Shown here: positions 1-63,642 of the stretch, piece after piece
Layout of the letters: each line of letters opens with the position of its first letter
How positions within the stretch are numbered: the first letter of the stretch is position 1
Source: Fulvivirga sp.
GTDB taxonomy: Bacteria; Bacteroidota; Bacteroidia; Cytophagales; Cyclobacteriaceae
Assembly (NCBI GenBank): GCA_028280565.1
Contig: JANQLQ010000253.1
Location: forward strand, 1 to 63,642
Length of the DNA stretch: 63,642 bases
Reading direction: 5' to 3'
Program-made: the position numbers and the translations under genes
The notes under the pieces: generated by a model
What the model was told of the DNA's origin: nothing
The model's database searches: none
Seen by the model: only the letters and a program-made list of their open reading frames with translations

Positions 1-267
1 TAGCGCTTCGTTCCACCAATTGTACGCAGGAATACCTAGCCGCTCTATAGCAGGTGCATCATAGTTGAGCTGGGAGATCTTCTCTTCTACGGAAAGCCGG
101 CCCAACAAATCGTTCAAGCGCTCGTCAATGGACAAGGATGGATCTTGAAAATCGTATGAGTAGGTCGTTGAAGCGTTTGGCCCCGAGGGTTCAGATGTAC
201 CAGGTGGGCGATTGTCGCAGGATAACGATAATGTAATGACTAAAATGAATAGCAATAAATTATGCAT
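1..267 (-). CDS. Glycoside hydrolase family 3 lipoprotein, N-terminal part (truncated by window edge)
   Basis: Reading the complement from the ATG at 265-267 gives 89 codons running off the left edge. The first 16 residues form a lipoprotein signal ending in LSLSC, then a Ser/Pro-rich linker, then DERLNDLLGRLSVEEKISQL and YNWWNEAL. The last two segments match the start of the GH3 beta-glucosidase/beta-xylosidase catalytic domain (compare the family's YNWWNEALHG). Known family role: removal of sugars from the non-reducing ends of plant or algal glycans. Here it is probably anchored in the periplasm or outer membrane. The active-site Asp lies outside the window. Substrate cannot be told. Confidence 0.85.
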   Translation of the reverse strand, partial: MHNLLLFILVITLSLSCDNRPPGTSEPSGPNASTTYSYDFQDPSLSIDERLNDLLGRLSVEEKISQLNYDAPAIERLGIPAYNWWNEAL

Positions 268-570
268 AATGATGTGGGTTATTTGAATAGCAATATAATA
301 ATAGATAGTCATTTCGACTATAAGAGAAGAGGGATTGTGGCCGATTTTCCATTTCTCCAGGTCAATTACAGTGTGAAGAATATTTCTATTGTACACTTAC
401 AGGTTTTAGAAAACAGCGTACACAAGCGGTTTTTTTTAAAATTAAATCATTATTGAACACCAATTTTAACTGTAAAGAATCTAGTACTACTTAGCCAGGT
501 TTAAGTCATTGATAATAAGATTTTTATTCTCAAACCTAGTGCCAGCGAATTGCAAAGGATGGGGGACCAA

Positions 571-868
571 CCTGCTGTTCTACATCTATCCAAAACTCAT
601 ACCTAAGAACGTCATACCTTACTTTCCAACATCGTCATTCCTTGCAACTTGTGCGTTGGGCTAGGCGTGACAAGGAATCTACGAAGTCGTGAAACGAAAA
701 CCCAGTACACTTAAAAGAAGGTCCACGTTATACGACACAGCAGGTTCCCGCTCTCGCGCATCGCTCACCCGGCAAGGCCGGCAGGAATGACGATAACTAG
801 GTTTTTTTCCGTTTTTGATGAGGCTATCCAACGGGTTCCTTTTTCGTTAAATCCTTGCCTATAAAATG
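571..868 (-). repeat. Repeat family A, copy 1 (reversed)
   Basis: The reverse complement matches the copies starting near 15923, 57765 and 63351. Shared landmarks are an outer arm beginning CGTCATTCC, an inner arm ending GAATCTGC in other copies, the middle GGGTTTTCGTTTCACGAC, and the closing arm CTTGTCACGCCTAGCCCAAC...GGAATGACG. The element is an imperfect ~300-bp palindrome with no coding capacity. Confidence 0.85.
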
Positions 869-893
869 TTTGAGTCTGAAAAAGAAGTAGCAC

Positions 894-1030
894 TAAGTTA
901 AGTCTCAAATGACGCATCGGGTAGAGGATGAACTATGTTCGAGGTATTGACCAGTCGGCAATAGGCAAAGGGCAGTAGGCAAAATATATAGGTTTGCCGA
1001 TTGGACACTACTAACTGCCGATTTTGAGAA
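894..1030 (+). repeat. Repeat family C, copy 1
   Basis: The lead segment AAGTCTCAAATGACG, then GTTCGAGGTATTG, is followed by a purine-rich arm GGCAATAGGCAAAGGGCAG and a decayed complementary arm (TTTGCCGATTGG, CTAACTGCCGATT). The same order occurs near 16228 and 57536 and, with a different arm arrangement, near 26028. Confidence 0.75.
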
Positions 1031-1103
1031 TGAGATTGGTAAAAATAGCTAACCGTCCAATTGCACCTAACATAAGGGCTAGATTAGATAATAAAAAAGA
1101 CCC

Positions 1104-1192
1104 CTTTGTGATTTTTTGAGCTTTGGTGCCTTAGTGGCTGTGGAAGCTTCGCCACCAAGAGACACAAATGCACTAAAATTCACCAAGCACCA
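1104..1192. repeat. Repeat family D palindrome, copy 1
   Basis: The arms GTGCCTTAGTGGC and GCCACCAAGAGACAC fold back on each other around a short loop. A relative lies at 5298-5372. Short palindromes of this GTGCCTTAGTG type are common between genes in Bacteroidota; function unknown. Confidence 0.6.
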
Positions 1193-1580
1193 AAAACTGT
1201 CGCTTGCATTTCGCAAGTGACCACTATCCCTGGGCTCTACGGCCGGTAACACCACCAGGGCCTACATCAAAATGATAAATGGGTATCGAGTCTAGGTTAT
1301 AAGGATGGAAAAAGGCTTTGGATAACTAAAAAAGGCATGAGGTAAGTAGTGAGACGGTGCACAAATGAACCAATATGGATGATAGAACCTGCCGTATTTA
1401 GCGTGTTTGAATCTTATTATCTAAGCCTGGTCTCGAAGAAAAAGCCCGTAAAACCGCTGATAATGAGGCTAAGTAACGATCGTTAGGTTATATCTGACAT
1501 AAGTCAACTTAAATACAAACATAGCTCATCCCAGGGCCAAGATTATTTCCCGACATTTAAACAAACAAACTTCAAGAGTG

Positions 1581-2387
1581 ATGTTACTTCCAAAACAAAA
1601 TCCAAACATACAGGATCCAGGCGACAAGCTGAAGGTCAGCTATAAAAAGACAAGGGGCCAGGATCCTTTCGAAACTTATGATATGGTCAGTTACCTGATC
1701 GATGTAAAAAGACACCGCTACGAAGCCTTTAAAAACACGAGAAGACTAGCGTTCAGCATAGGCCTGTTCCTGAGTCTTTTGACTGTTGTGGGCTTGTTTG
1801 AATGGAAAAGCTACGGAGGACTAGGAGGTATGGAGCTTGCTGCGAATACCGAAGACTTCGAAGAACTACTGGATATACCAGTGACTGAGCAGCCTCCTCC
1901 CCCACCGGTCAAAAAGATTCAACAGCCTAATATTGTAGAGGCTCCTGTAGAGGAGATCATAGAAGAGATAGAACTTGACTTCGATGTAGAGATCACAGAA
2001 GAGTCTGTTATAGAAGAGTTTAACTCAGAAGGACTAGAAGACTTCATAGAAGAAGAAAAAGCAGATGAGATCTTTTCAATCGTTGAAAAACAACCTCAAC
2101 CCGAGGGAGGCATGGCGGCCTTTATGGCCTATGTAGCAGAAAACATACGATATCCTGAAGCTGCACTTCGCGCTAGGGTCCAAGGCAAAGTATTTGTACA
2201 GTTTGTGGTCAACGCAGACGGAAGTCTTGTAGACTTTAAAGTAATCAAGGGCATTGGCGCTGGATGTGATGAAGAAGCCATAAGAGTATTAAAGGGATCT
2301 CCTAACTGGGTACCCGGTAAGCAACGAGGCAAACCGGTACGAGTTAGAATGATGGTACCTGTATTCTTCATGTTCAAAGAAAGGTAG
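1581..2387 (+). CDS. TonB-family energy-transducer-like protein
   Basis: The 268-residue protein has one membrane segment near residues 56-75 (RLAFSIGLFLSLLTVVGLF), a Pro stretch followed by a very acidic Glu-rich linker, and a C-terminal TonB domain (about 180-268) with IRYPEAALRARVQGKVFVQF and the closing GKPVRVRMMVPVFF. TonB proteins couple inner-membrane proton motive force to outer-membrane receptors. Proteins of this layout are numerous in Bacteroidota and may serve individual SusC-type receptors. I chose the ATG at 1581 rather than the GTG just before it. No ExbB/ExbD or receptor gene is adjacent, so the partner is unknown. Confidence 0.85.
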   Translation: MLLPKQNPNIQDPGDKLKVSYKKTRGQDPFETYDMVSYLIDVKRHRYEAFKNTRRLAFSIGLFLSLLTVVGLFEWKSYGGLGGMELAANTEDFEELLDIPVTEQPPPPPVKKIQQPNIVEAPVEEIIEEIELDFDVEITEESVIEEFNSEGLEDFIEEEKADEIFSIVEKQPQPEGGMAAFMAYVAENIRYPEAALRARVQGKVFVQFVVNADGSLVDFKVIKGIGAGCDEEAIRVLKGSPNWVPGKQRGKPVRVRMMVPVFFMFKER

Positions 2388-2408
2388 CAGGGTTCTTGAA
2401 GTATGTTT

Positions 2409-2440
2409 AAGGTGGGGACAAGGTTGTTCCCACCTTTTTT
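2409..2440. terminator. Intrinsic terminator between convergent genes
   Basis: The stem AAGGTGGG...CCCACCTT closes a short loop and is followed by a T run to 2440. It sits 22 bp after the TonB-like stop codon and abuts the stop of the convergent serine hydrolase gene, so it may act on both. Confidence 0.75.
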
Positions 2441-3605
2441 ATTTTCCGGGCTTCAAGGCTTTCATAACCCTGCGCATCATTTCGTTGATTTGGGATGGCT
2501 CTAGCCATCGTGTCACCACTACCAAGTCGTTACGGCGGTCTATTACAATAAAGTTGCCTCCAAAACCTGCGGCATAATAAACATCTTCATGTACCTCTTT
2601 CCAGGCGTTTTCCCCCTTGTTCAGCCACCACATATAACCATACCTTTCGTTCGCTTCGGAAGACACCAGGGCCTGCTGTATCCAGTCTTTGGAAAGTAAC
2701 TGCCGGTCTCCCCATTGACCACCACGTAAAAACAGGAGACCAAACCTGGCATGATCCAATGTATTGATAAATAATCCGCCACCGGAATGCCCACCTCCGC
2801 TGACCGATTGCATTTTCACACCATCCAATGTCACCCAGGAGTGATCATAGCCGTACCATCGCCAGCCCGAGGAAGCGCCGATAGGGTCCATTATTTCTTC
2901 TTTTAAGACCTGGGGTAGTGGCTTGCGCCACACCTGCAGCAGTGAATAGGCCAAAACATTAACACGTACATCATTATATTCAAAATGTGTACCCGGCTCA
3001 TGTAACTCACGCCGTTTCCAATCATCAATACCCCCTTCGCGCGGCGGGCGATCCGCCCAATCATGAATGCCAAACAGGGTCCCGGACCAATCTGAAGACT
3101 GGTTTAAAAGATGGTGCCAGTTGACCTGTGAATTATGTTCTCCTTCAAAAGTTCCATCCCATACATAATCCGAGACAGGGTCTTTAACACTTCCAATAAG
3201 CCCATGGTCCAAGGCCAGCCCCGCGACCGTGGAAAGATAGCTTTTCGTTACGCTAAATGTCATGTCCACACGATGAATATCGCCCCATTCTGCCACGATA
3301 AAACCATCTTTGAGAATGATCCCGGCCGGACCGCCTCTTTTTTTTGTAGGGCCAGCTATTTCATGGTAAGGCTCGCGTTCAAAACCTTTTAATATGGCCT
3401 GTCTTAAATCTCTCGAACCTTTGTACTCGCTATTTTTGGCAAACGACACCGCTTCGTCCAGTTTGCCCTGGTCTAGGCCCAGCCCTGCCGCCGGCTTACG
3501 CAACCAATCCCGGCCAGGGTAGTATACCTCCTGCCCGTTTACCGGCGAAGAGGTCAAATAAAATGCAATAATTATTACGTATGCCAGGCTCGTCTTCATC
3601 CTCAT
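2439..3605 (-). CDS. Secreted serine hydrolase, beta-lactamase / penicillin-binding fold
   Basis: The 388-residue protein starts with a signal peptide ending near NGQ (residues 1-25). The SxxK nucleophile motif is SVTK at 118-121. A second active-site motif, EYNDVRVN, starts at residue 209, and HSGGG lies further on as the likely third element. This is the class C beta-lactamase-related family, which includes esterases, D-aminopeptidases and true beta-lactamases; the sequence does not separate them. A second start three codons in (ATG at 3597-3599) is equally possible. It is convergent with the TonB-like gene and shares its terminator. I infer a periplasmic hydrolase rather than a resistance enzyme, because no regulator or mobile element is close. 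Confidence 0.85.
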   Translation of the reverse strand: MRMKTSLAYVIIIAFYLTSSPVNGQEVYYPGRDWLRKPAAGLGLDQGKLDEAVSFAKNSEYKGSRDLRQAILKGFEREPYHEIAGPTKKRGGPAGIILKDGFIVAEWGDIHRVDMTFSVTKSYLSTVAGLALDHGLIGSVKDPVSDYVWDGTFEGEHNSQVNWHHLLNQSSDWSGTLFGIHDWADRPPREGGIDDWKRRELHEPGTHFEYNDVRVNVLAYSLLQVWRKPLPQVLKEEIMDPIGASSGWRWYGYDHSWVTLDGVKMQSVSGGGHSGGGLFINTLDHARFGLLFLRGGQWGDRQLLSKDWIQQALVSSEANERYGYMWWLNKGENAWKEVHEDVYYAAGFGGNFIVIDRRNDLVVVTRWLEPSQINEMMRRVMKALKPGK

Positions 3606-3846
3606 GTTTTTGAGCGTAAGATATTGATTTGATCCGACTCGCTGGTACCGTTAATATAAAATCCAGGCCGTGTCCCCAGGGTAAACACCTACCTTACACC
3701 TGTAAAGTATGAACCAACAGTTCCCTATGCTTTTGTATTATCAAAAATTACCCTTTAATCCTACTCAATTACAAATTTTATACGTGTTATTGGCTTGATT
3801 AGCACCCTGATAATGTGTATGTTAGTCTCGCTATCAGCGGTCTGTG

Positions 3847-5136
3847 ATGCACCTTACAGAGACTATTCATAAAGTTGTTGAAATTGGCTTACACAATTCC
3901 GTACCCGACCATAAGAAACGACATGTAAGATTCCTGAATGTCACATTACTCGTCTCACTGTTTACGGTGTTTTTTTTCATATGCCTAAACCTGTTTTATT
4001 ATAAGCTTTACAAATTAGGAATAGCTGAAATAGGCCTGCTGGTCTTCATCTTTTATATATTCTACCTGAACTACCTTGGGAAGTTCAAACTGGCTAGGAG
4101 TCTCTTTTTTATCGCCGTCCATCTTTTCATTATTGCTGTTTCTATGTACTTGAATGTAGGGCGTATGACCGAGTATTTACACTTTGTTGTCATCCTACTC
4201 CTGATGTATTTTTACATAGAATCCCGCTCGTTCATAATTCTATACCTGGTCAATCTCTGTCTCTTTTACTTGCCACAAATCGTCTATCACCCCTACCCTG
4301 ATGATATTTACTCTTGGACGAACCCGCTGGTCTTTTTCATCTCTATTTTTGTGATCGTCAAAACGTTCAACCAAGAACACCAAGATTATGAAAAGACACT
4401 GGACGAAAGAAACAAGCAACTGCAAGAACTTAACAAGCAAAAAGACGAGCTGGTACGCCTGGCTGCCCACGACCTAAGGAGTCCTTTGAGCAGGATCGAG
4501 GGATTGATCTCGCTATTAAAAATGACATCTTCTAACCTCACGGACGAACAAAAACAATTGCTAGACAAAGTGTCGAAAGTCTCAAAAGACCAAAATGAAA
4601 TGATCCGCAAAATCTTGGACCTGAGTGCTGTGAATGTAAAACTAGAAGGGTTGAAAACCTATAAAGTTAATGTAGTGGAAATCCTTGACGCTGCAGTTGG
4701 CGAATTTTATTTGCTTAGTCAAAAAAAGAATATAAAGCTCATCACCCATTATTCTACGCCAGGGGCCTATATCATGGGTCACCGGGAGAGCTTAAAGAAC
4801 ATATTTGAGAATTTGCTTTCGAACGCCCTTAAATTCTCACCTTACAATACTACCGTTTCCGTGATAACACGCTGTACTGACAACAAAGTGACTGTTGAGA
4901 TCAGCGACCAGGGGCCGGGCTTCACACAGGAAGATAAAAAGAATATGTTCCAACAATTCCAAAAGCTAAGTGCCCAGCCTACGGCTAATGAGTCCTCCTC
5001 CGGGTTGGGGCTTTCCATTACAAAAAAATATGTAGAGGCCTTGAAAGGCAAGATCTCATGCGTGAGCAATTACGGTGAGGGCGCTACGTTCCTTATTGAA
5101 TTTGATAGACTTCACCAAGCCGACCTGGCTTTTTAA
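3847..5136 (+). CDS. Orphan membrane-bound sensor histidine kinase
   Basis: The N-terminal half (about residues 28-175) has six hydrophobic segments and no recognisable extracellular sensor. A short coiled coil (ERNKQLQELNKQKDELVRL) leads into HisKA with the H box AAHDLRSPLSRIEGL. The HATPase domain follows, with the N box NIFENLLSNALKFSP, the G1 box DQGPGF and the G2 box SSGLGLSITKKYVEALKG. All ATP-binding motifs look intact. I chose the ATG at 3847 over the GTG directly before it. No response regulator is adjacent, so its partner is elsewhere. The membrane layout suggests it senses something within the bilayer. Confidence 0.9.
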   Translation: MHLTETIHKVVEIGLHNSVPDHKKRHVRFLNVTLLVSLFTVFFFICLNLFYYKLYKLGIAEIGLLVFIFYIFYLNYLGKFKLARSLFFIAVHLFIIAVSMYLNVGRMTEYLHFVVILLLMYFYIESRSFIILYLVNLCLFYLPQIVYHPYPDDIYSWTNPLVFFISIFVIVKTFNQEHQDYEKTLDERNKQLQELNKQKDELVRLAAHDLRSPLSRIEGLISLLKMTSSNLTDEQKQLLDKVSKVSKDQNEMIRKILDLSAVNVKLEGLKTYKVNVVEILDAAVGEFYLLSQKKNIKLITHYSTPGAYIMGHRESLKNIFENLLSNALKFSPYNTTVSVITRCTDNKVTVEISDQGPGFTQEDKKNMFQQFQKLSAQPTANESSSGLGLSITKKYVEALKGKISCVSNYGEGATFLIEFDRLHQADLAF

Positions 5137-5297
5137 CTTGCCCTGGGGTCGTTGCGTTAGACTTTTATGGCGTGAGAGAAAACCATGTTATTCTTAAGAT
5201 GAAAATGTTTTAATGCCTAACCATTAAACCAAGCCTGTCCGTAATACAACATCATTTATTACGCTGATATGATCTTGTGTTCTTTTACTCAGAATAC

Positions 5298-5372
5298 TTT
5301 GTGAACCTTCGTGCATTTTGTGCCTTAGTGTCAAAACTGCCCCGGACACCAAGACACTAAAGTTCAAAGAAC
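5298..5372. repeat. Repeat family D palindrome, copy 2, in the 5137-5519 gap
   Basis: The arms GTGCCTTAGTGTC and GACACCAAGACAC fold back on each other. The rest of the 383-bp gap is AT-rich, with no gene. The promoter of the DUF763 gene probably lies at about 5480-5510, where TATATTG resembles the -7 box imperfectly. Confidence 0.55.
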
Positions 5373-5519
5373 CACGCCCCCAATCTAATCCTTAGGTTTC
5401 TTGACATTGAATTTAGGTGAGTATACTCCCATAAGCATAATTTCAATTCGTTTTTTAAAATAATTTTTAGCAATTACTATTAAAATTAGTATATTGATCT
5501 CGAATTTTAGTTTGAGATA

Positions 5520-6722
5520 TTGAAAAACGCAGGATATGCCGATATGCCGCTCCATGGTGGGCGAGTTCCCCGCTGGTTAGCTGATCGCATGACCAAGCTA
5601 GGAAGTGCTATTACAGAAGCCATTGTTATCGAGTACGGCCGAGATATGTTCTTAAAGAAATTAAGTGATCCATTTTGGTTCCAGTCATTTGGCTGTGTTT
5701 TAGGAATGGATTGGCACTCTTCGGGGATCACGACCAGTGTGATGAACGCGTTAAAACGAGGTTTGAATCCCATGGCTGGTGAGTTGGGGATATATATCTG
5801 TGGGGGACGTGGCAAACATTCCCTCAAAACACCGGATGAGCTCCTAGAGCTCGCAGAAAAAACCGGGTTGAATGGCTATGAACTGGTAAAAAAGAGTAAG
5901 CTGGCCGCCAAAGTAGACAATACCGCCATACAAGATGGACATAATATCTACCTGCATAATTTCATTGTGACACACGACGGGCACTGGACCATCGTACAGC
6001 AGGGAATGAATGCCTTAACGGGCATGGCGCGGCGGTACCAGTGGAACTCCACGCACCTGGCATCATTTGTGACAGAGCCTCATACAGCGGTGTGCGGAAA
6101 AAATAAAGGATTGATCCTCAACTTGGCCGCCTCCGAAGCTGACGGTACTAAAAAAGCACTGGTGGATATAGTCTCTCAAAACCCTGGCAAAAGCCTCCAA
6201 GAGGTAAAGAAAGTGCTTATGCCAAGGCACCATGACGTGCGAGCCAAGGACGTGGACTTGAAGCGTTTGGGGGCAGTATTGGCATTAGCCTACGAAAGTA
6301 ACATCAAGACATTCGATGAGCTGCTACTCATTCAAGGCCTGGGCCCTCGAACACTACAATCCTTAACTTTAGTGAGCGAAGTGATCCATGGCACACCAAG
6401 CAGGTTCAAAGACCCGGCGCGTTTTTCGTTTGCCCATGGCGGTAAAGACGGGCACCCTTTTCCTGTCCCTTTAAAAGTATATGACCAATCCATACATATT
6501 TTAAAGACCTCTATAGAAAGGGCCAAAATAGATCGTTCTGAAAAACAAGGAGCCCTAAAAGGTTTGCATACCTCTGCTCTTCGATTAGAGAAGGGGTTTG
6601 AACCGACACCGGGCAACTTCGATAAGGTCATTCAACAAGAAAGGAAAAACGCTTATAAATATGGAGGAATGACCGTAACTGGCCCGGCTAAGCCGCCTAG
6701 GGGCCAACTTTCATTGTTTTGA
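5520..6722 (+). CDS. DUF763 family protein with a helix-hairpin-helix-like segment
   Basis: The 400-residue protein begins KNAGYADMPLHGGRVPRWL, which is the conserved N-terminus of DUF763. An in-frame stop lies just upstream at 5508-5510, so TTG at 5520 is the only start that keeps this conserved beginning. Further family blocks are GGRGKHSLKTPDEL and WTIVQQGMN. Near residue 275, LLIQGLGPRTLQSL looks like a helix-hairpin-helix DNA-binding motif, and SFAHGGKDG(H)PFPVP follows. The biochemical role of DUF763 is unknown to me; the helix-hairpin-helix hints at nucleic acid binding. The membrane-bound LuxR regulator starts 30 bp downstream behind its own -7 box. Confidence 0.85.
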   Translation: MKNAGYADMPLHGGRVPRWLADRMTKLGSAITEAIVIEYGRDMFLKKLSDPFWFQSFGCVLGMDWHSSGITTSVMNALKRGLNPMAGELGIYICGGRGKHSLKTPDELLELAEKTGLNGYELVKKSKLAAKVDNTAIQDGHNIYLHNFIVTHDGHWTIVQQGMNALTGMARRYQWNSTHLASFVTEPHTAVCGKNKGLILNLAASEADGTKKALVDIVSQNPGKSLQEVKKVLMPRHHDVRAKDVDLKRLGAVLALAYESNIKTFDELLLIQGLGPRTLQSLTLVSEVIHGTPSRFKDPARFSFAHGGKDGHPFPVPLKVYDQSIHILKTSIERAKIDRSEKQGALKGLHTSALRLEKGFEPTPGNFDKVIQQERKNAYKYGGMTVTGPAKPPRGQLSLF

Positions 6723-6727
6723 TATCC

Positions 6728-6735
6728 TATATTTG
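6728..6735 (+). promoter_or_regulatory. Bacteroidota -7 box (TATATTTG) before the LuxR-type gene
   Basis: This is an exact TAnnTTTG match, 17 bp before the proposed TTG start. No TTG at -33 is visible at the usual spacing, so the promoter may be weak or activator-dependent. Confidence 0.45.
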
Positions 6736-6752
6736 TTATAAAATCATAGGTA

Positions 6753-7166
6753 TTGAAACAAACAGTCATTCGATTCGGGATGTTAGCCGCGGCGCTTATG
6801 CTACTGTTACAGGTCAGCAAGTACTCTTTGGTCACCCGTGATCATACCAACGAAGTTCTCATCGCGATCATTGCCTCTTTCTTTGTCGCCTTCGGCCTAC
6901 TCATTGGCCGTGTACTCCGAAGACAAAAAGTAGCCTCCAAAGTCACGCTCAAGGACGAGCAAAAAGCCAAAAAACTGGACTTGAGTAAACGAGAATGCGA
7001 GGTATTGCTGGAAATGGCCCGCGGCCGATCGAATAAAGAAATAGCCGAAGCACTGTTTATCACAGAGAGCACTGTAAAAACCCATGTTTCTAATTTACTA
7101 GTCAAATTAGAGGCCAAAAGAAGGACAGAGGCCATCAACAACGCCAGGAATTGGGGACTATTGTAA
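6753..7166 (+). CDS. Membrane-anchored LuxR-type transcription regulator
   Basis: The 137-residue protein has two hydrophobic segments (about 8-22 and 34-53, the second ending IGRVLRR) and a C-terminal GerE/LuxR helix-turn-helix with SKRECEVLLEMARGRSNKEI and ESTVKTHVSNLLVKL. The family normally begins MK-x-hydrophobic followed by KYSL(I/V)TRD. That fits the TTG at 6753; the next ATG would cut the first membrane helix. It is likely a membrane-tethered DNA-binding regulator of the next genes (DUF4199 and VOC), an arrangement I recall from other Bacteroidota. No receiver domain is present, so it is not a classic two-component regulator. Confidence 0.85.
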   Translation: MKQTVIRFGMLAAALMLLLQVSKYSLVTRDHTNEVLIAIIASFFVAFGLLIGRVLRRQKVASKVTLKDEQKAKKLDLSKRECEVLLEMARGRSNKEIAEALFITESTVKTHVSNLLVKLEAKRRTEAINNARNWGLL

Positions 7167-7363
7167 CGCCAGTTTCCACAAATAACACTATATTATGGTT
7201 GGGTTGTGATCATGTCTTGTCCCCCATAATTCAGCCTTGACACTCCTTTCGACTAGGTAGATCACGCTGGTACAAAAGTACGAATTCACAATTTGGTACT
7301 TTCGTATGAAAGAAAAACAGGCACATTTTCCCTTTTTGGAGGCAGAAAATAAAAGTTAACGTT

Positions 7364-7882
7364 ATGAAAAACATTGTTTTAAAACATGGGCTGTATGCCA
7401 CCTCAGTGGTGGTGGGCATTCCCTTTTTATTATGGGTTTTTGTGCCAGGCGAGCCTAATTATGACCTAGGGGAGGTCATTGGTTATGCCACTATGATCTT
7501 GTGCATGGCGTTTGTGTTCTTGGGGATCCGCGAGCACCGGGACCACCATCTACAAGGGGTGATCTCTTTTTGGCAAGCGCTAAAGTTAGGCATGTCGATC
7601 GCCCTTATTCCTTCCCTTGCTTTTGGCATCTACGACCTGTTATATGTCGCCTACCTAGACCCCGACTTTTACGACAATTACTACAGCCAATACATTGCTG
7701 ATTTAAAAAACTCCCTCACGGCAGACGATTTTGAAAAGGCTTTGGCAGAAATCGAAGCCCAGGAAGAGATATTCACAAACCCGGTCATGCAATTCTTGGT
7801 TATGTTCCTGACCGTATTTTTGATCGGCTTCGTAGTCTCTTTGCTTTCTTCCCTAGTCCTTAAAAGGTCTGCAACGGCTTAA
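7364..7882 (+). CDS. DUF4199 integral membrane protein
   Basis: The 172-residue protein has four hydrophobic segments. The family pattern is visible: MKNIVLKHGLYATS at the start, IGYATMILCMAFVFLGIREHRD, FWQALKLGMSIALIPS, then a soluble stretch rich in Tyr, Asp and Glu (YDNYYSQYI), and a last helix FLVMFLTVFLIGFVVSLLSS. DUF4199 has no assigned function. It lies 197 bp after the LuxR-type gene and 31 bp before the VOC gene. TACTTTCG near 7296 resembles a -7 box with one mismatch. Confidence 0.8.
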   Translation: MKNIVLKHGLYATSVVVGIPFLLWVFVPGEPNYDLGEVIGYATMILCMAFVFLGIREHRDHHLQGVISFWQALKLGMSIALIPSLAFGIYDLLYVAYLDPDFYDNYYSQYIADLKNSLTADDFEKALAEIEAQEEIFTNPVMQFLVMFLTVFLIGFVVSLLSSLVLKRSATA

Positions 7883-7913
7883 TTTTTAAAACAATCACTA
7901 AAATCAAAATACA

Positions 7914-8336
7914 ATGGCAGAAAAAAGAGTTACAGGGATCGGTGGTATTTTCTTCAAGTGTGCCGACCCGGAAAAAACCAAAGGCTGGTACCAGCAACAC
8001 CTTGGTTTACAGACCAATGAATATGGGTCTTTATTTGAATTCAGGCTAGGTGATGAACCCTCGAAAAAAGGGTATCTCCAATGGAGCCCATTCAAGGAGG
8101 ATACGGATTATTTTGAGCCTTCTCAAAAGGAGTTCATGATCAACTACCGGGTAGAGAACTTGGTGGAACTTGTAGAGGAATTAAAAGCTAACGGTGTAAA
8201 GGTACTGGACGAAATTGAAGTGTATGAGTATGGAAAATTCGTTCATATCCTTGATCCTGAAAACAATAAAATAGAACTATGGGAGCCGGTAGACCAAGTG
8301 TTCACGGAAATGTACGAGGGCAAAACAACAAAATAG
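7914..8336 (+). CDS. VOC (glyoxalase/dioxygenase fold) family protein
   Basis: The 140-residue protein carries paired beta-alpha-beta-beta-beta modules: GIGGIFFKCADPEKTKGWYQ at the start and FVHILDPENNKIELWEP at the end. The terminal Glu of KIELWEP is a usual metal ligand of the fold. The fold covers glyoxalase I, fosfomycin-resistance and dioxygenase enzymes as well as binding proteins; substrate cannot be read here. It lies 31 bp after the DUF4199 gene on the same strand and is probably co-transcribed with it. Confidence 0.8.
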   Translation: MAEKRVTGIGGIFFKCADPEKTKGWYQQHLGLQTNEYGSLFEFRLGDEPSKKGYLQWSPFKEDTDYFEPSQKEFMINYRVENLVELVEELKANGVKVLDEIEVYEYGKFVHILDPENNKIELWEPVDQVFTEMYEGKTTK

Positions 8337-8416
8337 TCCCGGGCATATCCCATTTTGTATAGGGTGTAACCAACTGGCCGGGTCTATGTTTTAGCTGGCC
8401 AGGTCTTTTATCGTTA

Positions 8417-8716
8417 GGCATCATTGAAAATTCAAGTGGCGTATGCAGGGGATACATCCGGGAACAGTGCGGCTCTCTTGAGGCCCGTGGGCAAGCGGCC
8501 TATAGCGGCTGGATAGCGCGTTTGAGGGGAAAATGGGCTTTGTTGCTAGCGCCCTTTTCTTTTGGGCAGACAAAAGAAAATGAAAACCGGGCTTAGAACC
8601 CCGAAATCCCTCTCAAACTGTTTATTGCGAGGTTGGCATTACCCGAAACATTTTAAAATGCAACCTAATTTGCAAAAATTAACGTTTTACCATCAAAACT
8701 AATTTTCAAGGATGCC
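8417..8716 (+). repeat. Repeat family B, copy 1 (MITE-like, 300 bp)
   Basis: The ends are inverted repeats: GGCATCATTGAAAATT at 8417-8432, and AATTTTCAAGGATGCC at 8701-8716, which pairs with it except at one base. TTA borders the element on both sides, a possible 3-bp target duplication. Inside lie GAGGCCCGTGGGCAAGCGGCC and a small TTTTCTTTTG/CAAAAGAAAA hairpin. Related copies are at 16364 and 18946. No protein is encoded. The element fills the gap between the VOC gene and the first sulfatase. Confidence 0.8.
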
Positions 8717-8750
8717 TTACAAAGAGAGCAATAGCAACCGATTAGGGTCA

Positions 8751-10232
8751 CTATTCGGGCACCTTTAAGGCGGGTCTTACATTAGCCGACAGTTCCTTTC
8801 TATGTTCTTGTGCTATTTGCAACAGGTGATTCACCACACTATCTTCCTCAGCTGCTAAATTGTTCTCCTCCCCCATGTCTTTTCCCAAGTCATACAAGGC
8901 CAAAGGTTGATCGCGTTTTTCTCGCTGCCCTGGATCTCCACCTATACCGGGCTGGATGATACTTGCGTAACTATGAGGCAGTACCAGCTTCCAATTCCCT
9001 TTGCGAAGTCCTTTAAGCTGGCCATTATGCCATAGAAACTGGGTACTTCTCCCCTCTTGCGTTGGATCTTCTTTCGTTAATATACCTTTGAGGCTTTTCC
9101 CATCAATGGGCTTAGAAGGCCAAGGCACACCACTGATATCGGCAAACGTAGGCAAAAGATCAATAACACCCGCTAGCTGGTCACGGGTCCCTCCCGGCTT
9201 GACCTGCGCTGGCCACTTAGCGATAAAAGGCACCCTCACCCCCCCTTCGAACACGGTATGTTTACCTTCCCGGAGCTCACCTGCCGAACCCGCATGTTCT
9301 CCAAAAGATAACCAAGGACCATTGTCAGAAGTAAAGATCACCAGTGTGTTCTTTGAAAGGTTCAACTCCTCTAAATGTTTTACAATACGGCCTACAGAAG
9401 TATCTATCTCGCGAATCACATCCGCATATAACCCCGCCCCTGAAAGCCCTTTTCCTTGGGGGGAAACAAAAAGGGGCACATGAGGCATACTATGTGCCAG
9501 GTACAAGAAGAAAGGCTCACCGGCCTTGCGAGTGATAAAGTCCAGCGCTCGTTCAGTGTACAGCCCCGTAAGGTGTGATTGGTCAGTTTCAATCGTATCT
9601 ATCACCCTGTTACCTTCCATAAGTGGCAATGGAGGCCAGGTGGATCTATTCACTGGCCACATGTCATTAGAATATGGAATACCAAAATATTCGTCAAACC
9701 CATGATTAGTAGGAAGGTGAACAGGGTTATGGCCTAAATGCCATTTCCCCACACATGCCGTGGCGTATTCTTTTTCTTTTAATAACTCTGCGACGGTCTG
9801 CTCCCCCGGGTTAAGCCCCAAACGGTGCAGGTCCTTTGTCCATGCCGGCCCTTTGGGTCCTACTACACGGGGTAGCCCCACGCGGTCCGCATAACAGCCT
9901 GTCAATAATGAAGCCCTGGCCGGGGTGCACACCGGCGCTGTGTAAAAGTTGGTAAACTTCACCCCATCGTGGGCAAGCTGATCAAGGTGAGGAGTGGTGT
10001 AGGCTTTATTGCCGAAACAACTTAAATCCCCATACCCAAGATCATCAGCAAAAATCAAAATAATGTTGGGAAGAACGTGGGATTCACTTACTTCGTTGGA
10101 CGTGGTGGGCCGGGTACATGAAAAGAATAAGACTTGTAAGACAATACCTGCAACTACCAGGTAGGATTTAAAAGGCAGGTGTTTCATATCACTTCCACTG
10201 CTGAATGAAGCTAGTTTTTTAATCTTTTTCAT
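8751..10232 (-). CDS. Lipoprotein sulfatase, type I (formylglycine)
   Basis: The 493-residue protein has a lipobox (LQVLFFSC, Cys39) after a basic start; the in-frame ATG at residue 16 is a shorter alternative start. The catalytic signature is CTPARASLLTG with Cys102, the residue converted to formylglycine. Metal-binding ends are seen in ILIFADDLGYGD and FTSDNGPW. KWHLGHN is the expected second block and RKGNWKLV lies near the C-terminus. It removes sulfate esters from glycans; the arylsulfatase-A-like branch fits, but the sugar and position cut are unknown. It is the second gene of a two-gene operon, 36 bp after the other sulfatase. Confidence 0.9.
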   Translation of the reverse strand: MKKIKKLASFSSGSDMKHLPFKSYLVVAGIVLQVLFFSCTRPTTSNEVSESHVLPNIILIFADDLGYGDLSCFGNKAYTTPHLDQLAHDGVKFTNFYTAPVCTPARASLLTGCYADRVGLPRVVGPKGPAWTKDLHRLGLNPGEQTVAELLKEKEYATACVGKWHLGHNPVHLPTNHGFDEYFGIPYSNDMWPVNRSTWPPLPLMEGNRVIDTIETDQSHLTGLYTERALDFITRKAGEPFFLYLAHSMPHVPLFVSPQGKGLSGAGLYADVIREIDTSVGRIVKHLEELNLSKNTLVIFTSDNGPWLSFGEHAGSAGELREGKHTVFEGGVRVPFIAKWPAQVKPGGTRDQLAGVIDLLPTFADISGVPWPSKPIDGKSLKGILTKEDPTQEGRSTQFLWHNGQLKGLRKGNWKLVLPHSYASIIQPGIGGDPGQREKRDQPLALYDLGKDMGEENNLAAEEDSVVNHLLQIAQEHRKELSANVRPALKVPE

Positions 10233-10268
10233 TTTGATAGGGCCAATTCAATAAAACCACTCGGCCCA

Positions 10269-11876
10269 TCACAACGTGGCTGCCGGGTCGGTATCTCCAT
10301 ACGTCGAACGGAGCGTATCCAGTTTGAGGTGAAGCTCTTCCTGCACCTGTCGGTATTCGACATGATCATACAGGTTATTCATCTCGTTCGGATCATTCTG
10401 AAGGTCATACAACTCCCAATGGTCTATGTCATTATAAAAATGTATGAGTTTGTACCTTTCTGTTCGCATCCCGTAATGCCTTTTTACCTTATGCCAGCCC
10501 CTTGGATACTCGTAATAATGGTAATAGATCGCATCTCGCCAGTCTGCGATGTCGGTATTACCCATAAGAGGGCGTAAAGATCTCCCCTGCATATCGCCAG
10601 GTGGCCGCACCCCGGCAAAATCTAAGAAGGTAGATGCGTAGTCCAAGTTTTGTACCAAGTCGCTGGAAACGGTACCCGCCGGGATCTCTTGAGGATAACG
10701 CATCACCAGTGGGGTGCGCAAAGACTCTTCATACATAAACCGTTTGTCATACCACCCATGCTCGCCCAAGTAAAACCCCTGATCTGAAGTATATACTACA
10801 ATAGTGTTTTCTGCAAGACCACTTTGATCCAGGTAATCCAGCACCCTGCCGACATTATCATCTACGGACTTGATACAACGAAGGTAATCCTTCATATAGC
10901 GCTGAAATTTCCATTCCGCCAATGCCTTCCCGGAAAGGTTTGCTTTTTTGAACGCTTCATTGATCGGTAAATAATGCTTGTCCCATTCTTGGCGCTGCTG
11001 GCCTGTCATACGGCTATATTGTTCTTGCCAAGAAGCCTCGGCATCAAATTGATCATTGCCCCCTTTACCGTTTTCGACATCGTAATACCCCGGCATTAAT
11101 TTCATATCCGATGAAAGGAACATGTCGGCAATTTTCATTTCTGCCTCCCGGGCAGCAGGACGATCGTTGTATTCATCATAGAAGCTGGGGGGCAAGGGTA
11201 TATCTTCGTCATTAAACATATCCAGGTCCTGGGTATTCGGCATCCATCCACGATGAGGCGCTTTATGATGATAGAGCAAGCAGAAGGGTCGATCCTGCTC
11301 TCTTCCTGTTAAATATTCCAGTACAAAATCGGTGATCACCTCGGTCACATACCCCTCAACCGTGGAAGTATCGCCGTTTTGTACAAACTCAGGCTGGTAA
11401 TAATCTCCTTGGCCAACCAGGATCTTCCACTCGTCAAAACCTTGTGGCACTGATTTCAAATGCCATTTCCCGATCACAGCCGTCTGGTAGCCAGCATCCT
11501 GGAGAAGTTTAGGGAAAGTTATTTGATCGCCGTTGAACCTATCCAGGTTATCGCGCTTACCGTTAACGTGACTGAACTTACCCGTAAGCAGGGTGGCACG
11601 GCTGGGAGCACAGATAGAGTTGGTCACAAAACTATTTTTAAAAAGTATGCCTTCCTTGGCGATACGGTCAATATTTGGAGTTTGGATCAAATCATGGCCA
11701 TAAGCGCTGATGGCCTTTTCTGCATGATCGTCAGCCATGATAAAAATAATATTGGGACGTTGTGGCGTTTGCGCCTCTTTTTCTACCTGCGAGCCCGGGG
11801 TTCTTTGGCACCCAAAACCTATGAATATCAAAGCAGTAATAGAAAAAACGAGGAAAATTTTACAGGAGCTTTTCAT
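10269..11876 (-). CDS. Lipoprotein sulfatase, type I, N-acetylglucosamine-6-sulfatase-like
   Basis: The 535-residue protein has a lipobox ending FIGFGC (Cys23). The signature SICAPSRATLLTGK places the formylglycine cysteine at residue 89. Other motifs are IIFIMADDHAEKAISAYG, GKWHLKS and VVYTSDQGFYLGEHGWYDKR. The long insert at about 230-310 and the ending YELYDLQNDPNE style suit the subfamily that includes GlcNAc-6-O-sulfatases; this is a tentative match. It is transcribed first, from a well-formed promoter at 12042-12071. A maturase (anSME or FGE) is needed for both sulfatases and is not in the window. Confidence 0.9.
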   Translation of the reverse strand: MKSSCKIFLVFSITALIFIGFGCQRTPGSQVEKEAQTPQRPNIIFIMADDHAEKAISAYGHDLIQTPNIDRIAKEGILFKNSFVTNSICAPSRATLLTGKFSHVNGKRDNLDRFNGDQITFPKLLQDAGYQTAVIGKWHLKSVPQGFDEWKILVGQGDYYQPEFVQNGDTSTVEGYVTEVITDFVLEYLTGREQDRPFCLLYHHKAPHRGWMPNTQDLDMFNDEDIPLPPSFYDEYNDRPAAREAEMKIADMFLSSDMKLMPGYYDVENGKGGNDQFDAEASWQEQYSRMTGQQRQEWDKHYLPINEAFKKANLSGKALAEWKFQRYMKDYLRCIKSVDDNVGRVLDYLDQSGLAENTIVVYTSDQGFYLGEHGWYDKRFMYEESLRTPLVMRYPQEIPAGTVSSDLVQNLDYASTFLDFAGVRPPGDMQGRSLRPLMGNTDIADWRDAIYYHYYEYPRGWHKVKRHYGMRTERYKLIHFYNDIDHWELYDLQNDPNEMNNLYDHVEYRQVQEELHLKLDTLRSTYGDTDPAATL

Positions 11877-12041
11877 GGTTATTGATGTAGTATCTTATTG
11901 CTGTTGCCCTTACTTCAAAGCCAGGCCCCGATATTTTATAATCGACCTCATCTATCCTTATTTCTCACCTAGTCCAATACTTCCTTAACGCCCTTGGTGA
12001 GGTCCTAGGCACCTTTGCACTAGGGATCCACTAGCTCAATC

Positions 12042-12071
12042 CCAAACTTATAAAGCAACACGTATTTTCAA
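12042..12071 (-). promoter_or_regulatory. Sigma-A promoter of the sulfatase operon
   Basis: On the minus strand TTG (12071-12069), a 19-bp spacer and TAAGTTTG (12049-12042) match the Bacteroidota consensus exactly. The start point would be near 12036, giving a leader of about 160 nt before the ATG at 11876, long enough to hold a regulatory element. Confidence 0.7.
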
Positions 12072-12141
12072 AAACAAAGGTCAAAATAGTATCACTATTA
12101 GGCAGAATCAGTAGATCGTAAGTAAAACCACGAGGAGTAAG

Positions 12142-12546
12142 TCAGAAAACCAGCGGCCAAAGGATCACATCTACCCTGCGATTCCCTCGCCGCCCGGTGT
12201 TGGAGCGATTAGTATATAATGGGTTAGAGAGGCCGAAATCCCGGATCTCTATGAGTTCTTCTACTATTCCGTGACGTATTAGTTCCAATTTTACCGCCTC
12301 GCTGCGCATTTGGGACAGCCACCTGTTGAATTCTATCCCACCGATATTATCCGTATGGCTGAAGATGATGATCTCATAATCCTCTAACTTTTCCACCCCG
12401 TCAATGAAATCATAAAGTTCATTGACTTGGATCTCATCCACGTAGTAGCTCCCACCACCGAAATAGATACTTTTAAGGAGCACAGAGTCCTGCCCATAGC
12501 TGGTTGTAGCTACAAAAAAGAAAAGGATGGACAGGAGAATTCTCAT
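12142..12546 (-). CDS. Small secreted OmpA-like domain protein
   Basis: The 134-residue protein has a signal peptide (MRILLSILFFFVATTSYGQ) and then only an OmpA C-terminal type domain: IYFGGGSYYV, HTDNIGG, NRWLSQMRSEAVKLEL and the ending SNTGRRGNRRVDVIL. OmpA-like domains bind peptidoglycan; the Asp of HTDN and the Arg of RRVD correspond to the usual ligand-binding residues. No barrel or lipobox is present, so it would be free in the periplasm. The Prc protease gene ends 54 bp upstream on the same strand; co-transcription is possible. Confidence 0.8.
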   Translation of the reverse strand: MRILLSILFFFVATTSYGQDSVLLKSIYFGGGSYYVDEIQVNELYDFIDGVEKLEDYEIIIFSHTDNIGGIEFNRWLSQMRSEAVKLELIRHGIVEELIEIRDFGLSNPLYTNRSNTGRRGNRRVDVILWPLVF

Positions 12547-12600
12547 TGGAGTAATCTAACGAATTACACCCTCTCCAAGTTCATAAAAGAACGGATAGTT

Positions 12601-14649
12601 TTATCCTATGGAACTAATAAGGTTAGATAAAATAATGATCCCTTCCTCCAGGTATTGATCTTCCAGCATTAGCTCTTTCCCCAATTTGTTTTCGGGATCA
12701 ATTTTGGTATCGGAAAGACTGACACGTTCTGACCTTCTCTTCTCAGCCTCCTCCATCTCTTGCTTTCTTTTTTCCTCGTTTAACGAGATCGCGGTCTTTG
12801 CAAGATTCTGCTTTAGCTCATTGGTCTCCGCCACCAATTCTTTTAGCTCCACATTGGTGACAAGCCGGTTTCTAAAGTCATTGTTAAGCTGTACGATCAT
12901 TTGTGGAGATACGTCTTCCACCAATTCGTAGCGGGCGCTGCTGATCTTATCCCATGGCAAGGCGCTAGGACGAGCACTTTCACCAAACTCACTGGCCTCG
13001 AACGCTGACGGCAAGCTCACATCTGGATTAACCCCTAAGTGTTGGGTACTACTTCCGGTGATGCGGTAGAATTTTTGCAAGGTCAGTTTCAATTGACCGA
13101 CTTTCTCCCCTTCGGGCACTTCCAAGTAACGCCCCAAGTCGATCACACTTTGAACAGTCCCTTTCCCGAAGGTCTGTTCACCTACTACTACTCCTCTCTG
13201 GTAGTCTTGGATGGCCCCGGCAAATATCTCGGACGCAGAGGCACTAAAACGGTTGATCATTACGGCCATAGGCCCATCCCAGATCACATCGGGATCTTCA
13301 TCCGCTCCTACTTCAATTTTATTGGAAGAAGTCTTTACCTGGACCACAGGTCCGTCCTTAATGAACAAGCCGGTAAGGTCAATGGCTTCGGAAAGAGATC
13401 CGCCGCCGTTATTGCGCAGGTCCATCATCAGGCCATCTATCCCCTGTTTTTGCAGGTCCAGCACTAGCTTTTTCACATCCCGGGTGGTGCTGTTATAATT
13501 GGGGTCACCATCCTGGTAAGCATCAAAATCCATGTAAAACCCTGGCAATTTTATAACCCCGATTTTATAGCTTCTCCCCTCTTTGTTAAAGTCTATTACC
13601 TCTGCTTTTGCCTCCAGGTCTTCTATTTTGATCTTGTCACGGACCAGTCGTATTTCCTTGGATACACCATTTACCCCTGTTTCAGCTTCCAATATTTCAA
13701 GGCGTACCGTAGTGCCTTTGGGTCCTTTGATCAATTGTACAACGTCATCGATCCGCCAGCCGATCACGTCCTCCATATCGCCATTAGCGCCTTGAGCCAC
13801 GCCTACGATCCTGTCATTCTCTTGCAAGAGCCCACTCTTTTCGGCCGGCCCCCCGGGCATGATCTGGACAATTTTTGTAAAATCACCGTCGGTCTGCAAT
13901 CTTGCGCCTATTCCTTCTAATGAAAGGCTCATGTTCTGCTTAAACCGGTCTGATGTACGGGGAGAAAAATAATTCGTGTGCGGATCAAATACTTCGGCGA
14001 CGGTATTCATATACAATTCAAAAACATCTTCCGAAGTATATTGGTCTATGTTTTTTTTGAACCGCTTGTACCGCTTAGCTACCGTTTCCCTGCTATTTTC
14101 AATTTCTTTGCCGTTCAGCTTAAGGCTTAGGAGTTGACTTTTTATGATCTTTCGCCAAAGGTTGTCAAGACCTGCTTTGTCTTGCTCCCAAACTGCACCT
14201 TCACGGTCAGTATCATAGGATTCGTCCAGCGTGTAATCGTAGTCTTTTTCCAATAAAACTTCGTGAATGTATTGCATTCGTTCATTGAATCGCTGCCGGA
14301 ATACGTTGTAGATGTCGAACGCCACCTGTATTTCCCCGTCAAGCGTCAAATCATCTAATTTTGATCGATAGGTTTCAAACTTATCTATATCGGATCGTAG
14401 AAAGTAAGACCGATTATTATCCAATGTGCTGATGTAATCATCCAAGATCACGGAAGACAAAGAATCATTAAGCCCTAACTTCTTGAAATGGTACGTGGTC
14501 AGTATTTGCGTCATTAACCGGGCTTCCTGTGCATGATGATCCTTGGGATGCAAAAGGCTATCTGACGATATAATAGGGGGAATAGCAAAGCTTGAAAAGC
14601 TCGAAAGAAAAACTACTAGGCCCGCCGTCACAAGAACATTTGTCTTCAT
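12601..14649 (-). CDS. prc: C-terminal processing (tail-specific) protease, S41A family, Prc type
   Basis: The 682-residue protein has a signal peptide, then the Prc N-terminal helical domain (LDDYISTLDNNRSYFLRSD), a PDZ domain (about 240-330, SLSLEGIGARLQTDGDF) and the S41 core. The catalytic serine sits in FSASASEIFAG near residue 470 and the lysine in GEQTFGKGTVQ. MDLRNNGGGSLSEA is the conserved block before them. After the core come YRITGSSTQHLGVNPDV and a charged C-terminal domain (DUF3340-like). It acts in the periplasm, trimming or degrading envelope proteins at their C-termini. Length and order fit full-length Prc. Confidence 0.92.
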   Translation of the reverse strand: MKTNVLVTAGLVVFLSSFSSFAIPPIISSDSLLHPKDHHAQEARLMTQILTTYHFKKLGLNDSLSSVILDDYISTLDNNRSYFLRSDIDKFETYRSKLDDLTLDGEIQVAFDIYNVFRQRFNERMQYIHEVLLEKDYDYTLDESYDTDREGAVWEQDKAGLDNLWRKIIKSQLLSLKLNGKEIENSRETVAKRYKRFKKNIDQYTSEDVFELYMNTVAEVFDPHTNYFSPRTSDRFKQNMSLSLEGIGARLQTDGDFTKIVQIMPGGPAEKSGLLQENDRIVGVAQGANGDMEDVIGWRIDDVVQLIKGPKGTTVRLEILEAETGVNGVSKEIRLVRDKIKIEDLEAKAEVIDFNKEGRSYKIGVIKLPGFYMDFDAYQDGDPNYNSTTRDVKKLVLDLQKQGIDGLMMDLRNNGGGSLSEAIDLTGLFIKDGPVVQVKTSSNKIEVGADEDPDVIWDGPMAVMINRFSASASEIFAGAIQDYQRGVVVGEQTFGKGTVQSVIDLGRYLEVPEGEKVGQLKLTLQKFYRITGSSTQHLGVNPDVSLPSAFEASEFGESARPSALPWDKISSARYELVEDVSPQMIVQLNNDFRNRLVTNVELKELVAETNELKQNLAKTAISLNEEKRKQEMEEAEKRRSERVSLSDTKIDPENKLGKELMLEDQYLEEGIIILSNLISSIG

Positions 14650-14739
14650 ATCCTCACAAAAGATTTAGTATTTCAATTCTCTAACGAATATAGTACCAAA
14701 AGGGTGCCAATGTTTTTAGATAACGGTCTAAAAAAATGA

Positions 14740-15639
14740 TTATTGGGTCTTTTCAAAATCAAATTCTTCTAAAAACTTCTGCGCCTGCTCTACATTTTGG
14801 AAATCGTAACTCTTTTTACCGCCCGTCGAACTATGAATATCCACCTTGACAAGGTTGACCATGGTGTTTTTTCTAAATTCAACTTTCCCGGGTTTGTAAT
14901 GGTCGTAGTCTTCCTCTTTGGCGATATGAAATTGTGTGGCACGGATCGATCCGCAATATTGACATTCATAGTGTTTGACCAATTCTCCCTCGCTCGTTTC
15001 CGTAGGAGGCTCGATAATCTCCTCGCGCACGATCTTCATCGTGAAAAATCCGCAGTTATTACACTGTAACGCCTCGAGGTGTCCCGGGTACTTTTCTACT
15101 TTCGTATACCCTGAATCCTCATCGATCCAAACATCGTAATCCACTGAAAATACTTCCTCCTCGGCCTGCATTCCTTCATCCAGGTGAACGTCTTCTTCAT
15201 CTTCTCGGAGAAGCCTCATTTTATTCCCCGTTTCAGGGTTTATGCGAGACATATATCTCCATTTCTTAAGTTTTTTATCTAGTCTTGTCGGGTAGTAGTA
15301 TTGCAATACCAGCGAGCCTATATATCCCACTAACGTACCCCCGGCCAACGCAATAAAAATACGGACAAAGAACCACACTGCATCAAATGACAAACTGCCC
15401 CTTCCATAGGTATTAATGATAAATGCCACACCTACGGCAATAGAAATAAAGGCATATTTGTAGTGCTTGATCTCGTTCCGGCGGATGTAGTCGTATTTCT
15501 GTTTAAAATCCTTAAGCGCCGAAACCCGAAGGTTATGGACAACATAGATAATAATAGCTACTGCCAATGACGCGATTGCCCCGATAAACATTACCTGGTG
15601 AAACAGGATAAGAAAACCACTGTTGGTTGATTCTTCCAT
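14740..15639 (-). CDS. Membrane protein with cytosolic zinc ribbon, unknown function
   Basis: The 299-residue protein has an N-terminal hydrophobic segment (about 8-30), two more (about 60-80 and 87-113), then a soluble domain. That domain contains two CxxC pairs, CNNC (about 194-197) and CQYC (about 226-229), a likely zinc ribbon, surrounded by acidic segments (LREDEEDVHLDEGMQAEEE). The last 45 residues end YDFQNVEQAQKFLEEFDF. I do not recognise the family. It is upstream of prc on the same strand with a 90-bp gap. A role in membrane quality control or signalling is conceivable but unsupported. Confidence 0.7.
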   Translation of the reverse strand: MEESTNSGFLILFHQVMFIGAIASLAVAIIIYVVHNLRVSALKDFKQKYDYIRRNEIKHYKYAFISIAVGVAFIINTYGRGSLSFDAVWFFVRIFIALAGGTLVGYIGSLVLQYYYPTRLDKKLKKWRYMSRINPETGNKMRLLREDEEDVHLDEGMQAEEEVFSVDYDVWIDEDSGYTKVEKYPGHLEALQCNNCGFFTMKIVREEIIEPPTETSEGELVKHYECQYCGSIRATQFHIAKEEDYDHYKPGKVEFRKNTMVNLVKVDIHSSTGGKKSYDFQNVEQAQKFLEEFDFEKTQ

Positions 15640-15739
15640 TTATATACACAGTTAAAGGTTAACGCCCACTAATATAAAAAATACTTGGTAAGGACCCGAA
15701 TTTTACGTTCTATTAACGCTGTAACACATCACTGTACTC

Positions 15740-15886
15740 ATGAAAAGAATTTTCAAACTCTTGGCGGCAGTTAACAAAATAATTCTCCCTAAATATAGTC
15801 AAAGAGATCTCAACAAGTTGTCAAAGCTGGATAAAGCGATCATAGCTTACCGGTATTTCATTACGAAAAACGCGTTGGGCGATTGA
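15740..15886 (+). CDS. 48-residue basic protein of a conserved Bacteroidota small-protein family
   Basis: ATG at 15740 to TGA at 15884-15886 gives MKRIFKLLAAVNKIILPKYS followed by QRDLNKLSKLDKAIIAYRYF and ITKNALGD. The pattern (MK-x-IF-x-x-L-A-x-x-N-K-x-x-LP-x-x-S, then a Leu/Lys stretch, then W/YR-x-x-x-T) is one I recall from many Bacteroidota. It is often labelled SsrA-binding protein, although too short to be SmpB. It is basic and probably amphipathic. Function unknown. Confidence 0.7.
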   Translation: MKRIFKLLAAVNKIILPKYSQRDLNKLSKLDKAIIAYRYFITKNALGD

Positions 15887-15922
15887 AGAAGTACTATTCT
15901 TAGTGTTACTTTATCACATCCA

Positions 15923-16222
15923 ATTATTTTGATAGACAGGATTTAAGGGTAAAGGACCCCATTAAGTCCGCTCATCAAAAACGAAAAAAACCTTCTTTAT
16001 CGTCATTCCTGCCGGCCTTGCAGGGTGGATACGCGAGAGCAGGAATCTGCTGTGTCGTTGGACGTGAACTTTTTTTTGGATGTACTGGGTTTTCGTTTCA
16101 CGACTTCGCAGATTCCTTGTCACGCCTAGCCCAACGCACAAACTGCAAGGAATGACGAGGTTAGAAAGTAAGGAATGATGTTCCTAGGCATGGGCTTTGG
16201 ATGGATTTAGTAAGGGTGTTGA
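15923..16222 (+). repeat. Repeat family A, copy 2
   Basis: Starts ATTATTTTGATAGAC and runs to about ATGGATTTAGTAAGGG. Outer arm CGTCATTCCTGCCGG pairs loosely with CTGCAAGGAATGACG. Inner arm AGGAATCTGC pairs with GCAGATTCCTT. It is followed directly by copies of families C and B, so 15.9-16.7 kb is a repeat cluster without genes. Confidence 0.85.
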
Positions 16223-16227
16223 TCTTA

Positions 16228-16354
16228 AATTAAGCCCCAAATGACGTACTGGGTACAAGATAATTATGCTCGAGGTATTGGAAGGTTCTCGATCAGTAGG
16301 CAATCGGCAAAGGGCAGTTGGCAAAAAGTAAGACTTCCTCTTGCCAACCCCGAC
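16228..16354 (+). repeat. Repeat family C, copy 2
   Basis: AAGCCCCAAATGACGTACTG, CTCGAGGTATTG and the arm GTAGGCAATCGGCAAAGGGC with TTGGCAAAA are shared with the copies at 894 and 57536. The closing arm (CTCTTGCCAACCCCGAC) is partial. Confidence 0.7.
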
Positions 16355-16363
16355 TTTAAGAAG

Positions 16364-16702
16364 GGCAACATTAAAAATTCAAGTGGCGTGTGGAGGGGAG
16401 ACCTCCGGGAACAGCGCGGCCCGTTTGAGGCCCGTGGGCAAGCAGCCTATTGGGGCTGGACAGTGCGTTTTGCATGGAAAATGGGCTTGGTTGCTGGCGC
16501 CCTTTTCTTTTGGTTCGCTTTCTTTCCCCGAAGGGATGCCTATGCATAGGCGCGCAAAAGAAAATGAAAACCAGGCTTAGAACCACAAAATCCCGCTTAA
16601 ACTGCTCGTTTACAGGCTGGCATTACCCAAAAAATCTTAAAAATATAGCCTGGCTTGCCAAAAATTAACGTTTTACTATCAAAGCTAATTTGAGAGGACG
16701 TT
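16364..16702 (+). repeat. Repeat family B, copy 2 (degenerate ends)
   Basis: The interior matches the 8417 and 18946 copies over most of its length (GAGGCCCGTGGGCAAGCAGCC, CTGGCGCCCTTTTCTTTTGG, AAAAGAAAATGAAAACC). Its central hairpin is longer than in copy 1. The inverted ends are worn. Open frames inside are artefacts of the repeat. From 16703 to 17080 I see no gene. Confidence 0.75.
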
Positions 16703-17080
16703 TTAAGAACGGGACGGGGAAAACAGCTAACCGTCCAATTACACTTAATGTAGCACCAGGGTTATCTTCTCTATTTCAACCCCATGTAAATTAAGCCTGG
16801 ACCTGGTAACATTAAAGTTAAGCGTGTCCATTGTACCCCATACCACTGAAGGGGAATCTACTGCGCGGCTAGTCCCCCTTCCAGGTTGGAGAAAAGCGCT
16901 GGCCTTAAATAAGTGGCACTTGATCCAGGTTAAAATGAATACTCCCTTGACGCGACACCATGGTGTAAAACTTCACAATCCATTTACCGCCCTCGAAAAG
17001 GATGGACTACAGGGCTAGGTCGGTTTTTTAGCACTTTACCGCTCCCTATCCCTATCTAAACGTGATTTTGAAAAATAAAT

Positions 17081-17100
17081 AATGTGCATTAATGCACATT
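17081..17100. promoter_or_regulatory. Perfect 20-bp palindrome, candidate operator 1
   Basis: AATGTGCATT followed by its exact complement AATGCACATT, centred 26 bp upstream of the -33 TTG of the promoter at 17117-17146. The half-site TGTGCA recurs in the palindrome at 17157-17174. Confidence 0.55.
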
Positions 17101-17116
17101 TTATTATCTAATTTAA

Positions 17117-17146
17117 TTGTATTAAATGAAAATTAAGGTATTTTTG
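17117..17146 (+). promoter_or_regulatory. Sigma-A promoter of the two-gene unit at 17179-17661
   Basis: TTG (17117-17119), 19-bp spacer and TATTTTTG (17139-17146) match the consensus. The predicted start is near 17153, so the 5' leader is only about 26 nt. Confidence 0.7.
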
Positions 17147-17156
17147 AAAAACTAAC

Positions 17157-17174
17157 TTGTGCAATATTACACAA
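17157..17174. promoter_or_regulatory. Near-perfect 18-bp palindrome, candidate operator 2
   Basis: TTGTGCAATATTACACAA has one mismatched pair. It lies just after the predicted start point and 4 bp before the ATG, where a bound repressor would block transcription. Confidence 0.5.
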
Positions 17175-17178
17175 CAAC

Positions 17179-17424
17179 ATGAGTGAATTTGAAAAGAAAA
17201 AGCTAGAGTTTGAGTTCAATAAGTTTGCCAGAATGAATTTTGAAAAACCTAGGAACTGCCGGAATATAGACCAGACCCGCTTCTACATCCACGAGTTATC
17301 AAATAAGATCGAAGAGATGGAATCTTTACATGGGTATGTGCCGGAAGTGGCTTATACGTTATTGGCCCAGTATAACAAGGTGCAAAACCAGTTTGTCTAC
17401 GAGCATTTTAAGAATACTTACTAA
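17179..17424 (+). CDS. Small charged helical protein, unknown
   Basis: The 81-residue protein is rich in Glu, Lys, Phe and Tyr, with no signal peptide or membrane segment. The stretch FYIHELSNKIEEMESLHGYV looks like an amphipathic helix. I do not recognise it. A strong consensus promoter and two matching palindromes precede it, and a second small gene follows after 12 bp, so it is a real transcription unit in my view. It has no obvious DNA-binding motif, so a regulator of the palindromes would be encoded elsewhere unless this protein has a novel fold. Confidence 0.6.
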   Translation: MSEFEKKKLEFEFNKFARMNFEKPRNCRNIDQTRFYIHELSNKIEEMESLHGYVPEVAYTLLAQYNKVQNQFVYEHFKNTY

Positions 17425-17436
17425 GTCCATGCCCCA

Positions 17437-17661
17437 ATGAGGTACGTTCCCTCTCCTATTCCATTGAGGTTTGACCTCGTCTACACGGCTACAGCCAACC
17501 CATCAGGGCGCATGCAATACCACAAGATAAAGCCGGGCGTGGCTAAAGAGCGGATCAGCAGGACCGAATTTATCAATGCTTTTAACACCCGGGATATTTT
17601 AGCGGTACGTCCATTACAAGATAGTAATTCTCCCGTCTTTCAACTGGAATTTTACATTTAG
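17437..17661 (+). CDS. Small protein, unknown, second gene of the unit
   Basis: The 74-residue protein begins MRYVPSPIPLRFDLVYTATA and ends PVFQLEFYI. It is basic, with a predicted beta-strand bias and no signal peptide. It starts 12 bp after the previous stop and no terminator separates them, so they are probably co-transcribed. The pair size and close spacing resemble toxin-antitoxin layouts, but neither protein matches a toxin family I know. Its status as a gene is less certain than that of its neighbour. Confidence 0.45.
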   Translation: MRYVPSPIPLRFDLVYTATANPSGRMQYHKIKPGVAKERISRTEFINAFNTRDILAVRPLQDSNSPVFQLEFYI

Positions 17662-18083
17662 TTGACCCCCAGTTCTGCTTTGGCTGGTCCCACTTTTTAG
17701 TAATCCATCATTTGACTGTAAAAAGCCTTGATTCAGTCCATAGTCTTGAGACGTGAGTATTGAGTGGTGTGTCCATAGAGGCCGTGTTGAAATAGGGTCT
17801 AAAGTTTACCATGAAATAAAATCCTTGTACGTTCCCGGCTCCCTGTGACCCGGCGTCATGGCAGTGAAAAGAGTTGCTTAGGGGTATGCTGCAATGAGGT
17901 AGCCCTAGGAGCCTGGAAACCAGTTCGTACCATCCTCCGAACTCATAATGAGTCATGTTTTCCGCCTCCCGTAATTTGGCATTATCAATTTATCTTTTGT
18001 CCTGTCCAAAGTGTCGTTAGTATAAACGTAATCATCTTTATAAGCCGATCCCCGTACCTAATAGCAGGATAAAATCCAGTATT
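17662..18083. other. 422-bp gap without a recognisable gene
   Basis: No convincing frame is found on either strand. The segment begins with TTGACCCCCAGTTCTGCTTT and GGCTGGTCCCACTTTTTAG, which reminds me of insertion-sequence ends but cannot be assigned. Base composition is more GC-rich than normal gaps here, so it may be a decayed mobile or coding remnant. Confidence 0.4.
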
Positions 18084-18878
18084 ATGATCAATTACAGCCC
18101 AGTGTACCGGTATATTTCGCTGAACGTATGGGGAAACTTGCCCTCGCAGGTACAGCGATACATTTCCAGGATATATTCCAACCTGTATAACAAGTCCTTT
18201 TCGAGATTTATAATTAAACCTTACTGCAAATGGAATTACAGCGATCCCCGGTACCTCGATCAATTCCGACCTGCCTCGGGGAGGGATGACTATTCCAGCT
18301 TTCAAGATTTTTTCACCCGGGTGTACAAAAAACTACCCACGTTTAACAACGATCATATATGGCCTTGCGAAGGACTGCTGTGTGATTACGGGCAGGTGGA
18401 CGAGCTTTCGAAGATCAACGTGAAAGGAGACCGGAGAACAATTCGCGCTATTTTTGGGAGTATGGGAGATGAGATCAGTGGAGACTCATTCTTCAGTAAC
18501 GTTTTTTTACATAACAACAATTATCATAGGATACACAGCCCGGTGGCAGCGGAAGTCGTAGATATTGAAAGGATCCACGGCGACTTGGTACTGCTACGGC
18601 CTTGGGTTTATAAAAATGACCCTTCCCTACCCGCTTTGCGCAATGAGCGTGTGAACATCAAACTGAAAGATGGTGATGGCCGGTACTGGTATTTATCCAT
18701 TGTAGGCGGGCCTGCCGTTGGCACGATCGTACTGAAGGATACTACACAACCCGGGGCATTTCTTAAGCTCGGTCAAGAAGTGGGTAAATTCTTATTAGGA
18801 TCTACCTGTTGTATGATCAGCCCCCTACCCTCCGGGCACCAGCCCGGTGATATGGTGTTTATGGGAGATGATTATTGA
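18084..18878 (+). CDS. Divergent phosphatidylserine decarboxylase-like protein
   Basis: The 264-residue protein shows family blocks in order: SFQDFFTR (72-79), FLHNNNYHRIHSPV (141-154), NERV, and near the end GQEVGKFLLGST. The LGST motif (Gly239-Ser240) is where these enzymes cut themselves to form the pyruvoyl cofactor. The histidines of YHRIH (148 and 151) fit the E. coli active site. At the position of the E. coli PADG aspartate this protein has PCEG (Glu96), a conservative change at a residue used in self-cleavage. Known role: phosphatidylserine to phosphatidylethanolamine at the membrane. It lies alone between repeats, away from lipid genes. It could be a true decarboxylase or a family member with another substrate. 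Confidence 0.8.
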   Translation: MINYSPVYRYISLNVWGNLPSQVQRYISRIYSNLYNKSFSRFIIKPYCKWNYSDPRYLDQFRPASGRDDYSSFQDFFTRVYKKLPTFNNDHIWPCEGLLCDYGQVDELSKINVKGDRRTIRAIFGSMGDEISGDSFFSNVFLHNNNYHRIHSPVAAEVVDIERIHGDLVLLRPWVYKNDPSLPALRNERVNIKLKDGDGRYWYLSIVGGPAVGTIVLKDTTQPGAFLKLGQEVGKFLLGSTCCMISPLPSGHQPGDMVFMGDDY

Positions 18879-18945
18879 ACCCTTTAGCGGTGCTTTGTCC
18901 AAGTTCTGCCTATAGGAGTAGTGTTGGTCAATCTTTTTGGGAAAT

Positions 18946-19262
18946 GGCATCATTGAAAATTCAAGTGCGTATGGAGGGGAGACATCCAGGAACAGCGCGG
19001 CTCATTTGAGGCCCGTGGGTAAGCGGCCTATAAGGGCTGGGCAGCGCGTTTTGAGGGGAAAATGGGCTTTGTTGCTGGCGCCTTTTTCTTTTGTTTCGTT
19101 TTCTTTTGGGCATGCAAAAGAAAATGAAAACTGGACTTAGAACCACAAAATCCCGCTTAAACTGCTCATTTCCAAGTTCGCATTATCCGAAACATTTTGA
19201 AAATGCAGCCTTACTTGCCAAAACTAAACGTTTTCCTGTCAGATGGAATTTTCAAGGACGCC
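18946..19262 (+). repeat. Repeat family B, copy 3 (MITE-like, 317 bp)
   Basis: Ends GGCATCATTGAAAATT and AATTTTCAAGGACGCC are inverted repeats with two mismatches. The interior matches copy 1, with a longer TTTCTTTTG hairpin. It occupies the gap between the decarboxylase-like gene and the MazG-like gene. From 19263 to 19388 nothing else is seen. Confidence 0.8.
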
Positions 19263-19388
19263 CTGGAAAAATCTGAAATCAGAAATAGAAAAATGGCTGG
19301 GTATTCAATTTTAATCTGTCAACCCCTTTTCGAAGAGTCTACATTATTTAGGAGTCCATTATTTCCTCATTTTCAAGTCCCTGGTTTC

Positions 19389-19871
19389 TTAAGTCGACGC
19401 AGGGCGATCCAGTATCTTCTTTAGGTCAGCCGGGGAGTAGTTAATGGATTTAATTGTTTTCTTATCTGACGTACGGTAGACCAGGTATTTCCCGTCCATA
19501 GGCTCATAATAGCATTCGGTATCTCTTTCTTTTTTGTAGTACTCTACCGTGGCCCGGGCTTCTTCTTCCGTATCGCAAGCTTTGCTCATGTTTGAGCGCT
19601 GCACCTCGTCAAACAAGGTTTTGAATTTATCGGCCAGCCCAAACTCAAGGATGGCCCCGGACAGTACATATTGAATATCACAAAGCGCATCTGCTATCTC
19701 TACGAGGTCCTTATCTTTTATGGCCTGCTCAAATTCTTTGAGTTCTTCGGCGATAAGCGCTACTCGTAATTCACACCGGTCTTTAGAAGGGATCGATGGC
19801 TCTCCTAAGATGGGGTGTTGAAAGGTTTTGTGAAATTCAGCGACTTGGTTGAGAGCATCCGGTTGTTTCAT
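19389..19871 (-). CDS. MazG-superfamily nucleotide pyrophosphohydrolase-like protein
   Basis: The 160-residue protein has the all-alpha NTP-PPase metal motif: EELKEFEQAI (ExxE) followed by VEIADALCDIQYVLSG (ExxD). The C-terminal part (about 95-160), with Tyr/Glu-rich EYYKKERDTECYYEPMDG, is an extension beyond the core fold. Members hydrolyse NTPs or phosphoribosyl-ATP to monophosphates plus pyrophosphate; the substrate is open. I chose the ATG at 19871; a TTG three codons earlier would add MIT. It is the last gene before the convergent repeat and is not part of the efflux operon, which ends with its own terminator. Confidence 0.8.
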   Translation of the reverse strand: MKQPDALNQVAEFHKTFQHPILGEPSIPSKDRCELRVALIAEELKEFEQAIKDKDLVEIADALCDIQYVLSGAILEFGLADKFKTLFDEVQRSNMSKACDTEEEARATVEYYKKERDTECYYEPMDGKYLVYRTSDKKTIKSINYSPADLKKILDRPAST

Positions 19872-19900
19872 AGTGATCAAAGTAAGTTTGGTCCAAAATT

Positions 19901-19928
19901 AAAAAAGCCGGTCAAAAACTAACCGGCC
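19901..19928 (-). terminator. Intrinsic terminator of the efflux operon
   Basis: On the minus strand GCCGGT and ACCGGC pair, then six T residues follow (complement of 19901-19906). It lies 28 bp after the tolC-like stop. Confidence 0.75.
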
Positions 19929-19955
19929 CTCTTTCGTTTTTCTTTTTAGAAGGTC

Positions 19956-21305
19956 TCAATTTTCCACATAGGTTTCTATAATGCCCCCGGTGAGCCTCAT
20001 AATAGTGACCTGGGAATCGATGAGATCATACATCGCTTGTAACCTTTGGATCGCCGCCGTTAAATTATTGTTTTGTACCGTTCGGAAATCGAAAGAGTTG
20101 ATAGTACCGGTTTTAAACTTTTCTTGGGATATCTCTAAGTTCTTTAATGACGATTGATACCTCCGGTCACTAATGGAAAATAATTGTTTCCTGACGTTGT
20201 ACTGGTCCACTGCTTGTTTCAGATCTCTCCCTAGTGATATTTTAAGCCTGTCCACCCTAACATTGCCAAGATCCTCCTGGATCATAGCACGCTGGATCGC
20301 CCTATTGATCCTCCCTCCATTAAAAAGTGTGAAAGAAATAGTAAAATTAGCTCCGTAAGTAATATTCTCATTATTGCCTGTTTCCGGTAATTGTCCCCTA
20401 ATATCACTGGGCCAATCGCTTATGTCTTGTTCGTTTCTCGTAAATGTATAGTTTGCCCCTAAGCTGAGTTGAGGGTGACGCTCCCCACGTCTTAGGGCTA
20501 AATCATAGCCTAGAACTGCTTGTGTCAAATATTGCGTTTTCAGGTCTACATTCGATTTTTCCAGTTTTTCCCACAAGGTTTGGAAATCTAATTCTTCGAA
20601 ATCCGCTATAAGTTCATCTGTAAGAATATAAACCTTGTTAGGGTCATTGCTACCCAACAGAAAATTTAGGTTGGTCATAGCATTTTGTAAAGTCAACGTT
20701 TGATTAATATAGAGCGTTGAATCAGTGAGGTAGTTCCCTTCTTCCAAAAGCAGGTCAGAAGTGACAGAGCTCCCTAACTCTTTCCGGGTATTCGTCAGGT
20801 CGTACCTATCCGCGCTAAGCCCTAATTGTTTCCCAAATTCTTCCAGCCGATTTTGTTCCAGCAATACTACATAATAGCCCAAAATCACGGATTGTATTGT
20901 GTTTGCTATAACGATAGAGGCATTGCCCTCTGATTCACGCTGCAAAGTTTCCAATCGATGTTTACTTACCCGAATGTTGTGGACGTTTAGGAGATTCCAA
21001 TCCAAAACTAGCGAAGGAACGATTTGCGTGGTTTTGGTCTTGCCAATAATTGAGAAGGGATTCAGGGCTTCCCTATTATCAAAAACAGTTTGGCTTCCTT
21101 CCAGTTGCGCAGAAAGCCTTGGAAATAGCCCGGCTTCCCCCCAATTGTTATCCGTCCTGGCCAGCTCCACATTTCTTTTCTCAATGAGTATGTCATAGTT
21201 GTTTTTCAAACTGATCGAAATGGCTTCGGATAAGGATAGAGTTTCTTGGGCATAGCCCAAACCAACACTTAGAAAAAGTGCGCTAAAAAGTAAAGGTCGT
21301 AACAT
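19956..21305 (-). CDS. TolC-family outer-membrane efflux channel
   Basis: The 449-residue protein has a signal peptide (MLRPLLFSALFLSVGLGYAQ), then the helical TolC repeat pair. The pattern LSLSEAISISLKNNYDILIEKRNVELA opens the first half and YTFTRNEQD with FNGGRINRAIQRA marks the second. It forms the outer-membrane duct and periplasmic tunnel of a tripartite pump. It is the third gene of the MFP-RND-TolC operon, 30 bp after the RND gene, followed by a terminator. Confidence 0.9.
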   Translation of the reverse strand: MLRPLLFSALFLSVGLGYAQETLSLSEAISISLKNNYDILIEKRNVELARTDNNWGEAGLFPRLSAQLEGSQTVFDNREALNPFSIIGKTKTTQIVPSLVLDWNLLNVHNIRVSKHRLETLQRESEGNASIVIANTIQSVILGYYVVLLEQNRLEEFGKQLGLSADRYDLTNTRKELGSSVTSDLLLEEGNYLTDSTLYINQTLTLQNAMTNLNFLLGSNDPNKVYILTDELIADFEELDFQTLWEKLEKSNVDLKTQYLTQAVLGYDLALRRGERHPQLSLGANYTFTRNEQDISDWPSDIRGQLPETGNNENITYGANFTISFTLFNGGRINRAIQRAMIQEDLGNVRVDRLKISLGRDLKQAVDQYNVRKQLFSISDRRYQSSLKNLEISQEKFKTGTINSFDFRTVQNNNLTAAIQRLQAMYDLIDSQVTIMRLTGGIIETYVEN

Positions 21306-21335
21306 GTTTTAAAAAAATTAACTCAAGTTAATATT

Positions 21336-24300
21336 TTAGGCAGATTCCCTATATTCCTGCAATCTTCGCTCATCGATCAATACCCTTTCCACATCTTCAC
21401 GCGTAGGCTTATCACCTGTCCAAAGCCATTTGGCATAGCGTCTAACATCGTTAAAAAACAATATTAACACAGGAAAGAAGAGCAGGATAATGAAAGTTCC
21501 AATAAGTACTCCATAAGCGACTGATACTGCCATAGGGATTAGGAATTGAGCTTGGAAACTTGTCTCCATGATCAAAGGCCACAAGCCGGCCACCGTGGTA
21601 ATGGAAGTCAACATAATAGGTCTAAAACGCGCAATCCCTGCATTATAAGCAGCTTGGTACACACTTTGCCCTTCTGATTTGATCAGTGTATTAAACTTAG
21701 CCAAGAATACTACGGCATCATTAATAATAACCCCTGACAATGCTATCATTCCCCAAGCACTGAGTAAGGATACGGGCAGTCCTTCGATACCATGGCCAAT
21801 ACAAGCCCCTATCCAGCCAAGGGGGATCATAGCAATGATCATGACCGCTTGGTAAAAAGACCGGAAAGTGATCATCAGAATAAAAAAGATCAACAAAAAT
21901 GCTCCCCCGAAAAAGAGCCCGATCTGGCTTTGCGCCCGCTCGCTCTCTTTCGATTGTCCCCCATAGTCTACCTCCACAGAAGGATACTTTGCCAAGATAT
22001 CCGGGATAATGGATTCTTGCACGTTTTTAATGATGGGAGGCACCTCGCCAAAAGGGTCCACCATATCCGCTTCCACGGTAATGGCCCGTTTCGTGTTAAA
22101 ATGCCGTATGCCGGACAAGCCACGTTCTACGGAATAGCTGGTCAGCTGCGTCAATGGATACTCCCCGTCCTCGTTCACCTTTACCTTCATATCTTCCAAC
22201 TGCCCGATATTGATACGGTCGGATTCCGGGTAGCGCACCCATACTCTTACCTCGTCAGAGCCTTTTTGCAAGCGCTGTACCTCTTCGCCAAAAAAGCCTT
22301 GCCTGACTTGTTTGGTGATATCGTTGTGGGTGAGCCCCAGGAAGTAGGCTTCTGGCTTTAGGTCAAATAGCATTTCCCTCCGACCGATCTGCACGTTATC
22401 TTGTATATCTTTTAGTTCGGTGATCTTCCTTAGTTCGGCTTTCAGATCTTCACGCGCTTCTTGGAGTTCATTATAGTTGGCTCCCAGCAGGCGAATGGAA
22501 ATCGGTTTTCCAAAACGATCTTCTCCTCCCACTAATAGCTTTTCCGCATCCGGGACCATGCCGATCTTCTCCCTGATCCGGTTGATGATATCAAATTCAT
22601 TGATCCCCGTACCGTCAAGCTCTTTGTAAAATACGGAGATCTGCCCGGCATGGCTACCGGCATCGGAGCCATCACTTGTAGAGCCAAGGCCACTGAAGGT
22701 GAATTTTACAATATTCTCTTCATCTTCTATTTCTTCTTTCAACTCATCGTTTACCTCCCATACGATATTTTCGAACCTCTTGAGATATTTATCGGTCACC
22801 TGCTCGCGCGTACCCGGTTTAAAGGCAATGTCAATATTAAAGTTGGTAAACGGGATCCTGGGAAAAAAGGTGGCTTTGATAAACCCGCCACCAAATAACC
22901 CGGCAATGACCGGGAATAGCCCGATCAGCAGGCAGATGGAGATCACCCGGTATTTCATCGTGTACTTGAGCACATTGCCATAAAGCCCGTACCTCATCCA
23001 GTCTACGAAACGATTGATATGCTTACGTATCTTATAGCTCCTGCTTTTTTCGCTTTTTACGGAAAGTACGGATTTACTCGCTAGGTGGGCGGGCAATACA
23101 AAAAACGCTTCTAACAGTGAAAAGCTTAAGCTTGCCACCACTACAAAAGCCATGTCTTTAAGGAACTCGAAGCCGCCGGTCAAGAAGAAAAGCGGCATAA
23201 AAGCCACGATGGTTGTCGTTACGGAGGTAGTAACAGCCGGCAGCACTTCCATAGTGCCGTTTACCGCCGCCTTGATGGGGTTACCGGTCTTTTCAAAATG
23301 AGAATAAATATTTTCGGCGATCACGATGCCATCATCTACCAAAATACCGATCACCAGGATCATCCCAAACAAAGAGATCATGTTGATCGTCAACCCGAAA
23401 AATATACCTAAGATGAACATTCCTAAGAAAGAGGAAGGTATTCCCCACGCCACCCATGCTGATAAGCGCAGGCTCAGGAAAAGCCCCAAGGCCACCAAGA
23501 CCAGCGACAGCCCGATCAATCCATTGGAAGTCAACATTTCCAAACGCTGGTTAAGGTAGTCCATAAAATCAAAAGACACGATCATCTGGACCACTGAATT
23601 TGAAGCATTGAATTCATCGGCATAAGCATTCATGTAGTCCGATATCTCTTCTAAGTCTTCGTCTTCGAGTTTGAGTACTTGTATAAATACTGCTCGCTGT
23701 CCATTGATCGTCCATTTATTCGGCGCATCGGTAAATTGCTCCTTGATCGTGCCTACCTCGCGTAACAGCAGTTTACTCCCGTCGCTGTTAGACCTAAGCA
23801 CAATTTCACCGATCATGACGGCATCCGTTTCTTTGGCGTTCGAACGGATCAAGATCTCTTCAGAAGAAGCTTTGATCGAACCGGCTGATATGTCCCGGTT
23901 GTTTAAGCGCACCGCATCTGCTACCTCATCAAACTTGAGCCCATACCGTCGCAAATCTTTCTCGGATACCTCGATCGAGATCTCCCGGTCATTAAATCCC
24001 ATTAGGTTGACCTGTGACACTACCCCGGAAGCCAACAGGTCATCTTCCACATCTTCTGAATACTTTTTTAAGGTAAACAGGTCTACATCCCCGGTTATGG
24101 CCACCCACTGCGCGGGTGTAGTGGGTTTGATCTTATAAATCACGGGCTTTTCCGCATCTTGTGGGAAGGAACTGATCGCATCTACGGCATTTTTCACCTC
24201 GGTGTATACCTCGTCTATGTCATAGCTCTCTAATACTGTAATGGAAATAGAGGCACTGTTTTCACCGCTGTTCGAGTTGACCTCATCAATCCCGACAATA

Positions 24301-24533
24301 CTATTGATCGCCTCTTCGATCTTCGTGGTCACTCCTTCTTCCATTTCTTCGGGAGATGCCCCGGGGTAGGCCACCTGGATCGATATGTTATTGATCTTGC
24401 GGGAAGGGAAAAACGATTTCTTTGTTCCCAATAGGGATGCGATCCCTGCGATCAATGTAAGCGCTATGATAATATTGGCAAGGATGGGATACTTAACAAA
24501 GTATGCCACCAAGCCCCTAACAGATTTTAACAT
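21336..24533 (-). CDS. RND-family efflux pump inner-membrane transporter
   Basis: The 1065-residue protein has the full RND layout: a first helix (about 12-33), a large periplasmic loop, a bundle of helices from about residue 335, a second periplasmic loop and a final helix bundle. The fourth helix carries ILVDDGIVIAENIYSHFEK, whose DD pair is used for proton relay. It starts FVKYPILANIIIALTLIAG and contains FFPSRKINNISIQVAYPGAS. This is the AcrB/HAE-type export class rather than a heavy-metal pump, by motif impression. It is separated by only 4 bp from the adaptor gene. Drug or lipid substrates are unknown. Confidence 0.92.
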   Translation of the reverse strand: MLKSVRGLVAYFVKYPILANIIIALTLIAGIASLLGTKKSFFPSRKINNISIQVAYPGASPEEMEEGVTTKIEEAINSIVGIDEVNSNSGENSASISITVLESYDIDEVYTEVKNAVDAISSFPQDAEKPVIYKIKPTTPAQWVAITGDVDLFTLKKYSEDVEDDLLASGVVSQVNLMGFNDREISIEVSEKDLRRYGLKFDEVADAVRLNNRDISAGSIKASSEEILIRSNAKETDAVMIGEIVLRSNSDGSKLLLREVGTIKEQFTDAPNKWTINGQRAVFIQVLKLEDEDLEEISDYMNAYADEFNASNSVVQMIVSFDFMDYLNQRLEMLTSNGLIGLSLVLVALGLFLSLRLSAWVAWGIPSSFLGMFILGIFFGLTINMISLFGMILVIGILVDDGIVIAENIYSHFEKTGNPIKAAVNGTMEVLPAVTTSVTTTIVAFMPLFFLTGGFEFLKDMAFVVVASLSFSLLEAFFVLPAHLASKSVLSVKSEKSRSYKIRKHINRFVDWMRYGLYGNVLKYTMKYRVISICLLIGLFPVIAGLFGGGFIKATFFPRIPFTNFNIDIAFKPGTREQVTDKYLKRFENIVWEVNDELKEEIEDEENIVKFTFSGLGSTSDGSDAGSHAGQISVFYKELDGTGINEFDIINRIREKIGMVPDAEKLLVGGEDRFGKPISIRLLGANYNELQEAREDLKAELRKITELKDIQDNVQIGRREMLFDLKPEAYFLGLTHNDITKQVRQGFFGEEVQRLQKGSDEVRVWVRYPESDRINIGQLEDMKVKVNEDGEYPLTQLTSYSVERGLSGIRHFNTKRAITVEADMVDPFGEVPPIIKNVQESIIPDILAKYPSVEVDYGGQSKESERAQSQIGLFFGGAFLLIFFILMITFRSFYQAVMIIAMIPLGWIGACIGHGIEGLPVSLLSAWGMIALSGVIINDAVVFLAKFNTLIKSEGQSVYQAAYNAGIARFRPIMLTSITTVAGLWPLIMETSFQAQFLIPMAVSVAYGVLIGTFIILLFFPVLILFFNDVRRYAKWLWTGDKPTREDVERVLIDERRLQEYRESA

Positions 24534-24537
24534 AACC

Positions 24538-25722
24538 TTAGTTGTTTACAAGCTTTCCTTGGGCAGTTTTATTTTCAAGATCGATGTCTTTTTTAGCATC
24601 CGGATTATCCGCCTTGTAGGCTTTCATATTGTTATGCGCATTGATCAGTGGCTCTATGACCAGGTCCTCTCCTTCTGTTAACCCGTTAAAAACGGCCGTC
24701 TCTTCGTTAAAACGAAGGATGTTGATCTGCTTTACTTTAAGCAACGAGTCTTGTAATACAAATACTTCATCACTGTTAAATATGGCATTCCTAGGGATGA
24801 TCATGCCATTATTGACCTTCCTCGCCGGGATATCGGCCGTGAGATATTGGCCATCATACAAGGGTTTATCCGTACGCTGAATGGCGATGAAGACATCGAT
24901 CGACTGGGTTTCGGGGTTTACATACTCCCCTATCCTGCTAATTGCTCCTTTCCATTGGTTGCCTCCTTCAGAGGTAATCGTGACCGGGGTATTGCGCTGG
25001 ATCCATTCAATATCTTTCGTACTTACATCCACCTGCAGTTCGAGCCGGTTAGAGCGGATGAACCTGCCGATGTTATTCCCGGCATTGACAAAGGCCCCTG
25101 ATTGTATATTGATCATAGAAATATTGCCATCAAACGGGGCATAAAAGCGGTGTTTCCGAAGGTTGGCTTCCTTACTTTTGATCGAATAAAACTGGCTGAA
25201 GATGTTTTTAGTGGCCAAAAATGTTTTTTCCTTGTTGGTGTTATAGTTGGGCAACGGGGGCAGGTCTTTATCCAACTGGATCGACTGGAAATACGCCTCC
25301 CACGCAGCATAGTTATCTGAAAAATCAATCTTAAGGTCTGGTAAGATCGCCGCTAGGTCACGAAGGAAATTACTCTTATCGGATTGTAAGTTTAACCGGG
25401 CTTCCGTGTCATCTACCCGGAAGACCAACGTCCCTTTCCTGAAGCTTTGCCCTTCTTTCAAGGGTTTTACCCCTGGAAACATACGCCCGGGCACCTCGGC
25501 AATGAGATCTAGCGCCTCGGCAGTTTCAACCCTTCCGAACGCAACAACGTTAGTCTGCACTTCTCCATACTTTACCGGCTGGGTCTTTACATATTTCTTG
25601 ACCTCAACGGGGGTTTCTTTTTTAGGGGGCTCTTTCATACCGGATAAAATACCGGATGCGGCAAAAGAGCCGACCAAGATCACAAGACCGATACCAACAA
25701 TGATGATTTGTCTAACTTTCAT
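24538..25722 (-). CDS. Periplasmic adaptor (membrane fusion protein) of the RND pump
   Basis: The 394-residue protein has an N-terminal membrane anchor (IIIVGIGLVILVGSFAASG), then biotinyl-lipoyl halves split by an unusual long helical insert: LIAEVPGRMFPGVKPLKEGQ on one side and FYAPFDGNISMINIQSGAFV on the other. A beta-barrel part follows (VTITSEGGNQWKG). It bridges the transporter and TolC. It is the first gene of the operon. No TetR or MarR regulator is adjacent, so control is probably constitutive or in trans. Confidence 0.9.
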   Translation of the reverse strand: MKVRQIIIVGIGLVILVGSFAASGILSGMKEPPKKETPVEVKKYVKTQPVKYGEVQTNVVAFGRVETAEALDLIAEVPGRMFPGVKPLKEGQSFRKGTLVFRVDDTEARLNLQSDKSNFLRDLAAILPDLKIDFSDNYAAWEAYFQSIQLDKDLPPLPNYNTNKEKTFLATKNIFSQFYSIKSKEANLRKHRFYAPFDGNISMINIQSGAFVNAGNNIGRFIRSNRLELQVDVSTKDIEWIQRNTPVTITSEGGNQWKGAISRIGEYVNPETQSIDVFIAIQRTDKPLYDGQYLTADIPARKVNNGMIIPRNAIFNSDEVFVLQDSLLKVKQINILRFNEETAVFNGLTEGEDLVIEPLINAHNNMKAYKADNPDAKKDIDLENKTAQGKLVNN

Positions 25723-26027
25723 AGGTTTTGGTTGACTAATTATTATACTAAACTGGCGGTCAAAGGGTTTTGTTGCTTTTTTAGCATGACACGAAAATAG
25801 CGCTTGCCAGCGGTTAATTTTCGTGTTAAGTGATGTACCTTAAAACATGTACATCTCCTCGAGTCAGCACGAGATCTTCTTTCATTTTTTTGCAAAATTG
25901 GGTAAATAAATCGTTAACCTGCTCTAAAAATGAGAGATTTAAATGCACCTAACACTGTTTTTACCGGCAAGGGGTTAAAAGAGAGGAGTTAAGTGCAAGA
26001 TGGTCCTCCTTTTTGAACTGATCTCGT

Positions 26028-26222
26028 GTCAAGCCTCAAATGGCTGCTAAACTATTTTTTCGGTCTCGTTCCCAAAGTCGACAGTCGGCAAAAACCCATC
26101 GGCTACCCTATATTTTGCCTACTGCATTTTGCCCATTGCCTTTTGCCGAATGGTCGAGAACTTACCAATACCGCAATAGCGTTTATCATCTAACCCTATA
26201 TATCAGTTGAGACTTGAAAGAC
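26028..26222. repeat. Repeat family C, copy 4, in the 25723-26339 gap
   Basis: It begins AAGCCTCAAATGG like the others, but the arm appears mainly in the opposite sense: CATCGGCTACCC, TTTTGCCTACTGC, TTTTGCCCATTGCC, TTTTGCCGAATGG. This shows that the full element is a fold-back with two arms. The remainder of the gap (25723-26027, 26223-26309) has no gene. It must hold the divergent adaptor-operon promoter, which I cannot place. Confidence 0.65.
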
Positions 26223-26309
26223 AATAGAACTCATCACCTCGGCGTCTCCATGATGAAAAACCCTCTTTCCGAATCCACAAGAAGTTACTGTATTCCATCT
26301 CTACTTTTT

Positions 26310-26317
26310 TATATTTG
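26310..26317 (+). promoter_or_regulatory. -7 box (TATATTTG) of tyrS
   Basis: Exact TAnnTTTG match, 23 bp upstream of the ATG at 26340, implying a very short leader. The -33 region reads CTG rather than TTG at the 19-bp spacing. Confidence 0.5.
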
Positions 26318-26339
26318 CAGCCTTAATTAATTGACGAGG

Positions 26340-27623
26340 ATGGCGGATTTCATCAACGAGTTAAAATGGAGAGGCATGGTCCATGACATCATGCCAGGTA
26401 CGGCAGAACTGCTGGCCCAGGAAGCGATAACCGGTTACATTGGATTTGACCCAACGGCGGACTCTTTACACATTGGTAACCTGGTACAGGTTATGACCTT
26501 AGTTCATTTTCAAAAAGCAGGTCATAAACCCCTTGCTTTAGTAGGAGGTGCCACCGGCATGGTGGGCGATCCTTCCGGGAAGTCAGCCGAACGCAACTTG
26601 CTCTCAGAAGAAGTCCTCAGGCATAATCTTGGTTGCGTAAAGCAGCAACTGGAAAAATTTTTGGACTTCGATTGTGGCAGCAACTCGGCCGAAGTGGTGA
26701 ATAATTATGACTGGTTCAAGGATTTTTCTTTTTTGGATTTCATAAGGGATGTAGGCAAGCACATCACCGTAAACTACATGATGGCCAAAGACTCCGTGAA
26801 ACAGCGTTTGGAATCCGGGTTATCTTTTACGGAGTTCAGCTACCAGCTAGTGCAAGGATATGATTTTTACTGGCTCTACCAAAATAAAGACTGCCGGTTG
26901 CAGTTAGGAGGATCGGACCAATGGGGAAACATTGTGACTGGCACCGAGCTGATCCGCCGAAAGACCCAAGGAGAAGCTTTTGCGGTGACCACACCACTGA
27001 TAAAAAAAGCCGATGGGAGCAAATTTGGCAAAACAGAGTCCGGGAATGTTTGGTTGGATCCTGCCAGGACCTCCCCATACCAATTTTACCAGTATTGGCT
27101 AAATGCTTCTGACGAAGACGCTTCCAATTACACACGGATCTTCACCTTAATGGATAAGGAAGAAATTGAGGCTTTGGAAAAGGAGCATAATGAAGCGCCG
27201 CACCTGCGAAAACTACAACAAGCTTTGGCCAAAGACATAACAATAAGGGTACATAGCGAGGTGGATTACGAAATGGCATTGAAGGCTTCGCAAGTACTGT
27301 TCGGCAAGTCTACCACTGAAGATCTTGCGGCACTGGACGAAAGAACGTTACTCTCTGTATTTGAAGGAGTACCCCAGACCGAGATCAGTAAGGAAAGTTT
27401 GGAAAACGCCCCGGATGTGACCGAGCTTCTTTCCGAGACAGCCAATGGGTTGATCTTTAAATCCAAGGGGGAAGCCCGGAGAATGATACAAGGAGGTGGA
27501 GTAAGTGTGAATAAGCAAAAATTGACAGACCCTTCTCAACGTGCAGACTTTGAACTGCTGCAAGACAAATACTTAGTGGCTCAAAAGGGGAAAAAGAATT
27601 ACTACCTACTGAAAATAAAATAA
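26340..27623 (+). CDS. tyrS: Tyrosyl-tRNA synthetase
   Basis: The 427-residue class I synthetase has its HIGH-type signature as HIGN in [15 protein letters not shown] (near residue 45) and its KMSKS-type loop as KFGKTESGN (near 230). A C-terminal S4 RNA-binding domain begins near [19 protein letters not shown]. It charges tRNA-Tyr in the cytosol. I chose ATG 26340 ([10 protein letters not shown]); a TTG three codons upstream gives a longer form, but the family starts at this point. A strong hairpin terminator follows directly. The gene stands alone. Confidence 0.97.
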
Positions 27624-27625
27624 AT

Positions 27626-27660
27626 AATAGGAGATGAAACATCTCCTATTTATTTATTAT
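27626..27660 (+). terminator. Intrinsic terminator of tyrS
   Basis: Stem AATAGGAGATG with CATCTCCTATT, a 4-nt loop and an AT-rich tail. It separates tyrS from the convergent barrel gene and may serve both. Confidence 0.7.
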
Positions 27661-27666
27661 GCCTGT

Positions 27667-28272
27667 TTATTTACCGAGAGTGATCAATCGGTAACCTAAG
27701 GAAACTTGGAAGACTTGATTCCGGACTTCATCTCCACCGGAAACGTCATTGACATCAGAAAGTCCCAAGTTATATCTTGCATCTACGGTTAAACCAAATG
27801 GAAGATCCCATCCGGCTCCAATGCCTAGGCTCACATCTGAGCCATTGATAAAATCACTAGCATCACCGTCTATAATTTCTCCAAACTCATCCACAAACTC
27901 TTGGTCCCCCGAAAGTAGAAACCCAAATTGTGGTCCAAGTTGTAAATTCAACCCTGCCAGGAGATATAGCTTCAATAGAATAGGGATGTTAAGGTAGTTA
28001 AAACGTGATTCTAACTCACCAAAGCCTCCTCCAAAGTCAAGGTCAGCACCTTGAGCAGAGTAGATCAATTCGGGCTGAATTGCAAGTTTTGACAATTTAA
28101 TCGTAGCAAAAGCCCCGGCATGGAAGCCCGTGCGGGAGTCAGTGCTGATATCCCGGTCAACATTCGCAAAATTGAGCCCCCCTTTTACACCAAGTCTAAA
28201 ACCGGCTTGTGCATGAGATTGGTATGTAAAGCCGACTATACCAAACACTATAAGTACCAGTAAACGTTTCAT
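27667..28272 (-). CDS. PorT-like outer-membrane beta-barrel protein, paralogue 1
   Basis: The 201-residue protein has a signal peptide ending SHAQ, then an eight-strand barrel pattern typical of the OMP_b-brl family: GFRLGVKGGLNFANVDRD, TGFHAGAFATIKLSKLAIQP, ELIYSAQG, FNYLNIPILLKLYL, LQLGPQFGFLLSG and the closing YNLGLSDVNDVSGGDEVRNQ. Residues alternate hydrophobic and polar as expected for strands. Function beyond being a small outer-membrane barrel is unknown. It starts 9 bp after the neighbouring paralogue on the same strand, so both form one operon. Confidence 0.85.
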   Translation of the reverse strand: MKRLLVLIVFGIVGFTYQSHAQAGFRLGVKGGLNFANVDRDISTDSRTGFHAGAFATIKLSKLAIQPELIYSAQGADLDFGGGFGELESRFNYLNIPILLKLYLLAGLNLQLGPQFGFLLSGDQEFVDEFGEIIDGDASDFINGSDVSLGIGAGWDLPFGLTVDARYNLGLSDVNDVSGGDEVRNQVFQVSLGYRLITLGK

Positions 28273-28281
28273 AACTTTTAA

Positions 28282-28812
28282 TTACCTAACGCGGTATCCT
28301 ATATATATTTGAAATACCCTGTTAAAAATATCAACTTCATTACCGTCAACATCATTAATATTGGATAATCCCAAATTGTACCTAGCACCACCATAAACAT
28401 TCCCTTGGAAGTAATATTCTCCACCAAAGGCTAAGGTGGCATCGGCCGTAGTCAAAAAATCATTGGCATCGTTATCGCCTCCCAACAAAATCCCCAGCTG
28501 CGGACCTGCATGGAATGACAATTTAGAATCCACATTGTATTTAGCCAAGATAGGAATATTAAGATACGTTACATTTTGGTCTTCCCAACCTTGGAATGAG
28601 AACAGAAGTTCTCCTTGTATTGACCAGTTGTTCCGAATCTCGTTGCTAAGAAACCCTCCAAAATGAACTCCCACCTTCCCATCAGGATCAGATCCTTCGT
28701 CTACTCTTATACCTGCAAAATTTAAGCCTCCTTTGACACCATAAGATTGACCATTAGCGGCCAGTAAACCAATACATAAAACAGATACTGATAACAAGAC
28801 TAGTTTTTTCAT
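28282..28812 (-). CDS. PorT-like outer-membrane beta-barrel protein, paralogue 2
   Basis: The 176-residue protein has a signal peptide (MKKLVLLSVSVLCIGLLAANG) and the same block order as its two neighbours: YGVKGGLNFAGIRV, GVHFGGFLSNE, TYLNIPILAKYNV, LSFHAGPQLGILLGG, YNLGLSNINDVDGNEVD and the ending FQIYIGYRVR. It is the shortest of the three. An intrinsic terminator lies just upstream, so it needs its own promoter in the short gap at 28813-28846 or readthrough. Confidence 0.85.
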   Translation of the reverse strand: MKKLVLLSVSVLCIGLLAANGQSYGVKGGLNFAGIRVDEGSDPDGKVGVHFGGFLSNEIRNNWSIQGELLFSFQGWEDQNVTYLNIPILAKYNVDSKLSFHAGPQLGILLGGDNDANDFLTTADATLAFGGEYYFQGNVYGGARYNLGLSNINDVDGNEVDIFNRVFQIYIGYRVR

Positions 28813-28846
28813 TATTTATCATTTTAATGTTTCTCAATAATACAAA

Positions 28847-28871
28847 AAAGCCGGTACTTGTGACCGGCTTT
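28847..28871 (-). terminator. Intrinsic terminator after barrel paralogue 3
   Basis: Perfect stem AAAGCCGGT / ACCGGCTTT with a 7-nt loop, followed on the minus strand by further T residues. It lies 50 bp past the stop at 28921. Confidence 0.75.
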
Positions 28872-28920
28872 GTAATGAATTAATAATTTCTTCAAATGTC
28901 GTATCTAAAAAGATCAACGA

Positions 28921-29511
28921 TTATTCTCCGAATAGTTTGAATCCAACGTAGATCTGGAAGTTGTTGTTAGATACCTCTGTATCATCACCGTCTAGATCAT
29001 TTACATCAGATAAACCTAAAGAATAACGAATACCCCCGATCAAACCCATGGGCAGATCCACTTGGCCCCCGAAAGCTAAACTGAAATCTGACCCTTTGAT
29101 GTTATCGCTGATGTCTTCGTCGTTTCCATCAGTTTCAGTTTCGGCAGATGCCAAAAACCCAATTTGAGGACCTGCATGAAGACTAAGAATGTCAACCACT
29201 TGGTATTTTAATAATATGGGTACATTGATGTAATTGAATTTTTGAATTGTTTCTGTACCAGCAAAATCAAATTCTGAACCTTGAGCAGAATACAATAATT
29301 CGGGTTGTAGTCCTACATTGTCAGAGAACATGATACTCAAATAAGCACCTGCATGAAAACCTGTTCTGCCATCTGGCGAGACAGAAAAGCTTCCTTCTTC
29401 ATAGTCTTGGTTGGCAAAATTAAGCCCGGCCTTGATGCCGCCAGAGATTTGTGCATTCGCAGCTCCTACGACCGCACAAACAGCAAATGCTGTTAAAAAA
29501 AATCGATTCAT
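28921..29511 (-). CDS. PorT-like outer-membrane beta-barrel protein, paralogue 3
   Basis: The 196-residue protein starts MNRFFLTAFAVCAVVGAANA, a clean signal peptide. An upstream in-frame ATG at 29562 would overlap the promoter and add 17 residues before the signal, so I reject it. Shared blocks are GGIKAGLNFANQDYE, GFHAGAYLSIMFSDNVGLQP, FNYINVPILLKYQV, LSLHAGPQIGFLAS and YSLGLSDVNDLDGDDTEV. It has a strong promoter and its own terminator, so it is expressed apart from the other two. Tandem duplication of one ancestor explains the trio. Confidence 0.87.
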   Translation of the reverse strand: MNRFFLTAFAVCAVVGAANAQISGGIKAGLNFANQDYEEGSFSVSPDGRTGFHAGAYLSIMFSDNVGLQPELLYSAQGSEFDFAGTETIQKFNYINVPILLKYQVVDILSLHAGPQIGFLASAETETDGNDEDISDNIKGSDFSLAFGGQVDLPMGLIGGIRYSLGLSDVNDLDGDDTEVSNNNFQIYVGFKLFGE

Positions 29512-29550
29512 AGCATTGTGATTGAGTTGAAAAAATTGTTTAAAACGCCT

Positions 29551-29580
29551 CAAAACTAGCACTATAACTAAGATTTACAA
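29551..29580 (-). promoter_or_regulatory. Sigma-A promoter of barrel paralogue 3
   Basis: Minus strand TTG (29580-29578), 19-bp spacer, TAGTTTTG (29558-29551). The match is exact, and the position supports the start at 29511. Confidence 0.7.
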
Positions 29581-29828
29581 GAAAAGAAAGTTAAATCTTA
29601 GATTGCAGGCAAAATTTATCTGTACTAAAACAAGATTATAATGAACTTTTTAAAACACCAATTTGTTATAAGGTGATTTTCAATTTTTAGACAAAATTTA
29701 GCCGTGCATAACGTATAACCGCCTTTTCGAATAGAGGTTAAGCGAACTATGAGTTCTGGGTACGGTAGAAAACAGGTAAAATTTGCATGTAAGATTATGA
29801 TGAAGTTCGCCGCATGTTAATGAGTGTA

Positions 29829-30596
29829 CTATTTTCCTAATTTTGACTTTAGATCCGTTTGATCGAGAAACTTCAACGTTTGCTCATACCCTATTTTATA
29901 GATCTCTTCGGCTTTATTAATATCCAGTACTTTGAAGGAGCCCAGCCCTTGTGGCTCAATAAAATAATCACACAGGGACTTCCTGCTATATACATTGCAG
30001 GTAATGGCCAGCATGAGGGATCTTTCCATAACATCCCTAGCATTTTTAGGCTCGTATTGCCTGTCGATAGGGTTAGAATGAGAGGCTATGACCAGGTCGC
30101 AGGTTTCTTTGACGGGCTCTACCGGAAGGTTGTTTAGCATACCTCCATCGATATAAAGCTTGTCATTAAAAGCTACCGGGTCAAAAAGTACAGGGATGCA
30201 AGAAGAAGCACAAATGGCTGGCGTTAAGGGGCCTTTGGAAAAATACTCTGTCGTCCCGGTCTTTATATTCGTAGCGGCAATGTATAACGGTATCTCGAGG
30301 GCTTCAAAAGAATCCCGGGGCATGTATTGCGCTAAAAATTTATGAATAGCATCCATTTTCAGCACCCCTTTCCAGCTTAGGGCTAATTGTATAAACCGGG
30401 TGGTCTTAATATCGAGCACGATCTCGAGGATCCTATCCACGGAATAGCCTGACGCATAAAAAGCCCCGGTAATAGCCCCGGCACTGGTCCCGGAGACCGC
30501 CGAAATACTGATCCCATTTTCTTCAAGGGCCTTGATCACCCCGAGATGCGCTACGCCACGGATCCCCCCACCGGATAAAGCCAAGCCTATTTTCAT
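29829..30596 (-). CDS. Patatin-like phospholipase, RssA type
   Basis: The 255-residue protein starts MKIGLALSGGGIRGVAHLGV, which contains the oxyanion-hole glycines. The nucleophile elbow is GTSAG, and the catalytic Asp is in YIDGGMLNNLP. These are the Ser-Asp dyad motifs of patatin lipases. No signal peptide is present, so it is cytosolic or loosely membrane-bound. A start 25 codons upstream would run into the preceding gene's coding end, and I reject it. Its ATG follows the stop of the MBL-fold gene by 2 bp, so the two are translationally linked. The lipid substrate is unknown. Confidence 0.9.
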   Translation of the reverse strand: MKIGLALSGGGIRGVAHLGVIKALEENGISISAVSGTSAGAITGAFYASGYSVDRILEIVLDIKTTRFIQLALSWKGVLKMDAIHKFLAQYMPRDSFEALEIPLYIAATNIKTGTTEYFSKGPLTPAICASSCIPVLFDPVAFNDKLYIDGGMLNNLPVEPVKETCDLVIASHSNPIDRQYEPKNARDVMERSLMLAITCNVYSRKSLCDYFIEPQGLGSFKVLDINKAEEIYKIGYEQTLKFLDQTDLKSKLGK

Positions 30597-30598
30597 AG

Positions 30599-31438
30599 CT
30601 ACAATATTTCGTTTAATGAGAATACTTTGTCTACCCTTACACCTCTTTCTGTACGTTTTACGGTACAGCACTCCTGAACTGGATCATGCTCAAAAAACAA
30701 GATATAGCCCTGGTCAGCTGCTTCTTTTAAGAAAACATCTTTTTCCTGTAGGGTCACCAGCGGCCGGGTGTCGTACCCCATGACATAAGCCAAAGGGACG
30801 TGTCCTGCAGAAGGCAACAAGTCTGCCACAAAAACGATGGTTTTGTCCTTATACCGGATCTTGGGAAGCATTTGCTTTTCCGTATGTCCGTCTACCGTCA
30901 TGATGTCGAATTGAGGAAAGGGGCTTTTAGAATTTATGTCCAGGAAATGTAGGTGCCCACTCTCTTCCATAGGAAGTATGTTCTCTTTCAAAAAACTAGC
31001 TTTTTCACGAGCATTGGGTTGTAACGCCCACTGCCAATGGCTAAGGTTAGACCAATATTTGGCGTTTGGGAACACAAGCTCGGGCCGCCCGTTATGTGTG
31101 GCAACCCCACCCCCACAATGATCGAAATGCAAGTGGGTCAAAAACACATCGGTGATCTCACCGGGACTAAAACCTGCCTGGCGAATGGAATTCAAAAGCG
31201 TATCTTCGCCATGGAGATAATAGTAGCTGAAAAATCTATCATTTTGTTTGTCACCTATGCCATTATCGATGAGGATAAGGCGATCCCCATCTTCCACCAA
31301 AAGGCATCGCATAGCCCAAGTACATAGGTTTTTATCATCAGCAGGATTCGTTTTCTGCCAGATCACCTTAGGCACGACACCAAACATGGCACCTCCATCC
31401 AGCTTAAAAAAACCGGTATTGATCACATGAAGTCTCAT
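30599..31438 (-). CDS. MBL-fold metal-dependent hydrolase
   Basis: The 279-residue protein has the zinc motif THLHFDHCGG (HxHxDH), an upstream strand-turn LILIDNGIGDKQ, and later ligands in TVDGHTEKQM and FVADLLPSAGHVPL. It lacks a signal peptide. The spacing fits lactonase or glyoxalase-II-like members such as quorum-quenching lactonases, but the subclass cannot be set by eye. It is the first gene of a two-gene operon with the patatin gene. Confidence 0.87.
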   Translation of the reverse strand: MRLHVINTGFFKLDGGAMFGVVPKVIWQKTNPADDKNLCTWAMRCLLVEDGDRLILIDNGIGDKQNDRFFSYYYLHGEDTLLNSIRQAGFSPGEITDVFLTHLHFDHCGGGVATHNGRPELVFPNAKYWSNLSHWQWALQPNAREKASFLKENILPMEESGHLHFLDINSKSPFPQFDIMTVDGHTEKQMLPKIRYKDKTIVFVADLLPSAGHVPLAYVMGYDTRPLVTLQEKDVFLKEAADQGYILFFEHDPVQECCTVKRTERGVRVDKVFSLNEIL

Positions 31439-31521
31439 ATCGTAAAGAACTCATTGAATTAAAGAATGAAACCAACGAGGTTTTCACCACATCGATTGAA
31501 GTATGTGAATTCCCCAGGAAT

Positions 31522-31559
31522 AAAAAAAGACCGTCTCAAAAGTAGTTGAGGCGGCCTTA
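31522..31559 (-). terminator. Hairpin terminator after the small lipoprotein gene
   Basis: AAGACCGTCTCAA pairs with TTGAGGCGGCCTT (two G-T-type mismatches) and a seven-T tail follows on the minus strand. A near-identical but perfect hairpin occurs at 32785-32822 next to accA. Confidence 0.65.
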
Positions 31560-31609
31560 TCCGTATAATTAATCCATTCCACTAATATAGCGAGGAATAA
31601 ACGTATAGG

Positions 31610-31750
31610 CTAATCATTAGGGTCGGTCATAATAATCACATCATCATCATCTTCACCGGTATTTAATGGTTCAACAGATTCGGTATCACAAGCAAACGCC
31701 AGTGCACTGAATACGATCATAAAAACTGATACATGCTTTAATTTCTTCAT
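31610..31750 (-). CDS. 46-residue acidic lipoprotein
   Basis: ATG at 31748-31750 to TAG at 31610-31612. The signal is MKKLKHVSVFMIVFSALAFA followed by Cys21, so cleavage at a lipobox (LAFAC) is expected. The mature part is only 26 residues, with a run of four Asp (GEDDDDVII). A terminator lies 50 bp downstream, which supports a real gene. Small acidic lipoproteins of this kind are of unknown function. Confidence 0.6.
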   Translation of the reverse strand: MKKLKHVSVFMIVFSALAFACDTESVEPLNTGEDDDDVIIMTDPND

Positions 31751-32077
31751 CTTTTTGATTTTTTAGTTACACGTTGATCAGGGCTAGATTTCCAGAGGCA
31801 ACAGGGGTTAGGTGGTAACTACTATAATGGTACCAGGGACTTGTTGGTTTCTGTGCTAAACGAGCCTTAACCTTTTCTAAAGCGTGGGAAGGTTCCTAAC
31901 TATGAGGGTCGGCATAATCAGTCCCTACCACTAATCACGCCTAAGATACTTATAGCATTGGATAAATAAAATCTCTTCACAAACAACATTAAAAGAGAAT
32001 GACAAAGTTACACAAAAAAGAGGGCCGGAAGCTTTTTACTTTCGGCCTTTTTGGTGACTAAGGATTAACCTAGTTGT
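31751..32077. other. Gap with hairpin at 32018-32055
   Basis: The gap must hold the promoter of the small lipoprotein gene, but no clear box is visible. GGGCCGGAAG and CTTTCGGCC at 32022-32047 form a hairpin with T runs on both sides, a possible bidirectional terminator or the left remnant of the insertion sequence that follows. Confidence 0.45.
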
Positions 32078-32709
32078 GTGTGTACTACTTCAAATCTAGT
32101 CTTTAAAGGTTACAGTCCCAATCAAGTGGTGTTACTTCCGCCCGCTGTAGAGGAATTGATTGAGGAAAACCATCCTGTTCAGGTGGTCAATGATGTAATC
32201 GACCATATTAATATTGAATCCTTACTCAAGCAATACGAGCCTGGAGGAACCTCGATGTACCATCTACGCATGTTGCTCAAAGTACTTGTGTATATATGGG
32301 TATTTGACCAATATCTACTCCTCTCGCAAGATGGAGGCGGCTTTATAAGGAAAACATTCATTTCATGTAGCTCTCGGCCATGAATAAGCCGGATCACAAT
32401 ACCATTGCCCGTTTCAGGCCATTCACTGTGAAGGGTGTCCTCTTAGGGGCTCTTGCTATAAGGGGAAAGGGAATCGCATCGTAGCGTTGAATCACAACTT
32501 ACTCAGGCATAAGCAAAATCAGGGAAAACCTTACTTCAGAGCAGGGACTGGTTCATCGCTCTAAAAGGCCGTGGGATGTTGAGGCCACTTTTGGAACCAT
32601 AAAGCATAACCAGAGCTTCCATAGATTTATGTCGAGAGGTCTTGAAAAAGTGAAAGTAGAAGCTGGATTACTTGCTATAGCCCATAACCTGGCCAAAAAC
32701 GTGGCGTAG
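32078..32709 (+). pseudogene. IS1182-family transposase remnant
   Basis: Residues FKGYSPNQVVLLPPAVEELI and PGGTSMYHLRMLLKVLVYIW are the N-terminus of IS1182-type transposases. The frame then shifts near 32340. NIHFM-stop-LSAMNKPDHNTIARF continues in another frame, with TAG where the family has TGG. A large middle part, including catalytic residues, is missing. HCEGCPLRGSCYKGKGNRI follows, then another shift, then the C-terminus GLVHRSKRPWDVEATFGTIK and LLAIAHNLAKNVA to TAG at 32707-32709. It cannot encode an active enzyme. Confidence 0.85.
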
Positions 32710-32784
32710 GCCCAGGATAACTCTTGCCTTTTTGAAAGAAAACATTTTTAAACGTTAAATCAAAAACTCAGCCCCGCTAAAACC

Positions 32785-32822
32785 AAAGAGGCCGTCTCAA
32801 AAGTAGTTGAGACGGCCTCTTT
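32785..32822. terminator. Perfect 16-bp hairpin terminator between IS remnant and accA
   Basis: AAAGAGGCCGTCTCAA pairs perfectly with TTGAGACGGCCTCTTT. It lies 24 bp past the accA stop and would terminate it. The GAGGC-GTCTCAAAAGT pattern also resembles IS1182-type ends, so the element may have supplied this terminator. Confidence 0.7.
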
Positions 32823-32845
32823 TAAAATTTAGCAAACAAGTATTA

Positions 32846-33793
32846 CTATTCCTTTACCACTCCCATAGAACAGAACTTATCAATGCGCTGCTGTATTCTC
32901 TCCTCGGGGCTGAGTTTTTCTAATTCTTTAATGGTTTTAAGGATAACCCTTTTCACCTCTTTTGTAATCCATTTTACGTCGGTATGAGCGCCTCCCAGTG
33001 GTTCTTTAACGATACCGTCCACGAGTTTCAGTTGCTGCATATCTTTAGCGGTCAGCCTCAAAGCTTCTGCCGCTTCTTCCTTGTAATCCCAGCTTCGCCA
33101 TAAGATCGAAGAGCAAGATTCCGGGGAGATCACCGAATACCATGTATTTTCCAGCATCAGCACGCGATCCCCTATGGCTATGCCTAAGGCTCCACCCGAG
33201 GCTCCCTCGCCAATGATCACACAGATCACGGGCACTTTCAGCGTCATCATTTCTTTAAGATTGCGGGCAATGGCCTCTCCCTGCCCTCTTTCTTCGGCCT
33301 CCAGCCCGGGAAAAGCGCCCGGTGTATCGATCAACGTGATTACGGGCTTATTGAACTTCTCTGCCACCTTCATTAATCGAAGGGCTTTCCTGTACCCTTC
33401 CGGGTTAGCCATCCCAAAATTCCTTTCCTGCCTTTGGCGGGTGTTCCTGCCCTTTTGCTGGCCTACGAACATCACGGTGGTTTTGTCTAACGTGGCAAAT
33501 CCGCCCACCATGGCCTTGTCGTCCTTCACAGCACGGTCTCCATGAAGCTCAACAAAATCATCTGCCATCTCGTAAATATAGTCCAGCGTGTAAGGCCGGT
33601 CCGGGTGACGCGATAGCTGGACACGTTGCCAGCGCGTAAGATTTTGGAATGTTTCTTTTTTCAGGTTGTCAATTTTATCCTCTAAACTTTTCACTGCATC
33701 CCGGACGTTCACATCGCTGTCTACAGCTAACTTTTTCATGTCTTCTAGTTTTGCCTCTAATTCGGCAATAGGCTTTTCAAAATCAAGCAGCAT
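32846..33793 (-). CDS. accA: Acetyl-CoA carboxylase carboxyltransferase subunit alpha
   Basis: The 315-residue protein has near-normal family length. The N-terminal helix pair ([20 protein letters not shown]) is followed by [30 protein letters not shown] and the carboxybiotin/CoA site [15 protein letters not shown], then [19 protein letters not shown]. With AccD and biotinylated AccB it makes malonyl-CoA for fatty acid synthesis in the cytosol. It is a single gene with an excellent promoter at 33818-33845. Confidence 0.97.
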
Positions 33794-33817
33794 ATGGTAT
33801 TATAATTTCGGAAGGTA

Positions 33818-33845
33818 CAAAATTATCATTTAAAATCTATTTCAA
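33818..33845 (-). promoter_or_regulatory. accA: Sigma-A promoter of accA
   Basis: Minus strand TTG (33845-33843), 17-bp spacer, TAATTTTG (33825-33818). The predicted start is about 20 nt before the ATG. The rest of the gap to the tRNA promoter (33846-34153) has no gene. Confidence 0.7.
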
Positions 33846-34153
33846 TAATTCTCAAGGCGCAGGATCACAGTATGTAAACCTAGAAAGTACTGCCTTTTGG
33901 TCTGCAAATATGAAACTGATATTTTAAAAGAGGAAATTAGAAAGCAGAAAGAGGAAATAAGGAATTACGAAAGTGCAAAGGCTAAACATAAGTAGATATT
34001 TTTTTAAGATCCACTTGCATAGGTTGGACTTAGGCGGGATTGAAGATTGACGGTCTACTTGTTAAATCTATACGTTCCCTGTTTTCTTATTCGGCGAGTT
34101 TCGCCCTTCGTTCCATACCTTTCTTAACCTCTAAATATTTTTTTCTTTTTCTT

Positions 34154-34183
34154 TTGCATTCATCAAGAGCAATATTACATTTG
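34154..34183 (+). promoter_or_regulatory. Sigma-A promoter of tRNA-Asp
   Basis: TTG (34154-34156), 19-bp spacer, TACATTTG (34176-34183). The predicted start is about 66 nt before the tRNA, leaving a 5' leader for RNase P. Confidence 0.65.
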
Positions 34184-34255
34184 CACCACCTTAAACGAAA
34201 GGGGGTTAGATAAGTATGTTTGAAAGCAAATTTTACTTTATAATCTATAAAACGA

Positions 34256-34329
34256 GGTCCGGTAGTTCAGTTGGTTAGAATGCCTGCCTGTCACGCAGGA
34301 GGTCGCGGGTTCGAGTCCCGTCCGGACCG
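34256..34329 (+). tRNA. tRNA-Asp (GUC)
   Basis: The acceptor stem GGTCCGG pairs with CCGGACC, with G as discriminator. The D arm (GTTCAGTTGGTTAGAAT), the anticodon arm (CCTGCCTGTCACGCAGG, anticodon GTC) and the T arm (CGCGGGTTCGAGTCCCG) are all well paired. CCA is not encoded. The gene is isolated, with its own promoter and terminator. Confidence 0.97.
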
Positions 34330-34355
34330 CCAAGAAGGCACAAAAAATTTCTTTT

Positions 34356-34390
34356 AAAAACCGCTTAAAAATAACTAAGCGGTTTTTTTT
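34356..34390 (+). terminator. Intrinsic terminator after tRNA-Asp
   Basis: AAAAACCGCTTA and TAAGCGGTTTTT form a 12-bp stem with an 8-nt loop and a run of eight T residues. Confidence 0.85.
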
Positions 34391-34656
34391 ATGGGCTCTT
34401 TTTGATTCAATTTATGCCTTGTAACATGCCCTAAGATATTGAGACCACCACCATACAAATAGCTAATGCCTATTTCTCACGACCGTTGAACAGGCCCTAT
34501 CCTACACTGGTATTCATTCTAATATTAAGCAAGCCGTAAGGTGGCAAAATATTGATGGATCAAAAGCCTTTTAGATTCATTACATTTGGCCTAAACATAC
34601 AATGGATGTATACGCTAAAGTATACAGTCAGGCGTTACAAGCAATAATTCAAACTG
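34391..34656. other. Gap with a -7 box before the MORN-like gene
   Basis: TACATTTG at 34581-34588 is an exact -7 match, about 69 bp before the ATG, without a TTG at the usual spacing. A small palindrome GTATAC-GCTAAA-GTATAC lies at 34608-34625. No gene seen. Confidence 0.4.
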
Positions 34657-35613
34657 ATGAGAATAACTTTCTTAACATTATTAACGACTTTATTAAGCAC
34701 AATCAGCCAGGCGCAAGAGAATAAGTTTACTCATTGCAACTGTATAGAAACGTCGACTAAAGAATCTTATAAGGTTGTATCTAATGGGATTGATGTAGAG
34801 TCAGGTAAATTCAAGTCAGGTAAACGAACTGGCCTTTGGACAAGTAAAAACTCAAAAGGAATAACTATAAGGAAGGCGAACTACACAAATGGAAAACTTG
34901 ATGGAAGCTATGAGTTGTTTCACTTTGATGGTACCCCAAAACTAACTGCCGAATTCGAAGGTGGAAAACCAACTGGCACTTGGTCATATTATAACGCAAA
35001 AGGCAAAGTCATCAAGCAGGGCAGTTTTTCCGGAAACAAACCAACTGGAGTTTGGAAAATTATGGACAAGAAGGGAAAGAAAGTTTATGCAGAGTACAAC
35101 TTTGATTCTATGTCAGAAATAGTTTCACCGAATGGAAAACAATACTTTCAAAAAGGGGGCGTAATCAGGGATGATCAAAGTGGAGAATGGATGGTACTTT
35201 ATTTACCCACAAGAGATATAAGAGTCGAAACTCAGCCAATTGGCGGATATATGCTTTCAAGTGACCTGTTTGTCGATTACTTCAATGTCCCAACAATTTT
35301 AATGAACACGTACACTCATTTCGAATTCAATACGATTGTAAAAATTGAAAATGGAATAACATCAATAACTTCTGTTCACTTGCTTGAAAATAAAGAACGG
35401 TTTGATATCAATAGCCATTCATTACCTTTTATGGTGGACACAAATCCTCCAAGCAAACTTTCAAGAATTAAGCATAGTGAAGCGACTATCAATTTTTTAA
35501 AGGACCAACTGGCGGAATATGTTTTAATCACAGCGCCTTGGGTAACAAATGCCAAATCCGAAGAAATCATTATCAGAACACCCATAGTCATAAACGAGGT
35601 TAAAAGATGGTAA
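34657..35613 (+). CDS. Secreted MORN-repeat-like protein
   Basis: The 318-residue protein has a signal peptide (MRITFLTLLTTLLSTISQAQ). Residues about 45-145 hold four to five ~22-residue repeats with the consensus G-x-x-x-x-G-K-x-x-G-x-W: KFKSGKRTGLWTSKNSKG, NYTNGKLDGSYELFHFDG, EFEGGKPTGTWSYYNAKG and SFSGNKPTGVWKIMDKKG. This is the MORN/YwqK-type strand repeat. The C-terminal half (about 165-318) is a separate unrecognised domain. No toxin partner is next to it. Role unknown, probably periplasmic or surface-bound. Confidence 0.75.
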   Translation: MRITFLTLLTTLLSTISQAQENKFTHCNCIETSTKESYKVVSNGIDVESGKFKSGKRTGLWTSKNSKGITIRKANYTNGKLDGSYELFHFDGTPKLTAEFEGGKPTGTWSYYNAKGKVIKQGSFSGNKPTGVWKIMDKKGKKVYAEYNFDSMSEIVSPNGKQYFQKGGVIRDDQSGEWMVLYLPTRDIRVETQPIGGYMLSSDLFVDYFNVPTILMNTYTHFEFNTIVKIENGITSITSVHLLENKERFDINSHSLPFMVDTNPPSKLSRIKHSEATINFLKDQLAEYVLITAPWVTNAKSEEIIIRTPIVINEVKRW

Positions 35614-35960
35614 AAAATTTGTAATCAAGTAAACAACTTATGGCCAACCAACCGCTCTTTTACACCAGTTGTCTCTTGCACTATTATTAAAATATAGGTT
35701 ATCTCAAAGCTTCCAGGGCACAGACACCGCAGCCTGGCCTACTTCAGCATTAAACTTCACGGTTAACCACCTCACCATTTCCTTTGTTTCCATACAAGCA
35801 CGATGGGTATATGAGGCCCTTCATCCTTTGGAACGCTCAACTTCATGAGCTAACTTCATCATTCATGACGCTTACAAACGATAAGCTCAATAAGCAAAAA
35901 TGCTTACATCAGCTTATCTACACATTATAAACCATAAAAAATCATTCAAATCAAATAGGT
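35614..35960. other. 347-bp gap, no recognisable gene
   Basis: A short minus-strand frame ending near 35704 (METKEMVRWLTVKFNAEVGQ, then AAVSVPWKL) reads like the tail of a protein, but no start of reasonable length exists. I treat it as a possible coding remnant only. No promoter box was found. Confidence 0.35.
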
Positions 35961-36527
35961 ATGCACAAAAGCTCTTCGATGACCTTCGTTTATAAGTATC
36001 TTTTTACACCGACCTGGGGAGGTGGATTTTTACTAGTCATTTTCTCGACGTGGAATACCAATGACTCATTTTCACAGGATTGGTCGATAGGTGCGGTCTT
36101 AATGTTGAGTTGGATCTTACCTTGGCTCATCATCATGATGATCCGGTTAAGGAGTGTTGAAGCTTCACAAGATAATTTAGTAATAAAAACGTTTAACGGA
36201 CCAAAGACTATTGCCTACAAAGATATTGAATGGGTGTTCCAAATTGCCCTCATAAATCCAACCATGATCTCGTTAAAGTACCATGAAAAAGAAACCGGGG
36301 AATTCAGCAAAATTCTCATTATGCCAAGTATGAGTTCACAGTTGTTTAAATTTAATACGCTTAGGGAATTGGAAATGACAAAATTTATCAGGGAGCAAGT
36401 GATGACTGCAAAACCTAATTATTCCAAAGACTTAGAACCTTCAAGATGGCTTCCATTGGGTATCCTGTTGATAACAGGTATTCCAATTATCGTAATTGTG
36501 AATTTATATTTCATGAATTTTCAATAA
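35961..36527 (+). CDS. Small membrane protein with a PH-like middle domain, unknown
   Basis: The 188-residue protein has two hydrophobic segments at the start (about 18-27 and 42-63), a beta-rich middle domain (SQDNLVIKTFNGPKTIAYKD, then IEWVFQIALI and MISLKYHEKETG) and a C-terminal hydrophobic helix (LPLGILLITGIPIIVIVNLY). The layout resembles bacterial PH-domain membrane proteins, but I cannot confirm the family. It stands alone, with wide gaps on both sides. Confidence 0.65.
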   Translation: MHKSSSMTFVYKYLFTPTWGGGFLLVIFSTWNTNDSFSQDWSIGAVLMLSWILPWLIIMMIRLRSVEASQDNLVIKTFNGPKTIAYKDIEWVFQIALINPTMISLKYHEKETGEFSKILIMPSMSSQLFKFNTLRELEMTKFIREQVMTAKPNYSKDLEPSRWLPLGILLITGIPIIVIVNLYFMNFQ

Positions 36528-36664
36528 ATGGGCTAGCAATTTAACACGATGAACTATTGTCGCGTAATCTAAGGTTAAGATTGTAAGTCTAGACACCATC
36601 CATTCACAACATTTGAAAAAGGAATAGCCCAAATCAATATGTGGCATACAAGCAAAAGACTACA

Positions 36665-37063
36665 ATGAAAAAAAGTAAGACGAACAAAAATTACTTTGGA
36701 CTGAATTTCATTGCCACCGGGAATGAAACTAATGGCAAATACTTCTTAAGCCAAACCACAGTCCCGGCAGGAGATCCCGGACCGCCAATTCACTCCCACT
36801 CCAAGGAAGATGAAAGCTTTTTTCTCATCCGTGGGCAAATGACCTTTATTATAGATGGAAAAGAAGTTGAATTAGACGAGGGCAATTTTTTAAACATTGA
36901 AAAAGGCGAGCGACATACGTGGAGAAACGATGCCAACGTCGATGCAGAAATGATGATAACCTTTGCCCCGGCCGGGATAGAAAACATGTTCATCGAGTTG
37001 GATAGCGATGTAAGCAAGATTAAAGAAATCGGGATGAAGTATGGAACGGCATTTGAGATTTAA
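36665..37063 (+). CDS. Single-domain cupin protein
   Basis: The 132-residue protein has the cupin motif 1 PGPPIHSHSKEDESFFLIRG (HxHxxxxE pattern) and motif 2 LNIEKGERHTWRNDANVD with its conserved His. These supply the usual three-His/one-Glu metal site. I start at ATG 36665 (MKKSKTNKNYFG); a GTG at 36641 is possible but adds an unusual stretch. Cupins of this size include small-molecule isomerases, dioxygenases and binding proteins. The specific role is not readable. Confidence 0.8.
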   Translation: MKKSKTNKNYFGLNFIATGNETNGKYFLSQTTVPAGDPGPPIHSHSKEDESFFLIRGQMTFIIDGKEVELDEGNFLNIEKGERHTWRNDANVDAEMMITFAPAGIENMFIELDSDVSKIKEIGMKYGTAFEI

Positions 37064-37693
37064 AAAGAAACCCATTTCTGTAGTTGACTAGAAGATATAT
37101 CGGTGGTAAGTTCACGGTACATATCCGGCATCATCCAGTATACGAGCCGGGTATTTAAATAATTTGAATACGTAAGTAAAATGAGTTTTAGGTTTGATAA
37201 AATGTAGTAAATAGCGTCCTGCGCACCGAACATGCCTTTTACTTTTCTTGTAAGATTTTTTATTTTTCAACCTTATTCTTTACTAAAAACGCCCTCTAAC
37301 CGCCGCATTCATGGTTTCTCCCTTTAAACGCCATTTATAAACTACTGGTTCTAAAAAAATTACTGCTGGGGAAGGTTACCTTGGTGCAGGTCTTTCACAT
37401 ATATACACGTGTAAGAAATTTAGGCTTTTTTAACTTTTTCAGAAGTTACCTCGAGAGATTAAAGAAGATTAAATATAAATTAATGTTTATTTAATTTCAT
37501 TTTGTTTGACTAATTCGAAAAAGATAACAAACTTGCAGATCGGATTTGTTCGAATATTTGTGTAATATTAAATATTCATTGTTTATAAATATGGTTGGCT
37601 CACGTTGACGATAGGGATTATGTTGGCTTAAATATCCCTCATCTTCATCTCAGGCCTTCTTTTCAATTTTTTTTGAACATTAAAACCAAAAAA
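37064..37693. other. 630-bp AT-rich leader region of the glycan cluster
   Basis: No gene is present. A candidate promoter lies at 37533-37560 and leaves a 5' leader of roughly 125 nt before the response regulator ATG. The upstream part (37064-37530) is AT-rich and shows no repeat from families A-D, unlike most gaps of this size in the window. Confidence 0.45.
37533..37560 (+). promoter_or_regulatory. Candidate promoter of the 37.7-57.4 kb cluster
   Basis: TTG (37533-37535), 17-bp spacer and AATATTTG (37553-37560), which departs from TAnnTTTG at its first base. Confidence 0.45.
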
Positions 37694-38089
37694 ATGAAAA
37701 AAAGAGTCTTGGTTATAGATGATGACTATCCTATAAGACTTCTTATCCAGAAAGTTCTTGAGAAAGACTATGCGATCCATGCTTTCAATAATGTGGCGAA
37801 GGCAGTGGATCACATGAATGCACATGGAAATCCGGATGTGATCGTTACGGATATTAAATTACCGGTCATTGATGGGAAAGATTTCCTGAGAAATTTAAAG
37901 ACCAGCGCTATGTACAGCGATATCCCCGTTGTGATCATATCTTCGTGGGCAGATGGTCAAACGCAATTAGAGTGTGAGCAAGCTGGGGCAGATGCGTACA
38001 TCAATAAACCTTTCAATCCTGAGAAATTGGTTAAGATCATTGACCAATTAGTTAAAAAAGTAGATAATCAGAACTTCCTGATGGGCTAA
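37694..38089 (+). CDS. Single-domain response regulator (receiver only)
   Basis: The 131-residue receiver domain is complete: acidic pair in VLVIDDDYPIR, phospho-acceptor Asp in VIVTDIKLPVIDG, the Ser/Thr in VVIISSWADG and the Lys in ADAYINKPFNPEKL. No output domain is attached. I start at ATG 37694 (MKKRVLVIDDD), because the 33 residues before it are not receiver sequence. It is the first gene of the cluster, 4 bp before a gene with a fused, degenerate receiver, which suggests that phospho-signalling acts on glycan synthesis. Its kinase is not in the cluster. Confidence 0.9.
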   Translation: MKKRVLVIDDDYPIRLLIQKVLEKDYAIHAFNNVAKAVDHMNAHGNPDVIVTDIKLPVIDGKDFLRNLKTSAMYSDIPVVIISSWADGQTQLECEQAGADAYINKPFNPEKLVKIIDQLVKKVDNQNFLMG

Positions 38090-38093
38090 TTTT

Positions 38094-39242
38094 ATGACTT
38101 CATTAAAACAAGAACCTAGCATGGTGAATTTTGAAGGAGTAGATTTTGGAGATATAAAATTTACCACTTTCGGACACAGCTCGGCAGAAGTCGACGTGTT
38201 ATTTATAGGAAACAGCCATTGTGCAAGAGAAGAAGACCTGCACAGGCACTTCAGATGCTCTCAAATTGGGAGATTAGAGGAAGCTATCTCGTGGATACTT
38301 TCTCAAAAACAGGATGGCAGGAGTATACCCAAGGTGATCGTCTGCGATACGGAAATCAACGGGCGACCTAGCTTTGGGGCAATAGAAGAATTAAAATCCA
38401 ACCCGGATTTTGAAAACATAAAGATCATCTTCTTATCGGAAAATACAAGCCAGCCGGAAATGAAAGCGGCCATAGAAACCGGTGCGGATGATTACTTTGC
38501 CAATGACATTCTTTGTCAAGATCTTTTAATGAGGATCAACTTCCTCATCAAACTCGTAGAGCTTAAAACAAATGAATATGAAGAACCTATACCTATTAAT
38601 GAATCCTTAAAGCCTAAATTCTGGAGGTTAAAACGATTTTTCGATATAGCGGTGTCTTTTATGTCCCTGCTCATTGCCAGTCCGCTTTTGACCTTGATCG
38701 CCATTGCCATAAAATTGGATTCAAAAGGGCCGGTTTTCTACATTTCAAAACGAGCCGGCAAAGGGTACCAGATCTTCGATTTTTATAAGTTCCGTACGAT
38801 GAAGAAAGATGCAGATTCACAAGTTGATCAGCTCAAGCATCTTAACCAGTATGACGGGGCTAACGGCGAGTCAGATTCTGTCTTCTTTAAAGTAAAAAAT
38901 GACCCTAGGATCACAAGGTTAGGTAGTTTCCTAAGAAAAACCAGCCTAGACGAGATCCCCCAGTTATTCAATGTCTTGAAAGGCGATATGTCCTTAGTAG
39001 GCAACCGGCCATTGCCTTTATACGAGGCAGAAAAGCTAACACAAGACCAATGGGCTATGCGCTTCTTAGCTCCTGCTGGAATTACAGGGTTATGGCAGAT
39101 CACAAAAAGAGGTAAAGAAGATATGTCTGAGTCCGAAAGGGTATCTTTGGACATGGAATATGCAGAGAAAAACTCTTTTTGGTATGATGTAAAGATCATG
39201 CTCAAGACACCATCAGCGCTTCTTCAAAAAGAACAAGTATGA
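38094..39242 (+). CDS. Sugar-1-phosphate transferase fused to a degenerate receiver domain
   Basis: The 382-residue protein has two parts. Residues about 15-160 fold-match a receiver: VIVCDTEINGRPS carries the acceptor-like Asp, IIFLSENT the Thr/Ser strand, and GADDYFANDI the last turn, but the acidic pair is replaced (VLFIGNSHC) and the conserved Lys is missing. Residues about 175-382 are a polyprenyl-phosphate glycosyl-1-phosphate transferase: RFFDIAVSFMSLLIASPLL membrane helix, then FYKFRTMKKDAD, TRLGSFLRKTSLDEIPQLFN, KGDMSLVGNRPLP and PAGITGLWQITKRG. The transferase starts a lipid-linked glycan at the inner membrane. The fused pseudo-receiver is unusual and may control it by protein contact. 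Confidence 0.88.
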   Translation: MTSLKQEPSMVNFEGVDFGDIKFTTFGHSSAEVDVLFIGNSHCAREEDLHRHFRCSQIGRLEEAISWILSQKQDGRSIPKVIVCDTEINGRPSFGAIEELKSNPDFENIKIIFLSENTSQPEMKAAIETGADDYFANDILCQDLLMRINFLIKLVELKTNEYEEPIPINESLKPKFWRLKRFFDIAVSFMSLLIASPLLTLIAIAIKLDSKGPVFYISKRAGKGYQIFDFYKFRTMKKDADSQVDQLKHLNQYDGANGESDSVFFKVKNDPRITRLGSFLRKTSLDEIPQLFNVLKGDMSLVGNRPLPLYEAEKLTQDQWAMRFLAPAGITGLWQITKRGKEDMSESERVSLDMEYAEKNSFWYDVKIMLKTPSALLQKEQV

Positions 39243-39246
39243 TGAT

Positions 39247-40446
39247 ATGTGGCTTCAGCTTATCAATGTCCTGCTTGTCTCGCTGGCAACTTTCTTATTG
39301 ACTTTCCATTTTGTACTTTTATTATTTTCATTTGCGTTTAGAAAGAAAAAGTTCGGACCCACGGGGCAGCAGGTAGAAAAATCATTGGCCTGTGTTATAA
39401 CGGCCTATAAAGACTTGTCCCCTGCCCTGCCCTTGATCCAGTCGATCTTGGACAACGGCTACAAGAACTTTCGTATCTATTGTGTGGCGGATCGTTGCGA
39501 ACAGCTTAACGTCACCCCTAAAGACGAACGCCTCTCTGTCCTCTACCCGGAAAAGGGGCTCAACTCGAAGGTAAAATCCATGCTCTACGCCGTGGAGCAT
39601 TTCAAAGGCGATCACGACGCGGTGATCATCTTTGACCCGGATAACTTGGTGAAGCCTGGCTACCTCGAATGTATGAACAGGTACCTGCATCGATTCGGGG
39701 CGGTCCAAGGCGAACGCATTGCAAAGAACTTGGACTCCAATATCTCCGGGCTAGATGCTTTAGGAGAACTCTACCACAATTACCTGGAGCGGTATGTCCC
39801 GTTTTTACTAGGTTCTTCAAGTACGATAGCAGGTTCCGGGATGGCCATCGAAACCCGTGCGTTTCGATCGTTCTTGGCCAGTGAAGAGGTAAAAGAAAAG
39901 ATCGACGGCGTAATCTTGGGAGAAGACAAGATGTTACAGAGTCATCTTGTAGGCAATGGCATAAGAATTGCCTACAACAAGGAAGCTAAAATTTACGATG
40001 AGAAGCTGGTGGATCGTACGCAGGTAGCCAACCAGCGCTCAAGATGGGTCATGGCTTATATAAAAAATCTAAAGGATGCCTTCAGAATATTTGGCAAAGG
40101 ACTGGCAAGGTTTAATTGGAACCAGGTCTTCTTTGGTATTACCACCATCTATCCTCCCTTGTTCACCGTAGTCCTCTTTTCAGGATTATGCGCCCTGTAT
40201 TTGGTAGTAGTAGACTGGCCGCTTGCCATCATAGTAGCATTCGGTATGTTTTTATTTGCATCCGTATTCTTTTTGGTACTGATTTTGGAGAAGGCCCCGA
40301 AAAGTATTTGGTTAAGCATACTAAGTTCACCCCTTTTCATATTAGGACAAGTAAAAGGAGTTTTACAATTCCGTAAGACGAAAAACGATTTTTTGGTCAC
40401 AAAAAAATCAAAGGTTGTGACCCTTGAAAAGCTTAAAAATGAATAA
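39247..40446 (+). CDS. Membrane-bound family 2 glycosyltransferase (processive-like)
   Basis: The 399-residue protein has an N-terminal helix (about 5-28), a GT-A catalytic domain with CVITAYKDLSPALPLIQSIL, the metal motif FDPDNLV, GSGMAIE, GEDK, and QRSRW (about 258-262), then two C-terminal helices (about 304-345). The ED plus QxxRW set is shared with processive synthases and polymerising GT2 enzymes. It works at the inner membrane on the cytosolic side. It starts 4 bp after the fused transferase and overlaps the next glycosyltransferase, so it is co-translated. The sugar donor is unknown. Confidence 0.88.
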   Translation: MWLQLINVLLVSLATFLLTFHFVLLLFSFAFRKKKFGPTGQQVEKSLACVITAYKDLSPALPLIQSILDNGYKNFRIYCVADRCEQLNVTPKDERLSVLYPEKGLNSKVKSMLYAVEHFKGDHDAVIIFDPDNLVKPGYLECMNRYLHRFGAVQGERIAKNLDSNISGLDALGELYHNYLERYVPFLLGSSSTIAGSGMAIETRAFRSFLASEEVKEKIDGVILGEDKMLQSHLVGNGIRIAYNKEAKIYDEKLVDRTQVANQRSRWVMAYIKNLKDAFRIFGKGLARFNWNQVFFGITTIYPPLFTVVLFSGLCALYLVVVDWPLAIIVAFGMFLFASVFFLVLILEKAPKSIWLSILSSPLFILGQVKGVLQFRKTKNDFLVTKKSKVVTLEKLKNE

Positions 40447-41338
40447 CGCGTCTAATTCCGTTTCTCTTATTACTGTAAACTTCAACCAGGCCGAGGCTAC
40501 AGTGGAATTGCTCAAATCCCTTGAGGAGCATGGCTATTTGGAGCAAATGGAAGTGATAGTAGTGGATAACAATTCTAAGGTCAGCCCCAAAGAGCAGATC
40601 AATAAGATCTACCCATCCGTTAAAGTCATAGAGAGTGATGTTAATTTGGGGTTTGCTGGAGGAAATAACTTGGGCATCCAACACGCTACCATGCCCTACT
40701 TGTTATTCATTAACAACGACACGGAAGTCACCGAAAACTTCTTAGAGCCTTTGGTAGAGAAGCTCCAAGACCCAGGCATAGGGCTGGTGAGCCCGAAGAT
40801 CAAGTACTGGAATACGAATATCATTCAATATGCGGGATTTACCCAGATCCATCCTGTAACGGGTAGAAACCGGCTAATCGGTGAAAAAGAAGAGGACCAG
40901 GGGCAATTTGATTCGGGAAGAAAAACCGCCTATGCCCATGGAGCAGCTATGATCATGAGAACTGCCGACTTGGCCAAAGTGGATCCCATGCCAGAAGACT
41001 ATTTCTTGTACTATGAAGAGATGGACTGGTGCGAGCGATTTAAACGAGCCGGGCTCGACATTTATTATGAGCCGCGTAGTGTTATCTATCATAAAGAATC
41101 GTTGAGCACGGGTCAACTCAGTAATCTAAAACATTTTTACCTAACACGTAATCGGATCCTTTTCATGAAAAGGAATTTCAAAGGGATACGATTCATTGTG
41201 TTTATTCTCTACTTCTCAACCGTAGTTTTTATTAAGAACATCCTACAAGGGGTGGCTAAACTACAATGGTCAAAGATCAGTACATTTTACAAAGGCGTAT
41301 TAAGTTCCTTCGGGTTCAAATTCAATAGGGCCTATTAG
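40439..41338 (+). CDS. Family 2 glycosyltransferase, rhamnosyltransferase-like
   Basis: The 299-residue protein begins with the GT2 fold (VSLITVNFNQAEATVELLKS), then VIVVDNNSKVS, LGFAGGNNLGIQHA and the metal motif FINNDTEV. YEEMDWCERFKRAGLDIYY and YHKESLSTG are conserved in the rhamnosyltransferase-like group. A hydrophobic segment near residue 250 (IRFIVFILYFSTVVFIKNIL) may touch the membrane. I start at ATG 40439, inside the last codons of the previous gene, rather than at the TTG 15 bp upstream. The product extends a lipid-linked glycan begun by the fused transferase. Confidence 0.88.
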   Translation: MNNASNSVSLITVNFNQAEATVELLKSLEEHGYLEQMEVIVVDNNSKVSPKEQINKIYPSVKVIESDVNLGFAGGNNLGIQHATMPYLLFINNDTEVTENFLEPLVEKLQDPGIGLVSPKIKYWNTNIIQYAGFTQIHPVTGRNRLIGEKEEDQGQFDSGRKTAYAHGAAMIMRTADLAKVDPMPEDYFLYYEEMDWCERFKRAGLDIYYEPRSVIYHKESLSTGQLSNLKHFYLTRNRILFMKRNFKGIRFIVFILYFSTVVFIKNILQGVAKLQWSKISTFYKGVLSSFGFKFNRAY

Positions 41339-41339
41339 A

Positions 41340-43043
41340 ATGATATCATTATCCACGATAGGGCGTCTTTTGCTGTGTATGTGCTTTTTGGGGTTCAAAA
41401 GTACGCATGCCCAATTATTGGAGAAACGCACACCATCAGGGAAGGGGTATTATATCAACCTGCCGGTGGGTTACGACCAAAGTGCTGGTAAGAAACATCC
41501 TGTAATCGTTTTCCTTCATGGTATCGGCCAAAAAGGTAACGGCTCTAACCTATCCTTGAAAAAACTTCTCCTCAATGGCCCGCTGACCCAACTCGATGAA
41601 GATCTCAGCTTATGCGTTCAAAATGAAGGCAGACGGGAATGCTTTATCATTATCAGCCCGCAGTTACCCTCTAAGTACAGGTCTTGGCTTGATGATTACG
41701 TTTATAGCTTTTTAGACGAAGTCATGAATGACGGTAATCTCCGGTACGATAAAGATCGCGTCTATCTAACCGGTTACAGCCTAGGAGGCAACGGGGTATA
41801 TAAAGTGCTGGGTTCGGATAAAAATATCCCCAATCGCTGGGCCGCGGCGGCACCGGTGGCGGCCTGGGGGAACAGGAAAAATGCTTGTAAGATCGCATCC
41901 GCAGGAGCATCTACATGGGCCTTCCATGGCGAGCAAGACCGCACCGTCACCTTTGCATCCGGTAAAAATATGCACTTGGCAGTAGATCAATGCTCCCAGG
42001 TGGAAAACAAGTTTACAGCCTTGAAAAACGTGGGACATGACTCGTGGAAGAATGCGTACAAAGTCAAAAACCCCGCGAGCCAAAATCTTTACAAATGGTT
42101 CTTAAGCAATAAGCTGGGCGAGGCCCGGGAAAAAACTACGCGGTCTGAACCTGCTCCTACCCCCGAAAAAGAAAAGGAAGTAAGTATTGAAAAACTAGCA
42201 CTCGCAGGGATCAGTGCCTTTAACGAAACCACGGAAGGGACAAATTTCTATAAGATCACCGATCTGCCATCGGTGTTAAAAGAAGTGTCAGGCATACAAG
42301 CCGATAGCGGAGGAGTATGGGCACATAATGATAGTGGAAACCTCCCCTTTCTCTTCAAAATAAGCCCTACCGGGGAAATCCTGTATAAAATAAAAATTAG
42401 TGGCGCTTCTAACGTGGATTGGGAAGATATGACTGCCGATGATCAAGGAAACCTGTACATAGCCGATGTTGGCAATAATAGCAACAAGCGTAGAAGGTTC
42501 ATCATTTATAAAATAGATATACGGAATGTGACCCGTTCTACCTTGAAACTACCCTCTCAACGGATCATTTTTACACTCCCCGATCAGCAGGCTTTCCCAC
42601 CGGACAACAAGCATTTGAATTTTGATTTTGAAGCATTAAGCTGGAAAGACAATAGCTTGTATCTTTTTTCAAAAAATAGGACGAAACCATTCAATGGAGT
42701 GGTAAAAATGTATCGCATCCCCACAGAAGAAGGTGAGCACCAAGCAGAACTCCTAGATAGTCTTTCATTAGGCACTGACGGAATGCTGAATCACTGGATT
42801 ACCGGCGCCGACATAAGCCCGGATGGGCAGACACTAGCCCTGCTCTCGTCAGACCGTGTATTTTTATTTGCAGGTTTTGATGGAAAACGTCTAGATCCTG
42901 GTAGTCTAAAAGTAATCCCCCTAAATCATTTCTCCCAAAAAGAAGCAATTACATTTTTAAATAAAGATACATTATACATAGCAGATGAAAATGTTAAGGG
43001 TCTGTTAAGCAATACATTATATAGTTTGAATATTGAAGATTGA
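41340..43043 (+). CDS. Secreted esterase with a beta-propeller-like C-terminal half
   Basis: The 567-residue protein has a signal peptide (ends STHAQ, residue 25). Residues 26-260 are an alpha/beta hydrolase: oxyanion region VIVFLHGIGQKGNGSN, nucleophile GYSLGG (Ser148), acid in HGEQD (Asp200) and His233 in VGHDSW. After a Pro/Glu linker, residues about 285-567 show repeated strands (GVWAHNDSGNLPFLFKISPT, DDQGNLYIADVGNNSNKRR, DGQTLALLSSDRVFLFAG) like a beta-propeller. No T9SS sorting domain is seen, so it is probably periplasmic. Its N-terminal domain is a clear paralogue of the next gene's. It starts 1 bp after the glycosyltransferase stop. Substrate may be acyl groups on the glycan; this is inference. 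Confidence 0.83.
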   Translation: MISLSTIGRLLLCMCFLGFKSTHAQLLEKRTPSGKGYYINLPVGYDQSAGKKHPVIVFLHGIGQKGNGSNLSLKKLLLNGPLTQLDEDLSLCVQNEGRRECFIIISPQLPSKYRSWLDDYVYSFLDEVMNDGNLRYDKDRVYLTGYSLGGNGVYKVLGSDKNIPNRWAAAAPVAAWGNRKNACKIASAGASTWAFHGEQDRTVTFASGKNMHLAVDQCSQVENKFTALKNVGHDSWKNAYKVKNPASQNLYKWFLSNKLGEAREKTTRSEPAPTPEKEKEVSIEKLALAGISAFNETTEGTNFYKITDLPSVLKEVSGIQADSGGVWAHNDSGNLPFLFKISPTGEILYKIKISGASNVDWEDMTADDQGNLYIADVGNNSNKRRRFIIYKIDIRNVTRSTLKLPSQRIIFTLPDQQAFPPDNKHLNFDFEALSWKDNSLYLFSKNRTKPFNGVVKMYRIPTEEGEHQAELLDSLSLGTDGMLNHWITGADISPDGQTLALLSSDRVFLFAGFDGKRLDPGSLKVIPLNHFSQKEAITFLNKDTLYIADENVKGLLSNTLYSLNIED

Positions 43044-43089
43044 TTTTTACCTTTATAGGTTGTGTCGATAGTGGCTGGTCACCAAATTC

Positions 43090-46000
43090 ATGTTTATGAA
43101 AAAGCTAGCAATGCGTCATCTTCTCCCCCTTTTGTTGTCGGCTATTGCTCCTATTTTTACGTACGGCCAATTCCAAAACAGGACCACATCTACCGGTGTG
43201 GGTTACTTAGAGTACCTTCCCCCAGGGTATGATGCCAACCCCACCAAGCAATATCCCATAATGATCTTTCTTCATGGCCAAGGAGAGCGAGGAAATGGAT
43301 CTCCGGCGGCCTTGGAAAGAGTCAAAAAGAATGGCCCTCCCAAAGAGATCGTCAACGGGCACGACATGTGCTTTACTGTGAATGGAGAAGAAGAATGCTT
43401 TATCGTGGTGGCCCCACAGCTGTCCTCTTCCAATAATTCGTGGTATGGTTCACTGGTCCATAACATCATAGATAAGATCCTGAATAGCTCACAAAATTAC
43501 CGTTTTGATCCTGATAGGGTTTACCTCACAGGCCTCAGTCTAGGTGGAAATGGTGTATGGGAAGGGGGGTATGCTTCTCAGAATTCAAACAACATGTTTG
43601 CTGCCATTGCACCCGTGGCGGCATGGGGAAAGACTAGGCTCGGTTGTGACGTATCAGCCAGGAAAATACCCGTTTGGGCCTTTCACGGGGATAGGGATAA
43701 TACTGTAACCTATAATTCGGGATTAGGGATGTTCAACTCGGTGGCGAATTGTACTACTCCTGCTCCCACGGCAGAATTGATCTTCACTACTTATGAAGGG
43801 GTAGGACATAATTCCTGGTCGCGCGCTTATCGCACAGATAACAACTTGCATACCCCAAACTTATACGAATGGCTACTTTCCAAAAAATTAAACAGTGGAG
43901 GGCCTACGGCAAATGCAGGGCCGGATCAAAACATTACTTTACCTACAAATAGTATAACCTTGAACGGCTCGGGTACTGATGACGGCTCCATCGTCGCCTA
44001 CAGATGGTCTAAACTAGCAGGGCCTGCAGCCACGTTAACCAATTCCACGACAGCTAACTTGACAGCTAGCGCCTTGGTAGAAGGTACTTATACCTTTCAG
44101 CTTACCGTCAGGGACAATGACGGCAATACAGCTTCAGACCAGGTCACGGTGATCGTAAGCCCCGCAGTTGTAAATCAGCCTCCTACGGTAAATGCAGGCA
44201 CTACGATCACAATCACTTTACCTACAAGTAGTACGAATATCATTGGTACCGCCAGTGACGTAGACGGGACCATAGCCACTTATGCCTGGACCGAAAGAAG
44301 TGGCCCTGCCACAGCCACGTTGACTGGAAATAACACCGCCACCTTAACGGCTTCGGCACTGGTAGAAGGCACCTACATTTTCCGGTTGACCGTAACGGAC
44401 GACGATGGCGCTTCGGCATTCGATGAAGTGAATGTAGTCGTAAACCCGGCAGTAGTAAATAGCCCTCCTACGGCGAATGCCGGTGCGGACCAATTGATCA
44501 ACCTGCCGACTAACAGCACCACGTTAAGTGGTTCAGGAGCTGATTCGGACGGCAGTATTGATACGTATTTATGGGAAAAAATAAGCGGTCCTACCGCCAC
44601 CCTTACCAACCAGAATACCCCTACCCTACAAGTAAACAACCTTATCGAAGGAATTTATACTTTCCGCCTAACGGTTACAGACAACAGCGGTGACTCGGAC
44701 AGTGATGATGTGGTGGTAACCGTACTGGCTATTAATCAAAATCCAACCGCAAATGCGGGTAGTGATATCACCATTACGCTCCCCACTAATTCCACTACGT
44801 TGACAGGTTCCGGTACAGATCCCGATGGCTCCATTTTCGGCTATCTTTGGGAACAGGTATCCGGGCCATCACCTGCCAATATCATCAATGCAACTTCACC
44901 CACTACCGTGGTGAACACGCTATCAGCGGGCACCTATATATTGCGATTAACGGTAACTGACGATGTCGGGGCACAAGACACGGATGTGGTCAACATTACT
45001 GTCCTCAACGCCCCGGTAAATGAACGCCCAACGGTATCGGCAGGAAGCGACCAATCGGTAACTCTTCCGGTTAACTCCGTGGTTTTTAACGGCACTGCCA
45101 ACGATCCGGACGGGACGATTGCTACTTATGCGTGGAGTAAGATAACAGGCCCTGGTACATTTACAGTAAGCGGGGAGAACACCAGCACCTTAACGGTTAG
45201 CGACTTGGTAGCTGGAAACTATACTTTTCGTCTCACGGTGACAGATAATGACGGGGCTCAAGCCTCAGATCTAGTGGAAGTGAACGTAGCCCCGGAAATA
45301 GTGAACCAGGCCCCTACAGCGAATGCAGGGCCTGACCGCGTGGTGAATCTACCGTCAGCCGGTATCGTATTGAACGGGTCAGCCACGGACAATGACGGAA
45401 CTGTCGTGTCTTATGCTTGGACCAAGGTAAGCGGACCGACGATCACACAGGGTAATCAAAACACTGCGTCGCTATCCCTTTCAGATCTTGTCGCCGGCAA
45501 CTATGTTTTCCGGTTAGAAGTAACTGATGATGACGGGGCCACGGATACGGATGAGGCCCGGGTGCGTGTAAATGCTACCAACCAACCTCCTACAGCTTCT
45601 GCCGGGCCGGATATATCGCTCACTTTACCTACCAATGCCGTAGACATTACGGGTGTATCTTCTGATAGCGACGGTACTGTAGTCTCTGTAGAATGGCAGC
45701 AGGTCGGGGGCACGATCAATAGTAACGTAAGTACCTTAAGCCTGTCAGGATTGACGGAGGGAACTTATACTTTCCGCTTTACAGCCACTGATGATGACGG
45801 GGCTTCCGCCAGTGATGAGGTAGACGTTTTTGTCATTGCTTTAAATCAGTTCCCAACAGTCAACGCAGGACCAGACAGGACCATCACCTTACCGGTAAAC
45901 AGTGTAAATATAACCGCTAACGCTAATGACCCGGACGGAACGATTGCAAGTTACGAGTGGGAAGATGTAAGCGGTCCTACAGCCACAATTTTGAATTCGA

Positions 46001-48372
46001 CCACCAGGACGGTAACCTTGGATGACTTGTTGGAGGGAACGTATGTATTTAGGGTCACGGTCGAGGATAATGATGGGGCCAGCGCTACGGATAATGTAAC
46101 TGTAACTGTACTCCCCGAGACCGTAAATACCCCTCCTGTTGCTAATGCCGGCGCTAACCGGAACATTACCCTCCCCACAAACGCCATTAACCTAAACGGA
46201 AGCGGCTCCGATCCGGACGGTAGCATTGCAAACTACCAATGGACGAAACAAAGTGGTCCTACAGCAACACTTACAAATGATAACACCCCGGTACTCACTG
46301 TAAGCAACCTGGTAGAAGGAACTTACTTTTTCAGGCTCACAGTCACTGATAATGATGGGGCAACAGCTTTTGATGTGACCCGGGTGATTGTAAACCCAGC
46401 GATAGTGAACCAAGCTCCCACGGCAAATGCGGGCAGGGACATTCAAATAAGTTTGCCCACCAATAGTACCAACATCAATGGCTCAGGTACAGATAATGAT
46501 GGCAGCATCGCACAATTTCTTTGGAGCCAGCTCAGTGGACCTTCTCCAGCTACTTTGGCGGGTACAAGTACAGCGACGCTCACAGCGAGTGATTTAATAG
46601 AAGGTGTTTACTTTTTCAACCTTAGGGTAACGGATGACGATGGAGCGGTAGACAATGATGCTTTAAGGGTCACCGTGTTGGCTGCGGCCGTTAACGATCC
46701 GCCGATCGCTAATGCCGGGAGCGACCGGGTCATTACCCTACCTACCAACTCTCTTAATCTCATAGGTTCGGGAAGTGATGCGGACGGTTCCATAGCCAGC
46801 TATGCCTGGTCAAAACTCAGCGGCCCGGTGGCAATACTTGCCAACACTGCCACTAACGTGCTTACGGCCTCAGGGCTCGAGGAAGGAACATATGTTTTTG
46901 AACTATTAGTAACAGATAATGAAGGTGCCACAGGTACGGATAACGTTACCGTTCAAGTTCTGCCAGAGGAGATCAATCAACCGCCTACCGTTAATGCAGG
47001 GGGTGATATTACTTTTATTTTACCCGCCAATAGTGCAGATGTAGAAGGTGCAGCGTCTGATGTAGACGGCTCCGTGGTCTCTTACCTATGGACCCAGCAA
47101 TCCGGGGGTACAGCCACTTTGACCAATGAAACGGCCCCTACCCTGCAGTTATCCGATTTAGAAGAAGGGATTTATGTATTCAGGCTTACTGCTACTGACG
47201 ATGACGGCGCCGTAGGATCTGATGAAATTACAGTAACCGTACTTCCTGCCAATACAAACGTTGCCCCGGTGGCTGAGGCCGGGCCTGATATCACAATTTT
47301 CGCTCCCGCCAGCACCGCTACACTCACTGGTGTGGGTATAGACGATGACGGGACCATCGATGCGTATGCATGGGAAAAGGTGTCTGGCCCGACGGTCTCA
47401 CTGGTTGGAACGGACCAGCCGGAATTAGAGCTTTCCGACTTGGTAGAAGGAACTTACATTTTTTCGTTGACCGTTACCGATAACGAGGGGGCCACGGGTG
47501 AAGACCAGGTCACTGTTACAGTACTACCGGCTACTACCAATCAAAACCCGGTGGCTGATGCCGGTGAGGATATCCTGGTACTGGAACCGGTTTCAGAAGT
47601 TACAGTTAACGGAAGCGGGCAAGATCCCGATGGTACTATTGCTTCCTATGAGTGGTTGGTTCTCAGCGGCCCGAACAATCCTACCCTGGCGAATGCAAAT
47701 ACTGAAAACGTAACAGTATCCGGGTTGATCGTGGGTACTTACCAGGTACAGCTTATAGTAGAGGACGACCAAGGATTAACAGACCGGGATGAGATGAATA
47801 TCTTCGTAGACCCGGCTAACCCTTCCACGGCTGATCCTCCCGAGGTAGATGCAGGGCCTGATATAGAAGTACAGTTACCGGCCGATAGTACACAGCTGGT
47901 GGCAACAGTAATTGGCGGGGCTTTCGTAGAAACTTTCTCATGGAGGCAGACAGCCGGGGGTACCGCAGAAACCTTAGGGATTGACAAAGACACATTAACC
48001 GTGTTCAACCTGTCCAGCGGCATGTATACTTTCGAGGTAAGCGTGGTGGACAATGAAGGCCAGGTCGCTACCGACGATGTAGAAATCATGGTGACGCCGG
48101 AAAGTACCGCTGCCATGAAGCTGTTTTCACCAAATAACGACGGGATTGCCGACTTTTGGGTGTTAAATCCCGATGCCGAGCAAATCGATGAATGCGAATT
48201 GATCATTTTTGACGGCCAGGGCAGGGAAGTCTTCCAAGCCAATCCCTATGAAAACAATTGGGATGGCACCCGGAATGGCTCAAACGTGCCTCAAGGCGTT
48301 TACTATTACGTGTTAAGGTGTAGTGGAAGCAGTAGCAATACAGGGTCAGGTAGTATAACGCTTATTAGGTAG
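43090..48372 (+). CDS. Giant secreted esterase with 15 PKD repeats and a CHU_C sorting domain
   Basis: The 1760-residue protein has a signal peptide (to about residue 27), then an alpha/beta hydrolase (28-268) with GLSLGG (Ser150), HGDRD (Asp203) and VGHNSW (His240). Fifteen PKD/REJ-type repeats of about 93 residues fill about 271-1670; each starts with a version of P-T-A-N-A-G-x-D-x-x-I-T-L-P. The last ~85 residues (MKLFSPNNDGIADFWVLNPD to the end) are a CHU_C (gliding-motility-associated) domain, the type B T9SS sorting signal. The protein is therefore exported across the outer membrane and held on or near the surface. The repeats act as a stalk about 15 domains long. The PorP/SprF gene starts at the next base. 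Confidence 0.9.
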   Translation: MFMKKLAMRHLLPLLLSAIAPIFTYGQFQNRTTSTGVGYLEYLPPGYDANPTKQYPIMIFLHGQGERGNGSPAALERVKKNGPPKEIVNGHDMCFTVNGEEECFIVVAPQLSSSNNSWYGSLVHNIIDKILNSSQNYRFDPDRVYLTGLSLGGNGVWEGGYASQNSNNMFAAIAPVAAWGKTRLGCDVSARKIPVWAFHGDRDNTVTYNSGLGMFNSVANCTTPAPTAELIFTTYEGVGHNSWSRAYRTDNNLHTPNLYEWLLSKKLNSGGPTANAGPDQNITLPTNSITLNGSGTDDGSIVAYRWSKLAGPAATLTNSTTANLTASALVEGTYTFQLTVRDNDGNTASDQVTVIVSPAVVNQPPTVNAGTTITITLPTSSTNIIGTASDVDGTIATYAWTERSGPATATLTGNNTATLTASALVEGTYIFRLTVTDDDGASAFDEVNVVVNPAVVNSPPTANAGADQLINLPTNSTTLSGSGADSDGSIDTYLWEKISGPTATLTNQNTPTLQVNNLIEGIYTFRLTVTDNSGDSDSDDVVVTVLAINQNPTANAGSDITITLPTNSTTLTGSGTDPDGSIFGYLWEQVSGPSPANIINATSPTTVVNTLSAGTYILRLTVTDDVGAQDTDVVNITVLNAPVNERPTVSAGSDQSVTLPVNSVVFNGTANDPDGTIATYAWSKITGPGTFTVSGENTSTLTVSDLVAGNYTFRLTVTDNDGAQASDLVEVNVAPEIVNQAPTANAGPDRVVNLPSAGIVLNGSATDNDGTVVSYAWTKVSGPTITQGNQNTASLSLSDLVAGNYVFRLEVTDDDGATDTDEARVRVNATNQPPTASAGPDISLTLPTNAVDITGVSSDSDGTVVSVEWQQVGGTINSNVSTLSLSGLTEGTYTFRFTATDDDGASASDEVDVFVIALNQFPTVNAGPDRTITLPVNSVNITANANDPDGTIASYEWEDVSGPTATILNSTTRTVTLDDLLEGTYVFRVTVEDNDGASATDNVTVTVLPETVNTPPVANAGANRNITLPTNAINLNGSGSDPDGSIANYQWTKQSGPTATLTNDNTPVLTVSNLVEGTYFFRLTVTDNDGATAFDVTRVIVNPAIVNQAPTANAGRDIQISLPTNSTNINGSGTDNDGSIAQFLWSQLSGPSPATLAGTSTATLTASDLIEGVYFFNLRVTDDDGAVDNDALRVTVLAAAVNDPPIANAGSDRVITLPTNSLNLIGSGSDADGSIASYAWSKLSGPVAILANTATNVLTASGLEEGTYVFELLVTDNEGATGTDNVTVQVLPEEINQPPTVNAGGDITFILPANSADVEGAASDVDGSVVSYLWTQQSGGTATLTNETAPTLQLSDLEEGIYVFRLTATDDDGAVGSDEITVTVLPANTNVAPVAEAGPDITIFAPASTATLTGVGIDDDGTIDAYAWEKVSGPTVSLVGTDQPELELSDLVEGTYIFSLTVTDNEGATGEDQVTVTVLPATTNQNPVADAGEDILVLEPVSEVTVNGSGQDPDGTIASYEWLVLSGPNNPTLANANTENVTVSGLIVGTYQVQLIVEDDQGLTDRDEMNIFVDPANPSTADPPEVDAGPDIEVQLPADSTQLVATVIGGAFVETFSWRQTAGGTAETLGIDKDTLTVFNLSSGMYTFEVSVVDNEGQVATDDVEIMVTPESTAAMKLFSPNNDGIADFWVLNPDAEQIDECELIIFDGQGREVFQANPYENNWDGTRNGSNVPQGVYYYVLRCSGSSSNTGSGSITLIR

Positions 48373-49833
48373 ATGAACACTAGAAAATCCCATAACTTAC
48401 TTTGTATTGTATTTTTGCTCTTTATAGTCAGCACCGAAGTCCGGGCACAGGACCTTTGGAATTACAATCACTATTTTGCGGTCCCCCATCTCTACAACCC
48501 ATCTTACTTTGGCAGGGCAGAATACATAGAAATTGACCTGCTGCATAGGCAGCAATGGGCAGGGATCGATGGAGCGCCAACTTTCTCGAATGTTGTAGTG
48601 CAATTTCCAAACTCCCAAAAAATAGCGAGTGGCTTGATCGCCTCCAATTTTGAAAGGGGGCTACTCAATACCCTATCCATACAAGGAGCCACAAGTTATT
48701 CCGTGAATATCACCCCAAACGGGCTGCTTAGCTTCGGGTTATCCGGGGGAGTAGGCAGAACGGCCATCGATCTTACCGAGATCTCCGACCTCACTGACCC
48801 GGCACTGGCAGGAGCACTGGACCGGAGCTTCTTCTTGGAAGGACAAGCAGGCATCAGCTTTAAGTATAAAAACCTGGACGTAGCTTTTGCGTTACCTACT
48901 TTGTTTGAAGAATCACTTTTCAGCGACAGTGACTTCCAGGAAGTGGGACTAGATGCTTTGAATCACACGATATCATCCGTCAGCTATAACATAGAGCTTT
49001 CACCGTTCTTTGCCTTCCAGCCCATGCTCCTGTACAGGACCACGGATGGCTTGGATCCCCAAATCCAAGGTTTTGCCACGGTTTATTACAGGGATGTGTT
49101 TTGGATAGGTAGCCTCTACGGTCAAGATTTTGGATTTTCAGCATACGGGGGTATCAATATTAACGCTATGTTGTCTTTTGGTTACTCTTATGACTTTGCC
49201 ACCGAGCAGGTGTCTCGTTTTACAGACTCCAGCCACGAGTTTTTCCTAAGCCTAAGGCTGGGTAACAAACGTGTAGACCGATCACCAAGACCTAACCCCG
49301 TATTCACGGAAGCGACAACGCCAATACCGGAAGAGGAAGAAACTACCCCATTAGAAACTTCTATGGATGAAGATCTCCCTGTAGAGGAAGAGGCAGCTTT
49401 TGATAACAACACTGCTCAAAAAGAAGATATAGAACCGACTACGCCGCAAAATGAGGTGGCAGAGCCGATACCACAGCAGGAACAAGAAATCATCGAGGAT
49501 ATTGTAGAAGAACAAAATGAAACCCCGGAAACAAGAGAAGAACCCCCCGCACCTCTCTCTATAGATCAATTCGAAGGAGTAGATCATGAAATAGAGGAGG
49601 GTTACTTCATCGTAGTGGGAGCGTTTAGGGAACAGTCAAATGCAGAAAACTACTCCAATGAGATTAACCAGTCAGAATATGATTCTAAGGTTATTTTTAG
49701 TTCTGCAAAACAACTGTACTATGTATACCTATCACACTCGGAGAACTATGAGGAATTAGTAGATGAAAGAAGAAGGATCAGGAATATTGACAAATTCGAG
49801 TTTCAAAATGCATGGATCTTCCATTTCAGGTAG
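48373..49833 (+). CDS. PorP/SprF-family outer-membrane protein fused to a SPOR domain
   Basis: The 486-residue protein has a signal peptide (ends EVRAQ), then the PorP/SprF barrel (about 26-305) with NHYFAVPHLYNPSYFGRAEY, RQQWAGIDGAPTFSNVVV and a later FGYSYDF strand. A long Glu/Pro-rich linker (about 310-410) leads to a C-terminal SPOR domain (about 415-486) with GYFIVVGAFREQSNAENYSN. SprF-like proteins assist or anchor T9SS cargo with type B signals. SPOR domains bind peptidoglycan lacking stem peptides. The gene directly follows the CHU_C cargo gene, the usual pairing. The SPOR fusion suggests that the barrel is tied to the cell wall. Confidence 0.88.
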   Translation: MNTRKSHNLLCIVFLLFIVSTEVRAQDLWNYNHYFAVPHLYNPSYFGRAEYIEIDLLHRQQWAGIDGAPTFSNVVVQFPNSQKIASGLIASNFERGLLNTLSIQGATSYSVNITPNGLLSFGLSGGVGRTAIDLTEISDLTDPALAGALDRSFFLEGQAGISFKYKNLDVAFALPTLFEESLFSDSDFQEVGLDALNHTISSVSYNIELSPFFAFQPMLLYRTTDGLDPQIQGFATVYYRDVFWIGSLYGQDFGFSAYGGININAMLSFGYSYDFATEQVSRFTDSSHEFFLSLRLGNKRVDRSPRPNPVFTEATTPIPEEEETTPLETSMDEDLPVEEEAAFDNNTAQKEDIEPTTPQNEVAEPIPQQEQEIIEDIVEEQNETPETREEPPAPLSIDQFEGVDHEIEEGYFIVVGAFREQSNAENYSNEINQSEYDSKVIFSSAKQLYYVYLSHSENYEELVDERRRIRNIDKFEFQNAWIFHFR

Positions 49834-49950
49834 AACTAGTCATACTAATGTAAGATTGGTAACCGTATTAACTTGTTTTAATCCGGCATTATAGGAATAT
49901 TTAAACAGAATTTAATATTGATTACCGAGATTCATTCGAAAATAATTAGG

Positions 49951-49958
49951 TACCTTTG
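49951..49958 (+). promoter_or_regulatory. -7 box (TACCTTTG) before the third esterase gene
   Basis: Exact TAnnTTTG match in the 154-bp gap, the largest within the cluster. The -33 site is unclear. It suggests a second promoter for 50015-57357. Confidence 0.45.
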
Positions 49959-50014
49959 AGGTTACCTATGTAAGGTTTGAGGTATTAATGCATAAAATTC
50001 ATCCAGTTGGCACC

Positions 50015-53000
50015 ATGAAAACAACCTTTACACACTATTTTAGGGGCTTACTAATCTTGTTAATGGCAATGTTAGTAACACAGGGCTATTCCCAGTTTGG
50101 AATATCTCCTGGTACAGTAAGTTATCGTTTGGACGATGAGGGGAATGATATTTCTGACGAATTGGTTATGGGACGCTATTATGGTTACCCGACCGGAACC
50201 ATGACGAGGAATTATGATACTCGGCAATTCAAAGAATTCAGCATGTTCTATGACCAAAGTTTTCCCTACACATTTGAGCAGCTCAGTCACGGCGATACAT
50301 TGAATGAACCTTGGAAGTTCAAAAATAACTTTCGTTTGTTGTATCCCGTAGATTTTGACAGCACGGCATATTACAGTGAAGGGCAGACACAAAAGTATCC
50401 CTTGATTATTTTCATGCATGGAGTTGGCGAAAGGGCGAATTGCAGGGGCAATAATTGCTATGGCGTGGACGATCCCAGGTATAATAATAATGACCATAGC
50501 CTAGTACATGGAGAAGATAAATTTATCCCTGCCGTGAATCGCCCGCCATCAGATCCACGACATTGGCCGGGTTTTGTCTTGGTAATACAAAATCTGAATG
50601 GCTGGAAACCTTCTAGCAATTTGAATGCTTCATCAGCAGATACCTACAGGGCCGCTGAGTTTTTGAAAGTACTTCCTGATTATTATCCTATTGATATAAA
50701 TCGTATATACGCAAACGGACTATCCAATGGCGCCGAGGCCGCATGGACGTTAATCAATGGAGCCCCTGAACTCATAGCAGCACTTGTAGCATTTTCAGGA
50801 CATACCGGGCATACATTTCTGAGCGGAACAGATAGGCCGGCATTTGAAGAATCTATGATCCATATTCCTGTATGGCAAATTCAAGGTGGACGGGATAACA
50901 AACCCTCTCCTAGTTCAACGGAAACAAAGTTAAACTTATTACGCAATGCAGGTGGTACCCCGAGGTATACTTTGTATGAAACGGCAGCACACCCTACTTG
51001 GAACAGGGGATGGAATGAACCAGACTTTTTTTCTTGGCTTCTGCAATATTCTAAACTAACCATCCACAGTTACTATGGTGTCAATGAAGTGTGTGAAGGA
51101 GATGACATTAATGTACGTTTAGGTATATCTCCCAATTTTGACGATTACCAATGGGGATATATTAATTCTGCTAACGATACTACCTTAGTGGACGGAATAG
51201 TGGGCAAGCCAAACGAATTGATCGCGGACCAAGTGGGCTCCTATATTGTTAAATTTGCAAGAGGGACAGAATGGACTCAATGGTCCGATCCTTTTACTAT
51301 TACCATCAAATCCAGGAGTGATGCTTCCATAGTTGCTAATGGTCCTACGGCCTTCCCTGGCTTAGATGGGTCAACTACTGTAGAGTTAGAGGCAACGAAT
51401 AAAGAAGGATTGTACTACGAATGGTTCAAAGATGGTGTTCCATTCGCAGAGGATTCTACTCTATTTTCAATCGATGTATCAGAATCTGGGTATTACACTG
51501 CCGTCATCAGGGACCAAGGGCTTTGCGAAAGCTTTGAATCCAACCGTGTATATGTTTCTAATGAGCCGTTTGCAGGTACACTTCCGGCAGCTCCTTCTAA
51601 CTTATTTGCCGATGTGAATTCTCCCAATAGCTTGTTGATATACTGGCAGGACGAATCTGATTCTGAGCTAGGTTTCGAGATCTACAGGAGCGAAGATGGC
51701 GTCAATTACACATGGATCCACACTACGGCCCAAGATGTATTGATGTATGTAGATACTGCACTGAATAGTAATGTCACCTACTACTACAAGGTGAGGGCAT
51801 ACAACGCTAACGGTGCATCAACAGCTTCTAATACTGCCTTAGCTACTACTACAACAGATACCGAAGCGCCTTCAACCGTGCAAAATTTCACCTTTGAAAG
51901 ATTTGGATACACGGAATATAGAGAAAACATTACAGGTGACCTGGCAGATGAACATTTTGAAATAAACCTAGATAAAGCAGTTTTCTCATGGAGTCCTGCT
52001 TCGGATAATGTAGGTGTAACCAGTTATGAAGTTTATTTCTCCAATGGCACTCTAGCGGGAACCACTGCCGATACGGAAATAACTATCCCAGGCCTTACTC
52101 AAGATCAAGTATATAGTTTTTACGTCGTAGCTAAAGATGCAGAAGGAAATACAAGCTCACCAGGTAATAACGTATCCGTTAGAACCCAATTCGATGGCTT
52201 ATATTTTAAATTACATACAGAAGGAACATGGGATTTCATACGTGATTATTCTACTTGGCCGATAGAAGCCTTTGGCAATACATCTACTTTTGACCTTAGT
52301 ATTAGGGAGGAGTTCACAGATGACACTGACTACTTCGCCTTTGATTTCTTTGGGTATCTTTATATTGAAAATGCCGGGGATTACACTTTTTATACCTCTT
52401 CGGATGACGGTAGCCGGTTGTGGATAGGTTCTGATATGGTGGTGGACAACGACGGTCAACATGGTATGCAAGAGCGATCGGGAACGCGTACTTTAAGCCC
52501 AGGTATTTATCCAATTACGGTCAATTATTTTGAAAGAACAGGTGGACAAGGCCTGAACGTACGCTACTCCGGCCCGAGTATCTCTAAAACTAGTATCCCG
52601 ACATCTGCGCTCACTACTAATCCTAACCCGGTACCTTCTAACTTGCCTGTGGCGCCGACTAACTTGGTGGCAACAGCAGATGGTATTTCTTTCGAGGTAG
52701 GATTAACATGGGATTACGACCCGATCGACATCGTAGTCTTAGGGTCATCAACGGCGGAAGGATTCGGCCTGACCGGTTCCGAAAAGAGCTGGGTTGAAAA
52801 ACTGGATAGTGCCTTAACGGCGCAGGGAGCCAGCTATAATCTTACTAATCTTGCCAAGGGTGGTTTTACTACCTACCACGTAAGAGAAGATGGGAGCCCG
52901 AACGGTGGTATTAGCGGTGCGCCGGATACCCAACGAAATATAACACACGCCTTGACGTTTAACCCGGACATCATCATTGTCAATTTGCCTTCTAATAATG

Positions 53001-54448
53001 TAGCACGCAATATTGATGTCCCTACCACGATCAGTCATTACGATGAACTCAAGAGCTTAGCCGAGGCAAACGGTGCCGAAATATTCTTCACCACGAGCCA
53101 GCCTAGGAATTTTGGGAGTGACCAGGCCAAAAGAGACCTGCTAGAGCAAGAAGCGATCGCCGTAAGGGCAAACTTTGGTCAATATGTCATTGATATCTAC
53201 GATTCGCTAACCGATTTTTCAAACGGCAAGAGGATCAAAGCCGTGTTCAACCTAGGAGACGGAACCCATTTAACTGAACTCGGACACCAGTACATCTTTT
53301 ACGAAGCGTGGAAACAGGTGAGTCCTCACATGCCACGTATGGAGGTTTACAGTTCTCTTAACGGTACAGATTTTGACATTGTACACACTACCAATATTGG
53401 CGAAACCTCTTTTAGTCACCAAGATCTTCAGCCCAGCACCAACTATTCTTTCAGAGTAAGGGCCACGAATATTTTTGGGAATTCTGATTTCTCGAATACA
53501 AGCAGTGCCACGACAATAGACGACGTTATTGCGCCTAGCGTTCCTCAAAATTTGACGGTCAGGGCAAAAACCGCGAACAAGGTAGCCTTATCTTGGGATC
53601 CGTCAACGGATAACGTAGGAGTGCTTCAATACATCATTACCTATGATGTTAGTGGAGGTGGTGCCGGTTCGAGGAGCGCGAGCAGCGGAAGCAGGGTAGC
53701 TTCTACGGCAAGAACTCTTTCCGTGGCGGCCCAGTCCAATGAAAACGGGATCACTATTGAAGGGCTACAGCCGGAAACGGGTTACGAGTTTGCAGTGGCT
53801 GCGATAGATGCCTCTGCCAATAACTCGGGCAATAGTGCGCCCATTGTCGCACAAACGCTATCAGACTCGCCTCTACCGGTAGAATTCCTTGGTTTCTCGT
53901 ATGAAATTGAGAACAACGAGGTGATCCTCAAATGGAGTACTGCCTCGGAGATCAATAATAGCCACTTTACGGTTGAACGTTCCGAGCAGATCGATGCACT
54001 AACAGCCATTGGGGAAGTGGAAGGCGCTGGAAACTCTGCTTCTTTACTGAATTACACCTTTAGGGATGAAAACCCCGGAGCTGTGAATTACTACAGGATC
54101 AAGCAGACCGATTTTGATGGTAAATTTGATTATTCAGAGGTGATCAGGGTAGTGGTGGAGAGAGATCTTTTTGCGGAGTTGGCCGTTTATCCTAACCCGG
54201 CATCTCCGGCAAATATCAACTTGAAAGGTTTCGTTCCTACAGATCAAAGCTTGATCAGGATCAACTTTATCGACTTGGCAGGCAAAAGCCATGTATTGCT
54301 GGAAACTGATCCTAACAGCTTGATTGAAGGTATCAACTTAGATATGAGTCGCCAGTTGAGACCCGGGGTTTATTTTGTGACCATTAGTGACGGGCTTAAC
54401 ATTTCGCAAAAGAAATTAATTATAGAAGCAAATGCCGGAAAGCTATGA
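50015..54448 (+). CDS. Multidomain secreted esterase: alpha/beta hydrolase, FN3, PA14, SGNH and type A sorting domain
   Basis: The 1477-residue protein (start at ATG 50015; an ATG 27 bp earlier is possible) has a signal peptide ending GYSQ. Residues about 100-345 are an alpha/beta hydrolase with FMHGVGERAN, GLSNGA (Ser237), GGRDN (Asp294) and His326. FN3 domains follow (about 530-620 and 630-725), then PA14 (about 725-862, YFKLHTEGTWDF). A further FN3 (from about 880) is interrupted by an SGNH hydrolase (about 903-1105): VVLGSSTAEGFG, LAKGGFTT, VNLPSNNVARN and GDGTHLTELGH. A last FN3 and a type A T9SS sorting domain (LAVYPNPASPANINLKGF to the end) close it. Two separate esterase folds in one surface protein point to deacylation of a complex glycan. 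It overlaps the GMC gene by 17 bp. Confidence 0.87.
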   Translation: MKTTFTHYFRGLLILLMAMLVTQGYSQFGISPGTVSYRLDDEGNDISDELVMGRYYGYPTGTMTRNYDTRQFKEFSMFYDQSFPYTFEQLSHGDTLNEPWKFKNNFRLLYPVDFDSTAYYSEGQTQKYPLIIFMHGVGERANCRGNNCYGVDDPRYNNNDHSLVHGEDKFIPAVNRPPSDPRHWPGFVLVIQNLNGWKPSSNLNASSADTYRAAEFLKVLPDYYPIDINRIYANGLSNGAEAAWTLINGAPELIAALVAFSGHTGHTFLSGTDRPAFEESMIHIPVWQIQGGRDNKPSPSSTETKLNLLRNAGGTPRYTLYETAAHPTWNRGWNEPDFFSWLLQYSKLTIHSYYGVNEVCEGDDINVRLGISPNFDDYQWGYINSANDTTLVDGIVGKPNELIADQVGSYIVKFARGTEWTQWSDPFTITIKSRSDASIVANGPTAFPGLDGSTTVELEATNKEGLYYEWFKDGVPFAEDSTLFSIDVSESGYYTAVIRDQGLCESFESNRVYVSNEPFAGTLPAAPSNLFADVNSPNSLLIYWQDESDSELGFEIYRSEDGVNYTWIHTTAQDVLMYVDTALNSNVTYYYKVRAYNANGASTASNTALATTTTDTEAPSTVQNFTFERFGYTEYRENITGDLADEHFEINLDKAVFSWSPASDNVGVTSYEVYFSNGTLAGTTADTEITIPGLTQDQVYSFYVVAKDAEGNTSSPGNNVSVRTQFDGLYFKLHTEGTWDFIRDYSTWPIEAFGNTSTFDLSIREEFTDDTDYFAFDFFGYLYIENAGDYTFYTSSDDGSRLWIGSDMVVDNDGQHGMQERSGTRTLSPGIYPITVNYFERTGGQGLNVRYSGPSISKTSIPTSALTTNPNPVPSNLPVAPTNLVATADGISFEVGLTWDYDPIDIVVLGSSTAEGFGLTGSEKSWVEKLDSALTAQGASYNLTNLAKGGFTTYHVREDGSPNGGISGAPDTQRNITHALTFNPDIIIVNLPSNNVARNIDVPTTISHYDELKSLAEANGAEIFFTTSQPRNFGSDQAKRDLLEQEAIAVRANFGQYVIDIYDSLTDFSNGKRIKAVFNLGDGTHLTELGHQYIFYEAWKQVSPHMPRMEVYSSLNGTDFDIVHTTNIGETSFSHQDLQPSTNYSFRVRATNIFGNSDFSNTSSATTIDDVIAPSVPQNLTVRAKTANKVALSWDPSTDNVGVLQYIITYDVSGGGAGSRSASSGSRVASTARTLSVAAQSNENGITIEGLQPETGYEFAVAAIDASANNSGNSAPIVAQTLSDSPLPVEFLGFSYEIENNEVILKWSTASEINNSHFTVERSEQIDALTAIGEVEGAGNSASLLNYTFRDENPGAVNYYRIKQTDFDGKFDYSEVIRVVVERDLFAELAVYPNPASPANINLKGFVPTDQSLIRINFIDLAGKSHVLLETDPNSLIEGINLDMSRQLRPGVYFVTISDGLNISQKKLIIEANAGKL

Positions 54449-55859
54449 CCTAGTAGTAGTAGGTACGGGCTTTGCTTCTTCTTTCTTTTTAAAACGGTAC
54501 TTGGAGAATGCGCCAAGCAACCAAAAAGTCTTAGTCTTAGAAAGAGGCGAGATGTTGCCTTACCTGGATCGTTTAAAAGCGAAGCAAGGAACAGGCAACA
54601 TTGATCCCAGGAAGGCAGGTAGTACGTACCAAACCGATTCGGATAAGATTTGGGTTTTTGACCCGAATTTTGGAGGCAGTTCTAATTGCTGGACGGGCTG
54701 TACTCCCCGCTTTCTTCCCAATGATTTCGAGTTAAGATCAAAGTACGGTGTGGGCCAAGACTGGCCTATATCGTATGATGATATTGGTGAGTATTATGAA
54801 GAGGCTGAGCAGATCATGTCGATTGCCGGCCCGGGTACTACACCATTTCCAAAATCTAACGGCTATCCCCTGCCTCCGCATGCTTTAAGTACGGTAGATA
54901 AACTCTTGCAAGAAAAGTATCAAGAGCTATACATTAGTCAACCTACAGCACGAGCCTCCCAGGCCGTAGGGAGCCGTGGAAACTGTTGCTCTAGTTCGGT
55001 GTGTGACCTATGCCCGGTAAATGCAAAATTTACCATAGAAAATGGACTAGGACAACTTTACGATGACGACAGGGTCACCCTGAAATATAATGCACAAGCC
55101 ATAGGGTTAGAAACTGCCAACGACACTGCAAAATCCATCACCTACGTAGAAAATGGAGTCACCCAAAAGGCATTTGGGGAGACATTTGTATTGGGGGCTA
55201 ATGGCGTTTTTAACAGTCATATTTTACTCAACTCCGGTGATACGAATCCCCTGACCGGGGCAGGGATTTGCGAGCAGATCGGCGTGTTTGCCCGGCTATA
55301 CTACAAAGGCTTGTCGAATGTAGGGGGCGGCTCCATTATTACGGCTAACGGGTATATGATGTACGACGGCGAGCACCGCAAAGATCACGCGGCATGTATC
55401 ATTGAAAGCTTTAATACCCCGTTTATACGCAATGAGGTTGGAAAATGGCGCGATATGTCTATCTTCAAATTCATATTTGAAGACATTCCTCAAAACTCCA
55501 ATAAAGTGACGCTGAGCGGCGACGAACGAATCCCTAACATCGCTTATGAATCCTACTCGGATTATGTACAAAAAGGGATGGACCAGTTGCCCTCTTTGAT
55601 CGACCAGTATTTTGGGTTTTTGCCGGTAGAAAAAGTTGAGATCGACGGGTATGCGCAAAAAACGGAGTTCCACATTTGCTCTACGACACGTATGGGTAAT
55701 ACCAGCGAGGATAGCGTGATAGATGCTAACTTAGTGCACCACCAATTTCGTAATGTAATTGTATCAGGGAGCAGCGTGTATCCTTCCATTACACCTGCTA
55801 ACCCAACCTTAACCCTGAGCGCCTTGTCTTTAAGAGCAGCAAATCGATACTTCGGATGA
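54432..55859 (+). CDS. GMC-family flavin oxidoreductase, cysteine-rich insert
   Basis: The 475-residue protein opens with the FAD-binding DLVVVGTGFASSFFLKRYL and has NFGGSSNCWTGCTPRF, and near the end STTRMG and NPTLTLSALSLRAANRY. These are the first and last GMC blocks. A cluster RGNCCSSSVCDLCPVN (about residues 185-200) spaces cysteines as Cx5Cx2C. I recall similar spacing from bacterial FAD-dependent dehydrogenases that carry an iron-sulfur cluster. No signal peptide is present. The next gene encodes a Tat-signal protein overlapping by 4 bp, so the enzyme may be exported as a complex. It probably oxidises an alcohol group on a sugar. Confidence 0.85.
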   Translation: MPESYDLVVVGTGFASSFFLKRYLENAPSNQKVLVLERGEMLPYLDRLKAKQGTGNIDPRKAGSTYQTDSDKIWVFDPNFGGSSNCWTGCTPRFLPNDFELRSKYGVGQDWPISYDDIGEYYEEAEQIMSIAGPGTTPFPKSNGYPLPPHALSTVDKLLQEKYQELYISQPTARASQAVGSRGNCCSSSVCDLCPVNAKFTIENGLGQLYDDDRVTLKYNAQAIGLETANDTAKSITYVENGVTQKAFGETFVLGANGVFNSHILLNSGDTNPLTGAGICEQIGVFARLYYKGLSNVGGGSIITANGYMMYDGEHRKDHAACIIESFNTPFIRNEVGKWRDMSIFKFIFEDIPQNSNKVTLSGDERIPNIAYESYSDYVQKGMDQLPSLIDQYFGFLPVEKVEIDGYAQKTEFHICSTTRMGNTSEDSVIDANLVHHQFRNVIVSGSSVYPSITPANPTLTLSALSLRAANRYFG

Positions 55860-56302
55860 AAAAGATAAGCAGAAGACGGTTTTTAGGGTATTTGGGTATA
55901 GGCTTTGTCGCCGGGATATCCGGGTATGTACTTTACAATGATTTCGAAAGGATCCTCTTCAAAATTCTTAAAAAGGACCTCCACCAACTGTCTTTCGACG
56001 ATTCGTTAATTCACACCTTCATAAAGGATGCCCGGGAAAACCAACATTGGGAGAAAAAGTTTTTCGATTGGAAAAGGCAATACTTTTTGAGGTTCGGCTC
56101 TTTCATGGACAGCATGTCCATACCCTATCCTTATAAGTACAAATACAATCAATATAAGGCGAATATTATCGGTGACTTTTTGTTATCCACTGACTATTTT
56201 ATGAATCAAATGGATAATACAAAACCTTTAAGTTATATCGGCTTGTACAATCCTTACCAAAGGGCTTGTTCCAATCCTTTCTCAAACCTCTACTATCCTT
56301 GA
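55856..56302 (+). CDS. Tat-signal small partner protein of the GMC oxidoreductase
   Basis: The 148-residue protein starts MKKISRRRFLGYLGIGFVAG, a twin-arginine signal (SRRRFLG) with a hydrophobic core. The remainder is rich in Tyr, Lys and Phe and is not a known domain to me. Its length and position beside a signal-less GMC enzyme fit the small subunit/chaperone role seen in gluconate 2-dehydrogenase and FAD-glucose dehydrogenase systems, where the Tat partner carries the catalytic subunit across. Overlaps: ATGA with the previous gene and TTGA with the next. Confidence 0.75.
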   Translation: MKKISRRRFLGYLGIGFVAGISGYVLYNDFERILFKILKKDLHQLSFDDSLIHTFIKDARENQHWEKKFFDWKRQYFLRFGSFMDSMSIPYPYKYKYNQYKANIIGDFLLSTDYFMNQMDNTKPLSYIGLYNPYQRACSNPFSNLYYP

Positions 56303-57357
56303 GTAATAAAAAGAGCGGTTTCCTCAACTACGTTCATATGTTTCGTGGTTTGGCCATCTTGGTGATCGTGGCCATACATTGCCGCATTTCATTTGGCTGG
56401 GGGGACCATCATTTATCACAGCAATTTTTCATTACTTTTCTGGATAACGGCACTGTACTTTTTGTCTTTGTCGCTGGATTTTTGTTCCAATACTTAAAAG
56501 CTAATTATGAATATGCGGATTACCTCCTGCGAAAGGCGAAGTATGTTTTGCTTCCTTACCTAATCGTATCGATCCCCGTGATCGTCTTCAGGAAGTTTAA
56601 CCAGTCTACCGAGGAGTGGTTACCCCTAAGCTTGGCAGACGCCCCATACGTGCTAAAATCAGCTTACATGTTGATCTCGGGGAAGCATTTAGGGCCTTTT
56701 TGGTTCATCCCGATGATAACCATCTTCTACGCTATCTCTCCCCTATTGATAAGACTTGACCATAGAAAGTTCTATACTACCCTTTTTCCTATTGTATTAT
56801 TTGCAGGGCTTTTCACCTTCCAGTTTGGTTATTTTTCGAATATCATATATTCATTTTTGCACTTTTTTCCTGTATACTTATTCGGAATGTGGGCGGCACA
56901 TTACCGGGAACGGCTAACGAATATCAAGTGGACATGGATCATGTTACTGGTTTTGATCTACCTGGTGATCGCTATTTTAGAAATGAGCGGGTATATCCCT
57001 GTTCAAAAGTTAACCTCTTTCGAATCGTCAAAGGTACTCCCCTACTTTCACTTCAATACGGTCAAACTCCGGGTAATGCTCCTTTGTATTATCCTGCTTA
57101 GGGTGCTTTATCATTTCAATTCCCGGAATTTCAAGATACTCGGCACCCTCGGGGATTACAGCTTTGGTATTTATTTCACCCACCTTTACGTGACCACCTT
57201 CATAGAGATGGCCGTAGAACGCGTGGGATTGGATTTTCATCTAAATTGGTATTTGTTCTGCCTCTACATAGCGGTAGTAACATTATCATCCATGCTCATC
57301 GTACTGATCGTCAAAAAAATAGCCGGGAAAAGAAGCAGGTTGATCATAGGAAGTTAA
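56299..57357 (+). CDS. Integral membrane acyltransferase (acyltransferase 3 family)
   Basis: The 352-residue protein has about ten hydrophobic segments. The N-terminus NYVHMFRGLAILVIVAIHCR is the family's R-G-x-A-x-x-x-V-x-x-x-H signature; WFIPMITIFYAISPLL and GDYSFGIYFTHLYV are further blocks. Family members O-acetylate or succinylate sugars on the outer face of the inner membrane. I place the start at TTG 56299, whose last two bases overlap the previous stop (TTGA), giving MSNKKSGFLNYVH. Starting at the next ATG (56338) would cut off conserved residues. As the last gene of the cluster it would add the acyl groups that the esterases could remove. Confidence 0.85.
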   Translation: MSNKKSGFLNYVHMFRGLAILVIVAIHCRISFGWGDHHLSQQFFITFLDNGTVLFVFVAGFLFQYLKANYEYADYLLRKAKYVLLPYLIVSIPVIVFRKFNQSTEEWLPLSLADAPYVLKSAYMLISGKHLGPFWFIPMITIFYAISPLLIRLDHRKFYTTLFPIVLFAGLFTFQFGYFSNIIYSFLHFFPVYLFGMWAAHYRERLTNIKWTWIMLLVLIYLVIAILEMSGYIPVQKLTSFESSKVLPYFHFNTVKLRVMLLCIILLRVLYHFNSRNFKILGTLGDYSFGIYFTHLYVTTFIEMAVERVGLDFHLNWYLFCLYIAVVTLSSMLIVLIVKKIAGKRSRLIIGS

Positions 57358-57358
57358 A

Positions 57359-57441
57359 CCCGGATCTAATGCCGTTTCCTTAGTGCGCATCCAGCATAGC
57401 GTAATGCGCACTTATCGTAGCAATAGGATTTGTAATCCGGG
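57359..57441. repeat. Nested cruciform-like structure after the cluster
   Basis: An outer stem CCCGGAT (57359-57365) pairs with ATCCGGG (57435-57441). Inside it AGTGCGCAT (57382-57390) pairs perfectly with ATGCGCACT (57404-57412), and GGATTTGTAATCC forms a small third hairpin at 57427-57439. It begins at the base after the stop codon and may act as a transcript 3' end or mRNA stabiliser. Confidence 0.55.
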
Positions 57442-57535
57442 CATTCTCATTTACGACCGACAGCCATTTTAAGGCCTGGTTAACCTTTGCTGGGAATCCC
57501 CAAAGTAGGTAGAAAACATCTATCACCTCCCTTAG

Positions 57536-57700
57536 TGTTAAGTTAAGCCTCAAATGACGTTTCGAGTACAGGATGAGCTATGTTCGAGGTATTGATCAGT
57601 GGGCAATAGGCAACAGGCAGTGGGCAAAAAAGATAGGGGGTGCCCATTGACCATTGCTAACTACTGGCTGACCGAACGCTTCCCAATACCGCAAGTAAAG
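57536..57700 (+). repeat. Repeat family C, copy 3
   Basis: AAGTTAAGCCTCAAATGACG, GTTCGAGGTATTG, then GTGGGCAATAGGCAACAGGC and GTGGGCAAAA, with a complementary arm GGTGCCCATTGACCATTGC. Closest to copy 1. Confidence 0.75.
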
Positions 57701-57764
57701 CCTATCGCACACCTAAGACGTCATTGGGGATTGACAAGACACTAATATGTTATTGTGCACCATT

Positions 57765-58072
57765 AATTATTTGATAGGCAAGAATTTAATGATAAGGGAG
57801 CCCGTTAGAAACCCTCACCAAAAAACAAAAAAAACTTCTTTATCGTCATTCCGGCCGGTGATGAGGGTGTGAGCTTGTGAGAGCGCCGGAATCTGCTGTG
57901 TCGTTGAACGCGAACCGTTCTTTTTGTAAGTATAATAGGTTTTCGTTTCGCGACTCCACAGATTCCTTGTCACGCTTAGCCCAACGCATAGGCTGCAAGG
58001 AATGACGAGGTTAGAAAGTAAAGAATGACGTACTAGGTATGGGTTTTGGATGGATTTAGAACAGGACGTTGA
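57765..58072 (+). repeat. Repeat family A, copy 3
   Basis: Starts near TTAATTATTTGATAGGCAAG and ends GGATGGATTTAGAACAGGAC. Arms CGTCATTCCGGCCGG ... GGAATCTGCTG and CCACAGATTCCTTGTCACG ... CTGCAAGGAATGACG. A further left-arm fragment follows at 58118-58190. Confidence 0.85.
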
Positions 58073-58117
58073 TCACCCGTCCTTTTGCAGCTCGCTGGCA
58101 CTAGGCTTTAAAAAATG

Positions 58118-58190
58118 ACCGTCATTCCGGGCCGGTGGCTGTGAGAGGGCTCATAGCGAGAGCCGGAATCTGCTGTATCGTAGAGTGTTG
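58118..58190 (+). repeat. Repeat family A, partial left arm
   Basis: CCGTCATTCCGGGCCGG, then GAGAGCCGGAATCTGCTGTA, then TCGTAGAG. Only the left half is present, next to the full copy 3. Confidence 0.65.
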
Positions 58191-58343
58191 TGCTTTATAA
58201 AAGCGCACAAGGGAGGGGAACTGCTTCAATATCAAGCATTCTGATGATTTTGGTATTCACCGTAAGGGTAGAACTAAAATAACCCAAAACATTGATCATA
58301 TTACATGTTGAACTTCCATAGCGAATCCTATGTATTATCCGGG

Positions 58344-58931
58344 TTAAAACTCCCTGTAAAAACGTTTTGTAGCTAGCTGCAGCATCTCGGTATCACCGGA
58401 ACTATCACCATAGGCATAGATCTCATTATAATCGCTTAAGTCTAATTGTTGTTTGATCCTATTGGCTTTCTCTATTCCATGGCAGTTCTTGCCATCGAGT
58501 TTTCCTGTCATACGCCCCCCATTGCTAGCTAATTTAGAAGAGATCAGCCCGACGCCTAGATCGGCGGCGACCGGCGTTAGCCAGTCAGCCGGGGATGCAC
58601 TGACAATGTAGATATCATCTCCTTTTTTCTTATGCCAATCGAGCTTAGCTAAAGCTTGGGGCCTGTACAATGCAGGCACTATCTCGGTAGCAAAACGCTC
58701 ACAAACCTGGTGGAAGTCATCCTGGTCATGTCCTTTGATAAAGTGAGAAATGAGGATCTCTTTGGCACGCCAATTTGGGATCAGTTTGAGTTTGTAACTG
58801 ATCATAACAGGGGATAGCAGGATCAACCCGGTATAAAAGCGTAGTTTCCCGGCATAGTATACCAGGAACTCAATAAGGGTATCCTTGGTGGTGAGGGTAT
58901 CGTCAAAATCAAAGAGGGCCAGGTCCTTCAA
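58344..58931 (-). CDS. HAD-family (subfamily IB-like) phosphatase
   Basis: The 195-residue protein has HAD motif I LFDFDDTLTTKDT (Asp nucleophile and partner), motif II IYIVSASPAD (Ser), the Lys region and motif III YAYGDSSGDTEML. Two hydrophobic patches in the cap (LRFYTGLILLSPVMI) suggest contact with membranes. It is the fourth gene of a UbiA-DprE1-DprE2-like operon and overlaps the upstream SDR gene by 4 bp. In the known pathway a phosphatase removes the 5-phosphate from polyprenyl-phosphoryl-5-phosphoribose; I infer this role from context. Confidence 0.85.
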   Translation of the reverse strand: MKDLALFDFDDTLTTKDTLIEFLVYYAGKLRFYTGLILLSPVMISYKLKLIPNWRAKEILISHFIKGHDQDDFHQVCERFATEIVPALYRPQALAKLDWHKKKGDDIYIVSASPADWLTPVAADLGVGLISSKLASNGGRMTGKLDGKNCHGIEKANRIKQQLDLSDYNEIYAYGDSSGDTEMLQLATKRFYREF

Positions 58932-59662
58932 AACTTAAGACGCTTAAAGATCGTTTCAGGAATGAGTTTGATGATAAGCATGATCCACCGCCATTTACCT
59001 TCCACGTATATGACGTTTTTTTTCTTTTTCATGGCTTTGAAGATCACGTTGGCCACGGCACCCGGCTTTGCTGTCAGCAATGGAGGCAGATCCATACCAG
59101 CAGTCATTTTCGTCATGACAAAACCCGGTTTGACTGTCATCACGTGGACATTTTTAGCGAACATTCTTGCTCTTAAGCCAGATAAATACGCCGTAAATGC
59201 TGCCTTGGAACTCCCGTACAAATAGTTACTGCTCCTGCCCCGGTCCCCCGCTACAGAACTAATACCGATAATTACACCTTGCCCACGCTCTAAGTAGCTA
59301 TTCGAAACAAGATTAAGTATCGAAACCGCCGCGGTATAATTTGTATCCAATATCCGCTGGCACATTTCCCAGTCTTCTTCAGCCGTTTCTTGTTCTCCTA
59401 GATAGCCAAATACGGATACCGTTACCGAGGGTAGGTCCTGTAGATTTTTCCAAAAATCTTTATGTGAATCATAGGCCAGCGCATCAAAGTAATGCGCATC
59501 AGCGGGAACGTTATAACGTATTTTGATATCACTGGCTAAGCGGTCCAGTTGATCACGATCCCTGCCGGCCAAGAAAATACCCCAACCCTCGGCGGCGTAA
59601 CGTTTGGCGAGCGCTTTACCAATATCGGAAGTAGCACCAAGGATCAGTATTGATTTTTTCAT
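58928..59662 (-). CDS. Short-chain dehydrogenase, DprE2-like keto-reductase
   Basis: The 244-residue protein has the NAD(P) site ILILGATSDIGKALAKRYA (TGxxxGxG-like) and the catalytic YLYGSSKAAF (YxxxK) with Ser in GISSVAGDRG. The order next to a DprE1-like gene, overlapping both neighbours by 4 bp, matches the mycobacterial pair that epimerises C2 of polyprenyl-phosphoryl-ribose: this enzyme would reduce the keto intermediate to the arabinose form. It is cytosolic or membrane-associated; a hydrophobic tail (WRWIMLIIKLIPETIF) may help binding. Confidence 0.85.
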   Translation of the reverse strand: MKKSILILGATSDIGKALAKRYAAEGWGIFLAGRDRDQLDRLASDIKIRYNVPADAHYFDALAYDSHKDFWKNLQDLPSVTVSVFGYLGEQETAEEDWEMCQRILDTNYTAAVSILNLVSNSYLERGQGVIIGISSVAGDRGRSSNYLYGSSKAAFTAYLSGLRARMFAKNVHVMTVKPGFVMTKMTAGMDLPPLLTAKPGAVANVIFKAMKKKKNVIYVEGKWRWIMLIIKLIPETIFKRLKF

Positions 59663-60990
59663 GAAGTAATTCCTAAGCGTTGAGATTGGAGGGAAGAGAA
59701 GCTAGAACCAGGATTGTATTTATTGACTATCTCAAGGAATTTATCCGCTTGTTGGTACGTTTGCCAAAAGGTCTCTTTTTTCATCCGGGCGTCTTTGGCG
59801 AGATAGAACCTCCCTCCTCCCTCGCTGATCATAAGATCGAGCTGGTCCAAAAACTGGTCCAGGTGAGGATCATAGGGAATATCCAACGCCAGCGTGTATC
59901 CTTTCATCGGGAACGACAATACCCCATCTTGTTCGCCAAATACTTTCAGCACGGATAAGAAAGACGCCTTATTGTTTTTAGCGATCAAAAGCATGACCTC
60001 TTTCAGCAGGTCCAATTTATCCAATGGAAGCACGAACTGGTACTGGAAGAACCCGCGCTTACCATACATCCTATTCCAATTGTTGATATTGTCCAGGGGA
60101 TAAAAGAAGCCGTCATAATGAACCACACTATCTTGTTCCTCCCGCAAGTTTTTGAGATAATAAAGCGTGTTGAACAGCCTTATCGTAAGTTTATTCAATA
60201 CCAACGACGGGAAGTTAAACGGAATATTGAATTTCGGTGTTTTGTGTACTTTTAACGTATCCACCCCGGGCTTCACTTCTTGCTCTTCCGCATGCTCACC
60301 CAGCATTAATATCCCACGCCCGAAAGATTTCCCTTTAGAGAGACAATCGACCCATGCCACGGAATACGTATAATCTTGGTAGATATTAAAGAGCTCCAAC
60401 AGCTTGTCCAGGCTGGGTGCTTTGAGTTGCTTCTGTCTTATATACGCAGTCGCTATCTTTTTCAAACGGATCTTAGCGGAAAGGATGATACCCGTGAGCC
60501 CCATCCCCCCGCAGGTGGCCGAGAAAAGGTCAGCGTGGTCCGTTGGTGTGCAATGATAGGTAGTTCCGTCGCTACATTTGATTTGGAGTGATAGAACATG
60601 CCGGGAGAACGACCCGTCGATATGGTGATTTTTTCCATGAATATCTGACGCTATAGCTCCTCCTACGGTAACGAACTTAGTCCCGGGAGTCACGGGAATG
60701 AACCACCCCTTCGGAACCACGACCTGCAGGATCTCATCGAGTGTTACCCCACTCTCGCATTCGATAACTCCTTCTTTGTCATCAAATGCCAAAAACCGGT
60801 TAAAACTGGCTGTATTAATGATGTTTTCTCCCAGGGATGAATCTCCATAGCATCTTCCCATTCCCCTTGCGATCAGGGTATCAGCATCAGACAAGAATCC
60901 GTCCAAGACCGGGATATTATCAAAAAGGGACTCCTTCTTCTCTATCCGTGGGTACCTGCCCCAATTGGAAATTTCTTTGCGCTTACCCAA
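59659..60990 (-). CDS. FAD-dependent oxidase, DprE1-like
   Basis: The 443-residue protein has the FAD_binding_4 blocks RGMGRCYGDSSLG, PVTPGTKFVTVGGAIASDIH and GKNHHIDGSFSRHVLSLQI, which closely follow mycobacterial DprE1. The C-terminal part has GFFQYQFVLPLDKLDLLKEV and FYLAKDAR, equivalent to the DprE1 segment with Lys418. The position of DprE1 Cys387 (benzothiazinone target) reads Ala in TLALDIP. It would oxidise C2 of polyprenyl-phosphoryl-ribose. The SDR gene overlaps by 4 bp downstream; UbiA lies 2 bp upstream. Confidence 0.88.
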   Translation of the reverse strand: MGKRKEISNWGRYPRIEKKESLFDNIPVLDGFLSDADTLIARGMGRCYGDSSLGENIINTASFNRFLAFDDKEGVIECESGVTLDEILQVVVPKGWFIPVTPGTKFVTVGGAIASDIHGKNHHIDGSFSRHVLSLQIKCSDGTTYHCTPTDHADLFSATCGGMGLTGIILSAKIRLKKIATAYIRQKQLKAPSLDKLLELFNIYQDYTYSVAWVDCLSKGKSFGRGILMLGEHAEEQEVKPGVDTLKVHKTPKFNIPFNFPSLVLNKLTIRLFNTLYYLKNLREEQDSVVHYDGFFYPLDNINNWNRMYGKRGFFQYQFVLPLDKLDLLKEVMLLIAKNNKASFLSVLKVFGEQDGVLSFPMKGYTLALDIPYDPHLDQFLDQLDLMISEGGGRFYLAKDARMKKETFWQTYQQADKFLEIVNKYNPGSSFSSLQSQRLGITS

Positions 60991-60992
60991 GA

Positions 60993-61865
60993 CTATAAAT
61001 AATAAATGATGACATAAAAACTCAATACCCAGCTGAACAAGGTAAACTGGATAAACCGGTCTGTATACAATATTCTCGTAGGATAACCGCTTTTGTTATC
61101 CACCAAGGTGATCTGGAGGTACCTCAGCACCCCCATCACCACGAATAACGAGGTGAGATATAGTTTATCTGTATTGAAGTTATCAACAGTTTGGGATGAA
61201 ACTGTATACATGATATACGCCACCACGATGATGGCCGATAGCATGGTTAAAATTGAGCTTATAAACTCCATATTGTATCGTTTGCTCGAGGCCCTTACCG
61301 CTTCGCCTGACTTTACACTTTCAAGCATATCATCCCTGCGTTTGGCCAAGACAATCACTAACGACAACAAAAAGACCATGATGATCAACCAATGAGAGAT
61401 CGTAACACCGGCCAAGATCCCACCCGAAACGACGCGCAATACAAATCCTACTGAAACTAAAATTAAATCAATAATGGATATATTTTTAAGCCCAAATGAA
61501 TATCCAATATTAATAGAGTAATAAGCTAATAAGACGACAAAAAAGCCAAAATCCAGCAAATACGCCGACAGAAACCCTACTATGGAAAGCGTGGCAAAAA
61601 TAATATACCCCAAGGGCATGGGTATAGCACCTGTGGCGAGTGGCCTGTATTTCTTTTGGGGGTGGTTCCTATCAATATTAACATCCCGAATATCATTAAT
61701 AACATAGACCGAACTGGCGATAATTGAAAAGATAATAAATCCCAGCCCCGTTATTTGCAGCTTCTGTAATTCAAAAAGGTCTCCCGCAAAGAAGATAGGA
61801 ATAAACAAGAAGAGGTTTTTGATCCATTGTTGAGGACGCAATAATTTTACAAAGGCGGAAAACAT
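60993..61865 (-). CDS. UbiA-family prenyltransferase, polyprenyl-phosphate phosphoribosyltransferase-like
   Basis: The 290-residue protein has eight to nine hydrophobic helices. The first Asp-rich motif is NDIRDVNIDRNHPQKKYRPL, and LLRPQQWIKNLFLFIPIFFA opens the protein. Both resemble decaprenyl-phosphate phosphoribosyltransferase (Rv3806c-like), with KRRDDML as a further block, rather than quinone or heme prenyltransferases. It would transfer 5-phosphoribose from PRPP to polyprenyl phosphate. It is the first gene of the operon; no clear promoter box is visible at 61866-61993. Confidence 0.87.
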   Translation of the reverse strand: MFSAFVKLLRPQQWIKNLFLFIPIFFAGDLFELQKLQITGLGFIIFSIIASSVYVINDIRDVNIDRNHPQKKYRPLATGAIPMPLGYIIFATLSIVGFLSAYLLDFGFFVVLLAYYSINIGYSFGLKNISIIDLILVSVGFVLRVVSGGILAGVTISHWLIIMVFLLSLVIVLAKRRDDMLESVKSGEAVRASSKRYNMEFISSILTMLSAIIVVAYIMYTVSSQTVDNFNTDKLYLTSLFVVMGVLRYLQITLVDNKSGYPTRILYTDRFIQFTLFSWVLSFYVIIYYL

Positions 61866-61993
61866 GATTGAGAAAATTTATTAGGCAATTTTAGAGGTTT
61901 CTTATCAAAAAATTTGAACTAACAAGTATTTAAATAATAGCTCTATCTTTTTATATAACTACCTCTGCCTTTTCCGCTTATCACCCTCCAAGT

Positions 61994-62863
61994 TTAAAAA
62001 AGATCCCGGTTACTTGATCTTTTGGTGTCGTGGGGAACTGTTTCCCGGGAGTAGGCCATAAAACGCCCTAGTTCCGTTTTGACCCTTTTCTTTACGGCAC
62101 TGCCAAAAGATCCGTCACGTTGTAAATTTCTTGCACTGGTCCAAACGCGTGATCTTGAACTCCTCTCTGCCTGTACTTTTCCGTACTTCATCAAATCAAA
62201 ACACATTCGGCCATCCGAGCCTCCCATATTTCTAAGGGCGAATCCTTCTTTTATACCATATTCACGGATGTAGGCAAAACACATCCCGTAAGCATTTAAG
62301 TATGGTCTTTTGAAATGCCTGATCTCCAAGAGCAGGTCCTTAATGATATCATACAAAAAATACTTTAACCTGGCTCCATTTCCATCACTTAAAAATGAAT
62401 GTTTGCTGTAAGCCGCCACTACGCCTGGCTTGCTTAATGCTTGGTACATTTTGTCAATGTACTCGGGATGATACAAACAGTCCGCGTCTGCGCAGATCAC
62501 ATATTTTCCACGAGCTTTTTGCTGGGCAAGTTCTCGTGAAACGCCACATCCTTGTATAGGTTGGAAATATGACTGAATACCAATCTTTTCGATGATCTCA
62601 CCCGTGCTATCTTTCGAGTTATTGTTTACAATAACGATTTCAAAGGGAACTTTACTTTTGCTGTTCCTCAATGAATCTAAACAACGGATAATATTCAATT
62701 CTTCGTTCCAAGCGACCAAACAAATAGAAACCACGGGCGTATCGGAAACCATGTTATTGATATCCTCACCGAGTTGTTTCAAAAAGTCACCTGGTATTTC
62801 TTCTATCGATTTTAAGGCTAACAGCTCCTTACTTATCCATTTTGGATTACCAAACAAATGCAC
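61994..62863 (-). CDS. Family 2 glycosyltransferase
   Basis: The 289-residue protein has the GT2 core from about residue 42: VSICLVAWNEELNIIRCLDS, VIVNNNSKDSTGEI and the metal motif ICADADCLYHPEYI. A hydrophobic patch is absent, so it is probably peripheral. The long form starts at GTG 62863 (MHLFGNPKW); the ATG at residue 38 is an alternative that keeps the whole catalytic domain. It lies upstream of the UbiA operon with a 128-bp gap. It may use the arabinose donor or act in the same glycan. Confidence 0.8.
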   Translation of the reverse strand: MHLFGNPKWISKELLALKSIEEIPGDFLKQLGEDINNMVSDTPVVSICLVAWNEELNIIRCLDSLRNSKSKVPFEIVIVNNNSKDSTGEIIEKIGIQSYFQPIQGCGVSRELAQQKARGKYVICADADCLYHPEYIDKMYQALSKPGVVAAYSKHSFLSDGNGARLKYFLYDIIKDLLLEIRHFKRPYLNAYGMCFAYIREYGIKEGFALRNMGGSDGRMCFDLMKYGKVQAERSSRSRVWTSARNLQRDGSFGSAVKKRVKTELGRFMAYSRETVPHDTKRSSNRDLF

Positions 62864-62985
62864 TACCTCTCCAAATTTTAAACCCCTCTAAGTAAAACCC
62901 AAAGGCAAATCTAGGGATTAAATGGAACAATTCAATAATAAGCCTACTATATAGATAACTGGATATAAGTAATTTAATGTATGAT
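62847..62985 (-). pseudogene. Possible remnant of a membrane-protein C-terminus
   Basis: A frame without a start codon reads SSYLYSRLIIELFHLIPRF, then AFGFYLEGFKIWRGSAFVW, and stops inside the first codons of the glycosyltransferase gene. The strong aromatic and hydrophobic pattern looks like a real protein tail. It could be the end of a lost upstream gene. Confidence 0.3.
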
Positions 62986-63100
62986 CAAGTTTTTTAGTTC
63001 CACAAATACTTTAAGCCGCAAATTAAGAATTCAATTCATTATGCAAAGCATTAGTAAGAAAAATTGTATTTAATATCCCTTTTCCCCGCGCCAGCTTGTT

Positions 63101-63352
63101 TTATTCCCATTTAGAGGTAAGGTAATTATCGATTTCTTCGCCCGGGGTTTCGATCAAAAGTATAGGCAAATTTTTCTCTATGGCACTAAGGGCTCCTTTC
63201 AAAACCCGCAGTTCGCGCCTTGTACGTCCATTTTAATAAAATCAGGCTGGTGATCATATGAATTCAATGTTTTTCCCGGGTATGTTATGGCTTTCATAGA
63301 CAGGGTGCTTTCCCGGTACTTGTACATCCTATTTCCACTATCACATTCAGTT
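63101..63352 (-). pseudogene. FkbM-type methyltransferase fragment, frameshifted and cut by repeat A
   Basis: In one frame the complement reads ECDSGNRMYKYRESTLSMKA and YDHQPDFIKMDVQGA. The frame then shifts by one base, after which ELRVLKGALSAIEKNLPILL, then IETPGEEIDNYLTSKWE and the stop at 63101-63103, continue. IKMDVQGAELRVLKGA is the SAM-methyltransferase FkbM signature. The 5' end is lost at about 63352, where repeat family A begins. Confidence 0.75.
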
Positions 63353-63642
63353 ATTTGATAGGCCGGGATTTAACGATAAAGGAGCCCTTGAGATGCCCTC
63401 ATCAAAAACGAAAAACCTTCTTTATCGTCATTCCTGCCGGCCTTGCAGGGTGTGCGATGCTGGAGAGCAGCCTCATCGGGATTCCTACGTGAGAATCTGC
63501 TTTGTCGTTGAACGTGAACTATTTTTTAAGTGTACTGGGTTTTCGCTTCACGACTTCGCAGATTCCCACGTAGTGATCCCAATGGGGCTTGTCACGCCTA
63601 GCCCAACGCACAGGCTGCAAGGAATGACGATGTTAGAAAGTT
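63351..63642 (+). repeat. Repeat family A, copy 4 (runs off the window), with doubled arms
   Basis: Begins TTATTTGATAGGC. Compared with copy 2 it has extra sequence in the left arm at about 63470-63492 and in the right arm at about 63565-63588. These two inserts are complementary to each other, so the hairpin is longer but still paired. Confidence 0.85.

Follow-up and report, generated by a model that had tools for sequence, protein, structure and literature searches.

A stretch of Fulvivirga DNA of 63,642 nucleotides (the window) carries genes for glycan assembly packed together with genes for secreted esterases and their surface display, which raises the question of whether they form one system and, if so, which glycan it makes. 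Reading of the window identified 11 co-directional open reading frames on the + strand between 37694 and 57357. The preliminary description had counted twelve genes; its claim of a packed cluster reading in one direction is borne out, since eight of the ten junctions are at most 5 bp wide or overlapping. The junctions measure, in order, 4, 4, -8, 1, 46, 0, 154, -17, -4 and -37 bp, the only wider gaps being those of 46 and 154 bp. The first gene is taken to start at ATG 37694, nested in a longer TTG frame (37595). The third junction is -8 bp with an ATG start at 40439 and -23 bp with a TTG start at 40424, and the last becomes +35 bp if the final gene starts at ATG 56338, leaving 7 of 10 close junctions. 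Promoter-like sites (34, against a mean of 36.0, sd 6.2) and terminator-like sites (25, against a mean of 19.6, sd 5.0) occur in 37000-56999 at about chance level, so they set no operon limits. Family calls for the cluster genes are from Pfam and NCBIfam profiles and mostly agree with the earlier assignments. The preliminary description stopped short of an adjacent, convergent block at 58344-61865.

The cluster opens with a single-domain response regulator (37694..38089; Response_reg, 88 bits), followed by a protein, REC-SPT, in which a degenerate receiver precedes a polyprenyl-phosphate hexose-1-phosphate transferase of the WbaP/WcaJ type (38094..39242; Bac_transf, 211.3 bits; 139.5-144.9 bits against WbaP structures). 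The receiver part is weak (26.1 bits, under the cut-off of 30.2) and, in an alignment of nine sequences, lacks the acidic pair and the lysine that receivers usually carry. Two glycosyltransferases follow: GT2a, a membrane GT2 enzyme (39247..40446; Glyco_tranf_2_3, 92.6 bits), and GT2b (40439..41338, or from TTG 40424; Glycos_transf_2, 84.5 bits). The neighbourhood of REC-SPT was examined in 18 of the 34 genomes, not counting the window, a non-random set picked for conspicuous matches; the response regulator lies immediately 5' of the transferase in 17 of these regions, and GT2b is found in all 18. The last gene encodes an acyltransferase 3 (AT3) family membrane protein (56266..57357; Acyl_transf_3, 118.6 bits), a prediction that fits acylation of the glycan.

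Between these genes lie three secreted alpha/beta-hydrolase esterases, called from profiles and catalytic motifs, with intact GxSxG/Asp/His motifs in all three. Est1 (41340..43043) ends in an SdiA-regulated-like domain and gave no T9SS signal among Pfam and NCBIfam profiles at E<=0.001. EstPKD (43090..48372), whose closest solved structure is 4q82 (128.7 bits), combines the esterase with an array of K319L-like PKD domains and a C-terminal CHU_C domain, the type B T9SS signal (91.2 bits, residues 1677-1758 of 1760). Est3 (49988..54448) joins an esterase to PA14, SGNH hydrolase and fn3 domains and a type A signal (Por_Secre_tail). The surface display by T9SS that had been proposed is supported. 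Directly after the end of estPKD (48372) starts a gene for a PorP/SprF barrel fused to a SPOR domain (48373..49833; PorP_SprF 165.6 bits and SPOR 28.9 bits, both above cut-off). That type B cargo pairs with PorP-like proteins has been published (part of PMC9143113), and the CHU_C domain and the adjacency predict such a pairing for estPKD and PorP-SPOR. A PorP relative adjoins an estPKD relative in 10 of the 18 regions, with the esterase domain present in 8 of these; PorP matches across genomes are those among the matches listed; a separate list of relatives comprises the best 80 of at least 406. The esterase catalytic domain is missing in 3 of the 18 regions.

The cluster also encodes a GMC dehydrogenase with a CCx4CxxC motif of Fe-S type (54432..55859), resembling the glucose/fructose dehydrogenases 8hdd, 6a2u and 7w2j. 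The motif is invariant in 12/12 aligned sequences, and its four cysteines, which we take to be ligands of a 3Fe-4S cluster, align to those of 8hdd except that the final spacing is short by one residue (CxxC here, CxxxC in the known enzymes). The GMC protein has no signal peptide by eye. The following gene (55856..56302) encodes a 148-residue protein with a twin-arginine motif, SRRRFLG, which adjoins the GMC gene in all 12 genomes that have one, the window counted, and likely exports the dehydrogenase by hitch-hiking, to judge from its sequence. The four cysteines and an export signal seen only on the small partner are thus shared with the Fe-S GMC glucose/fructose dehydrogenases; the differences are that the partner here matches no Pfam or NCBIfam family and that a profile search of the cluster's 11 genes found no cytochrome c family. 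Because only 12 of 118 genomes of the family carry it, the GMC enzyme is an optional part; it may oxidise the glycan.

Which glycan is made is read differently in the light of the convergent block, an arabinofuranose-donor block beside the cluster that the earlier reading had omitted. It is encoded on the - strand and comprises a HAD-IB phosphatase (58344..58931; TIGR01490, 138 bits, cut-off 98.3), predicted to act on polyprenyl-phosphate-ribose-5-phosphate; a DprE2-like SDR (58928..59662; PRK07102, 338.9 bits, cut-off 267); a DprE1-like polyprenylphosphoryl-ribose oxidase (59659..60990; 289.8 bits against DprE1 4aut); and a UbiA-family polyprenyl-phosphate phosphoribosyltransferase, or DPPR synthase (60993..61865; 155.1 bits against 8j8j; 226.9 bits against PRK12324, above the cut-off of 207). 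The SDR and the oxidase score 199.6 and 427.7 bits against the NCBIfam DprE2 and DprE1 models, under the respective equivalog cut-offs of 250 and 500. The phosphatase is co-directional with DPPR synthase and in relatives adjoins DPPR synthase or DprE2. Upstream of DPPR synthase lies a further glycosyltransferase, GT2c (61994..62863, - strand; Glycos_transf_2, 86.8 bits), a homologue of which stands directly 5' of DPPR synthase in genome G055 and after PorP in G017, and is absent from view in the region read in G076. Together, the block genes would provide a route, complete on paper, to polyprenyl-phosphate-linked D-arabinofuranose.

In relatives, DPPR synthase is adjoined by a membrane enzyme whose predicted model is GT-C-like, the best Foldseek match having an E-value of 1.2e-3 and none passing 0.001. 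The genome of the window has one homologue of this enzyme, outside the window on another contig (C309), where its neighbours are Wzx, Wzy_C and GT4 genes. By the fold-like model of the homologue, a GT-C transferase is predicted to be present in this genome, and the C309 genes presumably belong to the same system. The MOP flippase on C309 may serve the main chain rather than the lipid-linked pentose donor.

These genes are associated across genomes. REC-SPT, counted as matches reaching query residue 170 or earlier (34 of the 62 genomes with a match at E<=1e-40, with G112, at the residue limit with a 690-residue frame, kept), occurs in 34 of the 118 family genomes, DprE1 in 32 and both in 29 (Fisher, 3.6e-19); 5/34 REC-SPT genomes lack DprE1, and 3/32 DprE1 genomes lack REC-SPT. 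Transferase matches without the receiver part show no DprE1 link (2/28 genomes). REC-SPT and DPPR synthase lie at most 40 kb apart in 13 of the 30 genomes with both, against 0.5 by chance, and the esterase and REC-SPT are linked in 15/28, against 0.70 by chance (both with random placement, kinship ignored). DPPR synthase and the esterase are linked in 10, against a random mean of 0.63 (27 of 28 genomes, G090 left out; kinship ignored); the Fe-S GMC enzyme is also linked. In these draft genomes, pairs on different contigs were scored as not near. The esterase family is found in 38 of the 118 genomes, 10 of them without REC-SPT. Among 385 genomes of the class, DPPR synthase is present in 7 of 13 esterase genomes; for those outside the family the count is 3/9, with the two genes near each other on one contig in none. 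The preliminary description held that its proposal of lipid-linked glycan assembly and a joint function would fail if homologues never co-occurred elsewhere. The gene-neighbourhood comparison finds much of the set recurring in other genera, which supports both proposals; the set thus looks like one working system and not a chance cluster.

Our best reading is that the locus makes a surface glycan of Wzx/Wzy type that receives arabinofuranose outside the cytoplasmic membrane, is acylated and perhaps oxidised, and is accompanied by T9SS-displayed esterases. That the two convergent blocks and the C309 block form one system for a D-pentofuranose surface glycan is, in our judgement, reasonably probable, the pentofuranose being most likely D-arabinofuranose; we infer the sugar identity, the order of steps, the acceptor and the substrates of the GMC enzyme and the esterases. 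Points that weigh against this reading are the location of the GT-C and Wzx/Wzy genes outside the window, the Foldseek values above 0.001, the DprE1 and DprE2 scores under their equivalog cut-offs, the genomes with REC-SPT or DprE1 but not the other, the regions without an esterase catalytic domain, the scarce pairing of esterase and DPPR synthase outside the family and the rarity of the GMC enzyme. REC-SPT would place a hexose-1-phosphate on undecaprenyl phosphate, and the chain would be extended by GT2a and GT2b, in relatives also by GT4 enzymes. DPPR synthase, the HAD phosphatase and DprE1/DprE2 would convert PRPP to polyprenyl-phosphate-D-arabinofuranose. The chain would be exported and polymerised by the Wzx/Wzy-like proteins of C309, and the C309 GT-C enzyme would add arabinofuranose outside the cytoplasmic membrane. 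AT3 would add O-acyl groups to the chain; the Fe-S GMC dehydrogenase, exported by Tat, would oxidise a sugar hydroxyl. T9SS would deliver the esterases, estPKD being held by PorP-SPOR, whose SPOR part may tie the display complex to peptidoglycan, and est3 being released as type A cargo. The esterases may trim the glycan by taking off or moving acyl groups, acting on the cell's own glycan rather than on food polymers.

If the displayed esterases instead deacylated plant or algal polysaccharides, the glycan genes would be neighbours by chance or through shared regulation. PKD, PA14 and fn3 domains are common in secreted degraders, and the solved structures related to estPKD are those of general carboxylesterases and, with weak scores, of carbohydrate and feruloyl esterases (24.0 and 20.6 bits); the cluster, however, matched no glycoside hydrolase or SusC/D family, and its esterases are linked to REC-SPT far beyond chance, so we regard a nutritional role as unlikely. 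The GT-C enzyme might also place arabinofuranose on secreted proteins, with the repeat-rich esterases as acceptors, as its addition to protein has reportedly been proposed for Pseudomonas pilin. Likeness among GT-C folds says nothing on the acceptor, and the Wzx, Wzy_C and GT4 genes beside the enzyme point to a polymer, which makes protein glycosylation quite improbable.

A rather unlikely possibility is that the polymer is A-LPS-like and covalently fixes type A cargo, the esterases being its main clients and not its editors. Type A cargo of P. gingivalis is joined to A-LPS (part of PMC9143113), est3 has a type A signal, and est3 relatives lie inside the cluster in several genomes. Against such an anchor, no sortase or PorV family was matched in the cluster, ten esterase genomes do without REC-SPT, and the 20 PorP-family matches in the genome (one partial) suggest T9SS traffic that extends well beyond the locus. 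A further picture, which we consider very doubtful, would mirror the mycobacterial envelope in a Gram-negative cell. In it, the surface hydrolases of the T9SS would be transacylases on terminal arabinofuranose, and cargo would be fixed by a carbonyl or lactone that the GMC enzyme makes on the glycan; glycan, acyl coat and displayed enzymes would then make up a single covalent layer, anchored to peptidoglycan by PorP-SPOR.

The reading of the locus as a system for an arabinofuranosylated surface glycan gives a recurrent Bacteroidota gene set a testable role, predicts that Cytophagales carry D-arabinofuranose at the cell surface and suggests a purpose for a class of repeat-rich secreted esterases. 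The host, unlike mycobacteria, is Gram-negative and has no mycolates. The locus also opens the biochemistry of DprE1 and of arabinosyltransferases to study in a Gram-negative background. With the mycobacterial arabinan pathway (Rv3806c, DprE1/E2, AftA, Emb) the system shares relatives of three donor enzymes and a GT-C-like transferase; it differs in its HAD phosphatase, the mycobacterial enzyme being of the unrelated Rv3807c type (part of PMC11127046).

The claim that no named system has this content holds for the whole set, none with all these genes having been found in a literature search that covered few subscription journals, and fails for the core, which has a parallel in the three-component pentofuranose systems of Citrobacter youngae O1/O2 with GT136 (Kelly et al. 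2024; part of PMC11127046, the main text of which has no match to 'Bacteroid'). By their titles and the starts of their abstracts, papers co-mentioning T9SS and arabinofuranose, DprE1 and Bacteroidetes, or PorP and SPOR domain do not seem to describe the system, and neither does PMC5133447, on a Bacteroidetes-derived plastid cluster and mentioning 'decaprenylphosphoryl'.

The locus is a new Bacteroidota form of the published three-component systems. Both, as far as PMC11127046 was consulted, have a polyprenyl-phosphoribose synthase, a HAD-type phosphatase, a DprE1/E2 epimerase for arabinofuranose, a GT-C enzyme and a polysaccharide locus; here the synthase and phosphatase are recognised by sequence, the phosphatase substrate being predicted, the DprE1/DprE2 pair by similarity under the equivalog cut-offs, and the GT-C enzyme by its predicted fold. 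In contrast to the published systems, the HAD and DPPR enzymes are separate proteins, no dedicated flippase was identified, and the core is joined to T9SS esterases, PorP-SPOR, REC-SPT and the GMC-Tat pair. The literature consulted treats T9SS surface display separately from the transfer of pentofuranose outside the cytoplasm; the reading proposed here links the two. A CHU_C cargo gene followed by a PorP-like gene is also known from SprB-SprF and PG1035-PorP (part of PMC9143113); here the cargo is an esterase, and the SPOR domain sits on PorP itself in place of the separate peptidoglycan-binding PorE described there. PorP-SPOR is thus a candidate one-protein anchor, in comparison with the proposed two-protein PorP-PorE anchor.

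Eleven co-directional genes are packed within 37694-57357, eight of their ten junctions overlapping or measuring at most 5 bp; the wider junctions are 46 bp before the second esterase gene (estPKD) and 154 bp before the third (est3). The tight co-directional packing claimed in the preliminary description is thus confirmed, although the set holds eleven genes rather than twelve. Pfam and NCBIfam largely agree with the gene families first read from the sequence: a response regulator, a weakly matching receiver-bacterial sugar transferase fusion (REC-SPT), two GT2 glycosyltransferases (GT2a and GT2b), three alpha/beta-hydrolase esterases (est1, estPKD and est3), a PorP/SprF protein with a SPOR domain (PorP-SPOR), a GMC oxidoreductase and an acyltransferase 3 (AT3). 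Neither database assigned a family to a 148-aa protein with a twin-arginine start (the Tat partner). Motif inspection found the esterase motifs complete in all three esterases and the SGNH blocks likewise complete in est3. The C-terminus of estPKD is a CHU_C domain (type B) and that of est3 a type A signal. The cluster is real and conserved, and it is wider than first described, since a donor block at 58344-61865 on the minus strand converges on it. Between the two converging blocks, roughly 1 kb of intergenic sequence (57360-58340) contains REP-like pieces around 'gtcattccgg' and 'ccggaatctgctgt'.

In its own direction, the donor block encodes a DPPR synthase, DprE1, DprE2 and a HAD phosphatase, and a further GT2 gene (GT2c, 61994-62863) lies upstream. 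In the mycobacterial pathway, these four activities convert PRPP and polyprenyl phosphate to polyprenyl-phosphoryl-D-arabinofuranose. DprE1 matches the DprE1 structure 4aut with 289.8 bits, and the DPPR synthase matches a solved decaprenyl-phosphate phosphoribosyltransferase with 155.1 bits and scores above one NCBIfam model cut-off. The scores of DprE1 (427.7 versus 500) and DprE2 (199.6 versus 250) stay under the cut-offs of their NCBIfam models, perhaps because those models were built on decaprenyl-using bacteria. REC-SPT (E<=1e-40), DprE1 (1e-40) and the DPPR synthase (1e-25) each have a single match in the window's genome. The aligned DprE1 (59659-60990) has Ala at the Cys of the mycobacterial 'gwnvcvdfp' motif, the residue attacked by covalent benzothiazinones, which therefore may not serve as a probe. 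Five loci outside Bacteroidota (L128, L131, L135, L152 and L157) encode, between DPPR synthase and DprE1, a 132-147 aa protein that is a candidate small flippase; the window's donor block has no such protein.

Of 118 genomes sampled from the window's family, the window's genome among them, 34 carry REC-SPT, 32 DprE1, 34 the DPPR synthase, 12 the GMC protein and 38 the esterase domain. REC-SPT and DprE1 occur together in 29 genomes (p 3.6e-19); counted by genus, the only level at which kinship was handled, 22 genera are common to REC-SPT (27) and DprE1 (25; p 1.6e-12). DprE1 is present in 11 of the 12 GMC genomes, and in 2 of the 28 genomes whose best transferase match excludes the receiver part, though those proteins may still have a receiver. 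REC-SPT lies within 40 kb of the DPPR synthase in at least 13 of 30 genomes and within 25 kb of an esterase in at least 15 of 28, and GMC lies within 40 kb of the DPPR synthase in at least 8 of 11, these being lower bounds because the contigs are drafts; random placement, ancestry ignored, gives means of 0.50, 0.70 and 0.15, respectively. These distances speak for one system.

The surroundings of REC-SPT were examined in 18 of the 34 genomes. GT2b is present in all 18 regions, the response regulator lies immediately upstream in 17, a GT2a relative occurs in 14 (on the opposite strand in G103) and an esterase catalytic domain in 15. PorP adjoins an estPKD relative in 10 regions, in two of which (G074 and G075) the relative has PKD repeats only. 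Additional GT4, epimerase and methyltransferase-like genes differ from genome to genome, as they do in variable surface-glycan loci. Most of the window's gene set is repeated in the MAG Bacteroidia bacterium Co_bin.384 (G076, record L091), in the order REC-SPT, GT2a, GT2b, GT4, est1, estPKD, PorP-SPOR, est3, GMC, Tat partner, AT3, HAD, DprE2, DprE1 and DPPR synthase, with two membrane proteins upstream of the last; the response regulator is absent, as is GT2c within the stretch examined. The same arrangement, DprE1 included, recurs in G017 and G055; in G063 and G036 the locus contains DPPR synthase, DprE2 and HAD, and DprE1 lies elsewhere. At G112:C38:8569, a sugar-transferase match lies inside a 690-aa open frame, perhaps another fusion.

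The structures closest to the GMC protein are Fe-S glucose and fructose dehydrogenases (131 and 113 bits), with whose four Cys its own align; these are invariant in all 12 GMC relatives. Inspection by eye revealed no signal on the GMC protein itself, and the small twin-arginine partner adjoins it in all 12 genomes. The named proteins nearest to this partner come from Fulvivirga; its model (pLDDT 81.9) has no convincing structural match, and it belongs to no known family. By analogy with glucose and fructose dehydrogenases, Tat would export the GMC protein and its partner as a folded pair, which would act in the periplasm by oxidising a sugar hydroxyl. This kind of GMC is absent from G017, G055, G063 and G036. 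In G017, a different GMC protein (joined L072/L073: 18839-21175; only 23% identity to the window's) lies between PorP and est3, adjoining a Gluconate_2-dh3 protein whose N-terminus is twin-arginine-like. Another dehydrogenase pair at the same place, seen in this one case, is what would be expected if glycan oxidation belongs to the function. Elsewhere, GMC-Tat pairs adjoin membrane proteins (L069:7079-8539, L066:11237-12715, L067:7649-9124 and L057:18348-19409), one with a weak MauE and one with a weak HTTM match, both under cut-off, and two without a Pfam match; these are possible electron-transfer or anchor partners. The window's pair has no such neighbour.

SPOR is a peptidoglycan-binding type of domain. 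Among the matches listed, PorP matches in several family genomes reach the end of the window's PorP-SPOR. Excerpts of a published account (PMC9143113) state that PorP-like proteins bind type B cargo and suggest that PorE ties PorP to peptidoglycan, whereas the window's PorP bears the SPOR domain itself. PorP-SPOR could be a single protein for both cargo binding and the peptidoglycan tie. Elsewhere in the window are an RND efflux set (19956-25722; outer membrane OEP, AcrB-type pump and HlyD-type adaptor) and two adjacent sulfatase genes (8751-11876, minus strand). Given these sulfatases and a sulfotransferase on another contig of the genome (C309), the glycan might be sulfated.

A DPPR profile scan found at least 406 relatives, and the best 80, all named loci, include Chitinophagaceae, Cyclobacteriaceae, Cesiribacter, Fulvivirga lutimaris, Prevotella, Saprospiraceae and some records outside Bacteroidota. 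Open reading frames called in these 80 comprise DPPR synthase (78), HAD (54), DprE1 (37), DprE2 (36) and a GT-C homologue (19). An esterase catalytic domain occurs in 7 of the 80, five being Chitinophagaceae-type records. In 247 phylum genomes, DprE1 is found in 52, REC-SPT (E<=1e-55) in 9 and both in 6 (p 0.003); in 385 class genomes, DPPR synthase is found in 66, the esterase in 13 and both in 7 (p 0.002). Nine esterase genomes of the class set belong to other families; 3 of these have DPPR synthase, in no case near the esterase on one contig. The donor pathway is therefore widespread, and the full composite is found mainly in this family. A deltaproteobacterial MAG contig (L165) carries, within 12 kb, a protein that is 46% like REC-SPT, possibly not including the receiver part, together with DPPR synthase, DprE1 and DprE2. 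The GT-C protein of record L100, titled 'uncultured Bacteroides sp.', shares 98% identity with its counterpart in family member G074, and the record may be mislabelled.

Three-component pentofuranose systems have been defined by Kelly et al. 2024 (PMC11127046), who also connect homologues of DprE1/E2 with glycans containing Araf. Four of six listed features of such systems are found by sequence or model. The other two are a dedicated flippase, for which a MOP flippase on C309 is a candidate that may instead serve the main chain, and pentofuranose in the finished glycan, which is predicted. The literature searched yielded no report of a pentofuranose system joined to T9SS esterases, PorP-SPOR, REC-SPT and GMC-Tat. 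The window's system behaves like, and most likely is, a three-component pentofuranose system, with REC-SPT, T9SS esterases and PorP-SPOR as extensions and GMC-Tat as a further one in some genomes.
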